Assembly (NCBI RefSeq): GCF_014699005.1
Contig: NZ_JACWZY010000003.1
Location: 310,001-374,000 of the forward strand
From: Spirosoma profusum
GTDB lineage: Bacteria > Bacteroidota > Bacteroidia > Cytophagales > Spirosomataceae
Direction: 5' to 3'
DNA length: 64,000 nucleotides
Positions 1 to 64,000 of this stretch are shown one piece after another; position 1 is the first letter of the stretch, and each line of letters starts with the position of its first letter. The notes under the pieces were generated by a model that saw nothing but the letters and a program-made list of their open reading frames with translations, was not told the origin of the DNA and ran no database searches. Made by a program: the position numbers and the translations under genes.

Positions 1-1
1 C

Positions 2-610
2 GGCCCCTTGCGGCTCGTTCTGTACGATCAGACGCCGAAGCATAAGGAAAACTTTATCAAACTGGTCGACCAGAAATTCTACGATAGTTTGCTTTTTCAC
101 CGCATCATTCCGCTGTTCATGATTCAGGGGGGCGACCCGAATTCTAAAAAAAGCAAAGACGGTGAACCGCTTGGTAATGGCGATATTGGTTATAAAGTAC
201 CGGCTGAAATTGTGCCGAATCTGTTCCATAAGAAAGGCGCTCTAGCCGCAGCTCGCGATAATAATCCTGAAAAAGCGTCGAGTGGTTGCCAGTTCTACGT
301 AGTGCAGGGGCGTGTATGGACGGCCGATGAATTGCAGAAACAAATTGAACGCGGTCAGGCGAGAGGTGCCAGCGGGCGCGTATTTACCGATGAACAGAAA
401 AAGGTCTATCAAACACTGGGCGGTGCGCCACACTTAGATGGAAATTACACCGTTTTTGGCGAAGTAATTGACGGAATCGCCGTTGTGGATAGCATTGCCA
501 AACAACCACGTAACGAAATGGATCGCCCAAATAAAAACGTTCGAATAAGTATGACCGGCGATTGGGTGAAGAAAAAGAAAATCACAAAACAGTATAAATA
601 CCAGTATTAA
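2..610 (+). CDS. Cyclophilin-type peptidyl-prolyl cis-trans isomerase, 5' truncated
   Basis: Catalyses cis-trans isomerisation of prolyl peptide bonds. The 202 visible residues carry the cyclophilin core: the strand LRLVLYDQTPKHKENF, then FHRIIP with the catalytic Arg, then FMIQGGDP, and later SSGCQFYVV and YTVFGEVIDG. The reading frame is open to the window edge and homologues have a short strand and usually a signal peptide before this point, so the start lies upstream; a TTG at position 8 is unlikely to be real. An insert of about 35 residues rich in charged and Gln residues (WTADELQKQIERGQ region) sits before the last strands, a feature I recall from Bacteroidota periplasmic cyclophilins. 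The C-terminus ends in a basic tail (KKKKITKQYKYQY). Whether the protein is exported cannot be seen. Confidence 0.93.
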   Translation, partial: GPLRLVLYDQTPKHKENFIKLVDQKFYDSLLFHRIIPLFMIQGGDPNSKKSKDGEPLGNGDIGYKVPAEIVPNLFHKKGALAAARDNNPEKASSGCQFYVVQGRVWTADELQKQIERGQARGASGRVFTDEQKKVYQTLGGAPHLDGNYTVFGEVIDGIAVVDSIAKQPRNEMDRPNKNVRISMTGDWVKKKKITKQYKYQY

Positions 611-694
611 ACATGAGGTATTGAATCGGAGAATAGTCAATTATACGTACATGAGCTCTCCTGATATCTTGATTCTACTGCTAGCTTCTCACTT

Positions 695-1609
695 ATGAAA
701 AAACGCATTCTGATTACAGGCGCTAATGGCTTGCTGGGCCAAAAACTGGTCGATTTATTAACCAAACAACCTGACATTGACTTAATTGCCACCGCGCGGG
801 GCGATAACCGTCTGCCTTACACAGATGGCTATACGTATCGGTCGATGGATATTACCGACCGTCAACAAGTGCTCGACGTAATCGGCGACGTAGCACCCGA
901 CGCAGTTATCCACGGCGCGGCCATGACCGATGTGGATAAGTGTGAAACCCAGAAGGATGCCTGCTGGGCGCAAAACGTCCATGCCGTTGAATACATCGTG
1001 GAAGCCTGCCAAAATACAGGAGCGTTTCTGGTACACGTATCAACCGACTTTATTTTCGATGGTTCGGCTGGCCCTTATGACGAGACGGCTGAGCCAAATC
1101 CGATCAGTTTTTACGGTTGGAGCAAGCAGGCCGGCGAATCGGTAGTGCGGCATTCGGATATAAAATGGGCCATCGCCCGCACGGTGCTTGTCTATGGCAT
1201 TGCCCACGACATGAGCCGCAGCAACATTATTCTCTGGGTGAAAAAATCGCTCGAAGATGGCAAAAATATTAAAGTCGTTACGGATCAGTGGCGCAGCCCC
1301 ACACTAGCCGAAGATTTGGCGATAGGATGTTACCTGATTGCTGATAAACAGGCGGAAGGCGTTTTCAATATTTCGGGAAAAGAGGTTTTGACACCTTACG
1401 AAATGGCCATCAAAACCGCCGATTATTTCAGCCTCGACAAATCGCTTATCGCCCAAGCCGACGCTTCTACGTTCACGCAGGTCGCCCGCCGACCACCGCG
1501 AACCGGCTTTATTCTGGACAAAGCCCGCACGGTGCTTGGTTATGATCCGCATTCGTTCGACGAAGGAATCGCGGTGCTGGCTGGCCAGTTGAAGCCACAG
1601 ACCATATGA
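695..1609 (+). CDS. RmlD-like SDR-family sugar nucleotide reductase
   Basis: 304-residue extended short-chain dehydrogenase of the dTDP-4-dehydrorhamnose reductase (RmlD) type, which reduces a 4-keto nucleotide sugar with NAD(P)H in the cytoplasm. Seen: N-terminal Rossmann motif GANGLLGQKL (residues 8-17), HGAAMTDVDKCE, STDFIFDGSAGPYDE with the catalytic Thr/Asp region, and the YGWSK catalytic Tyr-x-x-x-Lys. Length fits the family. No rmlA, rmlB or rmlC gene is nearby, so the substrate may not be dTDP-rhamnose. The stop TGA overlaps the next start as ATGA at 1606-1609, so it is translationally coupled to the tautomerase-like gene and heads a three-gene operon. Confidence 0.87.
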   Translation: MKKRILITGANGLLGQKLVDLLTKQPDIDLIATARGDNRLPYTDGYTYRSMDITDRQQVLDVIGDVAPDAVIHGAAMTDVDKCETQKDACWAQNVHAVEYIVEACQNTGAFLVHVSTDFIFDGSAGPYDETAEPNPISFYGWSKQAGESVVRHSDIKWAIARTVLVYGIAHDMSRSNIILWVKKSLEDGKNIKVVTDQWRSPTLAEDLAIGCYLIADKQAEGVFNISGKEVLTPYEMAIKTADYFSLDKSLIAQADASTFTQVARRPPRTGFILDKARTVLGYDPHSFDEGIAVLAGQLKPQTI

Positions 1610-1995
1610 GTCAGGTGAAAATTTATGGAGAACGTCTGAACTTGCTTCCAATTCGGGAGCAACTTTCAGACGTTATTCATTCGTGCGTGGTCGATGCACT
1701 ACAGTTTCCGCCAAACAAACGGGCCCACCGATTTTTCTGTCTCGAACCCGAAGATTTCTTCCGGCCCGCCACAGCTTCCGACCGCTACGTTATTCTGGAG
1801 TTTATCATGATGGAAGGACGTAGCATCGACACAAAAAAGAAGTTTATTCATCTTCTCTACGAACGTATCAGTACGCAGTTGAATCTGCCCGTAACCGATC
1901 TGGAAATCTGCATTCTGGAGAGCCCGGCGCATAATTGGGGATTCCGGGGCATGACTGGCGACGAAATCACGCTGAATTACAACGTCAACGTCTGA
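1606..1995 (+). CDS. Tautomerase-superfamily protein lacking the N-terminal catalytic proline
   Basis: 129-residue protein resembling the Tautomerase_2 branch of the 4-oxalocrotonate tautomerase superfamily: VKIYGERLNLLPIREQLSDV, ALQFPPNKRAHRFF, a central EGRSIDTKKKFIHLLYERI helix, and the ending HNWGFRGMTGDEITLNY. Superfamily enzymes normally use Pro immediately after the initiator Met as catalytic base. Here the protein begins Met-Ser-Gln, so the base is absent unless a different start is used; the in-frame sequence just upstream lies inside rmlD and offers no Met-Pro. It overlaps the preceding gene by four bases and is followed five bases later by the DUF167 gene. Activity is uncertain; the fold assignment is fairly secure. 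Confidence 0.82.
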   Translation: MSQVKIYGERLNLLPIREQLSDVIHSCVVDALQFPPNKRAHRFFCLEPEDFFRPATASDRYVILEFIMMEGRSIDTKKKFIHLLYERISTQLNLPVTDLEICILESPAHNWGFRGMTGDEITLNYNVNV

Positions 1996-2000
1996 CCAGC

Positions 2001-2279
2001 ATGATCGTGCATCTGAAAGTAAAACCCGGTAGCAAAATCGACCGATTGTTTTACGATGCGGCTGGTCAGCTTACGGCCAAAATCAAAGCACCCGCACAGG
2101 ACGGCAAAGCCAACGCCTATCTGATTGATTATCTGGCTAAACAAGTTGGCATTTCTAAATCGGACGTAACAATCGTGTCTGGTTTCACCAATCCTCACAA
2201 ACGTATCGACCTGAACGTAGCACCAGACCGTTTCGATACGTTTGTGAAACGATTGGAACGTGAGAAACGCCATAATTGA
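2001..2279 (+). CDS. DUF167 (YggU-type) protein
   Basis: 92-residue DUF167 protein of unknown function, probably cytoplasmic. Seen: VHLKVKPGSKIDRLFYDAAG at the N-terminus, then the family core APAQDGKANAYLIDYLAKQV and SDVTIVSGFTNPHKRIDL. The ATG at 2001 is chosen because the family begins directly with this first strand; the open frame extends to 1935 inside the preceding gene. The five-base gap to the tautomerase-like gene indicates co-transcription. No terminator is obvious after the stop. Confidence 0.88.
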   Translation: MIVHLKVKPGSKIDRLFYDAAGQLTAKIKAPAQDGKANAYLIDYLAKQVGISKSDVTIVSGFTNPHKRIDLNVAPDRFDTFVKRLEREKRHN

Positions 2280-2455
2280 CATGTGATCGTTGATGGAAAT
2301 ATTGTTGCTTGGTTCTATAAATCTCCGTATCTTTTCGTTCCTACGCTTTTTAAATCAGCTAGTTAGCTTGCTGATAATCCATGCCCCACGTTAACGACGT
2401 ATTGATCTGTTAAAAATAGACCATGGTTGAGGCCGATGGATGTTCCAGCTAACCC

Positions 2456-4390
2456 ATGATAAGTTCCGAGGGCGAGTTCATTCCTAAACTGAAGTCACTG
2501 ATTGATGCCAATCTGGATAATCCGTCGTTTTCAGTAGACGCCATCTGTACGGAGTTGGGGATCAGTCGGGCACAACTGCATCGGATTGTAAAAGATCAGT
2601 TCGACCTGTCTGTTACGTTGTATATCCGGAAAGTTCGTCTGGAAAAAGCCAACGAATTATTAACCAATACCAATCTGCGTATTTCGGAGGTGGCCGACCG
2701 GGTGGGCATCAATAATCCTCAGAATTTCAGTAAATATTTTACCGAAACATTCGCCATCAGCCCAACCGAATTCCGGCGGCTGAAGCAGGCTCCGGCGAAC
2801 GGGGCTGACGTAGTAACTCCTGAAACGATTACGATTCCTGATGCTATGTTGCCGCCCGTACTGGCAGCGCCAGACGTAGCAATTCCTCCTGATTCCCATT
2901 CTTCGTCAAAGCGGGCAAACCGCTGGGTACTGTATGGTTTTCTCCTGATCGTGTTGGTTTTAGGACTGACTATTTTCATCACTACGTATGTTCAATCGGA
3001 TGCCCGGCCGTCTGATGACGTCAAAACGTCGCTTACTGTGCTGCCCTTAATTAACATGGGTTCGCCCGATACCGACCCCATCTGCGAACGGCTGATGGAG
3101 GATATTCATACCGGCGTTTCGCTTATTCCGCATCTGCGCGTCATCGCCCGTTCATCGTCCGACCAGTACCGAAATACGCAAAAAAGTATCTGGCAAATTG
3201 GTGATGACCTGCGGGTTGCCAATATTCTGCGGGGGAAAGTGCTGAAATCCGGGGAGCAGATTCAAATGAAGATCGAACTCATCGACGCCAAAGAAGACCG
3301 GCTCATCTGGACTAAAAACTACAACGTAGCGCACCGTGACGTGTTTCAACTCACCGATCAAATTACGCAGGACGTAGCAAAACAGTTGAACCTGGAAAAC
3401 AAACCTACATCTAGTGAGAAATTAGAGTTGGCACGTACCAAAAATACGGTTGCCTATAACCATTTTTTGCAGGGCCGCCAGTTGGTGATTACCCGTGTGA
3501 AAAGCGACGTACTGGAAAGTATAACCCGCTTCGATCAGGCGCTGGCCCTCGATTCTACGTTTGCCGAAGCGTATGCGCTGAAAGCGCTGGCTTATTATGT
3601 GCTCCCTGAAACAGACACTATAAAACCTCCAAAAAATAAACAAATCGCTGAACAACTTGCCCTGACGGCTATACGGATCGATCCGGGGAATAGTACAGCT
3701 TACGGAATTTTAGGGACCATTTATTTCGATACGCGTCAGTGGCAGGCTGCCAGCAACGCCTTTAAAATCGCGCTCCAGAACAACCCAAACGATGCCCAGA
3801 TCAATTATTGGTATAGTCTGTTACTCAGGGCTATAGGGCGGGTCGATGAGTCTGTTCAATATAGTTCCAAGGCTATCGCGCTCGACCCGCTCCATCCGGT
3901 TTTCATGGGTGGGCATATCGCTAATTGCGCCTATGCCCGTAAGTTCGACTTAGCACGGGCGGGCATCGAGAGTGGGGAGGTACTCTTTAAACAGTCATAC
4001 AGTTATCAATCAGGTATTTCCAGATTCTGGATAAGTCAGCGTGCTTATGACCGGGCAGTGACTGATCTTCAAAAAGCCTTGCTATTGAACCCCGACGACA
4101 ACGGTAATTTGCCAGCGTTGATGTATTGTGAGGCTAAACGGGGCAATCGATCCAAAGCACAGGCTTATCTTCGTGGGCTAGCCAGCACCACTCCCCGCAT
4201 CGACTACAATCGGGCGGTTGTCTATGCCGGTCTGAACCAGTCAGATAGCTCGTTGTATTATCTTAAAAAAGCGGCTGATGCAGGCTACATCTACCGCGAT
4301 ATGAAGGTGGTAACGTTTTTTGAACCTTACCACGCTCATCCTGTTTTCAAAGGCATTCTGCGCCAGTATCATTACCCATCAGATCGGTAA
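2456..4390 (+). CDS. Membrane-anchored AraC-type HTH regulator with TolB-like and TPR sensor region
   Basis: 644-residue one-protein signal transducer. Order seen: AraC-family helix-turn-helix at residues 1-110 (ISEVADRVGINNPQNFSKYF, ending SPTEFRRLK); a Pro/Ala-rich linker; one membrane segment at about 156-180 (WVLYGFLLIVLVLGLTIFIT); a TolB/FlgO-like region with SLTVLPLINMGSPD and ANILRGKVLKSGEQIQMKIE; then TPR repeats from about residue 320 to the end. The topology puts the HTH in the cytoplasm and the TPRs in the periplasm, like CadC/ToxR regulators but with an AraC rather than a winged-helix reader. The gene stands alone; the nearest downstream gene on the same strand is the giant SBBP protein, a possible target. 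Confidence 0.85.
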   Translation: MISSEGEFIPKLKSLIDANLDNPSFSVDAICTELGISRAQLHRIVKDQFDLSVTLYIRKVRLEKANELLTNTNLRISEVADRVGINNPQNFSKYFTETFAISPTEFRRLKQAPANGADVVTPETITIPDAMLPPVLAAPDVAIPPDSHSSSKRANRWVLYGFLLIVLVLGLTIFITTYVQSDARPSDDVKTSLTVLPLINMGSPDTDPICERLMEDIHTGVSLIPHLRVIARSSSDQYRNTQKSIWQIGDDLRVANILRGKVLKSGEQIQMKIELIDAKEDRLIWTKNYNVAHRDVFQLTDQITQDVAKQLNLENKPTSSEKLELARTKNTVAYNHFLQGRQLVITRVKSDVLESITRFDQALALDSTFAEAYALKALAYYVLPETDTIKPPKNKQIAEQLALTAIRIDPGNSTAYGILGTIYFDTRQWQAASNAFKIALQNNPNDAQINYWYSLLLRAIGRVDESVQYSSKAIALDPLHPVFMGGHIANCAYARKFDLARAGIESGEVLFKQSYSYQSGISRFWISQRAYDRAVTDLQKALLLNPDDNGNLPALMYCEAKRGNRSKAQAYLRGLASTTPRIDYNRAVVYAGLNQSDSSLYYLKKAADAGYIYRDMKVVTFFEPYHAHPVFKGILRQYHYPSDR

Positions 4391-4730
4391 TTAATAACAC
4401 CCTTTTCTGGCTCTCCTTCTGCATCGTGTATTGTATGTATAAAGCAATAGCGTATACAAATGCAATAATAGAATAAGCTTTTCCTGATCGTGAGACAATA
4501 GACCAAGTTTTTGAAACAATAAGCGCAGCCTTTCCTCTAGCCTGATTCCACTTTTGTCATGCTCAACCATCCGAGGCCAGGGTGGTCTGTCGAGCTATCT
4601 ATTGCTGAAAATTTTTGTGTTAACCGACTGCTCCGGGGCAGTTGGATACTGATTGGCAACCGTTAATCGGCTATCGATTCAGTTGGCTGTTTGCGTCTAT
4701 TTTTCATGTTATCCTCAGCTCTTTACTGGT
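4391..4730. other. Intergenic stretch without recognisable gene
   Basis: 340 bases, AT-rich in the first half. I see no open frame with family resemblance, no strong hairpin and no clear TANNTTTG promoter. In-frame codons from a TTG at 4653 run into the next gene, but they precede its signal peptide and are treated as untranslated leader. Confidence 0.5.
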
Positions 4731-7700
4731 ATGAACTCATTTTTACGCTTTCGTGATGCGCTTTATTGGTCTGACTGTTTTCGGATTTGCATTGGACTGT
4801 TGATTTGGGTTGGATTGACAACCGCTGCCTATGCACAAACATTTGTGTGGGCAAAACAAATGGCGGGCGGTTTCAACTCGGGAAAATCCATCGCGGTAGA
4901 TGGCGCGGGCAATGTCTACACCGCTGGTTTCTTTAATGGTACAGTCGATTTTGACCCCGGACCAGGTGACTTCAGCCTGACAGCAACCGATATCGATATG
5001 TATGTGAGCAAGCTCGATGTGGCTGGTAATCTACTATGGGCCAGGCGTATAGGCGGTCCTGGTTCTGACGCGGCTAATTCCGTTGTGGTAGATGGGTCTG
5101 GGAATGTCTACACCACGGGTCATTTTTCCGGAACAGTGGACTTTGACCCTGGACCGGGCGTATTCAACCTGACTGCGGGAGGACTCGAAGGCGCCTTTGT
5201 GAGTAAACTCGATGCAGCGGGCAATCTGGTATGGGCCAAAGCGCTGGCCGGAAATGGTAGTGTTGATGGCTATTCGATTGCCGTTGATGGCTCCGGAAAT
5301 GTTCATACGACCGGCGTTTTCAGTTATACGACCGATTTTGATCCGGGTCCGGGCGTCTACAGCCTGAGTGCAGTAACGCTGGCCAACACTCCTCAAAATG
5401 ATGACATTTTTGTGAGCAAACTCGATGCATTGGGCAATTTCGTTTCGGCGTATCGTTTGGGAGATACCAGTAACGATTTCGGCTACGCAATTGCGGTGGA
5501 TGGAACGGGAAGTGTGTACGCCACAGGCATTTTCTCCGGCACGACGGATTTTGATCCCGGCCCAGGTGTAAACAACCTGACTTCGACGGGGGCGATGTAC
5601 ATCACTAAACTCGATGCCTCGGGTAACCTCGCGTGGGTGAAATTGCTGGAGGGTGGAATTGCGGCTTTCTCGATAGCTGTGGATGGAGCGGGGAACGCCT
5701 ACACCACAGGCACTTTGAACGGCACCGTCGATTTTGATCCTGGCTCTGGCGTATTCGATCTCACCGGAACAGGTGGTGTAAAAGGTTTTGTGAGTCAACT
5801 CGATGCAGCGGGAAATTTCGTGTGGGCCAGGAATCTGGGGGGGATAGGCTATTCGATCTCGGTTGATGGATTACGGAATGTCTATACAACTGGTCGTTTT
5901 CGAGGTACATCCGATTTTGACCCTGGACCGGGCGTATACGACCTGACAGAAGGCGGTAGTAGTGGCGGTAACATCTTTATCAGCAAACTGGATATATCGG
6001 GCAATTTTGCCCGGGCCAGCAGTTTGGTTGGTGCTGGTTTTGATACCGGTAACGGAATCGCAGTCGATAAATCGGGTGATGTACACACAACTGGTTTTTT
6101 CGAGGGCTCGGCTGATTTTGATCCCGGTTCGGGTGTATTCAATCTGTCAGCTGGGGGAACTTATGATACGTTTGTTCTCAAGTTCAATCAGTTAGATGTT
6201 GTTGCCAGACCTACTTTGGTTTGCGTAGGCAGCACGGTGGCTCTTTCTGTAACGGCCAATGGTGGTACGTCTCCATTTTCCTACACATGGATAGCCCCGG
6301 CGGGTGCTACGTTGTCAGCTACCAATACGTCCGCTGTTTCAGCCACATTAACGGCGCCCGGTGAACAGACCTTCACTGTTTCGGTTGCTGGATTGGGCGG
6401 CCCTCAGAGCACCACTACGGTGAGTGTAACGGCAACGGGCTCAGCAGTAAGCATCACAGCCAACCCCAGCCTGACCATTACATCGGGTAGCAGTACTACG
6501 TTGACGGCGTCGGGAGCGAGTTCGTATAGCTGGTCGAGCGGGCAAAATACGGCGGCCATATCCGTAAGTACGGCCGGTCCCTATTCGGTCACTGGTACGT
6601 CCGGGGGCTGTTCATCGACAACAGGTGTGGTCGTCACCGTCATCAATACGGCCCCTACAATTACAGGATTCTCGGCTAATCCGGCCGCAGTTTGTGTAGG
6701 AAATCCGGTAATGTTTACGGCTTCCGTCGGCAATGTAAGCGGTGGTTATTCCTACACGCTGACAGATGGCAGTAATCCGGTTACGGGTACATCAACAAGT
6801 AATACGTTCAGTCAGAGCCTGATATCCAGTAGTACTAGTGGGCAAAATTTTACGCTGACAGTTAACAGTAACATCCAGATAGCGCAGGCAACTACTACGT
6901 TGACGGTCAGTAGCCTACCTACAGCTACCCTCTCTGTCAGTCCATCATCAACCCTAAGCTGTTCTCAAACCAGCCTGACCTTAACGGCCGGTGGAGGTAC
7001 AAGCTACACCCTCAGCAATGGGCAGAGTAATACTACAGGCCAGTTTGTAATTAATCAGCCGGGTACTTATAGCGTGATTGTGGCTAACGCTAGTGGCTGT
7101 ACGGCTATAGCTAGCGTAACTGTATTTCAGGACAGTAGCATACCAACCGTTACTGTTACCCCCGCCAGTGCTACGTTGACCTGTGCCAATTCCTCTACCA
7201 TCCTGTCGGCCAGTGGCAGCGGTACGTTCCGATGGAATACCGGAGCCATTACGTCCATGATCAGTGCTACGTCCGCCGGAATATACTCTGTTACGTTGAC
7301 GGCGATCAATGGTTGTACGGCGACGACCTCCGTTCAGGTGTTTCAGGATAATAGTGTACCAGCAGTGAGCATAAATCCATCGAGTTTTACGTTGACCTGC
7401 ACTAGTCCCACAGCTAGCTTGAGTGCGGTAGGCAACGGGACGTATCACTGGAATACGGGAGCTACTACGTCTTCCATTACTGCTACGTCGGCGGGGGCTT
7501 ATTCCGTTACCTTAACGGCTTCTAGTGGATGTACGGCAACAGCCACGGCTCAGGTGTTTCAAAACACAACTATCCCATCAGTCAGCATTTCACCGACCAG
7601 CACTACGTTAACCTGCGCTAACCCCACGGTCAGTCTGACGGCGGTGGGAGATGGTACGTATCGCTGGAATACAGGGAGCACTTCACAGGTGATCAGCGCT

Positions 7701-10274
7701 ACGTCAGCGGGGACTTATTCAGTGACTTTGACGGACGCTAATGGTTGTACGGCGACGACCTCCGTTCAGGTGTTTCAGGATAATAGTGTACCGTCGGTGA
7801 GTATCAATCCCAGTTCGGCAACGTTGACCTGCCCAAGCCCTGCTGCGAGTCTGACGGCGACAGGCAACGGCACCTTCCGCTGGAACACCGGCGCTACGTC
7901 CGCAATCATCAGTGTGACTGCTGCTGGAATATACTCCGTTACATTAACATCAACCAGCGGCTGTTCCGCTTCTACATCCGCCACCGTTTACCTGAATAAT
8001 AACGTACCTAATTTGACCATCAACCCTGCCAGTGCTACGTTGACATGTACCAATTCCTCGGTTAGTCTGACGGCGGTGGGTAGTGGGACCTATCGTTGGA
8101 ATACGAGTGCTATTACGCCTACTATCAGTGCTACGTCCGCCGGAATGTACTCTGTTACGTTGACGGCTGCCAATGGTTGTACGGCAACGGCTTCAGCACA
8201 AGTCTTCCAGAATAACAGCGTGCCGTCGGTGAGTATTTCACCAGGTAGTGCTACGTTAACCTGCGTCAATCCTACGGCTAGTTTAACGGCGGTAGGTAGT
8301 GGTACGTATCGCTGGAACACCGGGGCCACTTCGCAGGTGATCAGTGTGACCGGCGCGGGTGCGTATTCCGTTACGTTGACCGGGGCTAACGGCTGCACTG
8401 CAACTTTTTCGGCGCAGGTTAGTCAGGATAATACCCCGCCTTCTATTACTGTTTCCGTAAGTCCTTCTCTGACCATTAACCCTGGGCAGAGTGCTACGCT
8501 CACTACCAGCGGAGCTACTACGTACCGTTGGAATACGGGGGCAATTACGTCCACCATCGTGGTCAGTTCGGAAGGTGTTTATTCGGTCACGGGTACTATA
8601 GGTATCTGTTCGGCGCAGGCTTCCGTAACGATATCGGCTCCGTTCGCTATTTCTGCGGTCATTTCGCATTCCTGCCAGCAGATTGCCAGTAATCGCTACG
8701 TTATCAGCTTCACTCCGCAGTATAGCGGGCGCAATGGACAGCCGATTAGTTTCTCGATTGCCAACGAGATATTTCCTACTACCAATGTCGGTCCCTATAC
8801 GCTGCAACTCTATGACGATAATCCGACTATCATTCTTCATGCACAACAGGGAGGCACGCCGGGCGAGGTCAATTACACGTATAACTGGCTGGCTATCTGC
8901 CGAAATCCGCAACCCAACACACCTCCAAGAGTCGATCAGCCGCTTACCGACCAGACTGCCCGCGTCGGTCAGGAATTTGGCTACACGATCCCTCAGACGA
9001 CCTTCACGGACAACGAATCTCCCCAAAGTCTAACGCTCGCTGTTACGGGATTACCCGCCGGGTTGGGCTTCACGCCACCATTTCAGATCGGTGGGATACC
9101 CAACGTAGCGGGTGTAAGTTCGGTGACCATAACGGCTACCGATCCCGGCGGACTTACTGCAGTTGCCACCTTTGTACTCACTGTGGTCGATCCTTCTGCT
9201 ACCAACGCACCACCCACGCTGGCTAACCCCGTCGCCGATCAGGTGACTATTCAGGGGCAACCCTTCAGTTTGAGTCTGAGTAATACGTTTAGTGATGCAC
9301 AGACGCCCCAGACATTGATGTTGACGGCCAGTGGCATACCTGCTGGACTTACGCTGGTGGGGACTACGCTCTCCGGTACGCCTTCCGTAAGTGGTACGTC
9401 CACCATATCGCTGACGGCTACCGATCCGGGCGGGCTGAGTGCTACCATGACTTTCGGCATGACGGTACTGCCTTCTTCAGCAACGGCCAGTGCGCCCTTC
9501 GCCATTACGGGAGTAAGTCCGCTCACTTGTACGCAGATTGCGGCTAATCGCTATGATATCAGCTTCAATCCCCGATATAGTGGCCTCAATGGGCAGCCGA
9601 TCAGTTTCTGGGTGCAGGACGAAATGTCGCCCACGACCGCGTCGGGGCCTTACAGTCTGCAACTCTATACTGATAATCCAACGGTTGTGCTGAAAGCCCG
9701 GCAGACGGGTAGCGCGGGCGAAGCCAGTTTTACTTACAACTGGTTGAGTTTTTGCCAGAACCCGCAGCCGAATACACCACCTCGGGTGAATCAGCCGCTC
9801 ACCGACCAGACCGCCAAAGTAGGAGAGGAGTTTGGCTATACGATTCCTCAGACGACCTTCACCGACAACGAGTCGCCCCACAGTCTTAGCCTGACGGTGA
9901 GTGGCTTGCCGACTGGAATGAGTTTTAGCCCGCCTGTTCAGATTGGTGGTGTTCCTGGTTCGACGGGAGTAAGTTCGGTTACGGTTACAGGTACAGATCC
10001 ACAAGGGTTAAGTGTGAGTACAAGTTTTGTGTTACGAGTGGTCGGCTCTGGTTGCCGGGATACTAACGGAGCTATTACTACCGTCAAATCAGGGAGTTGG
10101 AGTGACCCTGCTGTGTGGTCGTGTGGAGTGGTGCCTACAGGCAGTGATGGAGTACAACTCAATCATGCGATCAGTTTGCCCGCTGGCTACGTAGCAGAAG
10201 TTAAAACGCTACGTTATGGGAGTGGCGGTGGCCTGACGAACCAGACCGGTGCCCGACTTCGACTGGGCTTTTAA
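4731..10274 (+). CDS. Giant secreted SBBP-propeller / tandem Ig-like repeat protein
   Basis: 1847-residue exported protein. The ATG at 4731 is chosen because it directly precedes a signal peptide (ICIGLLIWVGLTTAAYAQ). Order seen: seven SBBP-like propeller repeats, each with a VDGxGNVYTTGxFxGTxDFD core, to about residue 490; PKD/Ig-like stretches; a tandem array of about 72-residue Ig-like units with SATLTC and NGCTAT cysteines (6917-8430) and a more diverged unit after it; then an 85-residue module (8637-8900), two Ig-like putative-binding domains starting near PLTDQTARVGQEFGY and TIQGQPFSLSLSNTF, a second copy of the 85-residue module (9492-9755), another Ig domain, and a terminal GSWSDPAVWSCGVVP segment. 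Probably a surface adhesin or scaffold. No standard T9SS tail is visible, and the end after the GSWSDPAVW motif looks short. Confidence 0.88.
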   Translation: MNSFLRFRDALYWSDCFRICIGLLIWVGLTTAAYAQTFVWAKQMAGGFNSGKSIAVDGAGNVYTAGFFNGTVDFDPGPGDFSLTATDIDMYVSKLDVAGNLLWARRIGGPGSDAANSVVVDGSGNVYTTGHFSGTVDFDPGPGVFNLTAGGLEGAFVSKLDAAGNLVWAKALAGNGSVDGYSIAVDGSGNVHTTGVFSYTTDFDPGPGVYSLSAVTLANTPQNDDIFVSKLDALGNFVSAYRLGDTSNDFGYAIAVDGTGSVYATGIFSGTTDFDPGPGVNNLTSTGAMYITKLDASGNLAWVKLLEGGIAAFSIAVDGAGNAYTTGTLNGTVDFDPGSGVFDLTGTGGVKGFVSQLDAAGNFVWARNLGGIGYSISVDGLRNVYTTGRFRGTSDFDPGPGVYDLTEGGSSGGNIFISKLDISGNFARASSLVGAGFDTGNGIAVDKSGDVHTTGFFEGSADFDPGSGVFNLSAGGTYDTFVLKFNQLDVVARPTLVCVGSTVALSVTANGGTSPFSYTWIAPAGATLSATNTSAVSATLTAPGEQTFTVSVAGLGGPQSTTTVSVTATGSAVSITANPSLTITSGSSTTLTASGASSYSWSSGQNTAAISVSTAGPYSVTGTSGGCSSTTGVVVTVINTAPTITGFSANPAAVCVGNPVMFTASVGNVSGGYSYTLTDGSNPVTGTSTSNTFSQSLISSSTSGQNFTLTVNSNIQIAQATTTLTVSSLPTATLSVSPSSTLSCSQTSLTLTAGGGTSYTLSNGQSNTTGQFVINQPGTYSVIVANASGCTAIASVTVFQDSSIPTVTVTPASATLTCANSSTILSASGSGTFRWNTGAITSMISATSAGIYSVTLTAINGCTATTSVQVFQDNSVPAVSINPSSFTLTCTSPTASLSAVGNGTYHWNTGATTSSITATSAGAYSVTLTASSGCTATATAQVFQNTTIPSVSISPTSTTLTCANPTVSLTAVGDGTYRWNTGSTSQVISATSAGTYSVTLTDANGCTATTSVQVFQDNSVPSVSINPSSATLTCPSPAASLTATGNGTFRWNTGATSAIISVTAAGIYSVTLTSTSGCSASTSATVYLNNNVPNLTINPASATLTCTNSSVSLTAVGSGTYRWNTSAITPTISATSAGMYSVTLTAANGCTATASAQVFQNNSVPSVSISPGSATLTCVNPTASLTAVGSGTYRWNTGATSQVISVTGAGAYSVTLTGANGCTATFSAQVSQDNTPPSITVSVSPSLTINPGQSATLTTSGATTYRWNTGAITSTIVVSSEGVYSVTGTIGICSAQASVTISAPFAISAVISHSCQQIASNRYVISFTPQYSGRNGQPISFSIANEIFPTTNVGPYTLQLYDDNPTIILHAQQGGTPGEVNYTYNWLAICRNPQPNTPPRVDQPLTDQTARVGQEFGYTIPQTTFTDNESPQSLTLAVTGLPAGLGFTPPFQIGGIPNVAGVSSVTITATDPGGLTAVATFVLTVVDPSATNAPPTLANPVADQVTIQGQPFSLSLSNTFSDAQTPQTLMLTASGIPAGLTLVGTTLSGTPSVSGTSTISLTATDPGGLSATMTFGMTVLPSSATASAPFAITGVSPLTCTQIAANRYDISFNPRYSGLNGQPISFWVQDEMSPTTASGPYSLQLYTDNPTVVLKARQTGSAGEASFTYNWLSFCQNPQPNTPPRVNQPLTDQTAKVGEEFGYTIPQTTFTDNESPHSLSLTVSGLPTGMSFSPPVQIGGVPGSTGVSSVTVTGTDPQGLSVSTSFVLRVVGSGCRDTNGAITTVKSGSWSDPAVWSCGVVPTGSDGVQLNHAISLPAGYVAEVKTLRYGSGGGLTNQTGARLRLGF
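6917..8430 (+). repeat. In-frame tandem array of ~216-bp Ig-like units
   Basis: Seven consecutive units of about 72 codons lie within the giant secreted protein, each with two cysteines, a WNTG motif (from the second unit on) and an FQD/FQN linker. Units two and four end in an identical stretch of more than 40 bases (7317-7360 and 7749-7791) two periods apart, which indicates recent duplication or recombination within the array. Confidence 0.85.
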
Positions 10275-10343
10275 GCGGAGTTGGGCTTAGGAAGAATTGA
10301 AGAAGGTACCTTGTGTACCAGGTTCAATAGCTGAGGAAAAAGT

Positions 10344-10370
10344 AAGCCAACTCTGTTTCGGAGTTGGCTT
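10344..10370. terminator. Bidirectional terminator between convergent genes
   Basis: Perfect 10-bp arms AAGCCAACTC / GAGTTGGCTT (10344-10353 and 10361-10370) with a 7-base loop lie between the end of the giant secreted gene and the end of the acyl-CoA dehydrogenase gene. A-rich sequence precedes and a T/C-rich run follows the stem, so it could end transcription from both sides. Confidence 0.75.
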
Positions 10371-10396
10371 CTTCCCTTTAGCTGTTGATGTATTTC

Positions 10397-12208
10397 TTAA
10401 AAAATATATCGATTCTCGGCAATAATGGCGTCGGCAATCTGACGGCGGGCGTTTTTCAAGTTCATCGGCTCAATTTTCGTAAACCGTTTCAGTCCCATCA
10501 ACATACCGCGTAGTTCATCGCCTTCGGCAAAGGACGTAACGGCTGCCCGACCCGCATTATTGACTTTTTCGACGGATTCGTGCAGGTAAACGAGTGCCAT
10601 TTGCGTTTGCAACGTAACGGCTTCCTCGCCTTTGATGCCGATGAGCTTTTCGACACGTAGCAGTATCGATTCCGCTGCGTAGATTTCGATGGCCATATCG
10701 GCTACGTTCATCAGAATTTCCTGCTCGTCGGAAAGCGTCATCATGAACTTCTGCACGGCGGCACCGGCTATCATTAGAGCGGCTTTTTTCAGATTCCGAA
10801 GCACTTTTTTCTCAGCAATGAACACGCCTTCTTCCTCATCAGTACTGAAGTCGGGAATCGACATGATCTCTTTGGCAACGGCCATGGCGGGCGTCATCAG
10901 GTCAAGTTCGCCTTTCATGGCACGCTTCAAGAGCATATCCACGATCAGCATCCGGTTGATTTCGTTCGTGCCTTCGAAAATGCGATTGATACGTGCGTCG
11001 CGGTAGGCCCGATCCATCGGAGCATCGGCTGAGTAACCCATACCGCCGTAAATCTGAACGCCTTCGTCCACTACGTAGTCGAGAACTTCGGAGCCGTGAA
11101 CTTTCATGATGGCACATTCAATGGCGAATTGTTCCAGCGCTTTCAGTTTAGCCTGTGCATCGTCCGTACCTTTCGACTTGAGGTCTTCGATCAGGTCGTC
11201 GATGTTTTGACCCGCCCGGTACGAAGCTGTTTCGGATGCATACACCTTGATCGCCATTTCAGCGATTTTGTGTTTTATCGCACCAAAATTGGCGATGGCA
11301 GTTTTGAACTGTTTACGTTCGTTAGCGTAACGTACCGCATCGTTAATTACTTCTTTGGAGCCCCCAACAGCCGCAATACCAAGCTTAATACGACCGATAT
11401 TCAGGATGTTTACGGCGATTTTGAAGCCGTTTTCCCGCTCCGACAGCAGGTTTCCAACTGGCACTTTTACGTCGTTGAAGAAAATCTGGCGCGTATCGGA
11501 GCCTTTAATGCCCATTTTGTGCTCAGGTTCGTTCATCGTGATGCCTTCGTAGGTACGTTCCACAATGAACGCCGACAGGTTTTTATCGGTCTTACCACCT
11601 TCTTCAATTTTGGCGAAAACGATATACACATCGGCAAATCCGCCGTTGGTAATCCACATTTTCTGACCGTTCAGAACGTAGTGTTTACCGTCTTCTGTCA
11701 AAATCGCTTTCGTTTTGCCTGAGTTAGCATCAGAACCAGAATCGGGTTCGGTGAGGCAGTAAGCCGCCTTGAACTCGCCCGTTGCCAGTTTTGGTAGGTA
11801 TTTCGCTTTCTGGTCGTCGTTGCCATAATACACAATCGGCAACGTACCAATACCGGTGTGCGCCGACTGAGCTACCGAGAACGAATGACCAGCACCCGTT
11901 GTCTCAGCCACCAGCATCGACGTATTGAAATTCGTTCCGAAACCGCCGTACTCTTCAGGCACCGACGTACCTAGCAGGCCTAGCTCGCCCGCTTTGTCCA
12001 TCAATGACGAAATCAGTTCCGGCGACTTGGCATTATCGATTTCATTCAGGCGTGGCCAGACTTCGCGTTCCAGGAATTCGCGGCAGGTAGCCGCAATCAT
12101 TAGTTGCTCTTCTGTAAATTCTTCAGGAATGAATACTTGTGAGGCTTGCGTTTCTTTAATGAGAAATTCGCCACCCTTGATAGAGGCTTTAGGTTCGGTT
12201 GCAATCAT
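10397..12208 (-). CDS. Acyl-CoA dehydrogenase, long form
   Basis: 603-residue flavoprotein for the first step of fatty acid beta-oxidation, forming trans-2-enoyl-CoA. Seen: YCLTEPDSGSDANS (residues 150-163) and MWITNG for FAD binding; IYGGMGYSADAPMDRAYRDA; and the catalytic base Glu412 in RIFEGTNEI. About 170 residues follow the canonical end, as in very-long-chain/FadE-type dehydrogenases. It lies 142 bases downstream of the thiolase gene on the same strand, but that gap holds two copies of a palindromic operator, so it probably has its own regulated promoter. The matching word upstream of the thiolase suggests joint control by a TetR/FadR-like repressor not present here. Confidence 0.95.
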   Translation of the reverse strand: MIATEPKASIKGGEFLIKETQASQVFIPEEFTEEQLMIAATCREFLEREVWPRLNEIDNAKSPELISSLMDKAGELGLLGTSVPEEYGGFGTNFNTSMLVAETTGAGHSFSVAQSAHTGIGTLPIVYYGNDDQKAKYLPKLATGEFKAAYCLTEPDSGSDANSGKTKAILTEDGKHYVLNGQKMWITNGGFADVYIVFAKIEEGGKTDKNLSAFIVERTYEGITMNEPEHKMGIKGSDTRQIFFNDVKVPVGNLLSERENGFKIAVNILNIGRIKLGIAAVGGSKEVINDAVRYANERKQFKTAIANFGAIKHKIAEMAIKVYASETASYRAGQNIDDLIEDLKSKGTDDAQAKLKALEQFAIECAIMKVHGSEVLDYVVDEGVQIYGGMGYSADAPMDRAYRDARINRIFEGTNEINRMLIVDMLLKRAMKGELDLMTPAMAVAKEIMSIPDFSTDEEEGVFIAEKKVLRNLKKAALMIAGAAVQKFMMTLSDEQEILMNVADMAIEIYAAESILLRVEKLIGIKGEEAVTLQTQMALVYLHESVEKVNNAGRAAVTSFAEGDELRGMLMGLKRFTKIEPMNLKNARRQIADAIIAENRYIF

Positions 12209-12223
12209 GATCTGTGTTATTGT

Positions 12224-12238
12224 TATGCTTGCATACTA
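12224..12238. promoter_or_regulatory. Candidate fatty-acid operator, copy 1
   Basis: Palindromic core TATGC-TT-GCATA followed by CTAA, about 16 bases upstream of the acyl-CoA dehydrogenase start, matching the other two copies at 12270 and 13612 on the opposite reading. Position overlaps the expected leader, consistent with repression. The binding protein is unknown. Confidence 0.6.
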
Positions 12239-12269
12239 ATTCGTTTACAAAGAAACTAACTTTAAAATT

Positions 12270-12285
12270 AGTATGCAAGCATACT
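12270..12285. promoter_or_regulatory. Candidate fatty-acid operator, copy 2
   Basis: Perfect palindrome AGTATGC-AA-GCATACT, about 62 bases upstream of the acyl-CoA dehydrogenase start. The 16-base fully symmetric form is the best match of the three copies and is flanked by TT and AT-rich sequence. Confidence 0.68.
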
Positions 12286-12350
12286 ATTAAGAATTTTTAA
12301 CGTGGCCGGATTGTCGTTTGAATACGAGCACGTTATAAGTTAAAACGTTG

Positions 12351-13529
12351 CTAATTAAGGCGTTCAAAAATACCAGCCACGCCCTGTCCGCCACCAACGC
12401 AGGCCGAAACCATACCGTATTTCTGGTCGCGACGACGCATTTCATTCAATAGTTGGACAGATAAACGAGCGCCGGTAGAACCGAGTGCGTGACCAAGTGC
12501 GATAGCGCCACCGTTCGGGTTGATTTTACTACGATCAAGACCAAGTTCCTGAATAACGGCCAGCGATTGGGCCGCGAAGGCTTCGTTCAGTTCGATCAGG
12601 TCAATGTCGTCCTGTTTTATACCAGCTTTTTTCAAGGCAATTGGGATAGCTGCTACTGGACCGATGCCCATGATTTTGGGTTCAACACCAGCCGTGGCAT
12701 ACGAAACCAACCGGGCGATGGGCTGTAAATTCAACTCGTTCACCAGCTTTTCCGACATAACGACGACAAAAGCAGCTCCATCGGATGTTTGCGACGAATT
12801 GCCAGCCGTTACCGAACCATTGGCCGCAAAAACAGGCTTCAGTTTGGCTAAACCTTCGGCGCTGGTGTCTTTACGCGGGCCTTCGTCCTGCGCTACTGTC
12901 CACTCGCGGGTTTTCTTTTTATTACTTTCTGTATCGAAATACGTTTCGCTTACGTTAATCGGTACAATTTCGTCGGTGAATTTGCCGTCTTTCTGAGCCG
13001 CCAACGCTTTCATATGCGATTCGAGCGCAAATTCATCCTGGGCATCGCGGCTGATTTTGAATTGCTGAGCTACCTGTTCGGCGGTCAGGCCCATACCAAT
13101 GTAATAATCGGGATGTGTTTTAGCTATTTCGTAATTCAATGCTGTTTTCCAGCCCATTACAGGCACCAGCGACATCGATTCGGTACCTCCGGCAATGATG
13201 CAATCGGCCAGCCCGGCATGAATTTTGGCCGATGCAATCGCAATCGCTTCCAGGCCTGAGCCGCAATACCGGTTAATGGTCATACCCGGAACGCTTTTTG
13301 GCAGTGATAGCAGGGCAATATATCGGGCAATCTGCATGCCCTGTTCAGCCTCGGGAACGGCGTTACCCACAATGAGATCTTCGACCTGAGCCGGATCGAG
13401 GTTGGGAACCTGACTTAATAAATGCTTGATAACTTCAGCCGCCATATCGTCGGGGCGGGTAAAACGGAGACCTCCGCGAGGAGCTTTCCCAACGGCAGTG
13501 CGGTATCCGGCTACAATGTATGCATCCAT
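12351..13529 (-). CDS. fadA: Thiolase (acetyl-CoA C-acyltransferase, FadA type)
   Basis: 392-residue thiolase that cleaves 3-ketoacyl-CoA with CoA in the last step of beta-oxidation. Seen: nucleophile Cys89 in NRYCGSGLEAIAIA, His347 in NGGAIALGHALGSTGAR, and Cys377 in SACVGGGQG, the complete catalytic set. Length is standard. The neighbour downstream is the acyl-CoA dehydrogenase on the same strand. A palindromic operator copy lies about 85 bases upstream of its ATG. A biosynthetic acetoacetyl-CoA thiolase cannot be excluded from sequence alone, but the pairing with an acyl-CoA dehydrogenase favours degradation. Confidence 0.93.
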   Translation of the reverse strand: MDAYIVAGYRTAVGKAPRGGLRFTRPDDMAAEVIKHLLSQVPNLDPAQVEDLIVGNAVPEAEQGMQIARYIALLSLPKSVPGMTINRYCGSGLEAIAIASAKIHAGLADCIIAGGTESMSLVPVMGWKTALNYEIAKTHPDYYIGMGLTAEQVAQQFKISRDAQDEFALESHMKALAAQKDGKFTDEIVPINVSETYFDTESNKKKTREWTVAQDEGPRKDTSAEGLAKLKPVFAANGSVTAGNSSQTSDGAAFVVVMSEKLVNELNLQPIARLVSYATAGVEPKIMGIGPVAAIPIALKKAGIKQDDIDLIELNEAFAAQSLAVIQELGLDRSKINPNGGAIALGHALGSTGARLSVQLLNEMRRRDQKYGMVSACVGGGQGVAGIFERLN

Positions 13530-13611
13530 GTTTATCTTGATTACTGGTTTGGCAGGAATCTACCCGAATAACTGATTCGCTGCTGGAATAATTACAAATC
13601 TAAGACAAATT

Positions 13612-13628
13612 ATTATGCAAGCATACTA
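13612..13628. promoter_or_regulatory. Candidate fatty-acid operator, copy 3 (thiolase promoter)
   Basis: ATTATGCAAGCATACTA carries the same TATGC-AA-GCATA core as the two copies upstream of the acyl-CoA dehydrogenase gene. It is about 85 bases before the thiolase ATG. Confidence 0.65.
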
Positions 13629-13735
13629 TTTTTTGTAGCCGCCATGAATAGCCAGTAGTCCGACTTAATAACTTAACCCGACTACGAGATTTTGTATGTC
13701 AATAATGCTGATTCATACTGGTTTATATAAATTTG

Positions 13736-13847
13736 GCTACCGCATAGGCCTTCGACAGGCTCAGGGTGACTGGAAACTTAAATTCATTCAGGGAAACAAA
13801 GTCAAGTTTCCAGTCACCCTGAGCCTGTCGAAGGCCTATGCGGTAGC
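13736..13847. repeat. Perfect 44-bp inverted repeat with 24-bp spacer
   Basis: Arms at 13736-13779 and 13804-13847 are exact reverse complements and contain the word CTTCGACAGGCTCAGGGTGA. The element lies between the thiolase promoter and the end of the 13908 gene. The CTTCGACA-GCTCAGG-type word recurs, to my knowledge, in intergenic palindromes of many bacteria. It could act as a transcription terminator or be a REP/MITE-like element. Confidence 0.9.
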
Positions 13848-13907
13848 TTTTTAACTATAAAAAATTTCATCGTGCGCATTAACTTAGCCAGATGCGCCTA
13901 CTGTCAG

Positions 13908-14306
13908 TTACTCGATACGTGTTGCTACGTAAGAATAGCCGCCGGCTTCGCCGTTTTCCAACGACCACTGCCAACGCCCTGAGTAGGAATTTCCGTCCGC
14001 ACTAAACGTCGATTTGCTGTAATTGTCCGACCCCTTATACCCAAACCAGTACCAGAATTCATTTCCCTCGATTTGATACGTGTAGGTGAAATTACTTCCA
14101 TTTGTCTGCATCAGTCGAGAACGTAGCGTCTGTGTTTCTTCGTCAAAGCCTGTATACTCGATCCCTTTTTCGTGCCTTCCTGCCTGAACGAGATCGAAGC
14201 GTTGGATCATAAAAAAGCCACCTTCCATCCATTCAAAAGTTACTTCACCGGCTAAATCGTCGCCGGTTAATTTCCATTTGCCGATCAGGGGTTCCAGCGT
14301 TTTCAA
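13908..14306 (-). CDS. DUF1579-like conserved protein with unclear start
   Basis: About 132 residues. EPLIGKWKLTGDDLAGEVTF, then WMEGGFFMIQRFD, GIEYTGFDEET and WQWSLENGEAGGYSYVATR resemble small lipocalin-like DUF1579 proteins; the function is unknown. The only usable start is a TTG at 14306. In the same frame the codons before it still read like protein (ENNNASAGKLPETPNPAL) back to a stop near 14384, and this stretch resembles the N-terminus I expect from relatives, yet it contains no ATG, GTG or TTG. The gene may have lost its start, use a rare codon, or really begin at the TTG. Confidence 0.6.
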   Translation of the reverse strand: MKTLEPLIGKWKLTGDDLAGEVTFEWMEGGFFMIQRFDLVQAGRHEKGIEYTGFDEETQTLRSRLMQTNGSNFTYTYQIEGNEFWYWFGYKGSDNYSKSTFSADGNSYSGRWQWSLENGEAGGYSYVATRIE

Positions 14307-14547
14307 AGCTGGATTGGGCGTTTCCGGTAGCTTTCCCGCTGAAGCATTGTTGTTCTCTGCTATAGTCGTTTCAGTTGAATTTTACCAATAACAACCTGAC
14401 TGGAGTTAGTTCAGTTATAAAATCAGTAATAACCACAAGCATTTAAGAGTCTGTAAATGAGTGGAATTAACACGTATTACGTAAATCTTATTTGTCATGA
14501 TACAAAAAAATTCTGTAAGGGATTTGTTCAAATCAAAAATTCACACT

Positions 14548-14566
14548 TACTTTGAATTACAAAGTA
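14548..14566. promoter_or_regulatory. Palindromic operator-like site
   Basis: TACTTTG-AATTA-CAAAGTA, a perfect 7+5+7 palindrome, 45 bases upstream of the ATG of the small membrane protein at 14612. The shape resembles PadR/TetR operators; no such regulator gene is adjacent. Confidence 0.5.
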
Positions 14567-14611
14567 CTTTTAAGGGCTTTGACTGTCTGAAACTTCTAGA
14601 ACAAAACGAAC

Positions 14612-14935
14612 ATGTACGAACTGAAACCGCTCGATGTCGCATCGCTTAGCAAAAAAGCACTGTTTGGTGCTGCAATAGGTCTTGTATTAATCTGCTTTTT
14701 CCTGTCCAACGTGAACCATCCTAACCCAGACTGGCCCAAGTTCTGGATGGTCAGACCGTTAATTATTGTTCCACTGGCTGGTGCTTGTGGTGGTGCTTTT
14801 TATTACTTCACGAATTATCTACCCTTCCAGAAAGGTTGGAAAAAAATAGCCATCAACGTACTGAGCTTATTCGTATTCCTCATTGGACTGTGGATGGGTA
14901 TCGTTTTAGGATTGGATGGTACGTTGTGGAATTGA
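14612..14935 (+). CDS. Small inner-membrane protein of unknown function
   Basis: 107 residues with three hydrophobic segments: about 18-34 (ALFGAAIGLVLICFFL), 48-67 (PLIIVPLAGACGGAFYYFT) and 82-101 (VLSLFVFLIGLWMGIVLGLD). A conserved-looking loop HPNPDWPKFWMVRP lies between the first two. I do not recognise an enzyme or transporter motif; relatives in Cytophagales are, I believe, sometimes labelled potassium-transporter-like without evidence. It lies between a divergent small gene and a convergent methyltransferase gene, and a palindrome sits in its promoter region. Confidence 0.75.
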   Translation: MYELKPLDVASLSKKALFGAAIGLVLICFFLSNVNHPNPDWPKFWMVRPLIIVPLAGACGGAFYYFTNYLPFQKGWKKIAINVLSLFVFLIGLWMGIVLGLDGTLWN

Positions 14936-14942
14936 GCCAACA

Positions 14943-16001
14943 TTATTTCCTCGCGACGACCATCGCCCGACCTGGTATAGTTCGATACCAGACAACCTTG
15001 TGAGTAGCAAGCCCTGCCGCTTGCTGCCACGCCTGAATCTCGGCGATGGAATAATTACCGGCGGTGCTGCTCAATCCGTAAAACAAATTAGTACTGCTGC
15101 CCACCAGTTCGGGAGGAGACGATAGGTCGGGCCGGATAAATTCGTTGATAATAAAGAGCCCGTTTGGACGTAACGCTTTCGCCACTTTGTTTGCTACGTC
15201 CTGATTTTCTTCAGGCGTGAAGTGATGGGCTACGTTCGACATAAGCACTAAATCGAATGCATTCTCACCGAAATCGTCGATTAACGCATTGCCGACCTGG
15301 TGCTGGACTTGGTTACCCATTTGCTGCTTTGCCAGCATCGGAGCGGCCTGTTCGATGGCTTGAGGCAGATCGAGTAACGTAGCAGTTAAGGCTGGATATT
15401 TTCGGCAAAGCGCAACCGCATGATTTCCGTGCGAACCACCAATGTCGAGCATGGTTGCTACGTTGCCGGAACGTATCGTTTTGGTTAACGGAACCCGCCG
15501 AGCAAATTCGCTCACTTCGGCATTGCTGGCCGCTACCATGCCGAGCTGGTAATAGTGCCACTGTTCGGGCGTGAAGGTATCGTGGTACTGAATGCCTTTG
15601 CCGGTTTGCAGATATTCGCCGAGATGATTCATCCAATCCCACGTAACGCGGTTGTTGAACACAATCAGCCCATGCACCGAGCGAGGATCATCGCTGAGCG
15701 TGAACCGGCGAGCCATCCGCGTGAGCGTAAATCGGTTGTTCCGAAAGTTGAAATAGCCCATCGCCGTCAGCAAACCCATTAACTCACCGAGCGCTTTCTC
15801 ATTTAATTGAAGCGTTACGTTGAGTTCGGCAAGCGTTTTGGAGCCATAACGAGCCGCTTCGAAGATACCTTTATCGGCGGCTTCGAGTACGGCTTTGGCT
15901 AATACGGGCATAATCTGGGCGTGAAGTAGGGGAATGGGCACCAGATTGGCACGTAGCGCTATCCACTCAAGCAGATTTTCGGGCGTAACGGTAAGTTGCA
16001 T
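14943..16001 (-). CDS. SAM-dependent methyltransferase with N-terminal dimerisation domain
   Basis: 352-residue class I methyltransferase of the plant O-methyltransferase/hydroxyneurosporene type (Methyltransf_2 layout). An N-terminal helical winged-helix-like dimerisation region covers about 1-110. The SAM-binding motif MLDIGGSHGNHAVAL comes near residue 183, then the acidic TLLDLPQAI loop, DLVLMSNVAHHF and LRPNGLFIINEF. The substrate is not identifiable; a small hydroxylated aromatic or a polyene-like compound is typical for the family. It converges on the 14612 gene with seven bases between stops. A strong hairpin lies just upstream of its start. Confidence 0.87.
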   Translation of the reverse strand: MQLTVTPENLLEWIALRANLVPIPLLHAQIMPVLAKAVLEAADKGIFEAARYGSKTLAELNVTLQLNEKALGELMGLLTAMGYFNFRNNRFTLTRMARRFTLSDDPRSVHGLIVFNNRVTWDWMNHLGEYLQTGKGIQYHDTFTPEQWHYYQLGMVAASNAEVSEFARRVPLTKTIRSGNVATMLDIGGSHGNHAVALCRKYPALTATLLDLPQAIEQAAPMLAKQQMGNQVQHQVGNALIDDFGENAFDLVLMSNVAHHFTPEENQDVANKVAKALRPNGLFIINEFIRPDLSSPPELVGSSTNLFYGLSSTAGNYSIAEIQAWQQAAGLATHKVVWYRTIPGRAMVVARK

Positions 16002-16015
16002 ACGTAGTAAAAAGA

Positions 16016-16089
16016 AGCACGGTGATACGTTGAGTTTAGGATTTCACACCGTGTTGGCGAAAACCATAAAATCAACGTATCACCGTGCT
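16016..16089. terminator. 18-bp inverted repeat after the Gfo/Idh/MocA gene
   Basis: Perfect arms AGCACGGTGATACGTTGA (16016-16033) and its complement (16072-16089) with a 38-base loop that repeats CACACCGTG. It sits between the oxidoreductase stop (16114) and the methyltransferase start (16001) on the same strand, so it could stop read-through from the former. Confidence 0.65.
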
Positions 16090-16113
16090 AATAGTTTTTG
16101 CAGAACGTTTCTC

Positions 16114-17574
16114 CTATTTCTTCGCTACTGCTTTCGCGACCGTAGCCGGTTTCTTCTTCGAGGATTTCGCGCCGGGGGCTGCCGGATTTTTCTGCGTCAT
16201 GGTAACGGGGTCCCAGTACACTACTTTCTGCTCAAAATAACTTTCGTTACAGGCTAGTACGGGAGCGGCCGCGCGGAACCCAAAAACCGGATCTTCCACC
16301 GTGCCCTGACTACCCTTGCGCACATTGTCGAAGAAATCGGCGAAGTGTTTGGCGTGGGCGTCGTCTTCTTTCGGTGCGTCGAATTTTATTTCCTGAGCTG
16401 GTTCAGATTTGCGTGTATCGGGTGGGTACTTGGCGTCGTATTGCCGCACAAATTCCTGCTGCACTGGTTCCGTGAACGTAAAGAAACTATCGTAGTTGCC
16501 ATAACCGGGCGCCATCGGAAGTTTCTTCTTGGTCATAATGAGGTTATTCTCCGAAAACTCGATCTGGCCTTCGTTGCCGATAATGCGCGTTACGTTGCTG
16601 ATTTTACCAGCGTTCGCGAAGTTGACACGTAGCACCATCTGAAAGGCTTCATGCTGGTCGGTTTTTGGGTAATCCATAATGCACGACATCACATCCGGTA
16701 CGTCGCGACCATCTTTCCAGTAGGCCAGGTTACCTGACGAGAAAATACGGGTTGGCCCCAGCGTATTGGTAACGAAATGGACCCCGGTGATGAGGTGAAT
16801 AAACAAATCGCCTGCTACGCCCGTACCGTAATCTTTGTAGTTCCGCCAGCGGAAAAAACGAGTGGCATCGAACGGACGTTTCGGCGCGTCGCCCAGAAAA
16901 CGGTCCCAGTCGAGCGTTGCGGTCGATGCATCGGGCGGAATGGAATATTGCCATGCGCCGATGGCATTGAACCGGTCGTTGTTCGATTCGACGTAGTTGA
17001 TGGCACCAATGTCGCCAGCCTGCACCAGCCGTTTGGCTTCCTGAAACGCGGCACTGCTGATACGTTGGCTACCTACCTGCATTGTTTTGCCCGACTTTTT
17101 CCAGGCGTCGATCACGGCTTTGCCTTCGTTGAGGTGCTGCACCATCGGTTTTTCGCAATAAACGTGCTTCCCGGCTTTAAGGGCCGCAATCGTAATGTGA
17201 TCGTGCCAGTGGTCGGGCGTAACGATGAGCACCGCATCGACGTCAGACCGGGTCAGAATTTCGCGGTAATCGCGGGTGGTAAACAAATCCTTGTCCTTGC
17301 CGTATTCCGATTTGGCATGTTCTAGTCGGCCGTTGTACAAATCGGCGACGGCCACCAGTTCTACGTCGGGATTTCGTAAGGCAGCCCGCGTATCGAAATT
17401 GCCCTGAATACCCATACCGATGGTGGCGATACGTATTTTATCGTTCGGGCTGATTTTTTTCAGATTCGGGATATAGGCCGGCGCCTGCACGAGTGGCCGG
17501 GCAATGCCCTGTGTTGCGACCAGTGCCGAAGCGGCTGACAGGCTTTTTATGAAGGTACGTCTGTTTGAGGGCAT
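16114..17574 (-). CDS. Gfo/Idh/MocA-family oxidoreductase, Tat-type export signal
   Basis: 486-residue NAD(P)-dependent oxidoreductase, probably acting on sugars or sugar derivatives in the periplasm. Seen: a twin-arginine-like leader NRRTFIKSLSAASALVATQG; Rossmann motif IATIGMGIQGNFDTRA; DAVLIVTPDHWHDH; and the family motif KHVYCEKPM with the catalytic-site Lys. The C-terminal ~25 residues are Lys/Ala-rich (KKKPATVAKAVAKK), unusual for the family. Together with two ThuA proteins and two TIM-barrel isomerases in the window, it fits the extracytoplasmic keto-sugar metabolism common in Cytophagales (inference). Confidence 0.9.
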   Translation of the reverse strand: MPSNRRTFIKSLSAASALVATQGIARPLVQAPAYIPNLKKISPNDKIRIATIGMGIQGNFDTRAALRNPDVELVAVADLYNGRLEHAKSEYGKDKDLFTTRDYREILTRSDVDAVLIVTPDHWHDHITIAALKAGKHVYCEKPMVQHLNEGKAVIDAWKKSGKTMQVGSQRISSAAFQEAKRLVQAGDIGAINYVESNNDRFNAIGAWQYSIPPDASTATLDWDRFLGDAPKRPFDATRFFRWRNYKDYGTGVAGDLFIHLITGVHFVTNTLGPTRIFSSGNLAYWKDGRDVPDVMSCIMDYPKTDQHEAFQMVLRVNFANAGKISNVTRIIGNEGQIEFSENNLIMTKKKLPMAPGYGNYDSFFTFTEPVQQEFVRQYDAKYPPDTRKSEPAQEIKFDAPKEDDAHAKHFADFFDNVRKGSQGTVEDPVFGFRAAAPVLACNESYFEQKVVYWDPVTMTQKNPAAPGAKSSKKKPATVAKAVAKK

Positions 17575-17923
17575 AGGGTAATACGTTTTAGTAGATGAGC
17601 AGAATTCGACTTTGTTGTACTACGTTCGATTTACATGATGATTATCTACGCAAAAGAGAATTAATCGGTATACCTACTGAACAGGTAAGGCTATCTTGAA
17701 AAACAGTTATTCGTCCATTTTAACGCATTTAAACTGAACGAATTATGGCGCATTATAGCACGAAATAAAAATATTTGAAATAATACGTTACAAACAGTTT
17801 TTTATTCTACTTTAACCCAAAATTTAGCGCAGAAAAGTGATTATTTCCAGTTGCTTTTTCTGACGTAACAGCTTCTTAGTTAAGTTCTTTACTTATCATC
17901 TCAGCATTCTAAACCAAGTAGTT
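17575..17923. other. Intergenic region between divergent genes
   Basis: 349 AT-rich bases separating the oxidoreductase and protease starts; it must hold both promoters. I see no repeat, strong hairpin or confident promoter match. Confidence 0.5.
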
Positions 17924-20563
17924 ATGACCCAAGTGATACCTTCGTGCAGGACACTTTTTGTAGTGGCTGCAACCCTGCTAAGTGTGTGTATTAGTGCAAC
18001 AGCGCAAACATCAGAAAAAGAGAAAGCCAGGTCTGCCAAAATCTCAGCCGACTTATTGAGAGTGGTAGAGAACAATGGAAACTTACGACCTAACAATGGT
18101 TTTCAGCGAGCAAATCTGTTTGTTACTGAGGGCAATAGAGTTGCCATTGATGCTTTCGCTAATTCTGAAGGAGAAGGGCAGGCATTGCTCCAGTCGTTGC
18201 AGGCGCTAGGCCTCGCAAAAGGTCGGGTTTCAAAACATCATGTATACGGCTATTTACCCGCCGATAGGCTGAGTGAATTAAATACTATCGGCCCATTACG
18301 ATTTGCCCGACCTGCTTATAAACCAAGGCATAGTGCTGGCTCGGTTAATTCGCAGGGCGATGCATCACTACGGACGAACGTAGCGCGAACAACCTACGGT
18401 GTCAATGGAACAGGTATTAAAGTGGGCGTCCTTTCCGACTCGTATGACAAGCTGGGTGGCGCAGCTTTGGGCGTCGCTTCAGGCGACCTGCCAACGGGTG
18501 TACAGGTTCTGAAAGATTACCCAGGATCTGCCGCTGACGTTATTGATGAAGGGCGGGGTATGATGGAGCTGGTTTATGACTTAGCCCCAAATGTTGCTTT
18601 GGCCTTTCATACCGCTTTTGATGGAAACCTGGATTTTGCGCAGGGTATTCTGGATCTGGCAGCCGCTGGCTGTCAGGTTATTGTAGACGACGTATCGTAC
18701 TTTGACGAACCTTACTTTCAGGACGGTGTTATCGCGCAAGCCGTCGATCAGGTAGTCAATAGTGGCGTAACCTATTTTTCGTCGGCGGCTAACAACGGCC
18801 GTGATTCGTACCAGAGTGCTTATTCTGAAGTTGCCTTCGCGGGTCCCTTTAGCGATCCATATCTGGGAGCCCATAATTTTGGCGGGGGCGATGTGGCTCA
18901 GTCAGTTACGATACCTCCGCAAAGTGAGATTTATATTGGTTTGCAGTGGGATAATCCCTTTTTCTCGGTGAGTGGAGGGGCTGGCGCTGAGACTGATCTG
19001 GATTTATTAGTCTATAAAAACGGCGTGTTTCAGCCTTTTTCATCCGGTTTAGATTTCAATGTAGAAAGAGATGCGGTTGAAATCGCCGTTTTATCTAACC
19101 CCACAAATGCACCTGCTACGTTCGAGTTGGTTATTGGGCGCTTTACTGGGCCCGCTCCATCGTTAGTCAAATGGATAGCTTTCACAAATGGCTATACGAT
19201 TACAACAGAACATGATACTAAAAGCTCGACCATTGTTGGTCAGTCGAATTCAAGCCGGTGTATTTCAACCGGCGCAGCTTACTACCGTGATACCCCCGCT
19301 TTTAACAATGGGTTGACAACTGCTAATCTAGAGTACTACTCCTCGGCTGGTGGAACGCCCATTCTATTCGATTTGAATGGAACCCGACTTACTTCACCCA
19401 TTACCCGTCAAAAACCGGAAATTACCAGTGTGGATGGGACAAACACTACATTTTTCGGATTTGATGCGGAAGGAGATGGGAAGCCGAATTTCTTTGGTAC
19501 GTCGGCGTCCGCTCCACACGCAGCGGCTGTGGCGGCTCTGATGAAGCAAAAAGTGCCTTCTATTACGCCGGCTGCCATCCTGTCGGCGCTGAAATCGACG
19601 GCGTTGGATATGGATGACCCGTCTACACCGGGTTTTGATGCAGGCTTTGATTTTGGAACGGGTTTTGGCTTTATTCAGGCCGACAGAGCGCTGGAAGTAA
19701 TTACCGAGACGCCACCAACTTCGGGTGTTTTCTCAATTACAGGTGTAACTACTGTTAGCTGTACAATCGTCAGCCCTGGTCGGCGCGCGTTGATGTTTAC
19801 GCCGACCTATGGCGGCACGAACAGTGATCCGATAAGTTTCTCGGTTGTCAACGAGCTGTTACCAACCACCGCATCTGGGCCTTACTCACTGACTTTGTAT
19901 ACTGATAATCCGGTTATTATCCTGAGTGCAGCGCAGACGGGTGTGCAATCTACCTTCAATTACAACTGGCTGGGCGCCTGCGGAAGCAATCCAACGCCAC
20001 CGCCTTCGGTTGGTTTTGCGATTGTAGGCGCTACGTTGTTTAGCTGTAATCCGGCCGGGCCAAATTCGCGGGCAATTAGTTTTTCACCTCAATATAGCGG
20101 TACAAATGGTCAACCGATCAGTTTTTCGGTAGCCAATGAGATGATGCCCACTACGGCATCGGGCCCCTACTCATTAACGCTTTATACCGATAACCCGGTC
20201 ATTACGTTGAAAGCCATTCAGCAGGGTACGCCAGATCAGGGTAGCTATAGTTTTAACTGGCTGGCGGCCTGTGGTAGCCAGACATCCGGTGCGCGCATAG
20301 GTGCCGAGTTGAACTTATCGGTACGTGTGCTGGGCAACCCGGTAGCTGGCGAAATGGCCGAAATCGAGATTTCGGGCGCGGCTGGCGGACCGGTTGGTCT
20401 GAATCTGGTCAATACACAGGGGCGCGTGCTTCACAAGCATACCATCAGCGAAGCAGCTTCGGTCGAGCGGGTTCGTATTCCGCTCAGCGGCAGTAAGGAA
20501 TTGCTAATGCTGAATGTTAGTACGCCAACCGAACGGAAATCCATAAAACTGATTAAACAGTAA
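17924..20563 (+). CDS. Secreted subtilase-fold (S53-like) protease with T9SS-like tail
   Basis: 879-residue exported serine protease. Signal peptide at residues 8-28 (ending SATAQ). The protease domain has GIKVGVLSDSYDKLGG with Asp172, SSAANNGRD, and the nucleophile Ser527 in FFGTSASAPHAAAVAAL. The usual subtilisin HGT motif is missing; the aligned segment is VIDEGRGMMELVYDLAP, with Glu209 in the His place, as in S53-like members of the subtilase fold. After the catalytic domain come two copies of the 85-residue module also found in the 4731 gene (19730-19981 and about 20010-20274). The last ~80 residues (LNLVNTQGRVLHKH to KSIKLIKQ) look like a type IX secretion sorting domain. Confidence 0.88.
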   Translation: MTQVIPSCRTLFVVAATLLSVCISATAQTSEKEKARSAKISADLLRVVENNGNLRPNNGFQRANLFVTEGNRVAIDAFANSEGEGQALLQSLQALGLAKGRVSKHHVYGYLPADRLSELNTIGPLRFARPAYKPRHSAGSVNSQGDASLRTNVARTTYGVNGTGIKVGVLSDSYDKLGGAALGVASGDLPTGVQVLKDYPGSAADVIDEGRGMMELVYDLAPNVALAFHTAFDGNLDFAQGILDLAAAGCQVIVDDVSYFDEPYFQDGVIAQAVDQVVNSGVTYFSSAANNGRDSYQSAYSEVAFAGPFSDPYLGAHNFGGGDVAQSVTIPPQSEIYIGLQWDNPFFSVSGGAGAETDLDLLVYKNGVFQPFSSGLDFNVERDAVEIAVLSNPTNAPATFELVIGRFTGPAPSLVKWIAFTNGYTITTEHDTKSSTIVGQSNSSRCISTGAAYYRDTPAFNNGLTTANLEYYSSAGGTPILFDLNGTRLTSPITRQKPEITSVDGTNTTFFGFDAEGDGKPNFFGTSASAPHAAAVAALMKQKVPSITPAAILSALKSTALDMDDPSTPGFDAGFDFGTGFGFIQADRALEVITETPPTSGVFSITGVTTVSCTIVSPGRRALMFTPTYGGTNSDPISFSVVNELLPTTASGPYSLTLYTDNPVIILSAAQTGVQSTFNYNWLGACGSNPTPPPSVGFAIVGATLFSCNPAGPNSRAISFSPQYSGTNGQPISFSVANEMMPTTASGPYSLTLYTDNPVITLKAIQQGTPDQGSYSFNWLAACGSQTSGARIGAELNLSVRVLGNPVAGEMAEIEISGAAGGPVGLNLVNTQGRVLHKHTISEAASVERVRIPLSGSKELLMLNVSTPTERKSIKLIKQ

Positions 20564-20575
20564 TTGAATTGATAC

Positions 20576-20633
20576 CAACGTAGTAAATGCCAAAGCCCAG
20601 ATTTGCGTCTGGGCTTTGGCATTTACTACGTTG
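20576..20633. terminator. Perfect 26-bp stem bidirectional terminator
   Basis: Arms at 20576-20601 and 20608-20633 are exact complements around a 6-base loop, between the protease gene and the convergent 20644 gene. The length and perfection exceed what intrinsic termination needs. Confidence 0.85.
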
Positions 20634-20643
20634 TATTCGTTGT

Positions 20644-20985
20644 TTACTTGCTGTCGAACTGGATGGCTACCCACTGACGTTCGGTTGGCATTTTGTGCGT
20701 AGCGTTCCAGACAAACATGGCCTGTTCGAGGGCCGCGTTGAGTTGTCGCTTAACGCGGGCGCGGGCTATATTCAGGCGACAGTTAATGGTTTCCTGATAA
20801 ATTAAAGTCTGGTTCTCAGTATAAAACCGAACGGTACATTGCTTGCTTTTAGGCTGACTTTCGACAACCCAAAACCCGTCGCGGGGTAGTAGGGGTTCGT
20901 CGACTTTTCGAGCGTGTATGGTGAACGTAGCGAACGTTAAGAGGAAGGCCGTCAGGGCCAGACGAATTGTTGAGGTAGTTTTCAT
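20644..20985 (-). CDS. Small secreted protein of unknown function
   Basis: 113 residues with a clear signal peptide (STIRLALTAFLLTFATFTIHA) and a mature part of about 85 residues containing DGFWVVESQPKSKQCTVRFY and a helical ARARVKRQLNAALEQAMFVW segment. I do not recognise a family. A possible Bacteroidota -7 element TACTTTTG lies at 21025-21032, about 40 bases before the ATG. It is separated from the convergent protease gene by a strong terminator hairpin. Confidence 0.7.
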   Translation of the reverse strand: MKTTSTIRLALTAFLLTFATFTIHARKVDEPLLPRDGFWVVESQPKSKQCTVRFYTENQTLIYQETINCRLNIARARVKRQLNAALEQAMFVWNATHKMPTERQWVAIQFDSK

Positions 20986-21024
20986 CGTATTTGTGTTTTT
21001 GGTGGTGTTTGTTCATTACCGATT

Positions 21025-21032
21025 CAAAAGTA
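21025..21032 (-). promoter_or_regulatory. Possible -7 element for the 20644 gene
   Basis: Read on the minus strand the site is TACTTTTG, matching the Bacteroidota consensus TANNTTTG. About 20 bases upstream is CTGG, only a partial match to the TTTG -33 element. Confidence 0.35.
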
Positions 21033-21103
21033 TGAGCCCGCACAATTGCTTGCCAGGATAATCGCCCATTGGCACGTAGCAGGGAGGATATAGCAGCGAA
21101 CGG

Positions 21104-21166
21104 TCGACAAACGGTTATTCGGCAATGGATACCGTTGTTCAGCGACAGTCTCGTGCCGTTTGTCGA
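21104..21166. promoter_or_regulatory. 11-bp inverted repeat upstream of lytS
   Basis: TCGACAAACGG (21104-21114) and its exact complement (21156-21166) are separated by 41 bases, ending 67 bases before the histidine kinase ATG. It could be a pair of regulator sites or a weak hairpin. Confidence 0.35.
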
Positions 21167-21233
21167 TTAATAGACCGGTTAATAGGCGAACCCGCTCTGT
21201 TTGGCTATTTTCGGGTAGATAAACGACGAATGT

Positions 21234-22394
21234 ATGCAACGTCTGAACAAAGAATTTGTCTTCTCCAGTCAGCCTCGCTATCGGTTGGCCCGGCATGGTT
21301 TGTTCTGGCTGACATGGATGCTGTTTTTTGCCGTAATCTACAGTTTTCTGCCTATCAACTATCTGATTCAGAAGGGGATGTCTTGGCCTGAAGCGTTTGC
21401 GTTGGGTTTTAGCAGGGCGGTAATCGATTCAATACTGTTTATCCCGGCGCATATGTTTTTTACGTATGTGATTATCGACTGGATAGTTCCTCAGTTTTTG
21501 CTGAAATCGCGGTATTGGTGGACCCTGATCACCGTTGTCGGTTTAATGGTACTTACGGCCCTGCTATCGGCGTCACTGACCACGTTTGTGGTCGATCCAA
21601 TACGTATTTGGTTACGAATGCCTACATCGGGAAACAACTTTTTCTTTGCCATCCTGGCGGGCCTGCGAGGTGCCATTACGGTTGGTGGTTTTGCCGCTGC
21701 AATCAAACTGGCGAAAGCCTGGTATCTGAAACAGGAAGCCTACCAGCAGATTGATCGCGAGAAATTACAGGCCGAATTGCAGTTACTAAAATCTCAGATA
21801 CATCCTCATTTTCTGTTCAATACGTTAAATAATCTGTATGCGCTCACCTTGCATAAATCCGACCGCTCACCGGCTATTGTCCTGAAACTCTCGGAATTGC
21901 TGAGTTATATGCTGTATGAATGTAATGCCACGGAAGTGCCGCTTCAGAAAGAGATTGCGTTTATGCGGAACTATATCGGGCTGGAACAACTCCGGTATGG
22001 CGAACGGCTGGATATGTCGGTCAATATAACGGGCGAGTACGGTAATAAACAGATTGCGCCTTTACTGCTGGTGCCGTTTCTGGAGAATGCGTTTAAGCAC
22101 GGAGCCAGTGAACAGCTTGAGCAGGCCTGGATGCATATCGACTTGTCGGTACAGGACAACATGTTGAAATTCAAGGTTATAAATAGTTGCGAACTGGCCG
22201 ATTATGGCGACGCGCCACTAGGTGGTATTGGTTTGCAGAACGTAACAAAACGCCTGCAATTGTTGTATCCGAATCGGCATGAACAACGTATCGTGACCGA
22301 ACAGGAAACCTTTATGGTTACGCTGACGCTGGAACTTGCTACTACATCGGCACCGTTACGTTTGCCAGAGTCGGAACTAATCGAAGCCGTTTAA
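21234..22394 (+). CDS. LytS-type sensor histidine kinase
   Basis: 386-residue membrane kinase of the HisKA_7TM-less LytS/YpdA class. Four hydrophobic segments lie in about residues 20-155 (for example LFWLTWMLFFAVIYSFLPI). The His_kinase domain has QIHPHFLFNTLNNLYALTL with the phosphoacceptor region at His190/His192, and the ATP-lid region VPFLENAFKHG and GIGLQNVTKRLQLLY. The start ATG at 21234 precedes the first membrane segment by about 20 residues. It lies 11 bases before the LytTR regulator gene, forming a two-component operon. The signal sensed is unknown. Confidence 0.93.
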   Translation: MQRLNKEFVFSSQPRYRLARHGLFWLTWMLFFAVIYSFLPINYLIQKGMSWPEAFALGFSRAVIDSILFIPAHMFFTYVIIDWIVPQFLLKSRYWWTLITVVGLMVLTALLSASLTTFVVDPIRIWLRMPTSGNNFFFAILAGLRGAITVGGFAAAIKLAKAWYLKQEAYQQIDREKLQAELQLLKSQIHPHFLFNTLNNLYALTLHKSDRSPAIVLKLSELLSYMLYECNATEVPLQKEIAFMRNYIGLEQLRYGERLDMSVNITGEYGNKQIAPLLLVPFLENAFKHGASEQLEQAWMHIDLSVQDNMLKFKVINSCELADYGDAPLGGIGLQNVTKRLQLLYPNRHEQRIVTEQETFMVTLTLELATTSAPLRLPESELIEAV

Positions 22395-22405
22395 TCGAAA
22401 GCTGT

Positions 22406-23152
22406 ATGCCGCTACGTTGCCTGCTTGTTGATGACGAACCTCCGGCGCTGGCGGTTATTGAATCACACATTAACAGCATTGATAACCTGGAAATTGTCGG
22501 TAAGTGCCACAACGCCATTCAGGCATTTAGCGTTTTGCAGGCAACGCCCGTGGATCTGATGTTTCTTGACATTAAGATGCCGAAATTGCTGGGTACTGAT
22601 TTCGTTCGAAGCCTGCGTAATCCGCCGAAAATCATTTTCACGACGGCCTACCGCGATTATGCGCTGGATGGCTTCGAACTCGACGTAGTAGATTATCTGC
22701 TGAAACCGATTTCGTTCGAGCGTTTTTTGCGGGCTATTTCCAAAGTAATGCGGGTCGATACGTTACCTACGCAACAAAATCCGGTGGAATTACCCATGCT
22801 TCCCTCTGAAAATCAAGTCGCTACGTCCGAAAATTCATTTCTTTATTTCCGTGTAGACCGGAAAATGGTAAAGGTGTTTCTGCACGATATTCAATACGTT
22901 GAAAGCCTGAAAGATTACGTCAAAATTGTTACGTCGCAGGGGCGGCCGCTGGTGGTGAAGCAAAGCATTAGCTCACTGGAAGAAATGCTTCCCGAAACGA
23001 GTTTTCTTCGTATCCATCGTTCGTTTATCGTAGCCGTTACTAAAATCGCTGCGTTTACCCCTAGCTACGTTGATGTTGCCGGACAGGAATTGCCCATCGG
23101 TCGACTTTATCACAAAGAAGTGGGTCGCGTGCTGAAAATCGGCATGGAGTAA
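22406..23152 (+). CDS. LytTR-family response regulator
   Basis: 248 residues. The receiver domain (1-120) has acidic residues Asp9/Asp10 in LLVDDEPPA, phosphoacceptor Asp55 in LMFLDIKMP, Thr80 and Lys100 in LLKPIS. The DNA-binding LytTR domain covers about 145-245, with IQYVESLKDYVKIV, FLRIHRSFIV and LPIGRLYHKEV. Partner of the adjacent LytS kinase. Targets are not evident; LytTR sites are usually direct repeats, which I did not find in this window. Confidence 0.94.
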   Translation: MPLRCLLVDDEPPALAVIESHINSIDNLEIVGKCHNAIQAFSVLQATPVDLMFLDIKMPKLLGTDFVRSLRNPPKIIFTTAYRDYALDGFELDVVDYLLKPISFERFLRAISKVMRVDTLPTQQNPVELPMLPSENQVATSENSFLYFRVDRKMVKVFLHDIQYVESLKDYVKIVTSQGRPLVVKQSISSLEEMLPETSFLRIHRSFIVAVTKIAAFTPSYVDVAGQELPIGRLYHKEVGRVLKIGME

Positions 23153-23204
23153 ATTTTCTTTATATAGAGCTGTATATCAAGCGCCTAGTAAATTTTTATG
23201 TAGT

Positions 23205-23263
23205 AGCGTTTTTGTCATGCTGAGTCGGACCGCCGAAGCGGCACGAAGCATGACAAAAACGCT
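23205..23263. repeat. Intergenic palindrome of the GTCATGCTGA type
   Basis: Arms AGCGTTTTTGTCATGC (23205-23220) and its complement (23248-23263) flank a central CCGC-CGAA-GCGG mini-hairpin. It lies downstream of the LytTR gene and probably terminates it. The GTCATGCTGA head recurs in the element at 25495. Confidence 0.8.
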
Positions 23264-23494
23264 CTTTTCGATACTGGCCTCAAACGTTTAAAAAGACTCC
23301 TAATTCTTACTACCAAACGCGTTTCTTTCAAAGAATGTAACGGTAGTAAGAGATAGGAAGTAATCATTATTCGTGACCCCACCATTGCTGGGGACGAACT
23401 GTTGGCTGTTTAGGCCGAATCGCTTTTTTTGTTCGAAATTTTTTCAACAGGCGTTTCATAGACGTATGCGTTTTTGCAGGTAATTGGCAGGCGA
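23264..23494. other. Intergenic stretch without recognised features
   Basis: Between the palindrome after the LytTR gene and the end of the convergent hemerythrin gene. No supported gene or second strong hairpin seen. Confidence 0.4.
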
Positions 23495-24166
23495 TTAAAC
23501 CAAGCTCAACGCTGCTTCTACCTTGGTTAACCGATTAGCGGGCAATTCTTCGTTAGCCATTTGCAGGAAGGTGTTGAACACTTCCGGAGGAGCCCCCTGT
23601 TTCACGCCTGACAACCAGCCAATTACTTCTGTGTCATTGATAGACCGCATCATCCAGCGGCTCTCAGCCAGCAGCGTCTGGATTGGGATGGCATGTATAA
23701 TCTGCTCTTCCATCTGCAAAATCTCGCCATCTGTGTAATGCTTCCAGAGTAGGTCAATCAGTACCGTTTCCTCTTTATTCATGTGGTAGAGATTAAAAGC
23801 GATGAACTCGTTGAAAGCCAACAGGATACGTTTGCCGATTGACTCCTTTTGGGCTACATCAGCTGTCAGTCGCCATTCCTGAATATTGTCGAACAGGGTT
23901 TGGGTCAACTGATGATCTACGTCGTGGTCTTTTTCCAGTTCGTCAATTAGTTGAGCATCGTGTTTACGAATGTGTGGCAGGATAAAATGATCTTCGTTAT
24001 CAGCATGTTCATCGAAAAAATGCAATACCTGCTCCAGTTGGTCGACGGTAACATTGGCTTCTGATGAAGTAAAAGCGGTTTGCTGTAAACGAATGGCCGT
24101 ATCATAGAGCATGCCTCTCAGGCCTTTGTGAATCTGGTTAAATACGTTATAGCGTTGGCCTTGCAT
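23495..24166 (-). CDS. Hemerythrin-domain protein
   Basis: 223 residues, cytoplasmic, all-helical. Histidine/acidic motifs of a non-haem di-iron hemerythrin fold: NQIHKGLRGMLYD, HFFDEHADNEDHFILPHI, EKDHDVDHQL and FNLYHMNKEETVLI. The last ~75 residues (from IHAIPIQTLL) form an extra helical region. Proteins of this type bind oxygen, NO or iron or help repair iron centres; which applies here is not visible. The upstream region carries an 8-bp palindrome at 24262-24286. Confidence 0.85.
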   Translation of the reverse strand: MQGQRYNVFNQIHKGLRGMLYDTAIRLQQTAFTSSEANVTVDQLEQVLHFFDEHADNEDHFILPHIRKHDAQLIDELEKDHDVDHQLTQTLFDNIQEWRLTADVAQKESIGKRILLAFNEFIAFNLYHMNKEETVLIDLLWKHYTDGEILQMEEQIIHAIPIQTLLAESRWMMRSINDTEVIGWLSGVKQGAPPEVFNTFLQMANEELPANRLTKVEAALSLV

Positions 24167-24261
24167 TGGAATGTGCGTGATTTAAAGGTGATTTACGTAG
24201 TGATTGTTGACGCACCTGCCCGGACGTAGCGGTTTCTCGGGCAGGGGATTGTTTGTTGGTG

Positions 24262-24286
24262 CACAATGTCTGGAGTGCACATTGTG
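24262..24286. promoter_or_regulatory. 8-bp palindrome upstream of the hemerythrin gene
   Basis: CACAATGT (24262-24269) and ACATTGTG (24279-24286), spacer nine bases, about 100 bases before the hemerythrin ATG within a 438-base divergent region that otherwise shows no gene. Function unknown. Confidence 0.4.
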
Positions 24287-24604
24287 AGCAGCGTTGCGTT
24301 GCCATAACTTTAGATCTTGACGTGTGTTCTGTTCGTATTTGTGTTTGACAATGCAAAGGTGGCTGGTGCCTCGACTAGTTTCAACGACCAATGTTTTAGA
24401 GTGACAGAAGCTACGTATCAACCGTAAAAAGTGACCACTGATCCGTAGGTCCACTATTTTTGCGTGAAGAGTTGTTTGGCCCAGACAGGAGTGAGACGTA
24501 CTAATTAAACGTAGTCGCGTGGTTCAGTCCCTCAACGTAGTGAACGTAGTAGGCTCATGCGTTTTCGTGCTTTAGCAGGCACCGACATTCACCACGTAAC
24601 GCTC

Positions 24605-25444
24605 ATGTTTCTGTTCAGCAAGCGAATATATTTACTTATTATAATTTGCGTAATTGGCCTGATTGTCAATGTTCAGGCGCAGAGAAAGTCTGTTAAATTT
24701 AAAGTCATCGGATTTTATACAGCGCAGAATGACAGAGCACACATCAGTTACGTACACGAAGCCAATCGATGGTTTCAGAAGACGGGTGAGCGGTATAATT
24801 TCTATTACGACTCCACTGATAACTGGAATAATCTGAACACCGATTTCTTGAAAAACTATCAGGTTGTTATTTTTCTGGATACTCGCCCCGAAGAACCCGC
24901 GCAGCGAGAAGCGTTTCGAAAATATATGGAGGCCGGGGGAGGCTGGCTAGGCTGTCACTTCGCTGGGTTTGCGCTGACGCCGTCGAAATACCCGCAGAAT
25001 TGGGATTGGTACCACAATGAATTTCTGGGTTCCGGCTCGTATAAAAGCAATACGTGGCGACCTACCTCAGCCATTCTTCGGGTCGAAAATCGAAAACACC
25101 CCGTTATGAAACACATACCCAGTACGTTCGAAACGGCCCCAAACGAGTGGTATCGCTGGACGAATGACTTACGGAAAAACCCAGACATTACCGTCCTCGC
25201 TTCCATCGACTCAACCAGTTTCCCGCTCGGCACCGGCCCGAAACCCCACGAAATCTGGCACAGTGGCGATTATCCAGTAATCTGGACGAACAAAAAATAT
25301 CGGATGCTTTACGTTAATATGGGCCATAACGACATCGATTACGAGGGTAAAACCAACAAGGAACTTTCCTCTACGTTCGAAAGCGATACGCAGAATGAGC
25401 TATTAATCAACGCATTGCTGTGGCTCGGCAGTCGGAAGAAATGA
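24605..25444 (+). CDS. ThuA-domain secreted protein
   Basis: 279 residues. The ATG at 24605 is chosen because it directly precedes a signal peptide (SKRIYLLIIICVIGLIVNVQAQ region); an in-frame ATG at 24557 would add 16 poorly hydrophobic residues. The ThuA (trehalose-utilisation, glutamine-amidotransferase-like) fold is visible in VVIFLDTRPEEPAQREAF, YMEAGGGWLGCHF, HPVMKHIPSTFETAPNEWY and YPVIWTNKKYRMLYVNMGH. A role in sugar metabolism is inferred from the family; the reaction is unknown. A larger ThuA fusion lies at 38668. Confidence 0.86.
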   Translation: MFLFSKRIYLLIIICVIGLIVNVQAQRKSVKFKVIGFYTAQNDRAHISYVHEANRWFQKTGERYNFYYDSTDNWNNLNTDFLKNYQVVIFLDTRPEEPAQREAFRKYMEAGGGWLGCHFAGFALTPSKYPQNWDWYHNEFLGSGSYKSNTWRPTSAILRVENRKHPVMKHIPSTFETAPNEWYRWTNDLRKNPDITVLASIDSTSFPLGTGPKPHEIWHSGDYPVIWTNKKYRMLYVNMGHNDIDYEGKTNKELSSTFESDTQNELLINALLWLGSRKK

Positions 25445-25494
25445 GTAATTATCTAGAGATAGTCCGCGTTTTTCGGAAATGACAAAAAAGGGTG

Positions 25495-25584
25495 TTTTGT
25501 CATGCTGACGAAGGAAGCATCTTAACGTTTCCTTATTTGAGCATTAGGACGCCTTAAGATGCTTCCTTCGTCAGCATGACAAAA
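25495..25584. repeat. Perfect 31-bp inverted repeat, 28-bp spacer, overlapping a gene end
   Basis: Arms at 25495-25525 and 25554-25584 are exact complements with core GTCATGCTGACGAAGGAAGC. The spacer begins CGTTT and contains TTAGGA, as does the element at 42266, so both belong to one family. The right arm provides the stop and last codons of the AraC-type gene. Confidence 0.92.
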
Positions 25585-26585
25585 GTTCGATACGTTACCG
25601 GTGCGGCTCCCGTCCAGCGTTTAAACGCTCGGCTGAAAGCGCTTAACTCATTGTATCCCAGTAAATAGGAAATTTCTTTAAGCGGATATTTTCCAGATTC
25701 CAGATACGTCATGGCCAGCGATTTTCGGATGGAATCGGCCAGTTGCTGATACGTAACGCCCTCATCCTGAAGTTTACGCTGTAGGCTACGGGCGCTGGTG
25801 TTGAAATTAGCCGCCATTCCTTCCAGCGTTGGAATTCCCAGATACGCGTTCGTAATCAGGTAGTTGCCGATACGTTCTTTCAGCGTCGGCTCTGCATTGA
25901 CTGGATTGCTCAACGCCGTTGCCTGCTGTACCAAAAATTGTTGTACATCATAATTAGCCGTCAGAATCGGTACGTCCCAATTATGTCCGGCAAATGTCAG
26001 ACTATACGTACCGTCGGTTTGGGTAGGAGAACAACGTAGCACTCGGGTATATTCCAATTCATTTTCTGCTGCGTATGGTAGAAAAATCGCTTCCGGCTTC
26101 AGTTTGCTCAGCATCAACCCATTGACTTCGTGTAGCACGAACACCATCGCCAAATCAAGCATCTGCCGCAGGGCAAAAGGAGCTTCATCCGCCCGGTCGA
26201 GGTAGGGAATGAACCGAACCGTAAACGTATCGTGGCTTTTCGATACGTCCATATCGAACAGATTGGTCAATAGCGGAATAAAGTCTGCCGCTTGCGTGAG
26301 CGCGTCGCCTACAGTCTGACTATTCTGAACGATCTGCCCTACAATTCCGAGTGCCGCCAGTTGCAGCGATTCGCCAAAATGCAAGCCGAAAAGGGCGTCG
26401 TTGCTGAGCTGGCTGGCATTCAGCCACAGATTATTGAACTGCTGGGGTGTAATGATAAAACCGCTACGTTGTTTAATTCCCTCCCAATCGATCCCAGAAA
26501 GCTGACAAAGCTGCTCCGGTGAAAGGTCGCGCTGGGCGGCATAGCTCAGCAACGTACCGACAAAGCGTACTTGAAAATCGTCCAT
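25554..26585 (-). CDS. AraC-family transcriptional regulator (OruR/Arabinose_bd type)
   Basis: 343 residues. The N-terminal ~200 residues match the ligand-binding layout of this AraC subgroup (QLCQLSGIDWEGIKQRSGFI, FGLHFGESLQLAALGIVGQI). The C-terminal HTH pair covers about 235-335, with GIPTLEGMAANFNTSARSLQ and PLKEISYLLGYNELSAFSRA then FKRWTGAAP. The last nine codons, reading FVMLTKEAS, and the stop are encoded by the right arm of the intergenic inverted repeat, so the natural C-terminus was probably altered by the repeat. It is divergent from the NTF2-like gene at 26737, its likely target. Confidence 0.9.
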   Translation of the reverse strand: MDDFQVRFVGTLLSYAAQRDLSPEQLCQLSGIDWEGIKQRSGFIITPQQFNNLWLNASQLSNDALFGLHFGESLQLAALGIVGQIVQNSQTVGDALTQAADFIPLLTNLFDMDVSKSHDTFTVRFIPYLDRADEAPFALRQMLDLAMVFVLHEVNGLMLSKLKPEAIFLPYAAENELEYTRVLRCSPTQTDGTYSLTFAGHNWDVPILTANYDVQQFLVQQATALSNPVNAEPTLKERIGNYLITNAYLGIPTLEGMAANFNTSARSLQRKLQDEGVTYQQLADSIRKSLAMTYLESGKYPLKEISYLLGYNELSAFSRAFKRWTGAAPVTYRTFVMLTKEAS

Positions 26586-26694
26586 GACAGAAGTTTTTGC
26601 GAAGGTAAACGGAATAAACTACCCGCGTCATAAGCTGGCGTGAAATGGTAAGTGATTGGCGGATTGAGGTAAGCCCTCTCCCAATTGTCAGCTC

Positions 26695-26702
26695 TAGTTT
26701 TG
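26695..26702 (+). promoter_or_regulatory. Possible -7 element for the NTF2-like gene
   Basis: TAGTTTTG matches TANNTTTG, 35 bases before the ATG at 26737, inside the 151-base divergent region with the AraC gene. No well-spaced TTTG -33 element is visible, so activation by the AraC regulator is possible. Confidence 0.35.
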
Positions 26703-26736
26703 CATCAGTCAAACACTGATAATCAATTGAAACGCC

Positions 26737-27279
26737 ATGAAAAATCACTCAGTTACTACGTTGTTTTCGGCTCTTTCCGTATCGATTCTACTCGTAGCCA
26801 CTACGTGCGCAAAAGCACAAACCAGTCTTACCGCAATGTCAAATAAAACCAGTTTATCAACCATGAATGCATCTGACGTACTAATCGACCAACCTGCTCA
26901 AGTTATCAAAACCTTCCTGACCGCCGTGCAAAAGGGCGACCACCCGACCGCGAAAGCATTGATTGATCCGAATATTCAATGGAACCAGCCGGGGACAAAT
27001 CGCTTCTCAGGACTCAAAAAGTCGAGCGACGCGGTCGTACATATGGTGGGCGGCATGATTCAGGCGTCGTCGCAGACGTTGAGCCTGGCTGATATAAAAC
27101 AACTGACTGTCAATGGTAATAAAGTGGCCTGCCTGGTTCGGTGGAAAGCCGTGATGCCCGGTGGTGGTGTGCTGGATGTTCACAACATCGATGTGTACAC
27201 CGTCGAAAAGGGTAAAATCGTGGAAGCGATGATTTACTCGGAAGACATCGCCCAGGAAGATGAGTTTTGGGGGAAATAA
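26737..27279 (+). CDS. Secreted NTF2-like (SnoaL-type) protein
   Basis: 180 residues. Signal peptide at about 1-28 (TLFSALSVSILLVATTCAKA), then an NTF2-like/SnoaL alpha+beta cone domain: QVIKTFLTAVQKGDHPTAKAL, IDPNIQWNQPGTNRFSG, and GGVLDVHNIDVYTVEKGKIV. Family members act as isomerases, hydrolases or ligand carriers; no catalytic residues can be assigned here. Transcribed away from an AraC-type regulator across 151 bases, which suggests inducible expression. Confidence 0.82.
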   Translation: MKNHSVTTLFSALSVSILLVATTCAKAQTSLTAMSNKTSLSTMNASDVLIDQPAQVIKTFLTAVQKGDHPTAKALIDPNIQWNQPGTNRFSGLKKSSDAVVHMVGGMIQASSQTLSLADIKQLTVNGNKVACLVRWKAVMPGGGVLDVHNIDVYTVEKGKIVEAMIYSEDIAQEDEFWGK

Positions 27280-27318
27280 ATCGCTCAGTACATCCCATAG
27301 GCTGACTAGTTATGAATA

Positions 27319-27357
27319 CGTTTTGTCATTCTGAGGAACGAAGAATGACAAAAAACG
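27319..27357. repeat. Short palindrome of the GTCATTCTGA type
   Basis: CGTTTTGTCATTCT and a near-complement AGAATGACAAAAAACG around a ten-base loop containing GAGGAACGAAG. It looks like a minimal member of the same family as the elements at 25495 and 42266. Confidence 0.75.
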
Positions 27358-27370
27358 CGACCCCAGAGAA

Positions 27371-27411
27371 CAGCAAAGCCTCTGATTCAAGTTGAATCAG
27401 AGGCTTTGCTG
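27371..27411. terminator. Bidirectional terminator between NTF2-like and susD genes
   Basis: A 41-base near-complete palindrome: 20-bp arms (27371-27390 and 27392-27411) around a single central base, followed by TTTTG. It lies between convergent genes, 16 bases from the susD stop. Confidence 0.8.
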
Positions 27412-27427
27412 TTTTGCTACGTTCAAC

Positions 27428-29200
27428 TTACCAACCCGTGTTTTGCGTCAGTTTCGGATTTGTAATAATGTCGCCGGTTGGAATGGGGTAATAGTAATTT
27501 TTATCGGTGAATTTCCGGGGAATGTTATTCAGCCATGTAAGTTCACCGGACGTATCACCGGCCAGAAGCTGCGAATTGGGTTTGCCGCCAACTGTAGGCG
27601 AAACATCTACGTACGTAACACCGGCGGGACGGTTGGCGGGCAAAGTGTTTTTATAAAACGCTACGTCCAGAATACCATCTTCGTTCAAATCCATCGGTGT
27701 ATTCAGTTCAGGAACGTACATGCCGTTCCATTCCATCTGCATCAGTTCACCCCGTTTCCACCGGACGATGTCGTCGAAACGGAAACCTTCCAGACACAAT
27801 TCAATACCCCGTTCCCGACGTACTTCCAGAATGACCGCACTGTTGATACCCGGAAAATATTTTGATTGCAGATATGGGTCGATAACTACGGGTTTGGCGG
27901 TCAGGCCACCCGTGATACCCGCCCGTTTACGTAACGCGCCGATGGTTAGCGCCCAATCCGCATCGGTAAGCGTATTCAGTTCGGCCTTTGCTTCGGCATA
28001 ATTCAATAAAACCTCGGCGTAGCGGAAAATGCTGACGGAGTTGATGTTCAAGTCGCGGGTATCGTAATACATATCGTCCAGCGTCCACTTGATGGGCATG
28101 TAGCCCGTGTACGTGTACGAGAAAAGCGGAGGAGAAGCAACCAGAACACCATTGTTTGTTCGTTTATAATCGCCAACGCGAATGGTTTGCTGAAGCCGTT
28201 TATCGCGGTTTTTCACCTCATCCTTAAACAACATGGTTTTGTAGGCTGGATTGTTCGTATAGGGCGTACCGTCGATGTTCAGATAGGTATTTATGAACGT
28301 TCGGATAAAACTGGCCTTATCGCCATACGTACCGCTCGTCCAGTACCAGTTGCCATCGTTCAGGTTGTTCAAGGCGAGGTCACAAACCGCCGAAAGCATC
28401 ACTTCTGTTGCGACTGGCGCACCATTAATAAACACCTGACGATACGATTTATCCGTTCCGGCACCGTCGTTCAGTTTATAACCGCCTTCGTCCATCACCT
28501 TTTTTGCAGCTACAGCAGCCTGATTCAACAGATTTTCTACCGAACCCTGCAAGCCTAAGTTGGTGTGGTATTTCCGGAACGTACCTTCGTGCAGACACAC
28601 CCGCGATTTGAAGGCGTATGCTACGTATTTGGTCACCAAACTGCGCGTAGGTTCACTGGCCGACGTAATGTTCTGGCTGGCGTAATCCAGATCGGCAATC
28701 ACCGAATCCATCACCACCGTGCGGGAATCGCGGGGTTTAAAGAGCAGGTCGGTTTCTGTTACGTCGATGGCTTTGCCAATCCACGGTACGTCGCCAAACC
28801 GTTTTACCTTCGCGAAATAAAACCAGGCTCTGAAAAACCGGGCAATCCCGAGGTAGTTTTTCCGGACGGCCACCGGCACGCGGGGATCATTACAATTCTG
28901 AATGAAATAGTTAATGTTCCGTAAATCAGTCCAGGTCCAGTCGGTACTTACCTGAGGGCTGTAGTTGCCCTCGGTGATAAACGGCGGGGTATCCTTACGG
29001 GCCAGGTAATCGGACATGGCATCGGCCCGGTGCAGGTTTTTGCCGTTGAACATCGTGTAAAACGAGTTCGTATACAGCACCAGACCACTTTCATTGCTAA
29101 ATATGGGGCCTTTAGACGTAGTAGCTTCCGGAAGCTCCTCCAGATCGCAGCTTGTGAAGAATACGGTGGTGAGCAGGATAAGAATATACTTCAGTTTCAT
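27428..29200 (-). CDS. SusD/RagB-family outer-membrane lipoprotein
   Basis: 590 residues. Lipoprotein signal with Cys18 in FFTSCDLEELP. SusD helices are seen in GIARFFRAWFYFAKVKRFGDVPW, SVIADLDYASQNI and FRYAEVLLNYAEAKAELN, and the usual C-terminal RRERGIELCLEGFRFDDIVRW element (split here as RRERGIELCLEG and FRFDDIVRWKRG). It forms the substrate-binding lid over the adjacent SusC channel at the cell surface. The susC stop is 20 bases upstream, so they are co-transcribed. The ligand is unknown; no glycoside hydrolase gene adjoins. Confidence 0.95.
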   Translation of the reverse strand: MKLKYILILLTTVFFTSCDLEELPEATTSKGPIFSNESGLVLYTNSFYTMFNGKNLHRADAMSDYLARKDTPPFITEGNYSPQVSTDWTWTDLRNINYFIQNCNDPRVPVAVRKNYLGIARFFRAWFYFAKVKRFGDVPWIGKAIDVTETDLLFKPRDSRTVVMDSVIADLDYASQNITSASEPTRSLVTKYVAYAFKSRVCLHEGTFRKYHTNLGLQGSVENLLNQAAVAAKKVMDEGGYKLNDGAGTDKSYRQVFINGAPVATEVMLSAVCDLALNNLNDGNWYWTSGTYGDKASFIRTFINTYLNIDGTPYTNNPAYKTMLFKDEVKNRDKRLQQTIRVGDYKRTNNGVLVASPPLFSYTYTGYMPIKWTLDDMYYDTRDLNINSVSIFRYAEVLLNYAEAKAELNTLTDADWALTIGALRKRAGITGGLTAKPVVIDPYLQSKYFPGINSAVILEVRRERGIELCLEGFRFDDIVRWKRGELMQMEWNGMYVPELNTPMDLNEDGILDVAFYKNTLPANRPAGVTYVDVSPTVGGKPNSQLLAGDTSGELTWLNNIPRKFTDKNYYYPIPTGDIITNPKLTQNTGW

Positions 29201-29220
29201 GATTACGATTTTTTGGGTAA

Positions 29221-32200
29221 TTAGAACGTAATGGATAAGCCGCAGGTGATGCTTTTCATCAGAGGATAATTGTAGGCATCTCCAGAATTGCTGTTTGGAT
29301 CAGGATTAAATACCCGGTCAGAAGCAACAGCATTCTCTACGTCGAAATCTTTGGTACGTTTAAGCAGCGGAGACAACGTCCAGACATTCTCGGCTGATAC
29401 GTATACGCGTGCCGCCGACGAACCAATTTTCGATACCAGATTACGGGGCAGATTATAGCCAATCTGAATGTTTTTCAGACGTACATAAGCCACACTTTGC
29501 AGGTATCGAGTCTGGGGCGCAATCAGCGTTCCGTTGGCGTTGCTGGCCAGTCGTGATACGTAGCGTGGGAAATAAGCATCCGTATTTTGCTCCGTCCAGA
29601 TGTTGCCTAGCTGCGCCTTTGGAATACCGCCGTATGGTCGGTTATACTGACCCCAAAACAGGCTCGCTTCGCCACTCGGATACCATTGCTGGCTACCCAC
29701 GCCCTGAAAAAAGGCCGAGAAGAAAAAGTTATTCCAGTCAGCTCCCAGCATGACCCCGTAGGTGTAGCGGGGTGTGGAGTTGCCGATGATAGACCGGTCG
29801 CCGGGATTATCAACCCGACTGGTACCGGGCGTAATGGCACCATCGCCGTTGGTATCCGCAAACTTGATGTCACCCGGAAACCACAGACCGCTGGAGGCCG
29901 TTCGGAACAGATTCTGGTTGGCACTGTTTTTTACATCCTCAGCCGACGTAAAGAAACCAGCGGTCGTATATCCCCAGATTTCGCCTACGCGCTGGCCTTC
30001 GTAATAATCGCTCAGCAGTTTCTGAGGATTATTGTATTTGGTAATGGTAGACGTATAATCAGCGAGAGTGAGCCGAAGATCGAAGTTAAACGGTTTTGAA
30101 CCGAGCGAAAATTTATCCCGATACGTAAGCGCGGCTTCAAACCCTTTGGTTTCCAGATTGGCATAGTTTCCTTTAGGCGCAGTAGCTCCAAAAACGGCAG
30201 GCAGCGTCAAGCCAACCGTAAACATATCCGTTGTGGTGCGGATATAGGCGTCAGCAACGAAATTTAATCGGTTGGAAAGCATGGATAAATCGATACCGAT
30301 GTTCTTGGTTGTGGCCGTTTCCCAGGTAAGCCCTTCCGGTATCACCGTTGGGTTCCGGGTCTGCTGCGGACGCTGCCCGTTCAGAACCATGGATGATTGG
30401 GAGATGTTGAATTGCTCCAGATAGGCGTACGAACCGATGTTGCCATTCCCTAACGAACCATACGACGCTCTGAATTTTAAATCAGAAATAAGCTGATCGG
30501 ACACCTTCCAGAAAGGTTCTTTAGATACCCGCCAGCCAAACGAATAGGACGGGAAAAACGCAAAGCGCTGATTAGCCGGGAATTTGGTTGAACCATCGTA
30601 GCGGCCATTCACTTCGAGCAGGTAACGGTCGCCAAACGAGTAGTTGAGTCGGGCAAAACCGCCCTGAATTTTCCAGCGTTCCCAGCCGCCCGTTGTTGTA
30701 ATCGCCTGTCCAAGCGCCAAACTGATGTCGTTGGCGTCTTCGAAAATCAATCCGTTACGTTGGGCGATGAGTCGTTTGTACGTCGATTGCTCGTAGTTGT
30801 AACCCGCCAGAACCTTTACGTAGTGATTGGTATTGAACGTGTTTTCGTACTCGGTATACAGGTTCGTGGTCATGTAAGCCGTTTCCCGATACGTATCACC
30901 GATATAGTTGGTTGTCGTTCCGACGTAGGCAATGGTACCCGGTTTGATGCTGTACGGCACCGGAACCGCTTTGGCTTTGTCGTTATTGTCGGTTTGCTGA
31001 ATCGTGAAATCGCCCTTGAATCTGAGCTTGTCATTAAAAAAATTAGTGGCAAAGCCAGATGTATTCCGGAATATCCGCTTGTTGTTGTCGATGCCGTTTT
31101 TACCGTAATAAAAGTCACCAACGGTATAAGCCGCCGACGCCGTGAGCGTACCGTCTGGATTCAGCAACGGCGATAATGGGTGACCTTCGTCGGCAATATT
31201 TCGCCAGATACCACCGCCTTCGCCAACGTTCGACGGATTGTGGTAAAACATATCGGAATACTGCGACATGTTGTTGATTCTTAGCCACGGAGCTAACTGA
31301 ATCGACCCTTTTCCCATGAAATTAAATACCCGATAATTGTCGGAATTGTACCGAAACAACCCATTCTGGCCGTAGTAGCGGCCGGTAAGCAAATAGCTGG
31401 CTTTCTCGGTACTGCCCGAAATGCTCAGGTTTTGTTCGTTGGCGAACGTAGTGGGTTTGTACAGCAAATCGTAATAGGCCGTGTTGCCATAATAAACGTA
31501 CTCACCCGTTGTCGGGTCAATTTCAACTTCCGGCAATCCGCCAACCGTTGCCCGTCGCTTTACTTCATTCAGATACGCCTGCGAAAACTTCAGCGTTTTG
31601 TTGGCATTCTGCGGGAACGTACCACCGAAGTTGACGAACGATTCGGCAAACATGGTGGCCCACGTAGCGCCGTCGGTAACTAAATCAGGTTTCGCAATGG
31701 GGCTTTTGAAGGAATAGTTGCTGGAATAATTAACGCTTACTTTGCCCACTGTTGGCGTTTTGGTGGTGATGAGCACAACCCCAAACACCCCTCTGGCTCC
31801 GTAAATCGACGCGGAAGCTGCGTCTTTCAGCAACGTGATGCTGGCGATGTCGTTGGGGTTCAGCAAACTCGGATCGCCTTCTACGTTGTCGATCAGGACC
31901 AACGCGCTGCCGCCCTGACCAATAGACGTAGTACCCCGAATGTTGAATGAAGGTGCCTGATTCGGTTTTCCGTCACCCATTTTTATGTTCAGGTTCGGCA
32001 AAACACCCTGAAGGCCCTGGTTCAGGTTGGTCATGGGGCGGTTATCAAACACCTCGCTGGTAACCATGTCGACAGCGCCGGTCAGGTTGGCTTTTTTCTG
32101 CACACCGTAACCCACAACAATCACTTCGCTGAGTGTTTTCAGATCGGCTTTAAGCGATACGTTGATCGACGACTGATTACCAACCGTAACTTCCTGTGTT

Positions 32201-32793
32201 GTATAACCCACAAATGAGTAGACCAATACGGTTGAGCCATTCGGTACGTTCAGCGAATACTTTCCCTGCGAATCTGTATTGGTACCACGTTGCGTGCCTT
32301 TCATGACAACACTCACGCCGGGTATACCAGCCCCTGTCTCATCGCTTACTGTGCCTGTAACGGTCTGATCAGCAGAATTTTGTGCCGTGGCTGGTTCTGG
32401 AATGAGCAACTGAGAGGTAGGCTCGCCCGACATATTTTTAGGCGACTGCTTGAGGATAATTTGCGCTCCTGCTACGTTGTAGGTCAACTGGAGAGTTGGC
32501 AGAAGTTTATTCAGCACATCGCCAAGTGGCTCACCCTGCGCCTGAAACGTAATCCGGCGGCCTGACTGAATGAGTTGTGGGCTGTACGAAAATTTGACAT
32601 TGACCGACTTTTCGATCATCATCAACACGTTTTTAATCTTCTCGTTACGTACCTGTAGCGTTAGTCGACGGTCGAGTAGTTCCTGAGCATTGGCATCAGT
32701 TGCCCAGGAAATTCCGGCAAAAACAACAGCCATCAGTACTTGTACTAACGACATTTTCAGGTAATGAATTAGGTAAAAGTGATTTTTTCTCAT
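29221..32793 (-). CDS. SusC/RagA TonB-dependent transporter with N-terminal STN domain
   Basis: 1190 residues. Signal peptide near 14-36 (LVQVLMAVVFAGISWATDANA); STN domain at about 42-112 (LTLQVRNEKIKNVLMMIEKS), the part that signals to an anti-sigma factor; carboxypeptidase-regulatory-like domain at about 143-225 (GTVSDETGAGIPGVSVVMKG); TonB plug from about 228 (EVIVVGYGVQKKANLTGAV, ASASIYGARGVFGVVLITT); then the beta-barrel ending in CGLSITF. The STN domain and the FecR/ECF pair just upstream imply ligand-induced trans-envelope regulation. It imports the ligand captured by SusD using TonB energy. Confidence 0.96.
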   Translation of the reverse strand: MRKNHFYLIHYLKMSLVQVLMAVVFAGISWATDANAQELLDRRLTLQVRNEKIKNVLMMIEKSVNVKFSYSPQLIQSGRRITFQAQGEPLGDVLNKLLPTLQLTYNVAGAQIILKQSPKNMSGEPTSQLLIPEPATAQNSADQTVTGTVSDETGAGIPGVSVVMKGTQRGTNTDSQGKYSLNVPNGSTVLVYSFVGYTTQEVTVGNQSSINVSLKADLKTLSEVIVVGYGVQKKANLTGAVDMVTSEVFDNRPMTNLNQGLQGVLPNLNIKMGDGKPNQAPSFNIRGTTSIGQGGSALVLIDNVEGDPSLLNPNDIASITLLKDAASASIYGARGVFGVVLITTKTPTVGKVSVNYSSNYSFKSPIAKPDLVTDGATWATMFAESFVNFGGTFPQNANKTLKFSQAYLNEVKRRATVGGLPEVEIDPTTGEYVYYGNTAYYDLLYKPTTFANEQNLSISGSTEKASYLLTGRYYGQNGLFRYNSDNYRVFNFMGKGSIQLAPWLRINNMSQYSDMFYHNPSNVGEGGGIWRNIADEGHPLSPLLNPDGTLTASAAYTVGDFYYGKNGIDNNKRIFRNTSGFATNFFNDKLRFKGDFTIQQTDNNDKAKAVPVPYSIKPGTIAYVGTTTNYIGDTYRETAYMTTNLYTEYENTFNTNHYVKVLAGYNYEQSTYKRLIAQRNGLIFEDANDISLALGQAITTTGGWERWKIQGGFARLNYSFGDRYLLEVNGRYDGSTKFPANQRFAFFPSYSFGWRVSKEPFWKVSDQLISDLKFRASYGSLGNGNIGSYAYLEQFNISQSSMVLNGQRPQQTRNPTVIPEGLTWETATTKNIGIDLSMLSNRLNFVADAYIRTTTDMFTVGLTLPAVFGATAPKGNYANLETKGFEAALTYRDKFSLGSKPFNFDLRLTLADYTSTITKYNNPQKLLSDYYEGQRVGEIWGYTTAGFFTSAEDVKNSANQNLFRTASSGLWFPGDIKFADTNGDGAITPGTSRVDNPGDRSIIGNSTPRYTYGVMLGADWNNFFFSAFFQGVGSQQWYPSGEASLFWGQYNRPYGGIPKAQLGNIWTEQNTDAYFPRYVSRLASNANGTLIAPQTRYLQSVAYVRLKNIQIGYNLPRNLVSKIGSSAARVYVSAENVWTLSPLLKRTKDFDVENAVASDRVFNPDPNSNSGDAYNYPLMKSITCGLSITF

Positions 32794-32841
32794 ACTGGTG
32801 TACGGTTTATTTGGGTTAAGAAAATCAGGGGAATTACTTCC

Positions 32842-32862
32842 ATACAGTTCTTTAAACTGTAT
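32842..32862. promoter_or_regulatory. Palindrome in the susC leader
   Basis: ATACAGTT-CTTTA-AACTGTAT, a perfect 8+5+8 palindrome about 50 bases upstream of the susC ATG. It may be an operator or an mRNA hairpin in the leader. Confidence 0.45.
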
Positions 32863-32977
32863 TTACGACCATAAAACGAAGGGATCGACAGTCAATAAGT
32901 GTGCAAAAACTAAGGATTGTTTTGACTTGTAAGTTAAGGTTCTGTCATGCAGGTCCAGGAGAAAAACGTGAAATAGG

Positions 32978-34099
32978 TTAGGGTGTACAGGATTTCGCAT
33001 TAATGACAACCTGCCCATCGACCAGGGTGTAGGAAGCATCAATTGATTGAACAATCACGTCGAGTTTCTGGAAAAGAGATTCTTCGGTCAGAGAGGCTGT
33101 TAACTGGCAATGTTCCAATACATCGTCATCATACACAATATCGATTCCATACGCCTTCTCCAACGTAGCGAATACGCGGGCAACGGGCGTTTCATCGAAC
33201 ACAAAACTGACTGGTACAGGTTGTTTGGTGTCAATACGTTGCGGAGTGTCGACCAGCGTTTTCGTGAACGTTTCGGTTTCGCGGGAGAAAACAACCTGTT
33301 GATTTGGTAGCAACAACACGCCCTGTCTGGTTTTATTGGAAGTCAATTGTTCCGTAGCAGACGGCCCCTTATAAACACTTACGTGACCTTGCTGAACCTG
33401 CACAACTACCTGCGGATCGCGGTCGAAGGAGCGAACGATAAAGCGCGTTCCAAGAACTCGGGTGATTACCTTATCGGCATAGACGTAGAACGGTTTCCGG
33501 GGATTTTTCAGAACGTCGAACGTAGCTTCGCCCAGTAAAAACACCGAACGTTCCTGCTGGCCATAAGAAGCCGGATACCGTAATCGGCTTTGCGGAGCCA
33601 ACACCACCAAAGAGCCATCGGGTAACCGAACGATTTCGGGTTTTTGACCAGAATTGATACGTTCCGTACTCGTTTCTTCAAGACGGGCACTTTGCTGTTG
33701 ATAGAATGAAGACGGGCTGTTCGCTGGTTTGACGTACCAATAGCTGATTCCAATTGCCAGCAGCAGGCAAGCCGCAGCCGACCAGTAAAACCAGCCGGTT
33801 TGCCAGCGTGAGCGAGGAATAATCGGCGCCGATTCGGCTCGATTAGTTGCTAAAATGCGATCTAATAATTGGGCCTGAGCTTCCTCGGAAAGGTACGTTC
33901 GGCTGTAGTCACTCAGCCCGGTTTGCACCGCTTTCAGCAACGTAACAGCCTGCTCCCAATCCGAACGCTGGTCGGGATGCTGGGCGAACCAATCGTCCCA
34001 GAATTGTGTCGACTGACGCGTTGGTGCCAGTTGATGCTTTATAAAAGCATCATCACATACAAACTGTATTATCCTGGAAGATTCGTAAGGATTTAGCAC
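32978..34099 (-). CDS. FecR-family anti-sigma factor
   Basis: 373 residues. The N-terminal cytoplasmic part has HPDQRSDWEQAVTLLKAV, then one membrane segment at about 106-122 (WFYWSAAACLLLAIGISYWY), a periplasmic FecR domain (VRLPDGSLVVLAPQSRLRYP, VFLLGEATFDVLKNPRKPFY) and a DUF4974 C-terminal domain (VSFVFDETPVARVFATLEKA). It receives the signal from the SusC STN domain and controls the ECF sigma factor encoded 58 bases upstream. The start codon appears to be GTG at 34099; no ATG fits the expected N-terminus. Confidence 0.92.
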   Translation of the reverse strand: MLNPYESSRIIQFVCDDAFIKHQLAPTRQSTQFWDDWFAQHPDQRSDWEQAVTLLKAVQTGLSDYSRTYLSEEAQAQLLDRILATNRAESAPIIPRSRWQTGWFYWSAAACLLLAIGISYWYVKPANSPSSFYQQQSARLEETSTERINSGQKPEIVRLPDGSLVVLAPQSRLRYPASYGQQERSVFLLGEATFDVLKNPRKPFYVYADKVITRVLGTRFIVRSFDRDPQVVVQVQQGHVSVYKGPSATEQLTSNKTRQGVLLLPNQQVVFSRETETFTKTLVDTPQRIDTKQPVPVSFVFDETPVARVFATLEKAYGIDIVYDDDVLEHCQLTASLTEESLFQKLDVIVQSIDASYTLVDGQVVINAKSCTP

Positions 34100-34157
34100 A
34101 AATTCGAGATTAAATTGTCAGTAGATGACAATTACTCTACGTTCATACTCACTTTGG

Positions 34158-34736
34158 TTAAAAAATTTGTAAAAAAAGAAAAACCAAAACCCATTGCCGG
34201 AGTTTTTCGATACCCCGAAATACCAGATTTTGCGCCGACTGTCGATTGATATCCAGCACTTCAGCGATTTCGCCGTAATCCAGTTCTTCCACAAAGCGTA
34301 ATCGAATCGCTTCCTGCTGGCGGGGTGGCAACTGGCTGATCAGTTTCTGAATCAGCTGTTCCCGATTTCCTTTGTCTTCCTGTTCGGTAAATAATTCTTC
34401 AGACGATGGCTCTGCCCAAAGTTCATCGAAATCAAATTGGGAGATAGATTGGCTTGGCCGCTGCTGCCGCTGTAACACGTGAAGGATACGTACTTTGAGC
34501 GCTTTTAGCAGATAATAACGAACATTTTCGGGGATGGTCAGGCGAGCGCGTTTCACCCAGATTTCGGTGAATACGTCGTGAATACAGTCAAAAACAAAAG
34601 ATTCAGACGCCGAAACCAGGCTCATGCCATAGCGATACATAGCCCGCACGTGCGCCCGATAGAGCGCTGTGTAAGCGTCTTCGTCGCCTTCCTGAAAGGC
34701 GATCCAGGTTTCAGTATCAGAATGAGTTGTTGGCAA
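34158..34736 (-). CDS. ECF-type RNA polymerase sigma factor
   Basis: 192 residues, sigma-70 family. Region 2 is seen in DEDAYTALYRAHVRAMYRYG and DCIHDVFTEIWVKRARL; region 4 in LPPRQQEAIRLRFVEELDYG and IAEVLDINRQSAQNLVFRGI. First gene of a leftward set with FecR, SusC and SusD, which is the standard Bacteroidota layout in which SusC signals to FecR, which controls this sigma factor. The C-terminal LVFLFLQIF is hydrophobic, as in many relatives. Confidence 0.93.
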   Translation of the reverse strand: MPTTHSDTETWIAFQEGDEDAYTALYRAHVRAMYRYGMSLVSASESFVFDCIHDVFTEIWVKRARLTIPENVRYYLLKALKVRILHVLQRQQRPSQSISQFDFDELWAEPSSEELFTEQEDKGNREQLIQKLISQLPPRQQEAIRLRFVEELDYGEIAEVLDINRQSAQNLVFRGIEKLRQWVLVFLFLQIF

Positions 34737-34869
34737 GGCGTAGGAGCTAAACCAGCCTACTAATGGTCGGCTCTAACTTCAAATTTATTATTATTTCACG
34801 ATTAATTGTTTTTTAATTCAGCAGAATTGTCGCGCAAATTGCTTTGTAGGCTAGACTCACTACGTTCCC

Positions 34870-35805
34870 ATGACTACGTTTTCACGGCGCCGTTTTCTAC
34901 AATCGTCTGCTGCGTTGGCAGGTGGCACTTTATTTACTTCTGGAATTCCTGCTTTCGCCCCGGCGCAAAAATCACTACGTTTGGGTGGCCCTATTTTCCT
35001 GAAAAGCGATGATCCTGGCGAACTGGCGCGCGAGCATCGTCGGCTACGTTATAGTGCCGCCTACGTACCAACTGTAGACCTGAAAGATTCAGCAAAAATT
35101 GACGCCATTCGCAAAGCGTTTGCTGCTCAGAACGTAGTGATTGCCGAAGTAGGCGCATGGGTAAATATGCTGGATGCTGACCCCGAAAAACGCAAAAAAA
35201 ATCTGGACTACGTAACAGAACGCTTAGCGCTGGCTGAAGCCGTAGGCGCACTCACCTGCGTAAACATCGGTGGCTCCTACAACCCAACTCGCTGGGACGG
35301 CCCCGACCCTCGCAACGTAACGCAGGAGTACATTGACGCAACCGTCGAAAATTGCCGGAAAGTGATCGATGCTGTGAAACCCAAACGGGCCAAATTTGCG
35401 CTCGAAATGATGGGCTGGAGCCTGCCCGACGGTCCCGATTCGTACCTGAAATTCATCAAAGCCATTGACCGACCGGCATTTGGTGCGCATATCGATATTG
35501 CCAACATCATCAATTCGCCAACGCGCTATTATAACAACACGGCGCTCATCAACGATACGTTCAAAAAATTAGGCCGCTGGATTGTGTCGTCGCACGCGAA
35601 GGACGTAGTGGGGCGCGATGTTCACTTCGCCGAAACCATGCCCGGACGCGGTGGCATGGACTATGTAGCGTACATCCGCAACGTAACGTCGCTGCCGCAG
35701 GAAGTGCCGCTATTGCTGGAACACCTGCGCACACCGGAAGAATATGACGAAGCCCGACAATACGTCATCAGTCAGGCCGATAAAGCTGGAGTGATGCTAG
35801 CGTAG
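34870..35805 (+). CDS. Sugar phosphate isomerase/epimerase-family TIM barrel, Tat-type leader
   Basis: 311 residues. Twin-arginine leader SRRRFLQSSAALAGGTLF, then a xylose-isomerase-like TIM barrel: VVIAEVGAWVNML, ALTCVNIGGSYNP, KFALEMMGWSLPD with a metal-binding Glu, FGAHIDIANIINS, WIVSSHAKDVV and PLLLEHLRTPEEY with the last metal ligand. Likely a divalent-metal-dependent isomerase or epimerase of a sugar or keto-sugar in the periplasm; the substrate is unknown. Divergent from the ECF sigma gene with 133 bases between starts. A second family member lies at 36544. Confidence 0.87.
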   Translation: MTTFSRRRFLQSSAALAGGTLFTSGIPAFAPAQKSLRLGGPIFLKSDDPGELAREHRRLRYSAAYVPTVDLKDSAKIDAIRKAFAAQNVVIAEVGAWVNMLDADPEKRKKNLDYVTERLALAEAVGALTCVNIGGSYNPTRWDGPDPRNVTQEYIDATVENCRKVIDAVKPKRAKFALEMMGWSLPDGPDSYLKFIKAIDRPAFGAHIDIANIINSPTRYYNNTALINDTFKKLGRWIVSSHAKDVVGRDVHFAETMPGRGGMDYVAYIRNVTSLPQEVPLLLEHLRTPEEYDEARQYVISQADKAGVMLA

Positions 35806-35850
35806 CTGTAAATTACTACCAGCATGACAAAATGGATGTTAGCTAACCTC

Positions 35851-36378
35851 CTATAATTCCGGAATTTCCCGTATCCTGACTTTCATAATGGGTTTCTCGC
35901 CATCGGGCACGATGGCAACGAACGTATTACTCACCGTTTCGCCGTTACGTAGCATGTGCCCTGCCTGAACGTAAGTCGTTGTGTTAACTTCCTTTCCCTC
36001 AGCATTCTTGATACGTTGTTGGTACGGCACCGAAAAAGGCCGCGCCATAATCTTGGCTCCCCTCGAAGTCAGGCGTTTGCCGGTAGCGTTTACACAATCG
36101 AAAAAAGCAAGCTGATTGAGGTCTTCCTGTCCCAGCAGGGTTTGTTTAGGCAGAAAAAGCTTGGTACAACTGCTCTTATTGCTGACGTAAATGGAGATTT
36201 CGTACCGCATGAAAATCTCGCCACTGATGTCGAGACGACGTTCGTTATTGATTTCATAGCCGTAGTCTAAGCCATTCAACTGCACCGGCTGACCTGCTTG
36301 TATATCCTGCGCCTGTTGGGCAAATAATGGATTATGGAGTATGGCCAGTAATAGGCAACTGGCTATCAATTGCTTCAT
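35851..36378 (-). CDS. Secreted protein of unknown function
   Basis: 175 residues. The ATG at 36378 begins a signal peptide (KQLIASCLLLAILHNPLFAQ). The frame is open further to 36507, but that part is encoded by an intergenic ATACAT-rich inverted repeat and is not expected to be translated. The mature part has ISIYVSNKSSCTKLFL, GAKIMARPFSVPYQQRI and ETVSNTFVAIVPDGEKPIM, probably a beta-sandwich with one Cys pair; I do not recognise the family. It converges with the TIM-barrel gene. Confidence 0.7.
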   Translation of the reverse strand: MKQLIASCLLLAILHNPLFAQQAQDIQAGQPVQLNGLDYGYEINNERRLDISGEIFMRYEISIYVSNKSSCTKLFLPKQTLLGQEDLNQLAFFDCVNATGKRLTSRGAKIMARPFSVPYQQRIKNAEGKEVNTTTYVQAGHMLRNGETVSNTFVAIVPDGEKPIMKVRIREIPEL

Positions 36379-36427
36379 AAAGACTGATTGGCAGTTAGAA
36401 CCGTAAAAATACAAATTACGCCCTATA

Positions 36428-36540
36428 ACGGGACAGGGGAATGTATAACGTAGGATGTATGAAGTATGGTGTATGGTATAGGATGTATAAAGTGCAAACG
36501 CCAACATTGGTTATACGTCAAATTTCATACGTCATACATT
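36428..36540. repeat. ATACAT-rich imperfect inverted repeat
   Basis: Left part with AATGTATAACGTAGGATGTA and right part ending TTCATACGTCATACATTT are imperfect complements. The words GTATGATA/ATAGGATGTATA also appear in the cleaner element at 51608, so both belong to one family. Confidence 0.6.
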
Positions 36541-36543
36541 TAT

Positions 36544-37476
36544 TTATGCCATTGCCTTACGCATCAGCTCGAGGCTTTGGCGGACGCCCGATTCGGCGGC
36601 TTCTTTGCCTTCGAATTCCAGTGATACGTAGCCTTTGTAATTCGCTTTTTTCAGGATGTCGAAGATACGTTTGTAGTCGAGGTCGAGCGAGTACCATTCG
36701 CCACCGCCATAATACGTTTTGGCCTGCACAAACGACGCATACGGTGCCACCTGCTCCAGTTTTTCGTATGGGTTTTCGAGGAAATTACCCGTATCCATCA
36801 ATACGCCCATCCAGGGAGAGTCGATGGCTTTTCGGATACGTAGCAGCCCTTCTGGCGTTGAGGATAACCCCCAGTGATTTTCGAGTGCCAGCATCACCCC
36901 GCATTCGGCGGCTTTGGGCAGGCATTTTTCAATACTATCAATAACCCATTTAAACCCTTCGTCCTCGGTATGACCGGGCAGAATCGGCTCGATACCGCGT
37001 TTTGTCATCAACTCATCGAACGATTTAATGGTGTTCCATCGCCCCGTGTTGAGCCGCATTGATGGAATGCCGAGTTTGTACGCCATTTCGATACCCTTAA
37101 TGGTATGCTCAATATTTTTCTGGCGTTCGGCCGCGTCGGGAAACACAAATCCCTGGTGAATAGACAGGCAAATCAGGTCGATTCCATTCAGAAACGCGTG
37201 CCGTTTTAACTTTTGCAGGTACGCATTGTCTTCACCCTCCATCTGCCGGTGCAGAATATCGACGCCTTCAAAACCCAGCCGGGCCGCTTCGTCGATCACC
37301 GTTTCGATGGGCACTTTGGTCTTTTTGAAATGCCAGTATGAATAAGACGACAAACCTAGTTTGATACGTCCTGCCGACGTAGGTGCGGGTTGAGCTAATG
37401 AATTGACAGACGGAAGCGCGGGCGAAACCGCAGCGAGAGCACTAGTGGTTAAAAAAGAGCGACGAGAGAACGACAT
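36544..37476 (-). CDS. Hydroxypyruvate isomerase-like TIM barrel, Tat-type leader
   Basis: 310 residues. Twin-arginine leader SFSRRSFLTTSALAAVSPAL, then a sugar phosphate isomerase/epimerase barrel: GLSSYSYWHFKKTKV, ARLGFEGVDILHRQMEGE, VMLALENHWGLSS (metal Glu), WMGVLMDTGNFLENP (metal Asp), ASFVQAKTYYGGG and YVSLEFEGKE (metal Glu). Likely periplasmic and metal dependent. The substrate is unknown. Similar type to the 34870 gene, but too different for a recent duplicate. Confidence 0.88.
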   Translation of the reverse strand: MSFSRRSFLTTSALAAVSPALPSVNSLAQPAPTSAGRIKLGLSSYSYWHFKKTKVPIETVIDEAARLGFEGVDILHRQMEGEDNAYLQKLKRHAFLNGIDLICLSIHQGFVFPDAAERQKNIEHTIKGIEMAYKLGIPSMRLNTGRWNTIKSFDELMTKRGIEPILPGHTEDEGFKWVIDSIEKCLPKAAECGVMLALENHWGLSSTPEGLLRIRKAIDSPWMGVLMDTGNFLENPYEKLEQVAPYASFVQAKTYYGGGEWYSLDLDYKRIFDILKKANYKGYVSLEFEGKEAAESGVRQSLELMRKAMA

Positions 37477-37554
37477 GCAAAAATAAGGTTTAGGGTAAGT
37501 ACAGGGCGGAATTACGGAAAAAAGTGGTGATTTTGCAATCTGGAAATTTTAACC

Positions 37555-37631
37555 GCAAAGGGCGCGAAGAGATGCGCAAAGGTTCGCGGAGTACGCTGCG
37601 TTTCTTTTGCGATTACCTTCGCGCCCTTTGC
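37555..37631. repeat. 15-bp inverted repeat of the GCAAAGGGCGCGAAG type
   Basis: GCAAAGGGCGCGAAG (37555-37569) and its exact complement (37617-37631) lie between two genes on the same strand, just after the M23 peptidase stop. Partly similar internal words (GCGCAAAGG) suggest a degenerate tandem origin. A terminator role is likely. Confidence 0.8.
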
Positions 37632-37643
37632 GCTTAAAAAAAC

Positions 37644-38495
37644 TTACTTCACCTCAGGAATATCGGCTGGCTCAATTAGCAAAAAGCCGGGATTGATGCG
37701 AGCGCCATGCCAGCGTGCTCCTAGGTGCAAGTGTGGCCCCGTTGTGCGACCAGTTTCGCCAACAGTCCCTATTTTCTGACCTTTCGTAACGGTTTCGTTT
37801 ACCTTGACATTAAGACTCTTAAGGTGAAAATACTCGCTGATCAGCCCGTTGCCGTGATCGATGTAAATCGAGTTGCCACTGAAAAAATGATTAGCAGCTA
37901 GTAGCACCCGGCCATTGCCAATGCTCAACGCCGGTTCACCGCCCGTAACCGGGTAATCCTGTCCCGTATGACGATCACGCGCCTGCCCATTGAAGGTTCG
38001 GCATGTACCAAAGTTGCCTTCGCCTTTTGGCAGCGGATCGGCTGGTTTACTCACCGGAAGATCGAACACCGCTGGACGTTCATCGCTTTTGTAACGTAGC
38101 AGCGGCAGTACCGTAGCCATTTCTTTTCGGTGGCGGGCCTGATTTGCCTTCGATACGTCGATATATTCAGTTTTGGTAAAGTTTTTAATGTCTTCCTGTA
38201 CACAAGGCTTTTCGATGACTCTCAACTTCGCACTTTCTAAACGGCCGCCGGTCGTTCGGCGCGAGATGGTGTAGGTGGCTGGTGTCATCTCCATATCGAC
38301 CGGGTAATAACAGGTGCCATTAACCGCTTTCCAGGCTTGTTTACCAAAACTGCATCGCAGGCAGTTGCCCGGCCAGCGCACAACGGCTCCCTGGGCAACC
38401 GTAACTGATTTGGGAGCGGTGGCTGTTTGAGCGTAACCTTGGCTACCAACGTAGCAAATCAGGCAGAAAAGCAGACGTAACGAATGGGTTTTCAT
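37644..38495 (-). CDS. M23-family secreted metallopeptidase
   Basis: 283 residues. Signal peptide to about residue 22 (LLFCLICYVGSQGYA). The zinc site of a lysostaphin-like M23 domain is complete: His176 and Asp180 in RDRHTGQDYP, and His255/His257 in TGPHLHLGARWHG; IYIDHGNGLISEYFHLKSL lies between. The N-terminal ~150 residues carry CLRCSFGKQAW and other Cys positions of unknown role. Expected to cleave cell-wall peptides or act on a secreted peptide. It lies alone before an inverted repeat. Confidence 0.92.
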   Translation of the reverse strand: MKTHSLRLLFCLICYVGSQGYAQTATAPKSVTVAQGAVVRWPGNCLRCSFGKQAWKAVNGTCYYPVDMEMTPATYTISRRTTGGRLESAKLRVIEKPCVQEDIKNFTKTEYIDVSKANQARHRKEMATVLPLLRYKSDERPAVFDLPVSKPADPLPKGEGNFGTCRTFNGQARDRHTGQDYPVTGGEPALSIGNGRVLLAANHFFSGNSIYIDHGNGLISEYFHLKSLNVKVNETVTKGQKIGTVGETGRTTGPHLHLGARWHGARINPGFLLIEPADIPEVK

Positions 38496-38667
38496 AGGGA
38501 GTTGGGGCAGTTATTTGTGTGCTATTCTAACCCGATCAGTCAGGAAATGTTCGGCAAGTGACCGGGTAGTTTATACTCCAGAAACGCTTATTAATTCATT
38601 AATCGGAGTAAACTTGGTGAATTGAAATTGCCCAGGTTTTCCATTGGCCGACAACCCTTTTTTACGC

Positions 38668-41600
38668 ATGATCACCTTACCAACCTCGCCTAAATCTGTT
38701 CTCCGTTCGTTCATAACCGTTGGCGTGATGGCTGGCCTGTATGCCTGTGCTACGTCCCCCAAAGCCGTTAATCAGATGTCGATGGCTGCGACGACCGACG
38801 TTGCTGATACGTCTCCGACTCCCGTTCCGGTTGAGCCAAAGCAGGCGACTCCGGCGCGTATCCTCGTTTTTTCGAAGACAAAAGGCTGGAATCACACGTC
38901 GATTCCGGCGGGTATTGCGGCTATTCAGAAGTTGGGAAGGGAGAATAATTTTCGAGTCGATACCACCAAAAATGCTAACTATTTCGTCGATGATAGTCTG
39001 AAACACTATCAGGCCGTTGTCTGGCTGAGCACGACTGGTAACGTACTGAACCAGAGTCAACAGGCTGCGTTTGAGCGGTATATCCAGGCCGGTGGCGGCT
39101 ACATGGGCATTCACGCGGCTGCCGATACGGAATACGACTGGCCGTGGTATAACAAACTGGTAGGCGGTTATTTTTCGAGTCATCCGAGTCAGCCCAACGT
39201 GCGCAAGGCGATGGTCGACGTACTGAACAAAAAACACATCTCTACCGAACACCTGCCCGACCGCTGGGAACGTACCGACGAATGGTACAATTACCGCTCG
39301 CTCTACTCCGGCCTGAACGTACTGGCCAATCTGGATGAGAATACATACGATGGTGGAACCAACGGCAGCAATCACCCGATTGCGTGGTACCATGAATTCG
39401 ACGGAGGCCGAGCATATTACACGGGTGGTGGACATACCGACGAAAGTTTCACCGAACCACTCTTTGTTAAGCACATGCTGGGTGGACTAAAATGGGCAAT
39501 GGGAGATGGCAAACCATTGGATTACAGTAAGTCATACGCTGTAATAATGCCCGAAGAAAATCGCTTCGTGAAAACTGTACTGGTCAACGATTTGAACGAA
39601 CCGATGGAACTGGCCGTAGCCAAAGACGGTCGCGTATTCTTTACCGAACGTAGCGGCAACCTGTCAGTCTATGATACACGTACCAACAAAAGTGCGCTGG
39701 TGCATCGGTTCGACGTACCGACGAAAGCAGGACATGGGGTTCAGGGAATTACGTTAGATCCCAATTTTGCGACGAACCACTGGCTGTATATTTATTATTC
39801 GCCCCAGTTCGAAAAAGATCCGTTCTACAACCTGTCGCGGTTTGTGGTGAAAGACGACAATACGCTGGACGTAGCATCGGAAAAAGTCCTGTTGAAAGTG
39901 CCCAGCATTGATGCGCCCGGCTCTCACCACGGCGGGTCAATCGCATTCGACAAAGAAGGCAATCTGTACCTGTCTACCGGCGACCACACGAATCCGTTTC
40001 CCTCGAACGGTTATGCGCCAATCGATGCCCGTCCTGATCAGCTAGCTGCCGACGCTCGTGCCACAGCCGCCAATACGAACGATTTTCGAGGGAAAATACT
40101 ACGTATCCGCCCACAGCCTGACGGTACGTATATCGTTCCGGAGGGTAATCTTTTCCCAAAAGGAACGGATAAGACGCTCCCCGAAATTTACACAATGGGA
40201 CTTCGGAATCCATATCGCATCGCGCTCAATCCCAAATCCTCAGTGTTGTATTGGGGTGAAATCGGACCGGATGCTGGCAAAGACAGTACGTTAGGGCCGC
40301 GCGGTTATGATGAGTTTAATCAGGCAAAAAAAGCCGGAAATTTTGGCTGGCCGCTCTTTATCGGCAATAGTCAGCCGTATCCAGCCAACGATTTCGCTAC
40401 CAAAGTTATCGGCCAGCGTTTCGACCCGAAAGACCCGGTTAATGATTCGCCAAAAAGTAACGGCCTTCAGCATTTGCCGCCGGTCAATCCGGCCATGATC
40501 TGGTATCCGTATGCGGCCTCCAAAGAATTCCCGGAACTGGGGCAGGGTGGACGTAGCGCGATGGCAGGAGAGTTCTATAGCTTCGACAAGAACTCAACTT
40601 CGAAAACCAAATTCCCGGAATACTACGATGGCGCCCTGTTCATCTTCGACTGGATGCGTAACTGGGTGCTAGCCGTCCGCGTCGACAAAGACGACAATTA
40701 CCAACGTAACGAACCCTTCATGGCCGCTGCTGGTGATTTCCGGCGACCCATCGATCTGGCCTTTGGCAAAGACGGCGTGATGTATATGCTCGAATACGGC
40801 TCGGTGTATGGTGCCGATAACGACGACGCCCGGCTGGTGAAAATTGAATATAATATAGGAAATCGTCCGCCAGTTGCTCGCGCTCAGGTGATTGACTCGG
40901 CGGCTGTGGCGCTACGTAACGCCCGCGCCTACCTGACCTCCGACGGACGTAACGCGCCGGCCATCCACGAAGCCATAGGACAAGCACCGCTACGTGTGCA
41001 GTTTGGCGGACGGGGTACGGATATGGATGAAGACGCGCTAACGTACCAGTGGCTGTTCGATGGAAAAACTGTTGGCGCTACCAAGCCGAATGCTACGTAT
41101 ACCTACACGCAACCGGGTGTGTATAAGGCTATCCTGAAAGTAACCGACCAAACCGGGCAGGTCGGCATGGACACGATTCAGGTGAAGGTCGGAAACGCCA
41201 AACCGGAAGTTGCCATCACCACAATGGGTAACAAGTCGTTTTACTGGAATGGTAAGCCATTCAACTACGTAGTGAAAGTAGCTGATAAAGAGGACAAAAA
41301 GATAGACCCGAAACGTATTAAGGTCGTGTACGAATACAGCGCCCAGCCGGGAACTACTCCTGCTACGTCCCCTCAACAGGGCCATCAGGATTTAGCGATG
41401 ATTGGCAATGGTTCGCTCGGTAAAAATCTGGTTATCAATAGCGATTGCAAAGCCTGTCATACTATCGATAAGCCATCCGTTGGGCCAACGTTTCTGGCGG
41501 TAGCGAATCGGTATAAAGGCCAAGCTGGAACGGTAGAGCGACTTGCCAAAAAAATCATTGAAGGTGGGGGAGGGGCCTGGAGCAAAGACCACCTGATGAG

Positions 41601-42207
41601 CGCCCATCCGCAGATTCCGGTTCAGGACGCGCAGGAAATGGTAAAATACATTTTCTCACTGACCGACGCCCGCAAACAAAAAGCGGTGCCGCAACAGGGC
41701 TCACTCGCGCTCAACGAACATAAACCTGAAGAAGCACGTGGCCAGTACACGCTAATTGCTTCATACACAGATAATGGTGACGCTAGCAAACGCGTTGGCC
41801 CTTTAACCGGTGCGGACGTAGTGACGCTACGTAACGCCAAAATAAAAACCATCAACGCCGATGCTTACGTTGGTTTCCCTCGGTTTGGCAATCGCCTGAG
41901 TGCCGGAAATCACAAAGCCTACGTACTGATCAAAGACGTTGACCTGACCAACATCAAATCGCTTACCTACGAATATTCATCCCAGAATAAAGACGGGGAA
42001 ATCGAAATCCGGCTTGATTCCTATGCGGCCCCGGTCGTGAGCCGAACCGCTTACAAATCTACTGGCGACTGGAAAAATATGAACGAGGTAACCGGTCAGT
42101 TCGACAAGCCGATCACTGGTAAGCACGACGTATACGTAGTAGTCATCAAACGCGATAAGCCCAACGAGGGGATTATTCAGCTGAGTAGTATACAGTTTAA
42201 TGAATGA
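38668..42207 (+). CDS. ThuA / PQQ-type sugar dehydrogenase / PKD / cytochrome c / CBM lipoprotein
   Basis: 1179 residues; ATG at 38668 chosen because it leads into a lipoprotein signal (TVGVMAGLYAC). Order seen: ThuA domain about 65-285 (RILVFSKTKGWNHTSIPAGI, GGGYMGIHAAADTEYDW); glucose/sorbosone dehydrogenase propeller about 300-735 (LNEPMELAVAKDGRVFFTER, GSHHGGSIAFDKEGNLYLST, MGLRNPYRIALNP); PKD domain about 765-860; c-type haem motif CKACH at 927-931 with a downstream Met in DHLMSAHP; and a C-terminal carbohydrate-binding-like domain. Probably oxidises sugars outside the cytoplasmic membrane and passes electrons through its own haem. A terminator follows at 42224. Confidence 0.93.
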   Translation: MITLPTSPKSVLRSFITVGVMAGLYACATSPKAVNQMSMAATTDVADTSPTPVPVEPKQATPARILVFSKTKGWNHTSIPAGIAAIQKLGRENNFRVDTTKNANYFVDDSLKHYQAVVWLSTTGNVLNQSQQAAFERYIQAGGGYMGIHAAADTEYDWPWYNKLVGGYFSSHPSQPNVRKAMVDVLNKKHISTEHLPDRWERTDEWYNYRSLYSGLNVLANLDENTYDGGTNGSNHPIAWYHEFDGGRAYYTGGGHTDESFTEPLFVKHMLGGLKWAMGDGKPLDYSKSYAVIMPEENRFVKTVLVNDLNEPMELAVAKDGRVFFTERSGNLSVYDTRTNKSALVHRFDVPTKAGHGVQGITLDPNFATNHWLYIYYSPQFEKDPFYNLSRFVVKDDNTLDVASEKVLLKVPSIDAPGSHHGGSIAFDKEGNLYLSTGDHTNPFPSNGYAPIDARPDQLAADARATAANTNDFRGKILRIRPQPDGTYIVPEGNLFPKGTDKTLPEIYTMGLRNPYRIALNPKSSVLYWGEIGPDAGKDSTLGPRGYDEFNQAKKAGNFGWPLFIGNSQPYPANDFATKVIGQRFDPKDPVNDSPKSNGLQHLPPVNPAMIWYPYAASKEFPELGQGGRSAMAGEFYSFDKNSTSKTKFPEYYDGALFIFDWMRNWVLAVRVDKDDNYQRNEPFMAAAGDFRRPIDLAFGKDGVMYMLEYGSVYGADNDDARLVKIEYNIGNRPPVARAQVIDSAAVALRNARAYLTSDGRNAPAIHEAIGQAPLRVQFGGRGTDMDEDALTYQWLFDGKTVGATKPNATYTYTQPGVYKAILKVTDQTGQVGMDTIQVKVGNAKPEVAITTMGNKSFYWNGKPFNYVVKVADKEDKKIDPKRIKVVYEYSAQPGTTPATSPQQGHQDLAMIGNGSLGKNLVINSDCKACHTIDKPSVGPTFLAVANRYKGQAGTVERLAKKIIEGGGGAWSKDHLMSAHPQIPVQDAQEMVKYIFSLTDARKQKAVPQQGSLALNEHKPEEARGQYTLIASYTDNGDASKRVGPLTGADVVTLRNAKIKTINADAYVGFPRFGNRLSAGNHKAYVLIKDVDLTNIKSLTYEYSSQNKDGEIEIRLDSYAAPVVSRTAYKSTGDWKNMNEVTGQFDKPITGKHDVYVVVIKRDKPNEGIIQLSSIQFNE

Positions 42208-42223
42208 TACGTAGTGATCAGTT

Positions 42224-42260
42224 AGCCCGAAATTTGAAGGCATGGTTACGGGCTTTTTTT
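42224..42260 (+). terminator. Intrinsic terminator of the ThuA/dehydrogenase gene
   Basis: Stem AGCCCG / CGGGCT (42224-42229, 42249-42254) followed by a run of T, 17 bases after the stop. Confidence 0.75.
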
Positions 42261-42265
42261 AACTT

Positions 42266-42383
42266 AAATACGAGTGTTTTTTTGTCATTCTGACGAAGGA
42301 AGAATCTTAACGTTTGCTTACTCTCAAGTTAGGATGCTTTAAGATTCTTCCTTCGTCAGAATGACAAAAAAACACTCGTATTT
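42266..42383. repeat. Perfect 45-bp inverted repeat, 28-bp spacer
   Basis: Arms at 42266-42310 and 42339-42383 are exact complements with core GTCATTCTGACGAAGGAAGA. The spacer begins CGTTT, has TTAGGATG near its end, and is the same length as that of the element at 25495. It lies between convergent genes that already have a terminator, which argues against termination as its only role. Confidence 0.93.
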
Positions 42384-42429
42384 TAATTCAGAGATATATT
42401 ATCAAAAGGTCTAAGTTGCCTCTCTTTGA

Positions 42430-43338
42430 TTACACGTATTGAAACGGATTTCCGGAAGGAATATACGTAACAGGAACACCAGGAACTTTGGGTTTTAGCC
42501 AGGAAACCAGCCAGTCCATACCGGCGGCTTCGCTCAAGATATGGCCCATAACTACTAAGGATATTTTTTGCCCCTGTTTGCGTGCATCGCGCACGTACTC
42601 AGGCGTTTCCCATTCGCTGACTTCGCCACAAAAAACCACATCGGGTTTCGCCCGTTCAATCGCCATAATCTGATTTCGGCCGCCCGATGCTCCCGGCATT
42701 AGAAGAACACGCTGACACGATTGCGCCATATCGCCTACCACACGAACCTGCGGAATGCCCAATTTCTGTTTGACGTGAGTAATCAATTTTGATACGTTCG
42801 TCGCTGGCAACGTAATGACCTGCGGATTTTGTGGATCTACATTGTTCGTCCAGTCGAGCGCCGACAACATTCCTGTTCGAATACCATCGGGGCGGTGCGA
42901 ATGCCAGTAATCGTGGAAACGCCAGACCGCAATTCCATTTTTGGTTAATAACTCATGTTTATGTTTGAAAACCGGGTCATTGCTGAGCCAGTCGGTTTCA
43001 TCAAGATGATTATAAAATGTGGGTTCGTGGGCAATGATGAAGTTCGCCTTTGCGGCAATGGCTTTTTCGATGACCTCAGTCGTCGTAAACATCGTCGAAA
43101 CAATGCCCGTAACGGTTTGCGAGGCATTACCAGATTTTAACGTATCGACGGTTTTCGTAAAAGGCGCATTGGGTATAGTTTTCAGGATTAAGTCCATCAC
43201 CTGACCGACAGTAATGGATGGCTGACTAGCCTCTAATGGAGCCGCCTGGCTAAGAAACGGCGTATTGAGGAATATCGACGTACCAAATGCCTTTGTTGCG
43301 GTAACTAAGAATTGTCGTCTTCCGGGTAGAATAGTCAT
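42430..43338 (-). CDS. Nif3-like (DUF34) protein with Tat-like leader
   Basis: 302 residues. An exported-type leader PGRRQFLVTATKAFGTSIF, then a Nif3-like dinuclear-metal fold: TGIVSTMFTTTEVIEKAIAA, NFIIAHEPTFYNHLDE with the HEP metal motif, and GHILSEAAGMDWL near the end. Nif3 proteins are usually cytoplasmic and of unclear function (GTP cyclohydrolase-like or metal handling); an exported version next to sugar-oxidation genes is notable. It converges with the ThuA fusion gene. Confidence 0.83.
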   Translation of the reverse strand: MTILPGRRQFLVTATKAFGTSIFLNTPFLSQAAPLEASQPSITVGQVMDLILKTIPNAPFTKTVDTLKSGNASQTVTGIVSTMFTTTEVIEKAIAAKANFIIAHEPTFYNHLDETDWLSNDPVFKHKHELLTKNGIAVWRFHDYWHSHRPDGIRTGMLSALDWTNNVDPQNPQVITLPATNVSKLITHVKQKLGIPQVRVVGDMAQSCQRVLLMPGASGGRNQIMAIERAKPDVVFCGEVSEWETPEYVRDARKQGQKISLVVMGHILSEAAGMDWLVSWLKPKVPGVPVTYIPSGNPFQYV

Positions 43339-43439
43339 GGGTGTTTGCGGATTTATGGGACGATACTACGTAATTTTAGTGAGTTACGGTAGCTTGTTAT
43401 CAGGCAAAAAGATGAATCATTTCGGCGTTTCGGTGGTTT

Positions 43440-43550
43440 TCAAACAGTATCTAACGAACGAATAGTGAATAAGTGGTAAAGAAAAATGAATTGATAATCA
43501 AGGCGATTCATTATCCATTTTGCATTATTCATTAACGTAGATTATCGATC
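43440..43550. repeat. Imperfect inverted repeat of the AATGAATAATG type
   Basis: GAATAGTGAATAAGTGG on the left and CATTTTGCATTATTCATT on the right are partial complements in the region before the ygiQ-like start. Weak evidence; similar AATGGATAATGAAT palindromes occur in related genomes to my recollection. Confidence 0.4.
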
Positions 43551-45446
43551 ATGACAGAAAGACCCCTAACCGATTGGTTGCCTCTGACGAAACAGGAAGT
43601 TGAAAAACGAGGCTGGGATGAAGTAGATATTGTGCTGGTATCGGGGGATGCCTACGTCGACCATCCGGCCTTTGGGACGGCTGTTATCGGACGTATCATG
43701 GAAAGCGAAGGCTTTCGAGTGGCGATTATTGCTCAGCCCAACTGGAAAGACGACCTGCGCGATTTCAAGAAATTTGGTCGGCCAAAATACTTTTTTGGCG
43801 TTACGGCGGGCTGTATGGATTCGATGGTGAATCACTACACGGCCAACAAACGACTACGTTCCAACGATTCATATACGCCCGGTGGCGAAGCGGGTTTCCG
43901 GCCTGACTACGCTACGATTGTGTATTCCAATATCCTGAAAACGCTCTACCCGGACGTACCGGTGCTGCTCGGTGGTATCGAGGCTTCACTACGTCGGGTG
44001 ACGCATTATGACTATTGGCAGGACAAATTGATGCCGTCGATTCTGGTCGATTCCGGGGCTGATATGCTGGTGTATGGCATGGGCGAACAACCCCTCCGCG
44101 AAATCCTGAAACTGGTTCGGAAGAACGTACCGTTTTCGTCGATGCGGAACATTAATCAGGTGTCTTTTCTGCACAACGCCAGTACGCCACTACGTGATTA
44201 CAACAACTGGAATACCGTCGAGCTGGCTAGCCATGAGGTGTGCCTGGAAGACAAAATTAAGTACGCGGCTAACTTCAAAATTGTTGAGGTAGAGTCGAAT
44301 AAGTGGCAGGCGAATCGTATTACGCAACAGGTTGGTAATCAGGTACTGGTAATTAATCCGCCGTTTAAGACGATGGATGAGGCCGAAGTCGATAAATCGT
44401 TCGATTTGCCGTACACTCGTATGCCGCACCCGAAATACAAAAAGCGTGGGCCGATTCCGGCTTACGACATGATTAAGTTCTCGGTCAACATGCACCGGGG
44501 TTGTTTTGGCGGCTGTAGTTTTTGCACGATTTCGGCCCACCAAGGGAAATTTATTGCGTCACGTAGTGAAACGTCGGTACTGAAAGAGGTCGAGGAAATC
44601 ACGAAACATCCTGAGTTTAAAGGCTATATTTCTGATTTGGGCGGGCCGTCGGCGAACATGTACAAGATGAAAGGCAAAGATGAGTCGATCTGCGCCCGCT
44701 GCCAGAGTCCGAGCTGTATTCACCCGGTTATTTGCTCCAACCTCGATACGTCGCACAAGCCGCTGACGGAACTGTATCGGAAGGTTGATGCGAATCCGAA
44801 AATCAAAAAAGCGTTCGTAGGTTCGGGCGTTCGCTATGATTTACTGGTCGATGATTTCAACAAAAATAACGAAGACGGCAACCACGATGAATACCTGGAG
44901 CAACTGACTACGCGACACGTATCAGGAAGGTTGAAAGTAGCCCCTGAACACACCGCCGATGATACGTTGCGGATTATGCGGAAACCATCGTTCAAGTATT
45001 TCAAGTTGTTCAAAAAGAAATACGACCAGATTCAGGAGAAACACAACCTCAAGCAGCCCCTGATTCCATATTTTATTTCGTCGCACCCCGGCTGCGAGGA
45101 GCAGGACATGGCGAACCTTGCCGCCGAAACTAAGGATATGGGTTTCCAGCTCGAACAGGTGCAGGATTTTACGCCCACGCCCATGACAGTAGCCGAAGTG
45201 ATTTACTATTCCGGCGTTCACCCCTACACGCTGAAGCCCGTCAAAACAGCCAAAACCCGCGACGAGAAACAGGCGCAAAACCGTTATTTCTTCTGGTATA
45301 AGCCCGAATACAAAGACTGGATTCGGAACCGACTGAACAAACTTAACCGCCCGGATTTAGCGGATAAATTATTGGGAAGTCCGAAGAAAGAAAACGGGAG
45401 CAAGACGAAATACAACCGAAATTATACAAGAAGTAAGAAGCGTTAA
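43551..45446 (+). CDS. ygiQ: YgiQ-family radical SAM protein
   Basis: 631 residues. N-terminal domain with DIVLVSGDAYVDHPAFGTAV, typical of YgiQ; the iron-sulphur motif Cys318, Cys322 and Cys325 in RGCFGGCSFCTI; then a second Cys cluster ICARCQSPSCIHPVIC around residues 382-397, and LKVAPEHTADDTLRIMRKPS. The C-terminal tail is Lys/Arg-rich (KYNRNYTRSKKR). Radical SAM chemistry is expected; the substrate of YgiQ is unknown. It is followed six bases later by kptA on the same strand, so they are probably co-transcribed. Confidence 0.95.
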   Translation: MTERPLTDWLPLTKQEVEKRGWDEVDIVLVSGDAYVDHPAFGTAVIGRIMESEGFRVAIIAQPNWKDDLRDFKKFGRPKYFFGVTAGCMDSMVNHYTANKRLRSNDSYTPGGEAGFRPDYATIVYSNILKTLYPDVPVLLGGIEASLRRVTHYDYWQDKLMPSILVDSGADMLVYGMGEQPLREILKLVRKNVPFSSMRNINQVSFLHNASTPLRDYNNWNTVELASHEVCLEDKIKYAANFKIVEVESNKWQANRITQQVGNQVLVINPPFKTMDEAEVDKSFDLPYTRMPHPKYKKRGPIPAYDMIKFSVNMHRGCFGGCSFCTISAHQGKFIASRSETSVLKEVEEITKHPEFKGYISDLGGPSANMYKMKGKDESICARCQSPSCIHPVICSNLDTSHKPLTELYRKVDANPKIKKAFVGSGVRYDLLVDDFNKNNEDGNHDEYLEQLTTRHVSGRLKVAPEHTADDTLRIMRKPSFKYFKLFKKKYDQIQEKHNLKQPLIPYFISSHPGCEEQDMANLAAETKDMGFQLEQVQDFTPTPMTVAEVIYYSGVHPYTLKPVKTAKTRDEKQAQNRYFFWYKPEYKDWIRNRLNKLNRPDLADKLLGSPKKENGSKTKYNRNYTRSKKR

Positions 45447-45452
45447 AAGAAA

Positions 45453-46001
45453 ATGATGACTGATAGCGAAACACAACGTATCAGTAAACTATTGAGCTTA
45501 GTGCTACGTCATAAGCCCGAAAAGATTGGTGTTACGCTCGATAAAAATGGCTGGACCGATGTTGATACACTGCTGATAAAATTAGCTGGCAACGGGTTTC
45601 GCGTTGACCGTGATCAGCTCCGGTATATTGTAGAAACAAATAATAAAAAACGATTCGCGTTTAGCCCGGACGAGAAACGGATTCGAGCCAATCAGGGCCA
45701 TTCGATTCAGGTTGATTTGGGGTATACTGAAAAGCAGCCACCCCAACATCTATATCATGGTACAGCTACGCGGTTTTTGGACATTATTCTGACGGAAGGC
45801 TTAAAAAAGATGAATCGCCACCATGTTCATTTAAGCAGTGAAGAGCAAACGGCTCATACCGTGGGAAGCCGCCATGGAAAACCGATCGTGCTGACTATAA
45901 AAGCTGGCGAGATGAAAGCAAACGGTCACGTTTTCTATCAATCTGAGAATGGGGTTTGGCTTACCGATTCTGTGCCAGCTTCATACATCATTCACGAATA
46001 G
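45453..46001 (+). CDS. kptA: RNA 2'-phosphotransferase (Tpt1/KptA)
   Basis: 182 residues. Tpt1/KptA transfers the 2'-phosphate of a spliced or damaged RNA to NAD, giving ADP-ribose 1'',2''-cyclic phosphate. Seen: N-terminal winged-helix lobe with KLLSLVLRHKPEKIG (Arg19), then the NAD lobe with LYHGTATRF (His102), KKMNRHHVHLS, and NGVWLTDSVP. The conserved Arg-His-Arg signature positions are present. Bacterial homologues have no proven substrate because tRNA splicing is absent; repair of 2'-phosphorylated RNA or end ADP-ribosylation are proposed roles for the family. Co-directional with ygiQ, gap six bases. Confidence 0.94.
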   Translation: MMTDSETQRISKLLSLVLRHKPEKIGVTLDKNGWTDVDTLLIKLAGNGFRVDRDQLRYIVETNNKKRFAFSPDEKRIRANQGHSIQVDLGYTEKQPPQHLYHGTATRFLDIILTEGLKKMNRHHVHLSSEEQTAHTVGSRHGKPIVLTIKAGEMKANGHVFYQSENGVWLTDSVPASYIIHE

Positions 46002-46016
46002 GTATCCTCGCCAATT

Positions 46017-47558
46017 TCACCCCGCCCAATTCTCCCGATCTAAACTCCGGTACTGAATTGCTTCGGCCAGGTGCTCAATTTTGATTTCATCACTACCTGC
46101 TAAGTCGGCGATGGTACGTGCTACTTTCAGAATTCGGTCGTAAGCGCGGGCCGATAAACCCAGACGTATCATAGCGGTTTTGAGCAGAGCGCGACCCGCG
46201 TCGTTGATGGCGCACACCTCTTTCACCATCTGAGAGGGCATCATGGCATTGCTGTATATGCCCGGATGGTCGGCGAAACGGGCTGTCTGGCGTTCCCGTG
46301 CCCGAATTACCCGCTCGCGGATGACTTCGCTGGGTTCGGCGGGTCGATTAGCGGTCATCTGGTCGAATGATACGGGCGTCACTTCAACGTGTAAATCGAT
46401 ACGGTCGAGGAGGGGCCCGCTGATTTTCGCCAGGTATTTCTGAACCACGCCCGGTCCGCAGACGCATTCTTTTTCGGGGTGATTGTAGTAGCCACAGGGA
46501 CAGGGATTCATGCTGGCAATGAGCATAAAACTTGCCGGAAATTCCACCGCCCATTTGGCCCGCGAGATGCTCACCTTCCGGTCTTCGAGTGGCTGACGCA
46601 TTACCTCTAGCGCCGACCGTTTAAACTCCGGCAATTCATCCAGAAATAGTACACCATTGTGCGCCAACGATATTTCGCCCGGTTGCGGAAAACTGCCGCC
46701 ACCCACCAAAGCGGCATCGGAAATGGTGTGGTGAGGAGATCGGTAAGGGCGGGTTGCCATCAGATTGGCTCGCGTACCAAGTTTACCCGCTACCGAATGA
46801 ATTTTTGTGGTTTCTAAAGCTTCCTGCAGGGTGAGCGGAGGTAAAATGCTGGGTAATCGTTTCGCCAGCATGGTTTTGCCTGCACCCGGTGGCCCAATCA
46901 TGATGACGTTGTGTCCACCGGCAGCAGCAATTTCCATCGCCCGTTTAATATTTTCCTGTCCCTGTACGTGCGAAAAATCGGCTTCGTACGCGTTAACCTG
47001 CGACAGAAATAAATCACGGGTGTCGCTCACTACGGGCGTAATCTCTTTTTTCCCTTCAAAAAATTCGACCGCATCCTGCATGTTCGTTACGCCAATCACA
47101 TCCAGGTTATTGACGATAGCCGCTTCCTGCGCATTTTCGGCCGGGAGAATAAACCCTTTATAGCCCTGTTTTCGTGCTTCGATGGCAATGGGTAACACAC
47201 CTTTGATGGGACGTAACGTACCGTCGAGGGATAGTTCGCCCATGATAACATAGTCTTCAAGGCTGCGCTGGGTGGTTATCTGTTCGGATGCCTGTAATAC
47301 GCAAAGGGCTATCGGCAAATCGTAAGCCGAACCTTCTTTGCGAATGTCGGCGGGAGCCAGATTGACGACGACTTTCTGGCGAGGCATTCGGTAGCCAAAA
47401 AACTTGAGGGAGGCTTCGACCCGCTGTTCGCTTTCTTTCACGGCACTGTCGGGTAGGCCAACCATGTTAAAATGAAGTCCCTGGCCCACGATAACTTCAA
47501 TAGTAATAATGCTCGCATTTACGCCATATACGGCAGCGCCAAAGGTTTTGGCTAACAT
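46017..47558 (-). CDS. YifB/ComM-family AAA ATPase
   Basis: 513 residues of the magnesium-chelatase-like YifB family. Seen: N-terminal Lon-like lobe (VVNLAPADIRKEGSAYDLPI), Walker A GPPGAGKTML, Walker B GVLFLDELPEF, a Cys cluster CPCGYYNHPEKECVC, and the C-terminal Mg_chelatase_C region (SARAYDRILKVARTIADLAG). ComM-type helicases promote branch migration during natural transformation in Vibrio and Haemophilus; whether this bacterium is competent is not known. It converges with kptA with 15 bases between stops. Confidence 0.95.
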   Translation of the reverse strand: MLAKTFGAAVYGVNASIITIEVIVGQGLHFNMVGLPDSAVKESEQRVEASLKFFGYRMPRQKVVVNLAPADIRKEGSAYDLPIALCVLQASEQITTQRSLEDYVIMGELSLDGTLRPIKGVLPIAIEARKQGYKGFILPAENAQEAAIVNNLDVIGVTNMQDAVEFFEGKKEITPVVSDTRDLFLSQVNAYEADFSHVQGQENIKRAMEIAAAGGHNVIMIGPPGAGKTMLAKRLPSILPPLTLQEALETTKIHSVAGKLGTRANLMATRPYRSPHHTISDAALVGGGSFPQPGEISLAHNGVLFLDELPEFKRSALEVMRQPLEDRKVSISRAKWAVEFPASFMLIASMNPCPCGYYNHPEKECVCGPGVVQKYLAKISGPLLDRIDLHVEVTPVSFDQMTANRPAEPSEVIRERVIRARERQTARFADHPGIYSNAMMPSQMVKEVCAINDAGRALLKTAMIRLGLSARAYDRILKVARTIADLAGSDEIKIEHLAEAIQYRSLDRENWAG

Positions 47559-47780
47559 AAACGGGTACGATAAAAGGAAAAGAAACTAGTTGACAAAGCT
47601 ATAGACGAGTAATTGATAAAAGGTAATTCGTCAGGAAATAAAATACATAGTTAAAAATACCTATTCATGGCAATTTGTTTACAGTTAAGTATATTAAAAT
47701 AAAAATAATAAATCGAAGAGTAATTGTATAAGTTAAACTATCCAAAGTCCAATTTTATCACTTTTAATCATTTTTCAATC
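47559..47780. other. AT-rich divergent intergenic region
   Basis: 222 bases clearly more AT-rich than the surroundings, between the starts of the YifB gene and the 47781 lipoprotein gene. It must hold both promoters; no clear element or repeat is visible. Confidence 0.45.
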
Positions 47781-48581
47781 ATGAGAGGTAACTATTTGTT
47801 TCTGCGAATTCCAACCACATGGTTCACGAAGTTGATTGTGATATTAACTCTCTTGATGGGTTGTACACGTAATTCTGCACAGATTACAGAAGATGTACTG
47901 CCAGTCTCATCTCGACGTCAAGCAGCTCAGGAAAAGAAAAAGCCCAAAACGAGAGTAACCTGGGACTACCTGCGGTACATGGTAAGAAATGGTGAGAATC
48001 CATCTATTTACAAACTACTTAAGGATCGTAATAAACTCATTCCTAGAGGTGCAGCAAAAGTGGCTGATGGTGGTTGTCATAGCAGCCCTTGGGACCCATG
48101 TGTACCTGATGAATTTGACGAGGGTGATCTTGCATCAATGAGAGTCGATGTCCCCTTTTTACTAAATGGACAAGTGGTTCATTTATCGCTTACTGTGCAG
48201 TATAAAATCAGTACGGGTGATGTCGTAAGTGTTGGTGCCACTGTATATGGTAATACCGGGAATACAGTTTGGACTAATTATTCACCAGCTGCCGCTAATT
48301 ATGCTAATGGGCAAATGACTGTAATCGCAAATATGCAATATACGTCGAGCGTTCAAACAACTAACACATTTGCTACTAATGTAGGTGGTAGCGGTGAAGT
48401 TGATGGTACAGGTATTAATGTAGGTTTACAGTACGAGAACAGTACACAGACTACACTTTCACAGACTGGAGTACTTTATACAAACTTTTCGGTCAACTTA
48501 CATAGTGCTTACGGTAGTGGGATGATTCAAATGAATGGCCCTGGTGGAATTCAGCGTGACTACTACATTGAGCCGCAATAA
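47781..48581 (+). CDS. AT-rich lipoprotein of unknown function
   Basis: 266 residues. The ATG at 47781 precedes a lipoprotein signal (LIVILTLLMGCTRNS). The mature part has a Lys/Arg-rich start (RRQAAQEKKKPKTRV), a Cys-bearing GGCHSSPWDPCVPDEFDEGD segment and a Ser/Thr/Asn/Gln-rich beta region (NTVWTNYSPAAANYANGQMT). I do not recognise a family. Two sampled lines give about 40-42% GC, below neighbouring genes near 50%, and the TACGT/ACGTA word is rare in it (two sites in 870 bases), both suggesting recent acquisition. It is flanked by an AT-rich promoter region and a long perfect hairpin. Confidence 0.7.
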   Translation: MRGNYLFLRIPTTWFTKLIVILTLLMGCTRNSAQITEDVLPVSSRRQAAQEKKKPKTRVTWDYLRYMVRNGENPSIYKLLKDRNKLIPRGAAKVADGGCHSSPWDPCVPDEFDEGDLASMRVDVPFLLNGQVVHLSLTVQYKISTGDVVSVGATVYGNTGNTVWTNYSPAAANYANGQMTVIANMQYTSSVQTTNTFATNVGGSGEVDGTGINVGLQYENSTQTTLSQTGVLYTNFSVNLHSAYGSGMIQMNGPGGIQRDYYIEPQ

Positions 48582-48644
48582 GACCAGTACGCAAAAGACA
48601 CTCCTTTCGCAAATGAAAGGAGTGTCTTTTGCGTACTGGTCTTG
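48579..48644. terminator. Perfect 29-bp stem bidirectional terminator
   Basis: Arms at 48580-48608 and 48615-48643 are exact complements around a six-base loop GCAAAT, and the stem begins inside the stop codon of the 47781 gene. It serves the convergent pair 47781/48653. Confidence 0.88.
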
Positions 48645-48652
48645 TAAATTCA

Positions 48653-49126
48653 CTATTTTTTGACAGCGTTAACCTGTATTTTACTTTTGTCTTTATAGAT
48701 AATATTTATAGCTCTTGATATTCCCTGCCCGTCTATAAAAAAAAGTACTCTAAGATTATCCTGTCCTTTTAGGTCAAATAAAGTAGGTGTAATTGGTATA
48801 AATTCATATTCACCCTCCTGAGGAATATCAATACGTAGTGTTTTTAAAATAGTTAGCTTAACAACCGCTGCTTCCGGCCCTACTCCTCCATACAAATAGT
48901 TTCCTGTCAGATTTCGCAAATAGACTGTGTCACTCATCATAGCTGTCGTAATGCTATCATTGTAAACAGTAATACGTCCATAAGCGCTCAACGTACTATC
49001 GCTTTTTTTATCATCAGTTGATGACCGTACATGTACGGTCATTGGTATTTGCTTCTCTTGGGAAAAGGCAACGGAGTAATCTCCTAACCATAACAATAAA
49101 CCGGCCAGAAACAAGACAATTTTCAT
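48653..49126 (-). CDS. Secreted protein of unknown function
   Basis: 157 residues. The ATG at 49126 starts a signal peptide (VLFLAGLLLWLGDYSVAFS); a TTG nine codons earlier is less likely. The mature part is small and beta-rich: STLSAYGRITVYNDSITTAM, VYLRNLTGNYLYGGVG, KTLRIDIPQEGEYEFIPI and RVLFFIDGQGISRAINIIY. No family recognised. GC is somewhat below average. It converges with the 47781 gene across a 29-bp hairpin. Confidence 0.68.
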   Translation of the reverse strand: MKIVLFLAGLLLWLGDYSVAFSQEKQIPMTVHVRSSTDDKKSDSTLSAYGRITVYNDSITTAMMSDTVYLRNLTGNYLYGGVGPEAAVVKLTILKTLRIDIPQEGEYEFIPITPTLFDLKGQDNLRVLFFIDGQGISRAINIIYKDKSKIQVNAVKK

Positions 49127-49295
49127 CTTAACCAATATTTGCACTCTTGTCAATTAAAAACAATAATTAGTTTATTAACATATCCATTTTATTATTTGTT
49201 TTCAGGCTAGACGATTGTTGGATGAAAAGGAGATAAGCAACGTAGTGTATTTCAACATTCTGCTTATTTTCGAACAAAACAAACTCTTCTACCTA

Positions 49296-50657
49296 ATGAC
49301 TCCTACGTTGAATCGGCAACCAGTTTTTGAGTGTATTAGTGGACCCGACGAAGGCCGAACAGCTATTCTGCTTCCGCAAACTCGTTTGGTTCTGGGACGT
49401 AATCCGGAGTCAAATATTCCCCTAGTCGATCCGCAAACGGCTGAACAACATTTATCTATTTTATACGACGGCCAAAACGTTTACTTTCAAACGATTAACG
49501 GTGAACCCGTTGAGTTGAACGGACGTAACGTAACAACGGGAGAGCTTAATCCGGCTGCCGATTTACGTATCGGTTCCTCGCATTGGCGGCTTCGAGTTAA
49601 ATCCGATTCAACAGATTCAGGCTCCGGTAACCCGTTTGCGAATCTTGATTTCTCAAGCTCCGTCAACCGGATTAGTACGTTAACCGGCGTCGATACGTTG
49701 GATAGCGATTTCAGCATGAAAAGTATTTTTGCCAAAATAGGCGAAAAACGTACTGATGAAGATATCGAAAATGCCTTTACGGTAGGCACCCGCGCCACTA
49801 CGCCCGTTGTCGGTACAATTGCCTCGCACTGGCCTCAACCCTGGCTTTTTCTTCGATTTGGGGGTAGCGCGATACTATTGTTTATTACGTTGTACGTAGC
49901 AGTAACGCAGTTTCGAAACGAGTTACTAATTCCCGGATTGCTCTTTGTTGGCTCGTTTGCGGTGCCGTTTGCCAGCCTGATTTTTTTCTGGGAAATGAAT
50001 GCTCCGCAGAATATATCCCTCTATCAAACCATCAAATTATTGTTTTTGGGGGGGATGGTATCACTGCTGATTTCACTGTTTTTCTTCAGTAATACAGCCT
50101 TGCTTGGTACGTTTCTGGGCGCTTCAAGTGCAGGTATCGTAGAGGAGTCGGGTAAGTTGCTGGCGGTGCTGATGCTGATGCGGAACAAAAACCAGTACCA
50201 CTGGATTCTGAACGGCTTATTGTTCGGAGCGGCCGTTGGAACGGGTTTTGCCGCTTTCGAATCGGCAGGCTATGCATTTGTGGTGCTCTTGCAGGGCGGG
50301 TTTGGGTCAGCTATCAGTAATATTTTTCTGAGAGGTCTACTAGCTCCATTTAGTCACGTGGTCTGGACGGCCATTACGGCAGCGGCAATCTGGCGCGTGA
50401 AAGGCGAAGGCAAATTTGAATGGGACATGCTGAAAGACCCCCGCTTCCTGCGGACGTTTATCGCAGTAATGCTGCTGCACATGGTTTGGAATGCGCCATT
50501 TGATTTTCCCATTTTTCCGGTAATCTGGTTCATCCCAACCAAGCAGTTGATACTCGGTACAATTGCCTGGATTATGGTACTGGGCACCATTCAAAGCGGG
50601 CTAAAACAGATTAAAAAGGCTCAGGAGGCTGTACTGCAACCGGCACCAACGGCCTGA
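49296..50657 (+). CDS. FHA-domain / PrsW-family intramembrane protease fusion
   Basis: 453 residues; ATG at 49296 chosen because the FHA domain begins right after it. FHA domain about residues 10-115 (TRLVLGRNPESNIPLVDPQT, ELNGRNVTTGELNP), which binds phosphothreonine. After a Ser-rich linker come about eight membrane segments from residue ~185. The PrsW signature is seen in AGIVEESGKLLAVLMLM (Glu283-Glu284), GTGFAAFESAGYAF, LAPFSHVVWTAIT and LLHMVWNAPFDF. PrsW cleaves anti-sigma factors or similar membrane proteins. The FHA fusion suggests control by Ser/Thr phosphorylation (inference). It converges with rsmH across 11 bases. Confidence 0.88.
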   Translation: MTPTLNRQPVFECISGPDEGRTAILLPQTRLVLGRNPESNIPLVDPQTAEQHLSILYDGQNVYFQTINGEPVELNGRNVTTGELNPAADLRIGSSHWRLRVKSDSTDSGSGNPFANLDFSSSVNRISTLTGVDTLDSDFSMKSIFAKIGEKRTDEDIENAFTVGTRATTPVVGTIASHWPQPWLFLRFGGSAILLFITLYVAVTQFRNELLIPGLLFVGSFAVPFASLIFFWEMNAPQNISLYQTIKLLFLGGMVSLLISLFFFSNTALLGTFLGASSAGIVEESGKLLAVLMLMRNKNQYHWILNGLLFGAAVGTGFAAFESAGYAFVVLLQGGFGSAISNIFLRGLLAPFSHVVWTAITAAAIWRVKGEGKFEWDMLKDPRFLRTFIAVMLLHMVWNAPFDFPIFPVIWFIPTKQLILGTIAWIMVLGTIQSGLKQIKKAQEAVLQPAPTA

Positions 50658-50668
50658 TGCTACGTTCG

Positions 50669-51574
50669 CTACAGTTTTTCGGCGATACGTAGTTTGGCGC
50701 TACGTGCGCGTGGATTTCGGGAAATCTCGTCAGGCGTGGCTTCGATGGGTTTGCGGGTGATGGCACGTAGCGGTTTCAGTTCGTTGCCGAACAAATCTTT
50801 CTCCACCTCGCCCTGAAACTTGCCTTTGTTGATGAAGTTTTTCACCAAACGGTCTTCCAGCGAATGATACGACATCACCACCAGTCGCCCGCCCGGTTTC
50901 AATACGTCGGGGACTAGTTGAAGAAATTCTTCCAGCACCTGCAATTCTTCGTTTACTTCGATACGTAACGCCTGAAACACCTGCGCGAAATATTTATTTT
51001 CTTTACCACGCGGTGCCTGCCGTTGCAGAGCGGCTTTCAAGTCATTCACTGTTTTAATGGAGCGATTCGAACGAGCCGACACCAGAGCGCCGGCGGCTGT
51101 ACGGGCGTTGGTTATTTCGCCATACATGCCCAGAATCCGGTGTAGGTCGGCTTCCGAATATTCATTCACGATCTGACTCGCCGTTCGGTCGGCGTTCTGG
51201 TTCATACGCATATCGAGGTCGGCATCGAAACGGGTCGAGAAACCACGTTCGGGTGTATCAATCTGGTGCGACGAAATGCCCAAATCCGCCAGAATACCGT
51301 CGACCTGTTCGGATTTGTACAGGCGCAGGTAGCGTTTGATGTTTCGGAAGTTGGCCGCGACAAATGTCAGACGTGGGTCGCCGATGGCCTGTGCATTGGC
51401 TTTGGCGTCGGCATCCTGGTCGAAACCAAACACCCGACCGGCTTCTAATTGATTCAGAATGGCGCGGGTATGCCCACCGCCACCGAACGTAACGTCGACG
51501 TAGGTACCGCCAGGTTGTAGATTTAGCCCATCAATACAGGCTTGTAATAAAACGGGTTCGTGGTAATCGCTCAT
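50669..51574 (-). CDS. rsmH: 16S rRNA (cytosine-1402-N4)-methyltransferase RsmH
   Basis: 301 residues. SAM-binding motif VDVTFGGGGHTRAILNQL at residues 27-44, FGFDQDADAKANAQAIGD, GILADLGISSHQIDTPERGF, SMRI-type DMRMNQNADRTASQIVNEY, and the C-terminal YHSLEDRLVKNFINKG. Methylates C1402 in the ribosomal P site. In many bacteria it is second in the mra/dcw cluster, but here no mraZ, ftsL or ftsI is adjacent, so it is separated from the cell-division cluster. An inverted repeat lies just upstream of the start. Confidence 0.97.
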   Translation of the reverse strand: MSDYHEPVLLQACIDGLNLQPGGTYVDVTFGGGGHTRAILNQLEAGRVFGFDQDADAKANAQAIGDPRLTFVAANFRNIKRYLRLYKSEQVDGILADLGISSHQIDTPERGFSTRFDADLDMRMNQNADRTASQIVNEYSEADLHRILGMYGEITNARTAAGALVSARSNRSIKTVNDLKAALQRQAPRGKENKYFAQVFQALRIEVNEELQVLEEFLQLVPDVLKPGGRLVVMSYHSLEDRLVKNFINKGKFQGEVEKDLFGNELKPLRAITRKPIEATPDEISRNPRARSAKLRIAEKL

Positions 51575-51607
51575 TCAGAAACTAATGGACTGTTACGTAG
51601 TGTTTCA

Positions 51608-51683
51608 AATGTATGATATAGGATATATAATGTATTCTTGCTGAACAAAGCTATCATACATTATATATCCTACATCATACATT
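51608..51683. repeat. 27-bp near-perfect inverted repeat, ATACAT-rich
   Basis: Arms at 51608-51634 and 51657-51683 differ at one base pair. Shares ATAGGATATATAATGTA-type words with the element at 36428. It lies between the divergent rsmH and TlpA-like genes. Confidence 0.85.
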
Positions 51684-51709
51684 CCCATACAACCTGCATT
51701 ATCAATATC

Positions 51710-52963
51710 ATGAAAAAAATTTTTCCTCTGCTCGTGCTCCAGTTTCTGGTGTGGCCAACGGTGTCTTCCTGCCAGCCAGCATCGGCCACGTTTAAGCCTG
51801 GAACGTATCGCGCTTTTCTGAAAACGCCCGGCGGTCCGCTGCCGTTCGGGCTGGATATTCAACCTGCGCCGGGCGATGCCAAAACATACACCGTGTTTGC
51901 CTTGAATGGCCAGGAGCGCTTACCGATGGACGCTGCTACGTTACAAGGCGACTCGTTACGTATTCCGATGACTCTGTTTGAGTCAGAATTGGTTGCAAAG
52001 ATAGATGGTAATACGCTCCGGGGTGTATACCGACGCCGACGTGTAGGGCAGTCTGTACAAACTTTACCGTTCGAAGCCCAGTTCGGTCAGACGTATCGGT
52101 TTACGCCTGATGAAAAGCCAACAACTGCCAACCTCACTGGAAAATGGGCCACCGACTTTGGGAGCAAAACCGGGAAAGTGGATACAGTGAATGCGGTAGG
52201 CGTTTTCGAGCAGAAAGGAAGCAAAGTCCTCGGAACGTTTTTAACACCAACGGGCGATTATCGCTATCTTGAAGGCAACGTAGTGGGCGATAGTCTGTTT
52301 CTATCCTGCTTCGACGGGTCGCACGTTTATTTGTTCAAAGCCAAACACAATCCAGCTACCAAAACCCTTACTGGTGGCCTATGGGCAGGTATTTCCAGTT
52401 ACGAACCCTGGACCGCTCGTTTCGACCCGAGCACTGAATTACCTGATCCAGCCAAACTAACGTACCTGAAACCAGGTAAGAATACATTAAACGTATCATT
52501 TCCGGAACCCAATGGCAAAACCGTTTCACTAACCGACCCACGATTTAAGGGGAAAGTAACAATTGTGCAAATTTTGGGAACGTGGTGCCCAAACTGCATG
52601 GACGAAACGAATTTCCTGAGTCCGTGGTACCAAAAAAATAAGCAACGGGGGGTAGAAGTGTTAGGGCTGGCGTTCGAGCGGTCGGCGGAGATGGCCGTAT
52701 CAGGACCGAAAATCGAACGGATGAAGCAGCGTTTTAAACTTGATTATCCCATTGCTTTAGCCGGTACGAACGATAAAGCACAGGCATCCAAAGCCCTTCC
52801 AGACCTGAATGCCGTCGTCGCTTTCCCAACGACCATCTTCATCGACAAAAAAGGCCAGGTTCGTCACATTCATACGGGCTTCTCCGGGCCAGGAACTGGT
52901 AAATACTACGAACAGTACGTTGATGAGTTCAATCGCCTGATGGATAAATTATTGGCGGAGTAG
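51710..52963 (+). CDS. TlpA-like thioredoxin-fold lipoprotein
   Basis: 417 residues. Lipoprotein signal with Cys21 (WPTVSSC). An N-terminal ~260 residues contain beta-rich repeats (TGKWATDFGSKTGKVDTVN, LTGGLWAGISSYEPW), then a C-terminal AhpC/TlpA thioredoxin domain with redox pair Cys293/Cys296 in LGTWCPNCMDE and the cis-Pro FPTTIFIDKKG. A periplasmic, inner- or outer-membrane-anchored thiol-disulphide reductase is expected. An in-frame extension to 51638 is encoded by the inverted repeat and is not counted. The partner is unknown. Confidence 0.88.
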   Translation: MKKIFPLLVLQFLVWPTVSSCQPASATFKPGTYRAFLKTPGGPLPFGLDIQPAPGDAKTYTVFALNGQERLPMDAATLQGDSLRIPMTLFESELVAKIDGNTLRGVYRRRRVGQSVQTLPFEAQFGQTYRFTPDEKPTTANLTGKWATDFGSKTGKVDTVNAVGVFEQKGSKVLGTFLTPTGDYRYLEGNVVGDSLFLSCFDGSHVYLFKAKHNPATKTLTGGLWAGISSYEPWTARFDPSTELPDPAKLTYLKPGKNTLNVSFPEPNGKTVSLTDPRFKGKVTIVQILGTWCPNCMDETNFLSPWYQKNKQRGVEVLGLAFERSAEMAVSGPKIERMKQRFKLDYPIALAGTNDKAQASKALPDLNAVVAFPTTIFIDKKGQVRHIHTGFSGPGTGKYYEQYVDEFNRLMDKLLAE

Positions 52964-52989
52964 AAGGGCAAATGAGCATTATTGCCAGT

Positions 52990-53337
52990 CTACTCCAGCC
53001 ACATCACTTTTTCGTAGGCAATTTCATAATCCATCTCTTCGAGCGGGATCAACTCGGTGAGATGGCCGTGTTCGTCGGTTCGGATGGCGTTCCAGCGACC
53101 GGATGCATCACGTAGCAAAATCCGGTAACCGTAAATCGGGTGCAACGTAGCAGCGTCGGTTCGGTGATCCCAGCCGGTTTGAAGTTCAACGGCAAAACCA
53201 ATACGTTCTAAAACTTCCGGCAACTGATCTGCTACATTGTCGGTACCATCTAATTCCTCAATCCAAAGCACCAGTCCATCGGTGCCCCAGTTGAAATGAA
53301 GCGAAGCCGGGCTGAGGGTGATAATTGAAGCGTTCAT
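52990..53337 (-). CDS. Small protein of unknown function, last gene of the XRE-linked cassette
   Basis: 115 residues starting MNASIITLSPASLHFNW. No signal peptide or membrane segment; acidic overall with short motifs GLVLWIEELDGTD, VELQTGWDHRTDAATLHPI and EEMDYEIAYEKVMW. No family recognised. It lies 62 bases downstream of the RecE-like nuclease gene on the same strand, with a small GCATAGGG/CCCTATGC hairpin between them (53367-53405), so it is likely but not certainly in the same operon. Confidence 0.6.
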   Translation of the reverse strand: MNASIITLSPASLHFNWGTDGLVLWIEELDGTDNVADQLPEVLERIGFAVELQTGWDHRTDAATLHPIYGYRILLRDASGRWNAIRTDEHGHLTELIPLEEMDYEIAYEKVMWLE

Positions 53338-53366
53338 AACATTGTTGTTTAAAATTTTTGCAAAGG

Positions 53367-53405
53367 GCATAGGGTGAACTATCCCCTTTATCCCATGCCC
53401 TATGC
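53367..53405. terminator. Small hairpin overlapping the nuclease stop codon
   Basis: GCATAGGG (53367-53374) and CCCTATGC (53398-53405), 23-base spacer. GCATAGGG also appears in the element at 58389. It may attenuate transcription into the 52990 gene. Confidence 0.5.
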
Positions 53406-54197
53406 TGTCATACTCCAGGCGGGTGCGGAAAGCACGGTGCTTTCCTGCTCTTCCCGCCATTTTCGGAGCCAGAAACGATATTTCTTCCGACCGTAGTCGA
53501 TAAAGCCAGGAATCGACGTAGCATCGACAGCAAACAGGCGGTGCGGACGTTGTTTCATCACGCCAATAAATACAAACCGAAACTGGCGTGTCGATGCCCA
53601 CTCCTGATTGTCGGCATTACGTAGGCTATCGACGTAAAAAGCGGCTTGTCGGTCATAATCGTATGTATAGCACGATTCCAGAAACTGTGCCTGTGTTCGG
53701 GCCGACGTCGTTTTTACATCAATCACCAGCGCGTTACGTCGTTTAGGACTTGTATAAATCATGTCTAGGCGAGCTTTACAAGCAACGCTCGTAACAGGGT
53801 CTGTCGATAAAACGATACGTTCCCGCTCCGACATTCGCAGGTAACGGTGGCAGAACGTATCTTGCTTTATCGTACGCATCAATGCTGCTAACTGCTCAGC
53901 CTGCGCCAGCGATAATCCATCCAATCCAGGCTGATCTGAAGAGTCGACCATATCGGGCAATAATTGTTGAATAACCGTTCCTATCGATTCGGGTTCGAGC
54001 AGATGCTGGTGAAAAGCTCGTCCAAATACCTTTGTTTTCTCACCAATAAATCGCGCCGAGGGCACCGACCAATAGCCCAGATGTTCTTCTTTCAGCCGGG
54101 TCAGATCGGAATTCGACACGCGCGGTAAGGCGCGGTACGCATCGCCGGGTGTAGCAATCGGCTGAACTGAATTTGTATATACCGTTGGAGATAGCAT
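53400..54197 (-). CDS. RecE/exonuclease VIII-like PD-(D/E)XK nuclease
   Basis: 265 residues; ATG at 54197 follows a palindrome. Features resemble the DUF3799/RecE nuclease fold: RVSNSDLTRLKEEHLGYW, GRAFHQHLLEPESI, then the catalytic set Glu126 (SERERIVL), Asp145 (KARLDMIY), Asp160-x-Lys162 (VIDVKTT), and YDYDRQAAFYVD with Gln184. Such enzymes resect double-stranded DNA for phage-type recombination, usually with a RecT annealase. No RecT is present; the upstream partner is a 212-residue unknown. It belongs to a leftward cassette facing an XRE regulator. Confidence 0.78.
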   Translation of the reverse strand: MLSPTVYTNSVQPIATPGDAYRALPRVSNSDLTRLKEEHLGYWSVPSARFIGEKTKVFGRAFHQHLLEPESIGTVIQQLLPDMVDSSDQPGLDGLSLAQAEQLAALMRTIKQDTFCHRYLRMSERERIVLSTDPVTSVACKARLDMIYTSPKRRNALVIDVKTTSARTQAQFLESCYTYDYDRQAAFYVDSLRNADNQEWASTRQFRFVFIGVMKQRPHRLFAVDATSIPGFIDYGRKKYRFWLRKWREEQESTVLSAPAWSMTA

Positions 54198-54218
54198 CGA
54201 AAAGAAATTTAAAGAACG

Positions 54219-54256
54219 ACGTAACGTATCGCCGACGTAGCAGTGATACGTTACGT
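54219..54256. promoter_or_regulatory. 12-bp inverted repeat before the nuclease gene
   Basis: ACGTAACGTATC (54219-54230) and its exact complement (54245-54256) around 14 bases in the 80-base gap between the 212-residue gene and the nuclease gene. It is built almost entirely of the TACGT/ACGTA word. It could be an mRNA hairpin that sets relative expression or an operator. Confidence 0.55.
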
Positions 54257-54277
54257 ACAATACGTTGGATCAGATGA

Positions 54278-54916
54278 TTAGCCTGCCGGAAGTAGTTCCG
54301 GGTCTTCAACTGCATGAACAAACGGATTGTAGTAGTTCATAGCCGTTTTGATGTTGGCAATATCCGTTAGCGTTTCCTGCCGGAAGATTTTTACATCCTG
54401 CGCAAACTGCTTGAGTTCTACGGTTTTCTCTACGTCGCCAATTTTGTAGGAGAACGTAGCGATATAGTAAACTCCTTTGGGCTGCACCTTCGTGTTTTCT
54501 TTTTTCTCGGCCACAGCCGTAATCACTACGTCGGACAGCGTCTGATCGTCGTAATAAAGCGGTTCGATGAGCCGGAAAATATTATCGACGGAATAGCCGT
54601 GGAAAAGAATGGCCGATACGCAGTTTTTCTCATCGATAAAAAAGATTTCAGCCCAGTTTTTAGTACCCATATTCAGGATGTTATCCGTAAAGATGCGCCA
54701 GGCAATCGGCTGAAAGGTAAGGGTACGGCCCAGCTTCTCGGAACCATTGATGTTGAACACGCCTTCCTTCGCATCGAACCGATATTGACGTGGATGTCCT
54801 TCCAAATATTTATACTTATTGACTACTTCTCCTGTCAATTCGTGAATCTTTTGATACGGTTTCAGTGCGTCAACGCTTTGAATTGTCGAAAGTTGGTTTT
54901 TGTTTTGTGTGTTCAT
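54278..54916 (-). CDS. Unknown protein in the RecE-like/XRE cassette
   Basis: 212 residues starting MNTQNKNQLSTIQSVDALK (an earlier TTG is less likely). No signal peptide or clear membrane segment. Ordered region with YKYLEGHPRQYRFDAKEGVF, LTFQPIAWRIFTDNILNMG, WAEIFFIDEKNCVSAILFHG and YYIATFSYKIGDVEKTVEL. I do not recognise the family. Position before a RecE-like nuclease suggests it could fill the annealing-protein role of RecT/Erf/Rad52-type partners, but there is no sequence evidence for that. Divergent from the XRE regulator across 290 bases. Confidence 0.65.
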   Translation of the reverse strand: MNTQNKNQLSTIQSVDALKPYQKIHELTGEVVNKYKYLEGHPRQYRFDAKEGVFNINGSEKLGRTLTFQPIAWRIFTDNILNMGTKNWAEIFFIDEKNCVSAILFHGYSVDNIFRLIEPLYYDDQTLSDVVITAVAEKKENTKVQPKGVYYIATFSYKIGDVEKTVELKQFAQDVKIFRQETLTDIANIKTAMNYYNPFVHAVEDPELLPAG

Positions 54917-54944
54917 TAGTATTTGTTGTTTACTGTTCAAGCAG

Positions 54945-54964
54945 GGGACCCATGTTGCGGTCCC
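54945..54964. promoter_or_regulatory. Leader hairpin upstream of the 54278 gene
   Basis: GGGACC / GGTCCC (54945-54950 and 54959-54964) with an eight-base loop, about 30 bases before the ATG on the minus strand. May affect translation or termination in the leader. Confidence 0.4.
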
Positions 54965-55002
54965 TTTTGCCTTTTTACAGGGTTGTGTTTATTGACTTAA
55001 AA

Positions 55003-55074
55003 TTACACAAATTCATGTAAAAAACAAGCCCGTTTTGTAAGTTTAGTCGTAGTTTTTTACTCATTTTTGTGTAA
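55003..55074. promoter_or_regulatory. Inverted TTACACAA words in the XRE/cassette promoter region
   Basis: TTACACAA (55003-55010) and its complement TTGTGTAA (55067-55074) are 56 bases apart in the divergent region, with weaker relatives nearby (TTCATGTAAAA, TTTTGTAAG). Candidate half-sites for the XRE protein at 55207. Confidence 0.45.
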
Positions 55075-55206
55075 AATGGCAGCGTGATTGGTAGGTGACT
55101 GAGATTCAGAGGGTAATCTGGGCCGTTTCGAGGTACCTTCACTACCTTCTGAAAATTTTTTCGGAAAACTGAAAATTTTTTTGCCAATTTTTCGCGATAC
55201 ATAACT

Positions 55207-55578
55207 ATGACGATTCAACTCCGACTTCAGGAATTAATTGATGCCCTTGATGTTAGCGTCCTTGAGTTTGCCCGAAAATTAGGTGAACGCCGGGGCGAAA
55301 AAGTCTACCATATTCTTCACGGGCGACTGAAGCCGAGTTACGATACCATCGAGAAAATTCTGATGGCCTATCCGCAGGTCAACGCCGACTGGCTGTTACG
55401 TGGTGAAGGGCTCATGTTCAAGATACTTAGCTCACCTTCGGCGGCCATTACAACTGAAGAACGGCTGCGAAATGTAGAGTATTTGCTCTTTCAGCTTAAT
55501 GAACGAATGACCGTGCTACAGGCCACGAACGACCAGCTACTAGCCGAGTTGACCGCCTTAGTAAGGAAGGGTAATTAG
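55207..55578 (+). CDS. XRE-family (CI-like) helix-turn-helix regulator
   Basis: 123 residues. The HTH covers about residues 1-70 (VSVLEFARKLGERRGEKVYH, LKPSYDTIEKILMAYPQVNA) and ends with DWLLRGEGLMF, a signature I associate with phage C1/CI-type repressors. A C-terminal coiled-coil-like helix follows (LRNVEYLLFQLNERMTVLQATN, read in two parts). It lacks a LexA-type protease domain. Divergent from the unknown/nuclease cassette, which it probably represses, and from its own promoter. A terminator lies at 55696. Confidence 0.84.
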   Translation: MTIQLRLQELIDALDVSVLEFARKLGERRGEKVYHILHGRLKPSYDTIEKILMAYPQVNADWLLRGEGLMFKILSSPSAAITTEERLRNVEYLLFQLNERMTVLQATNDQLLAELTALVRKGN

Positions 55579-55695
55579 AAAATAACGTATCAGGATGTTG
55601 CGACAAATGAATTGAATGCATATATTTATTGTCAAAGTACCAGAACGAAGATCAATTTTACGTGTAAATCAACGTTTTCTTAACCTACCTCAACC

Positions 55696-55724
55696 AGCCC
55701 CTTCTTACCGGAGGGGCTTTTTTC
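55696..55724 (+). terminator. Intrinsic terminator downstream of the XRE gene
   Basis: AGCCCCT / AGGGGCT stem (55696-55702, 55712-55718) followed by TTTTTT. It ends 118 bases after the XRE stop. Confidence 0.78.
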
Positions 55725-55775
55725 GTAAACAACCGCCCTCACTTTCAGGTTATAGTCTGAAAAACACCAAACGTT

Positions 55776-56246
55776 ATGGCAACTACATCACCATTCGATC
55801 CAGATAAAGTAGATCCTGAGTTTTATTCACATGATCCCAGTCAACACGGCGATTCCGACTTTGGTCGCGAATCGGGTGGGGTTGGTAATAACACGTATGA
55901 AGGTGGTACGTCGGGCATGGATTTGGATTCTGAACGACGTAATGAAACCTATGAAACCCGTGAAGCCAATCAAGATAAAGGTCGCGTAGGCGAACCGCAT
56001 GGCGCTAGTCTGGGTGGTACGCAGCAGTGGGACGTTGACGCCGATGCCATTTCGGACGTACCGAAAGGACAACTGATGAGTGATGAAGCCGCTTCGAAAC
56101 TGAACGAAGTAGCCGAGAACCCATCCGATGATGCGCTGCTGCACCGGGGCGACGCTACGTATCTCGAAGAGGGCGATAATCCGAATGCGGGCTACGATCC
56201 ACACGATGTAGGATACACGGGTAAAGACAAGGAAACACCTCAGTAA
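55776..56246 (+). CDS. Disordered acidic protein of unknown function
   Basis: 156 residues, very rich in Asp, Glu, Gly, Ser and Asn with almost no hydrophobic runs; probably intrinsically disordered. Parts such as FDPDKVDPEFYSHDPSQHGD and SDDALLHRGDATYLEEGDNP are low in order-promoting residues. No signal peptide or family recognised. It resembles in composition general-stress or desiccation-related hydrophilic proteins, but that is only a guess. Flanked by terminators on both sides, so it is probably a single-gene unit. Confidence 0.72.
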   Translation: MATTSPFDPDKVDPEFYSHDPSQHGDSDFGRESGGVGNNTYEGGTSGMDLDSERRNETYETREANQDKGRVGEPHGASLGGTQQWDVDADAISDVPKGQLMSDEAASKLNEVAENPSDDALLHRGDATYLEEGDNPNAGYDPHDVGYTGKDKETPQ

Positions 56247-56266
56247 GCTGAGTATAAATTTGTTCT

Positions 56267-56300
56267 AAAAAACGGTCAGGTGAAAACTTGACCGTTTTTT
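56267..56300. terminator. Terminator after the disordered-protein gene
   Basis: AAAAAACGGTCA / TGACCGTTTTTT arms (56267-56278, 56289-56300), 12 bp each, flanked by A and T runs, so it can act in both directions. Confidence 0.8.
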
Positions 56301-56401
56301 ATTTGGCCGGGCAATAAGCTTCGCGACCTCTTACTGGCATTTCTTTTGTAAACTTGCTTTTTATTTCAGTTAATCCGGCAGATTCCCGCTGCCTTCGTAT
56401 T

Positions 56402-57397
56402 GTGCTCATCGAAACCCGTGCTTATGCGCGGGCGGGTTTGCTCGGTAACCCGTCCGACGGTTTTTTTGGTAAAACCATTGCTATTTCCGTACGCAACTTT
56501 GGGGCGTCCGTTACGTTGTACCCCTCGCCAGAACTGAACGTTGAACCGCAAGCGCAGGACACGAACAGTTTCAGAAGCCTGCATCATCTGCGCGACGCCG
56601 TCAGTACGCTTGGCTATCACGGCGGTGTTCCGTTGCTGAAAGCAGCCATCAAGAAATTTGCCGAATACTGCGAAACCGAAAACATCCGGTTGCCCAATCA
56701 GAACTTTTCGATACGTTACCGAACGTCAATTCCGCGTCAGGTTGGGTTATCGGGGTCGAGCGCTATCATTGTTGCTACGTTCCGGGCGCTCATGCAGTTT
56801 TATGGGGTCGAGATACCGCAACCCATTCTTCCTAATCTGGTGCTGGCTACCGAAACCGAAGAACTAGGCATTACGGCGGGTTTGCAGGACCGGGTAATTC
56901 AGTGTTATGAAGGTTGCGTTTACATGGATTTCGACCGTTCGATCATGGAAAAGCAGGGACACGGCGATTATGAACCCATTGACCCGCGTCTGCTGCCCAA
57001 ACTTTATATTGCTTACAATACCGACCTTGGGAAGCAATCGGGTCGCGTCCATAGTGATGTTCGGGCGCGTTGGTTACAAGGCGAGCCGCTGGTTGTTGAC
57101 ACCCTGAACGCCATTGCCGACGTAGCACGTCAGGGCCAGGAAGCCATTCAGCAGCACAACATTGACCGGCTCAACGAACTGGTCAATCGTAATTTTGATC
57201 TGCGCTCGACGATATTCAATATAAGCGACCGCAACCGCAGCCTCATCGAAGCCGCCCGTGCCTGTGGTGCATCGGCTTCCTTTACCGGCTCAGGCGGCTC
57301 CATCATTGGCATTTACCGCGACGATGCCATGCTGAACCGACTCTTTGTCGAACTCCGAAAAATAAACGCCCGCGTTATAAAGCCGTTTGTAGTATAA
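56402..57397 (+). CDS. GHMP-family sugar kinase, glucuronokinase-like
   Basis: 331 residues with a probable GTG start at 56402. The N-terminus ETRAYARAGLLGNPSDGFFG and the phosphate loop RQVGLSGSSAIIVATFRAL match GHMP kinases, and the ARAGLLGNPSDG wording resembles plant glucuronokinase, which makes glucuronate-1-phosphate; ACGASASFTGSGGSIIG forms the third motif. It is followed 112 bases later by a GalU-type uridylyltransferase on the same strand, so the two may together form a UDP-sugar from a free sugar. Whether the sugar is glucuronate, galactose or another is not settled by sequence. Confidence 0.8.
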   Translation: MLIETRAYARAGLLGNPSDGFFGKTIAISVRNFGASVTLYPSPELNVEPQAQDTNSFRSLHHLRDAVSTLGYHGGVPLLKAAIKKFAEYCETENIRLPNQNFSIRYRTSIPRQVGLSGSSAIIVATFRALMQFYGVEIPQPILPNLVLATETEELGITAGLQDRVIQCYEGCVYMDFDRSIMEKQGHGDYEPIDPRLLPKLYIAYNTDLGKQSGRVHSDVRARWLQGEPLVVDTLNAIADVARQGQEAIQQHNIDRLNELVNRNFDLRSTIFNISDRNRSLIEAARACGASASFTGSGGSIIGIYRDDAMLNRLFVELRKINARVIKPFVV

Positions 57398-57404
57398 TTT
57401 AGCG

Positions 57405-57505
57405 AAAGAGTGAACGAGCGAAAGTATCTGCCGGACGCTTTTACGCCGAATGATTTTCGCTCTTTCACCGCTCCGGCGGCCCGGTCGTTCGCTCTTTCAC
57501 TCTTT
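57405..57505. repeat. Imperfect inverted repeat between the kinase and galU genes
   Basis: AAAGAGTGAACGAGCGAA (57405-57422) and TTCGCTCTTTCACTCTTT (57488-57505) are complementary except for one pair; a third related word lies between them. The galU ribosome-binding region falls inside the right arm. Confidence 0.7.
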
Positions 57506-57509
57506 AATT

Positions 57510-58379
57510 ATGATCAAAAAAGCCATTATCCCTGCTGCCGGACTTGGAACCCGGTTTTTGCCTGCCACTAAGGCACAACCTAAAGAAATGCTTCCGATTA
57601 TTGACCGGCCTACGATTCAATACGTCGTGCAGGAAGCCGTTGATTCGGGTATTGAAGATATTCTGATTATTACCGGTAAAGGAAAGCGTGCCATTGAAGA
57701 TCACTTCGACCGGAATTATGAACTCGAAACCCGTCTCGAAGAAAAAGAAGACCAGTTATTGCTGGATGAAATGCGTCGGCTTTCGGACATGGCGAACCTG
57801 CACTACGTTCGTCAGCGCGAACTGAATGGGCTGGGGGATGCTATTCGGTATGCTCGCCATCATGTTGGCAATGAGCCCTTTGCAGTCCTGTTAGGCGATA
57901 CCATCATGGACGCTGTGATTCCGGTAACGCAACAACTTATTGATACCCACGATCAGTATGGATGCTCCGTAATTGCGGTAGAAGAAGTACCTCACGACAA
58001 AGTGAATCGGTACGGAATTGTAGGCGGGAGATCGATAAGCGACCGAATTCTGGAACTGGAAACGCTGGTCGAGAAACCTTCTGTTAACGAAGCTCCGTCT
58101 AATCTGGCTATTGCCGGACGATACATTCTGACACCCGAAATTTTTTCGATGCTGGAACAGACGCCTGCTGGTAAAAACAATGAGATTCAGTTGACCGACG
58201 CCATGTTGCTGCTGCTCAAACGCGAAAACCTGTACGCCCACCGCATCGAAGGGAAACGTCACGACATTGGCAACAAACTTGATTTCCTGAAAACAACAGT
58301 AGAATTTGCCCTCAAACGCCCTGAATTTGCCGATAAGTTTCGGGCTTTTCTGGAGGAAATATTGCGTAAAGGGGAGTAA
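57510..58379 (+). CDS. galU: UTP-glucose-1-phosphate uridylyltransferase
   Basis: 289 residues. Nucleotidyltransferase signature AIIPAAGLGTRFLPATKAQP then KEMLPIIDRPTIQYVVQEAV, and FAVLLGDTIMDAVIPVTQQL, NRYGIVGGRSISDRI, EKPSVNEAPSNLAIAGRYI. Makes UDP-glucose from UTP and glucose-1-phosphate in the cytoplasm, for glycans and lipids. The ATG at 57510 is chosen to give the standard N-terminus; a frame open to 57450 is unlikely to be used. Next to a GHMP kinase, which could supply the sugar-1-phosphate. Confidence 0.96.
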   Translation: MIKKAIIPAAGLGTRFLPATKAQPKEMLPIIDRPTIQYVVQEAVDSGIEDILIITGKGKRAIEDHFDRNYELETRLEEKEDQLLLDEMRRLSDMANLHYVRQRELNGLGDAIRYARHHVGNEPFAVLLGDTIMDAVIPVTQQLIDTHDQYGCSVIAVEEVPHDKVNRYGIVGGRSISDRILELETLVEKPSVNEAPSNLAIAGRYILTPEIFSMLEQTPAGKNNEIQLTDAMLLLLKRENLYAHRIEGKRHDIGNKLDFLKTTVEFALKRPEFADKFRAFLEEILRKGE

Positions 58380-58388
58380 GGCTATTAG

Positions 58389-58449
58389 GGCAAAGGGGTA
58401 AGACCATAGGGCCAGAGTTCGCTTTCCCTATGCCCTTACCCCTTTTGCC
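58389..58449. repeat. Imperfect inverted repeat between galU and the giant propeller gene
   Basis: GGCAAAGGGGTAAGACCATA on the left and CCCTATGCCCTTACCCCTTT on the right are complements with one gap and two mismatches. It lies between convergent genes and probably terminates both. GCATAGGG recurs in the hairpin at 53367. Confidence 0.75.
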
Positions 58450-58457
58450 ATATGCTT

Positions 58458-61400
58458 CTAACGCACTTTCACACTAGCACTAGCTTCGTCATCTTCCCCA
58501 TTCTGGTAGCCATTGCCCGGCGTTGAGTCTGGGTCTGCTACGTCGGCGTCGATAAGCTGTGCCTGGATGGTACCGCTACCGGCAGGTTGCCACTTCAATG
58601 ATAACGTAGCGGATTTTCCGGCGGGCAGCGTGTTGATAAACGCTTTATAGGTCTGCCCATTCACCTGAATCCAGCCCGCCGGGCTTTGCGAACTGAACGT
58701 ACCGTTTGGCAATACAACCTGCACAACTACCGAAGCCGCTGACGACCCACCCCGGTTGCTAACCGTCAGCGTTGTGGTGACAAGCTCGGAAGCTACTGGC
58801 GTTACTTTATCCACTTTCGCCAGTAAGCTCAGGTCGGCGGTGTTAGCATCAGTGGTCGGTTGATTACCTGAAACGACGGGTAGTGGTACCTGATTCGGGT
58901 TGGCCGATGCCGAGAAGAAGTTGTCGTCTGTAGTACGTATATCGATGGTGGACGCATCGTCCTGGCCATCACCCGTGCCCGAATTAGGCTGGCTATCGGA
59001 GTCGGGTGTTTGGCTGGCGGTGATTTGCGCCGACGTAGCGAGGCCACCAAGTTGCGTGGGCGTAGCGTCGAAACTGATAGATGACAGACTATTAGCATTA
59101 ACTGTCCCGAGGTTGGCGCTTACGACGCCGTTGGCAAAACTTACCCCCGGCGAACTACTGCTCACAAAAGCTAATCCGGCCGGAAGCACACTTTTTAATT
59201 GAACACCCTGTGCATTATCTGGGCCGGCGTTGCTGGCTTGCAGCGTATAGGTTACTACGTCGCCAACCTTCGGCACTTTGTTGTTGACCACCATATTCAG
59301 TGATACGTCGGCACTGCCCGTACCCACCACTACGTTGCCCTGCCCGGACGTAGCACCCAAACCGCACGCATTTGCCACGGACGCCAGTTGATACGTTGTT
59401 GTTGCTGTGGGTGTTACCGAAACCAGATACGGATTCTGATACGTAGCGGTCACTGACTGCCCGTTCGTGAGCGTAAACGCCCACGGAGCTGGCCCCGTAA
59501 ACGTAACAGGCAACTGCGCCGACTGCCCCGCACTCACCACCGCATTTCCGCTCAACGTAGCAGTCGTCGGTTCACCAATTTTTACTTCAACCGGATCAGA
59601 TTCAACCTGGCAGGAACCGTACTGAGTCACGACGGAATAGACACCAGATTGGGTAGCGTAAAACGGTGAACTGGTTGCGTTGGGTATAATGACACCGTTA
59701 CGTTTCCATTGCGGGTTGCCGAATGCGTAATTAGTGGCACTTAACTGTATGCTGTTGTTGGGGCATAAGTGTTTCCGTTGATTCATTACGTTAACAATCG
59801 GTTTTGTTGCCGCGGTAGTTCCTACATAAACTTCCTTCGATAAGCCAGTACAGCCTCCACTTCCATTCGTAATACGCACCGTGTAAGTCCCAGATTGACT
59901 TGTGTAGTAAATACTTGCTGTGACGCCGTTAACCAGTATTCCATTGCGATACCATTGATATTGGTATCCGCTAAACTCACCATTACTATTAGTAGATAAG
60001 TATGCTGCGCTACAGGCCTCTATTACCTGAATTCTGGGCGTAGTCGTATTGGAAAAGGTAAGCGATACCGGCTCAGATGTGGCCGAACAAGAGCCTCTCG
60101 TAATCCGTAATGTATAGCTTCCTGAAGTCGTAACTGCATAACCCGAATTGGTTGCGCCGGGAATATCTACGCCATCCCGCTGCCACTGGAAACTGCCATT
60201 GTTAATACTAGAGTACAGCCAGCGCGTTTCTCCTGAACAAATCGCTTTACTGCTAAAACCATACGAAATGCTTACTTTGAGCTGGTCTACCAGCGAAACT
60301 GCGACTGAATTGCTTCGTGTTTCACAAGCCCCCTGTTTCAGCACAAAAGAATATACTCCTGATTGATAGGCATACTGATAGCTATTGTTTGATGTCAAAG
60401 GAGCTAATGTAGTGATGGCTGTTCCATTACGAAACCATTGAATAGAGTGATTATTAAATCCGTAAGACAGCCCGGAATTAAGATAGGCGATAGCGTTTAA
60501 GCCTGTACAATAAAGTGAATCAGTGGGAGGGGCTAAATGGGCGTAGAGTGACGATCCAAACTGAAGATAAATGGGTGATGATGTGACAGCACAACTCCCA
60601 TCTACGACCCTGACACTATATCGGCCTGTCTGATTCGCGGTATAGGTATAACTAGTAGCGCCGACAATATCGACATTGTCCCGCTTCCACTGAAAGCTGG
60701 CGGGTTCACCAACGTAGTAATTATTTATCGTTACAGGGCTGTCGGCGCATTGGGGAACTTCGCCAATCGGCGAAATCAAACTAGCGAAGACAGAGGTCGA
60801 AAAGCTCAGATTATATTGACCGGACGTAACCGTGCAGCCTGCCTGCCTGATTATAACTTTGTAAACACCAGCCTGTTGAGCGAGATGCGTAGACGAGACT
60901 TCACCGCTGACAGGACTGTCATTTAAAAGCCACTGATAAGAATCAGCGCCGTTGGTCGCTAAATTATTATACGTGTAAAGAGCAGGGTTTAGCCGAACGG
61001 AACTACCCGTACAAACGGTTGCTCCACCGTAGCTGCTTGCTCGTCGGTCAAATACATAAGCAGAAGTTAAATTGCCAATCGCCAGCGCATCACTTATTGA
61101 ACTCTCAACTTCCGGATTTGTAGCAATAATTTTCACCCGATAATTAGTCCCGTAAGAAAATGCACTTGATCCACTTGGCAGTGTTACCGAAATAGGGCTG
61201 GAAACACCACTGCTGAGTTTTTGAGCGTTTGTAAAGTTGCCGTTGGCGTCAGATAGCCACACATCAAACCTATTTCCGTTTCCAAAGCCTGGACCTGACG
61301 TGGTGAATGATACGTTGAACGTATTACCCGCACAGAGCGTAGCGTTAGAAAAAGCCGTTATGGCGATGGTGGGTAACGTATAAGAAACAGCGAAAGCGTC

Positions 61401-63665
61401 GGTTGTATAGAGGCCGCGCCCGAACGTAGCGGCTGCGATGCGGCCATCGGAAGGGCGATACTTCAACATATTTACTCGATAGTTTCCAATGCCATTGTTC
61501 GTTGGAGCCCAGTCAGGATTTGACGACGTAATATCAGTGGTAGACCATACGCCTAGTTCAGTCGCTAGCAAAACCTGTAGCCGGTTTTGCGGATTGAAAA
61601 TGGCGTAACGAACCGGGATATCTGGCAAGCCATGTCCCGGTTCATCTTTACTGAGCCAGATATTGCCGTTCGTGCTCGTATACCAAACCGATTTAACACC
61701 AAAATTGGAATACGTAACAAGCAGTTCGTTATCATCTACGCCCACATCGATACAGGAAACGACACCATTTTGTAGGTACGTATTGTTGCTAAGCGACGTA
61801 ACATTAGGAGTAGTCTGATTCAGGTTAGTTACCTTATAAATATGACCACCAGAAGTTCCCACAAATAACGACTGCTTATCGGGGCTGAGCTTAAAAAAGG
61901 AAGGCGTATTGTTTAAACCGGAAAGCGGTAACGTGGTGGAACTGGTTGTACCGCCAATACCGGTTATTTTACGGATTGAATAGCCATTGACGTAATCGTA
62001 GGCATAGAGTGTATTGGATTGACTATCGTACTCGGTCGGGTTATTAGATGTGGCAGAAGTACCTGCAATGTATGTCCAGCTATTTCCATTAGACAGGTAA
62101 TAGCTTCCGTAGTAGGAGGCCAAAACCTGGATGGTTGGATCGTCTTCGTCAACAAATGCGTATCCACCATCGTTGCCGCTATTGACAACGCTACTTCCAG
62201 TCGATAGATTTGGGTTGGGCACTTTTACAGTTCCTATTCCACGTGTGCCGCCTACCAAATAAGCGTTTCCAGGTGTAGCCTTCATGGCTACTGAATAAAA
62301 GCTACTCGATCGGTAACCTGAATTTCGGTTTATAACTGTGGGAGCTGGCTGAGGATTATTTCCCCAATCGGGCGACCACTCAATGCCTTGGTTACTGCTG
62401 AGCGCAACCCCCGTGCCACCCGGTTGAAACAGCAGCAGATTTTGGTATGAACTAGAGTTAGGATGGAGGGCAGAACTCCAGGTCGATCCACCATCACTAG
62501 AGCGATGCCAGTAAACACCACCCGCGTAAACATAATTAGGATCGGTCGGATGGACTGACAATGCTAAGTTATAATATCCATTTCCATTCGTAAAAAAACT
62601 GCTGGACGAAGCAACGGGGACCGCTATATCGGTCCAGGAAGCTCCACCATTAATGCTTTTCTTGAACCAGCGTAAATCTTGCGTGAAGTTTGGAGAATTA
62701 TAAGCGTGCGAAACACCGTAAATAACCTGATTCGTCCCTGAAGTAGAAGAGGCCAATGCCAGCTCTGTGCGAAGTCCACCTGTGGAACCGGGCGGAGTAA
62801 TTTCAGTCCAACTCGTACCCGTAGCATCGTTTGACTTGAAAACACGACTAGGATTGAAACCGGCATACAAAATACCATCCGAGCCGATTTCCAGGTCTGT
62901 TACGTTGTCGTTGGAATAATTGCCGCCAAGACCACCTACGCCAATCAACTGGCCTGGTGCCAGAGCGTAACTCCAGCTTGTGCCGCCATTGCTCGACTGC
63001 ACAATGCCATATCGGGTAGCCACAAACACTTTTCCAGTGCTGTTAACCACAATCCGCTGAATATATGATAAGCCCTGATTCACACCCGGATAGTTACCGC
63101 CGGGAATACTGCTGCTCAGGCGTGTCCACGTAACACCGCCATTGGTTGTTTTCCAGATGCCACCTCCAGCCAGGCCATCATACGTATCGCCAGTACCTGC
63201 GTACATCACCTGTGGGTTCGAGGGGTCGGCGGCAAGGGCGGTGATGACGGTGTTTTCCCACGTATCACTTACTGGTGTCCACGTAGCGTTGGCGTCGGTG
63301 ATGTCGTTGGTGTACCACAGTCCACCGCTTAAACTCCCCGCCCAGACTTTCTTGCGGGCTGGGTCGTTCAGGTCGAACATGAGCGCACGCGTGCGGCCGG
63401 CTATGTTGCTGGGGCCACGTTCCTGCCACATTACGTTCGGGATGGCACTATTGGTCTGTGCGGCCGGGCGATTTCTTAATTGCTGGCGGGCTGCTTCCAG
63501 ACGTTCGTACGGGATGGTGTCTAAAGCTGGGTCAACTAATCGACGATACTCGTCTTCTGCGATACGTCGAAGGGTGTCGAAGGGTTGGGACTGAGCTGAT
63601 ACAAGGGTAACGGAAAGCGAAAACAAAACAACGGCTAGTAGCCGATAAGCAGTAGAAAAGGGCAT
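58458..63665 (-). CDS. Giant secreted BNR-propeller / Ig-like / DUF11 protein
   Basis: 1735 residues; ATG at 63665 begins a signal peptide (RLLAVVLFSLSVTLVSAQ). Order seen: BNR/sortilin-type propeller about 75-760 (GGGIWKTTNGGVTWTRLSSS, VRYAIFNPQNRLQVLLATEL, AAATFGRGLYTTDAF); seven or eight divergent Ig-like units about 760-1450 (NGXYYTSQSGTYTVRI-type strands with a Cys pair); DUF11/CARDB-like repeats from about 1451 (VGDVVTYTLQASNAGPDNAQ) and 1605 (SELVTTTLTVSNRGGSSAAS). The end STPGNGYQNGEDDEASASV is nearly the same as that of the partial gene next to it. Probably a surface-exposed adhesin. Base composition differs between its parts. Confidence 0.86.
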   Translation of the reverse strand: MPFSTAYRLLAVVLFSLSVTLVSAQSQPFDTLRRIAEDEYRRLVDPALDTIPYERLEAARQQLRNRPAAQTNSAIPNVMWQERGPSNIAGRTRALMFDLNDPARKKVWAGSLSGGLWYTNDITDANATWTPVSDTWENTVITALAADPSNPQVMYAGTGDTYDGLAGGGIWKTTNGGVTWTRLSSSIPGGNYPGVNQGLSYIQRIVVNSTGKVFVATRYGIVQSSNGGTSWSYALAPGQLIGVGGLGGNYSNDNVTDLEIGSDGILYAGFNPSRVFKSNDATGTSWTEITPPGSTGGLRTELALASSTSGTNQVIYGVSHAYNSPNFTQDLRWFKKSINGGASWTDIAVPVASSSSFFTNGNGYYNLALSVHPTDPNYVYAGGVYWHRSSDGGSTWSSALHPNSSSYQNLLLFQPGGTGVALSSNQGIEWSPDWGNNPQPAPTVINRNSGYRSSSFYSVAMKATPGNAYLVGGTRGIGTVKVPNPNLSTGSSVVNSGNDGGYAFVDEDDPTIQVLASYYGSYYLSNGNSWTYIAGTSATSNNPTEYDSQSNTLYAYDYVNGYSIRKITGIGGTTSSTTLPLSGLNNTPSFFKLSPDKQSLFVGTSGGHIYKVTNLNQTTPNVTSLSNNTYLQNGVVSCIDVGVDDNELLVTYSNFGVKSVWYTSTNGNIWLSKDEPGHGLPDIPVRYAIFNPQNRLQVLLATELGVWSTTDITSSNPDWAPTNNGIGNYRVNMLKYRPSDGRIAAATFGRGLYTTDAFAVSYTLPTIAITAFSNATLCAGNTFNVSFTTSGPGFGNGNRFDVWLSDANGNFTNAQKLSSGVSSPISVTLPSGSSAFSYGTNYRVKIIATNPEVESSISDALAIGNLTSAYVFDRRASSYGGATVCTGSSVRLNPALYTYNNLATNGADSYQWLLNDSPVSGEVSSTHLAQQAGVYKVIIRQAGCTVTSGQYNLSFSTSVFASLISPIGEVPQCADSPVTINNYYVGEPASFQWKRDNVDIVGATSYTYTANQTGRYSVRVVDGSCAVTSSPIYLQFGSSLYAHLAPPTDSLYCTGLNAIAYLNSGLSYGFNNHSIQWFRNGTAITTLAPLTSNNSYQYAYQSGVYSFVLKQGACETRSNSVAVSLVDQLKVSISYGFSSKAICSGETRWLYSSINNGSFQWQRDGVDIPGATNSGYAVTTSGSYTLRITRGSCSATSEPVSLTFSNTTTPRIQVIEACSAAYLSTNSNGEFSGYQYQWYRNGILVNGVTASIYYTSQSGTYTVRITNGSGGCTGLSKEVYVGTTAATKPIVNVMNQRKHLCPNNSIQLSATNYAFGNPQWKRNGVIIPNATSSPFYATQSGVYSVVTQYGSCQVESDPVEVKIGEPTTATLSGNAVVSAGQSAQLPVTFTGPAPWAFTLTNGQSVTATYQNPYLVSVTPTATTTYQLASVANACGLGATSGQGNVVVGTGSADVSLNMVVNNKVPKVGDVVTYTLQASNAGPDNAQGVQLKSVLPAGLAFVSSSSPGVSFANGVVSANLGTVNANSLSSISFDATPTQLGGLATSAQITASQTPDSDSQPNSGTGDGQDDASTIDIRTTDDNFFSASANPNQVPLPVVSGNQPTTDANTADLSLLAKVDKVTPVASELVTTTLTVSNRGGSSAASVVVQVVLPNGTFSSQSPAGWIQVNGQTYKAFINTLPAGKSATLSLKWQPAGSGTIQAQLIDADVADPDSTPGNGYQNGEDDEASASVKVR

Positions 63666-63803
63666 AAATAACAAGCTACGGAACTGTACTTAATTAGCCT
63701 TAGCAAGTTACAAATTCTTCTTAAATTAGTGACTGTAAATAGTTTACTATTTGCCTATAAATCCCACAGTCTCAAAATGTCCTTATGGCATCTTCGCCGT
63801 CGT

Positions 63804-64000
63804 CTATTTCATTAAAATTGTTATCGCGGCTTCGTCATCTTCGCCATTCTGATAGCCATTGCCAGGCGTTGAGTCGTCATCGGCGGGGTTGCTTCCGGCA
63901 ATTTGAGCCATAACAATACCACCACTACTCGGCTGAACGGATAGTGTCAAAGTTCCCTTCTGTCCAACTGGAATCGAACCGATGGTGCCTGTTATCGTTT
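63804..64000 (-). CDS. C-terminal end of a paralogue of the giant propeller/DUF11 protein
   Basis: 65 codons visible before the stop TAG at 63804-63806; the gene continues beyond the window edge. The sequence TIGSIPVGQKGTLTLSVQ, then IAGSNPADDDSTPGNGYQNG and EDDEAAITILMK, aligns with the last ~65 residues of the 58458 gene (shared STPGNGYQNGEDDEA). It lies 138 bases upstream of that gene on the same strand, so the two are tandem paralogues, at least in their ends. The domain is DUF11/CARDB-like. Confidence 0.82.
   Translation of the reverse strand, partial: TITGTIGSIPVGQKGTLTLSVQPSSGGIVMAQIAGSNPADDDSTPGNGYQNGEDDEAAITILMK

Follow-up and report, generated by a model that had tools for sequence, protein, structure and literature searches.

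The window analysed here, a stretch of 64,000 nt of the Spirosoma profusum genome, carries the pentamer ACGTA/TACGT 472 times on both strands compared with about 125 expected at equal base frequencies, bearing out a predicted strong excess. The pentamer is, however, just the inner part of a longer, asymmetric word, the 9-mer DACGTANYR. The 9-mer occurs at 306 sites (4.78/kb) across genes and spacers, 151 on the plus strand and 155 on the minus strand, with pentamer densities of 7.4/kb in coding and 7.2/kb in non-coding DNA. Dense stretches lie at 35041–35640, with 9 pentamers and 6 of 7 synonymously reachable 9-mer positions filled, and at 58501–59580, with 15 pentamers and 14 of 18 reachable 9-mer positions filled; the original prediction had rightly picked out both as dense, but had counted seven and 13 pentamers respectively. 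A desert at 3557–6159, in which 16 reachable positions in succession are empty (log10P −5.47), spans the 3′ half of an HTH/TPR gene (2456–4390) to the 5′ part of a beta-propeller/Ig-repeat gene (4653–10274), and another at 59800–60710 lies within a DUF11/PKD-like repeat gene (58458–63674), with 0/10 reachable 9-mer and 0/23 reachable ACGTA positions filled, compared with 28/60 and 39/95 in the remainder of that gene. As had been reported, the pentamer is absent from both 59800–60710 and 4731–6166; in the latter, 0/21 reachable ACGTA positions are filled and 1/10 reachable 9-mer positions is counted as filled, necessarily at the edge. The AT-rich gene at 47781 was likewise correctly described as having few, with the plus-strand ORF 47724–48581 (GC 0.41, without a Pfam match) holding 2 pentamers and 0/7 reachable 9-mer positions filled (p 0.004, uncorrected, among 322 ORFs).

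The suggestion of a genome-wide favoured word holds, with 35,751 DACGTANYR sites in 8.73 Mb (4.1/kb, about 4,090 per Mb) compared with 2,471 for the reversed pattern, and an observed/expected ratio (O/E) of 7 to 12, depending on the yardstick. Ordinary composition, be it codon, dipeptide or mutation-context bias, is scarcely credible as the cause. The tetramers ACGT and CGTA are themselves frequent, with a tetramer-based Markov estimate of 337 pentamers in the window giving an O/E of only 1.40, although this expectation is inflated because both tetramers carry the pentamer's signal, and a mild excess of the word in coding DNA is seen in unenriched congeners too (385 compared with about 289 by codon shuffle, 25 genomes summed). 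However, synonymous-codon shuffles of 40 window ORFs yield 142.6 pentamers compared with 413 observed (ratio 2.9, z 23.4), or a ratio of 2.1 once codon-boundary dinucleotides are also kept, and DACGTANYR in coding DNA lies 7.2-fold above the shuffle, compared with a median of 1.05 and a maximum of 1.32 for ten control words. On the basis of these shuffles codon or peptide usage was rejected as the cause. Furthermore, DACGTANYR is about equally dense in coding and non-coding DNA (4.1/kb in spacers compared with 0.32–0.36 in unenriched congeners), is enriched in every phase, and is influenced by flanking bases up to four from the ACGT core.

Occupancy, the share of synonymously reachable positions actually carrying the word, provides a direct measure of the force upon it. 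Within 322 ORFs, 54.1% of reachable DACGTANYR positions are filled (1960/3623), compared with 8.5% in 25 unenriched congeners, and rpoBC has 31 of 60 occupied. The word had been described as spread over both strands and across codon frames, and all six strand and phase classes are indeed enriched: with motif columns 1, 4, and 7 at the wobble place, occupancy is 0.51 compared with 0.027 in unenriched congeners and 0.43 compared with 0.022, and with columns 2, 5, and 8 there, 0.62 compared with 0.12 and 0.52 compared with 0.083. As all six classes rise, the whole word is favoured rather than one mutable base. One-base directed mutation or very-short-patch repair was rejected on this phase independence and on the lack of any strongly depleted single-mismatch neighbour (lowest ratio 0.74 relative to the 25 unenriched congeners). 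The favoured word originally proposed is thus supported, but refined to an asymmetric 9-mer of patchy occurrence in the genus.

Column enrichments relative to these 25 congeners, with two stretches reading N throughout (G006 and G007) excluded from these and later counts, show a strict ACGT, a favoured A in the next column, then N, Y, and R, and a base other than C before the core. Mismatches in the flanking columns are still enriched 1.5–4.5 fold and those in the A column 1.15–1.8 fold, with ACGT-column mismatches at 0.74–1.19 fold, core near-matches thus not being over-represented. The word is not palindromic here: NYR is demanded on one side, and a T preceding ACGTA, which renders the core palindromic, is near its background share (1.08). 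A dispersed repeat element was rejected because base preferences do not extend beyond about four to five bases from the pentamer. Pair distances, computed without a control, have a weak 10-base period. Per kb, this genome offers 1.29 times as many reachable positions as unenriched congeners (a small comparison set of 215 kb from 14 genomes, spanning 5.9–8.4/kb), with 13 control words averaging 1.03 with a maximum of 1.15; in the four remaining strongly enriched genomes (1.00–1.09) and in rpoBC, any such amino-acid shift is small at most. A word filling half of its permitted positions, and perhaps shifting amino-acid usage, matters for the interpretation of codon bias and protein evolution in such genomes.

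The deserts are in part exceptional, with ACGTA-free gaps in excess over 484 kb of this genome (68 above 700 bp compared with 33 expected, and 16 above 1 kb compared with 4.7). The desert at 3557–6159 surpasses anything seen in 300 simulations, the most extreme simulated run reaching log10P −5.35. Import of a homologous tract was considered as its source, but its top-scoring match outside this genome is partial, with 64% identity over about 1.2 kb. In contrast, the run at 59874–60656 (log10P −2.97) is at chance level for 484 kb, where the simulated most extreme run averages −3.34, and thus only the first of the proposed sharp deserts stands out. Seven low-occupancy ORFs outside the window were scanned against Pfam, one being without a match and six matching a weak FtsQ-type POTRA, a sigma factor, a carbamoyltransferase, two collagen-like repeat proteins, and a histidine kinase, with no mobile-looking genes among these six. 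Low-occupancy genes are therefore mostly ordinary, and absence of the word is not, as had been suggested, a general mark of recent acquisition.

A role as a replication or segregation signal, also raised originally, is disfavoured, with no strand skew in this genome (chi2 24.8 over 22 segments) and, in genome G023, which has clear GC-skew halves, a correlation of −0.06 between strand bias and GC skew over 20 segments. Sampled sites in G023 number 357 forward and 309 reverse, and in G035 the strand chi2 is 7.9 over 4 segments, whole-genome counts being balanced.

Among 36 genomes of the genus, DACGTANYR is strong in five, scattered on the rpoBC tree, and near background in 27, whilst none of 390 genomes of the class outside the family exceeds about 0.61/kb, and a wider density check of 80 loci from distant named records gave a maximum of 0.62/kb. 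Common rpoBC positions were dropped as a sign of an ancestral enriched state, as only about 60 are reachable and sharing largely follows. In the genus sample, CGCCKC is almost absent, with 6 occurrences compared with about 947 expected. As DACGTANYR is strong in a few species of one genus whilst most others stay near background, genome comparison and assays in cultivable strains offer routes to the responsible gene.

It is highly probable (roughly 0.9) that a word-level fixation bias acts on DACGTANYR sites, the natural logs of the odds ratios by strand and phase class (about 1.6 to 3.6) being read as this bias, which presumably acts site by site through a protein that reads the word. The best reading appears to be a site-by-site bias resembling uptake-sequence drive, in which DNA carrying the word recognised by such a protein would be favoured on entering the cell or in recombination between cells. 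Word-bearing alleles would then displace near-matches wherever the protein sequence tolerates this, in the manner that the molecular-drive model proposes for DNA uptake sequences, and lineages in which the process weakened would see the word return to background. That uptake or recombination is the cause, in keeping with the uptake word among the roles first raised, is a tentative proposal, with natural transformation in these species being putative. The proposal draws support from the word being unskewed and graded, since the portions of PMC1939737 concerned describe uptake sequences as lacking orientation bias and subject to a graded drive; against it, core mismatches do not appear over-represented, unlike the near-matches described for uptake sequences. 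An open frame with a ComEC domain (PF03772) is found in 23 of 24 genus genomes searched, enriched or not (the remaining genome is 71% complete), and the presence of ComEC therefore fails to account for why enrichment is patchy.

Selection for binding of an abundant chromosome-organising protein, such as a nucleoid protein or topoisomerase, with a small benefit per site, is a more doubtful explanation. The even density along G023, the presence on both strands, the affinity-like graded preferences, and the YR steps in the word would suit it, and a near-neutral benefit could become visible in some species only, simply because effective population sizes differ; however, sites are clustered rather than regularly spaced, occupancy is no lower beside other sites, and most of the genus lives at near-background levels. 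A methylation word, in which the ACGT core is recognised by a methyltransferase, or by the mismatch repair it guides, and is multiplied by biased repair or by selection for methylated sites, is unlikely, although the strict inner palindrome and looser edges recall HIP1, which deviates most towards its outer positions, and alternate HIPs accompany a matching methyltransferase (PMC4390886, in the sections concerned). T before the core is favoured 1.35–1.46 fold in the other four strong genomes (G033, G035, G006, and G023), and the strong methyltransferase matches in this genome are one each of the C5, Eco57I, and HsdM types, with HsdM-type matches over 100 bits in 5/5 strong and 8/15 unenriched genomes. 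However, the word is asymmetric, phase independence speaks against a one-base repair bias, and type I methyltransferase targets are bipartite. Profile searches of four methyltransferase Pfam families in the same 24 genomes found no family that is present in each of the five strong genomes and missing from the others, PF01555 being missing from two strong genomes (G000 and G006), PF00145 from four, and PF07669 exceeding 100 bits in 2/5 strong and 5/15 unenriched genomes, and so lend no support to the predicted methylation target.

A Chi-like or self-marking signal, with a nuclease-helicase sparing word-bearing DNA, is improbable: a short, asymmetric, and very dense word could shield a cell's own DNA from degradation, but Chi and KOPS usually show an orientation bias with replication, which is absent here. 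More speculative still is a two-sided DNA identity code of the genus, unlike known ones, in which ACGTANYR would mark own DNA (up to four per kilobase), driving itself and even bending protein sequences, and CGCCKC (GMGGCG) would be forbidden by a genus-wide activity recognising foreign DNA without protective methylation; we give this little credence.

Known uptake sequences, including the DUS of Neisseriaceae and the USS of Pasteurellaceae, are longer and rarer than the shorter, denser DACGTANYR. Uptake sequences are also cited, in the portions of PMC1939737 concerned, as more frequent in non-coding DNA than expected, whereas DACGTANYR is about as dense in coding DNA, and its core mismatches differ from their near-matches as above. 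As a short asymmetric over-represented word it resembles Chi (PMC8022716, in part) and KOPS, albeit without strand skew. No description of the word was found among the matches listed in open-licence papers. The relevant sections of PMC4390886 give HIP1 300–2700 occurrences per Mb and an O/E of 55–228 in most cyanobacteria outside group C1. Unlike DACGTANYR, an asymmetric degenerate 9-mer that none of the four methyltransferase families searched accompanies consistently, the HIPs described there are palindromic 8-mers with matching methyltransferases. However, DACGTANYR shares with HIP1 its high frequency throughout the genome, its shortness, and its strict inner core with looser edges, and, like the HIP-type words GCGATCGC (HIP1 and alternate HIPs) in these sections, it abounds in certain genomes whilst being rare in others related to them.

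The excess of ACGTA/TACGT in the window is as originally noted, with 472 occurrences counting both strands against ~125 expected at equal base frequencies, a tetramer-based Markov ratio of 1.40, and a synonymous-codon shuffle ratio of 2.9. The stretches described as dense (35041-35640 and 58501-59580) are so, although the figures of seven and 13 sites were slightly low (nine and 15 found), and those described as empty (4731-6166 and about 59800-60710) contain neither pentamer. Genome-wide, the asymmetric word DACGTANYR occurs at 35,751 sites in 8,731,341 bases, compared with 2,471 for the reversed pattern; its coding density is 4.8/kb and its non-coding density 4.1/kb. The corresponding values in unenriched congeners, the genus genomes near background density, are 0.62/kb and 0.32-0.36/kb, the latter being that of a control word. 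In predicted ORFs of this genome the observed/expected ratio of the word against a codon shuffle is 7.2, with ten control words showing a median of 1.05 and a maximum of 1.32; 25 unenriched genomes pooled show a mild coding excess (385 words against a summed ~289).

Flank preferences read from 464 kb of this genome (the window and 20 further stretches) reveal that one side of ACGTA admits any base at the first place, prefers Y (more often C than T) at the second and R at the third, with C disfavoured on the other side and weak preferences 1-2 bases further out. Set against 780 kb from 25 unenriched congeners, 484 kb of this genome carries DACGTANYR at an 8.1 times higher density, an excess that is lost when any core letter of ACGT is swapped (ratios of 0.74-1.19), and partly retained with other bases at the A following the core (1.15-1.8), with a mismatch at the Y (1.55-2.6) or R (1.5-2.1) column, and with C in the first column (4.5). 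The word lacks symmetry, and its profile is affinity-like. In each of five strongly enriched genomes, ACGTA before NYR shows the highest enrichment of its class, with a T ahead of the core preferred 1.35-1.46 fold over the unenriched set in the other four (G033, G035, G006, and G023), and 1.17 fold in this genome (G000).

Reachable positions, those at which a choice among synonymous codons would yield the word, were counted in ORFs called simply as longest frames; 1960 of 3623 (54%) are occupied in 322 ORFs of this genome, and 31 of 60 in rpoBC. All six strand-and-phase classes are raised, despite different motif columns falling at the wobble place in each, with odds ratios of ~5 to 37 (natural log 1.6 to 3.6). 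Across genomes, in ORFs of at least 150 codons, occupancy is 54.6% (1923/3520) in this genome, 36% in G033, 35% in G035, 30% in G006, 22% in G023, 14.5% in G019, 14% and 13% in G151 and G150 (another genus of the family), and 9.5% in G031, compared with 8.5% (385/4539) in pooled unenriched genomes. A reachable position is more often occupied when one or two further sites lie within 60 to 120 bp; for three to five such neighbours the sparse data show a flat or uncertain trend. The first tenth of the 322 ORFs shows an occupancy ~10 points lower.

Reachable positions are themselves more frequent in this genome outside the rpo region (8.97/kb against 6.93/kb in 14 unenriched genomes, a 215-kb comparison set), the ratio of 1.29 exceeding that of 13 control words (mean 1.03, SD 0.06, maximum 1.15). 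The ratios of G033 (1.02), G035 (1.09), G006 (1.00), and G023 (1.08) all lie inside their controls' range, so that only in this genome do the data suggest that the word pulls on protein sequence. In its rpoBC, reachable positions show no rise (60 against a mean of 60.4).

No forward/reverse difference was found along 22 segments of this genome (chi2 24.8), with a chi2 of 7.9 over four segments in G035, and less in G033, G006, and G023. In 20 further segments of G023, with GC skew showing both chromosome halves, strand bias does not track GC skew (correlation -0.06), and word density is even (variance/mean 0.94); forward sites outnumber reverse ones in this sample (357 and 309), but the whole-genome counts are 4650 and 4691. 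Gaps between words are overdispersed (CV 1.29), and occupancy residuals, allowing for reachability, are weakly correlated up to 1.6 kb. A weak, uncontrolled 10.0-base period is seen in word pair distances over 484 kb of this genome, after removal of the 3-base period. Seven empty runs fall below a log10P of -3, against a simulated mean of 1.3 (maximum 6 in 300 simulations), the most extreme after reachability correction being 3557-6159 of the window, followed by L006:13942-15106 (log10P -5.16), which covers an ORF whose FtsQ-type POTRA match is weak and falls below the cut-off. Among seven low-occupancy ORFs outside the window, from 28 listed, six match ordinary families and one has no match. 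Some tracts are therefore devoid of the word, but none of the scanned ones has a mobile look, so that absence of the word is not a general mark of recent acquisition.

Five of 36 genus genomes are strongly enriched (4.1, 2.8, 2.5, 1.9, and 1.6 per kb), four are intermediate (0.85-1.17 per kb), and 27 lie at 0.37-0.67 per kb, these densities being approximate as genome sizes were rounded. In an rpoB and rpoC tree covering 32 genus genomes (four incomplete genomes without an rpoB match being absent), five changes are required to place the five strong genomes, which is the upper limit and no saving over shuffled labels. The sisters of G000 (100), G033 (100), G006 (94), and G023 (77) are unenriched, and G035 adjoins the clade that G000 forms with its unenriched sisters (72). 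Elsewhere in the family, G150 and G151 reach 1.4 per kb and the other 184 genomes at most ~0.52; none of 390 genomes outside the family, among 395 class genomes searched, exceeds ~0.61. Stretches of G150 and G151 (103 and 120 kb) carry the word at 2.5-2.9 fold over codon shuffle; as it lies outside their eight most enriched ACGTA-type words, with weak flank preference, this genus may carry not quite the same signal.

Possibly more striking than DACGTANYR itself is the near-absence of CGCCKC (CGCCGC and CGCCTC; reverse GMGGCG), with six occurrences against ~947 expected on both strands of 1.78 Mb from 32 genus genomes, and none against ~50 in the window, every other one-letter neighbour being common in the genus sample. 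This avoidance is present in strongly enriched and unenriched genus genomes alike, and is independent of the patchy word. CGCCGC is also scarce in G150 (3 of 50 expected) and G151 (0 of 67), is not avoided in a Hymenobacter stretch (23 against 24.5), and comes close to its expected count in most of 13 further loci, many of which have low expected counts. Among plasmid stretches of 50 kb, that of Spirosoma oryzicola has neither hexamer (23 expected), that of S. rhododendri has 6 against 38 expected, and that of a Fibrella 18 against 42. A literature text search for CGCCKC or GMGGCG returned, by title, unrelated subjects only. Three of the six genus sites lie within 2.8 kb of one another at 14289-17039 of L024 (a stretch of G003), in DNA that is perhaps recently acquired. 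The palindromic hexamers CCGCGG, CCCGGG, CTCGAG, GAGCTC, GGATCC, and CTGCAG are 4-8 fold under-represented in 484 kb of this genome, which has the usual look of restriction-site avoidance.

Four methyltransferase families were sought in 24 genomes, nine with some enrichment and 15 without. PF01555 is absent from two of the five strong genomes and PF00145 from four, with PF07669 exceeding 100 bits in two of five strong and five of 15 unenriched genomes. PF02384, above 100 bits in all five strong and eight of 15 unenriched genomes, is the nearest to an association, though not a clean one. ComEC, the uptake channel protein, was found in 23 of the 24 genomes, enriched or not. Of two candidate models, the pattern appears to fit the drive model written for DNA uptake sequences (PMC1939737) better than the methylation model of HIP1, the iterated palindrome of cyanobacteria (PMC4390886).
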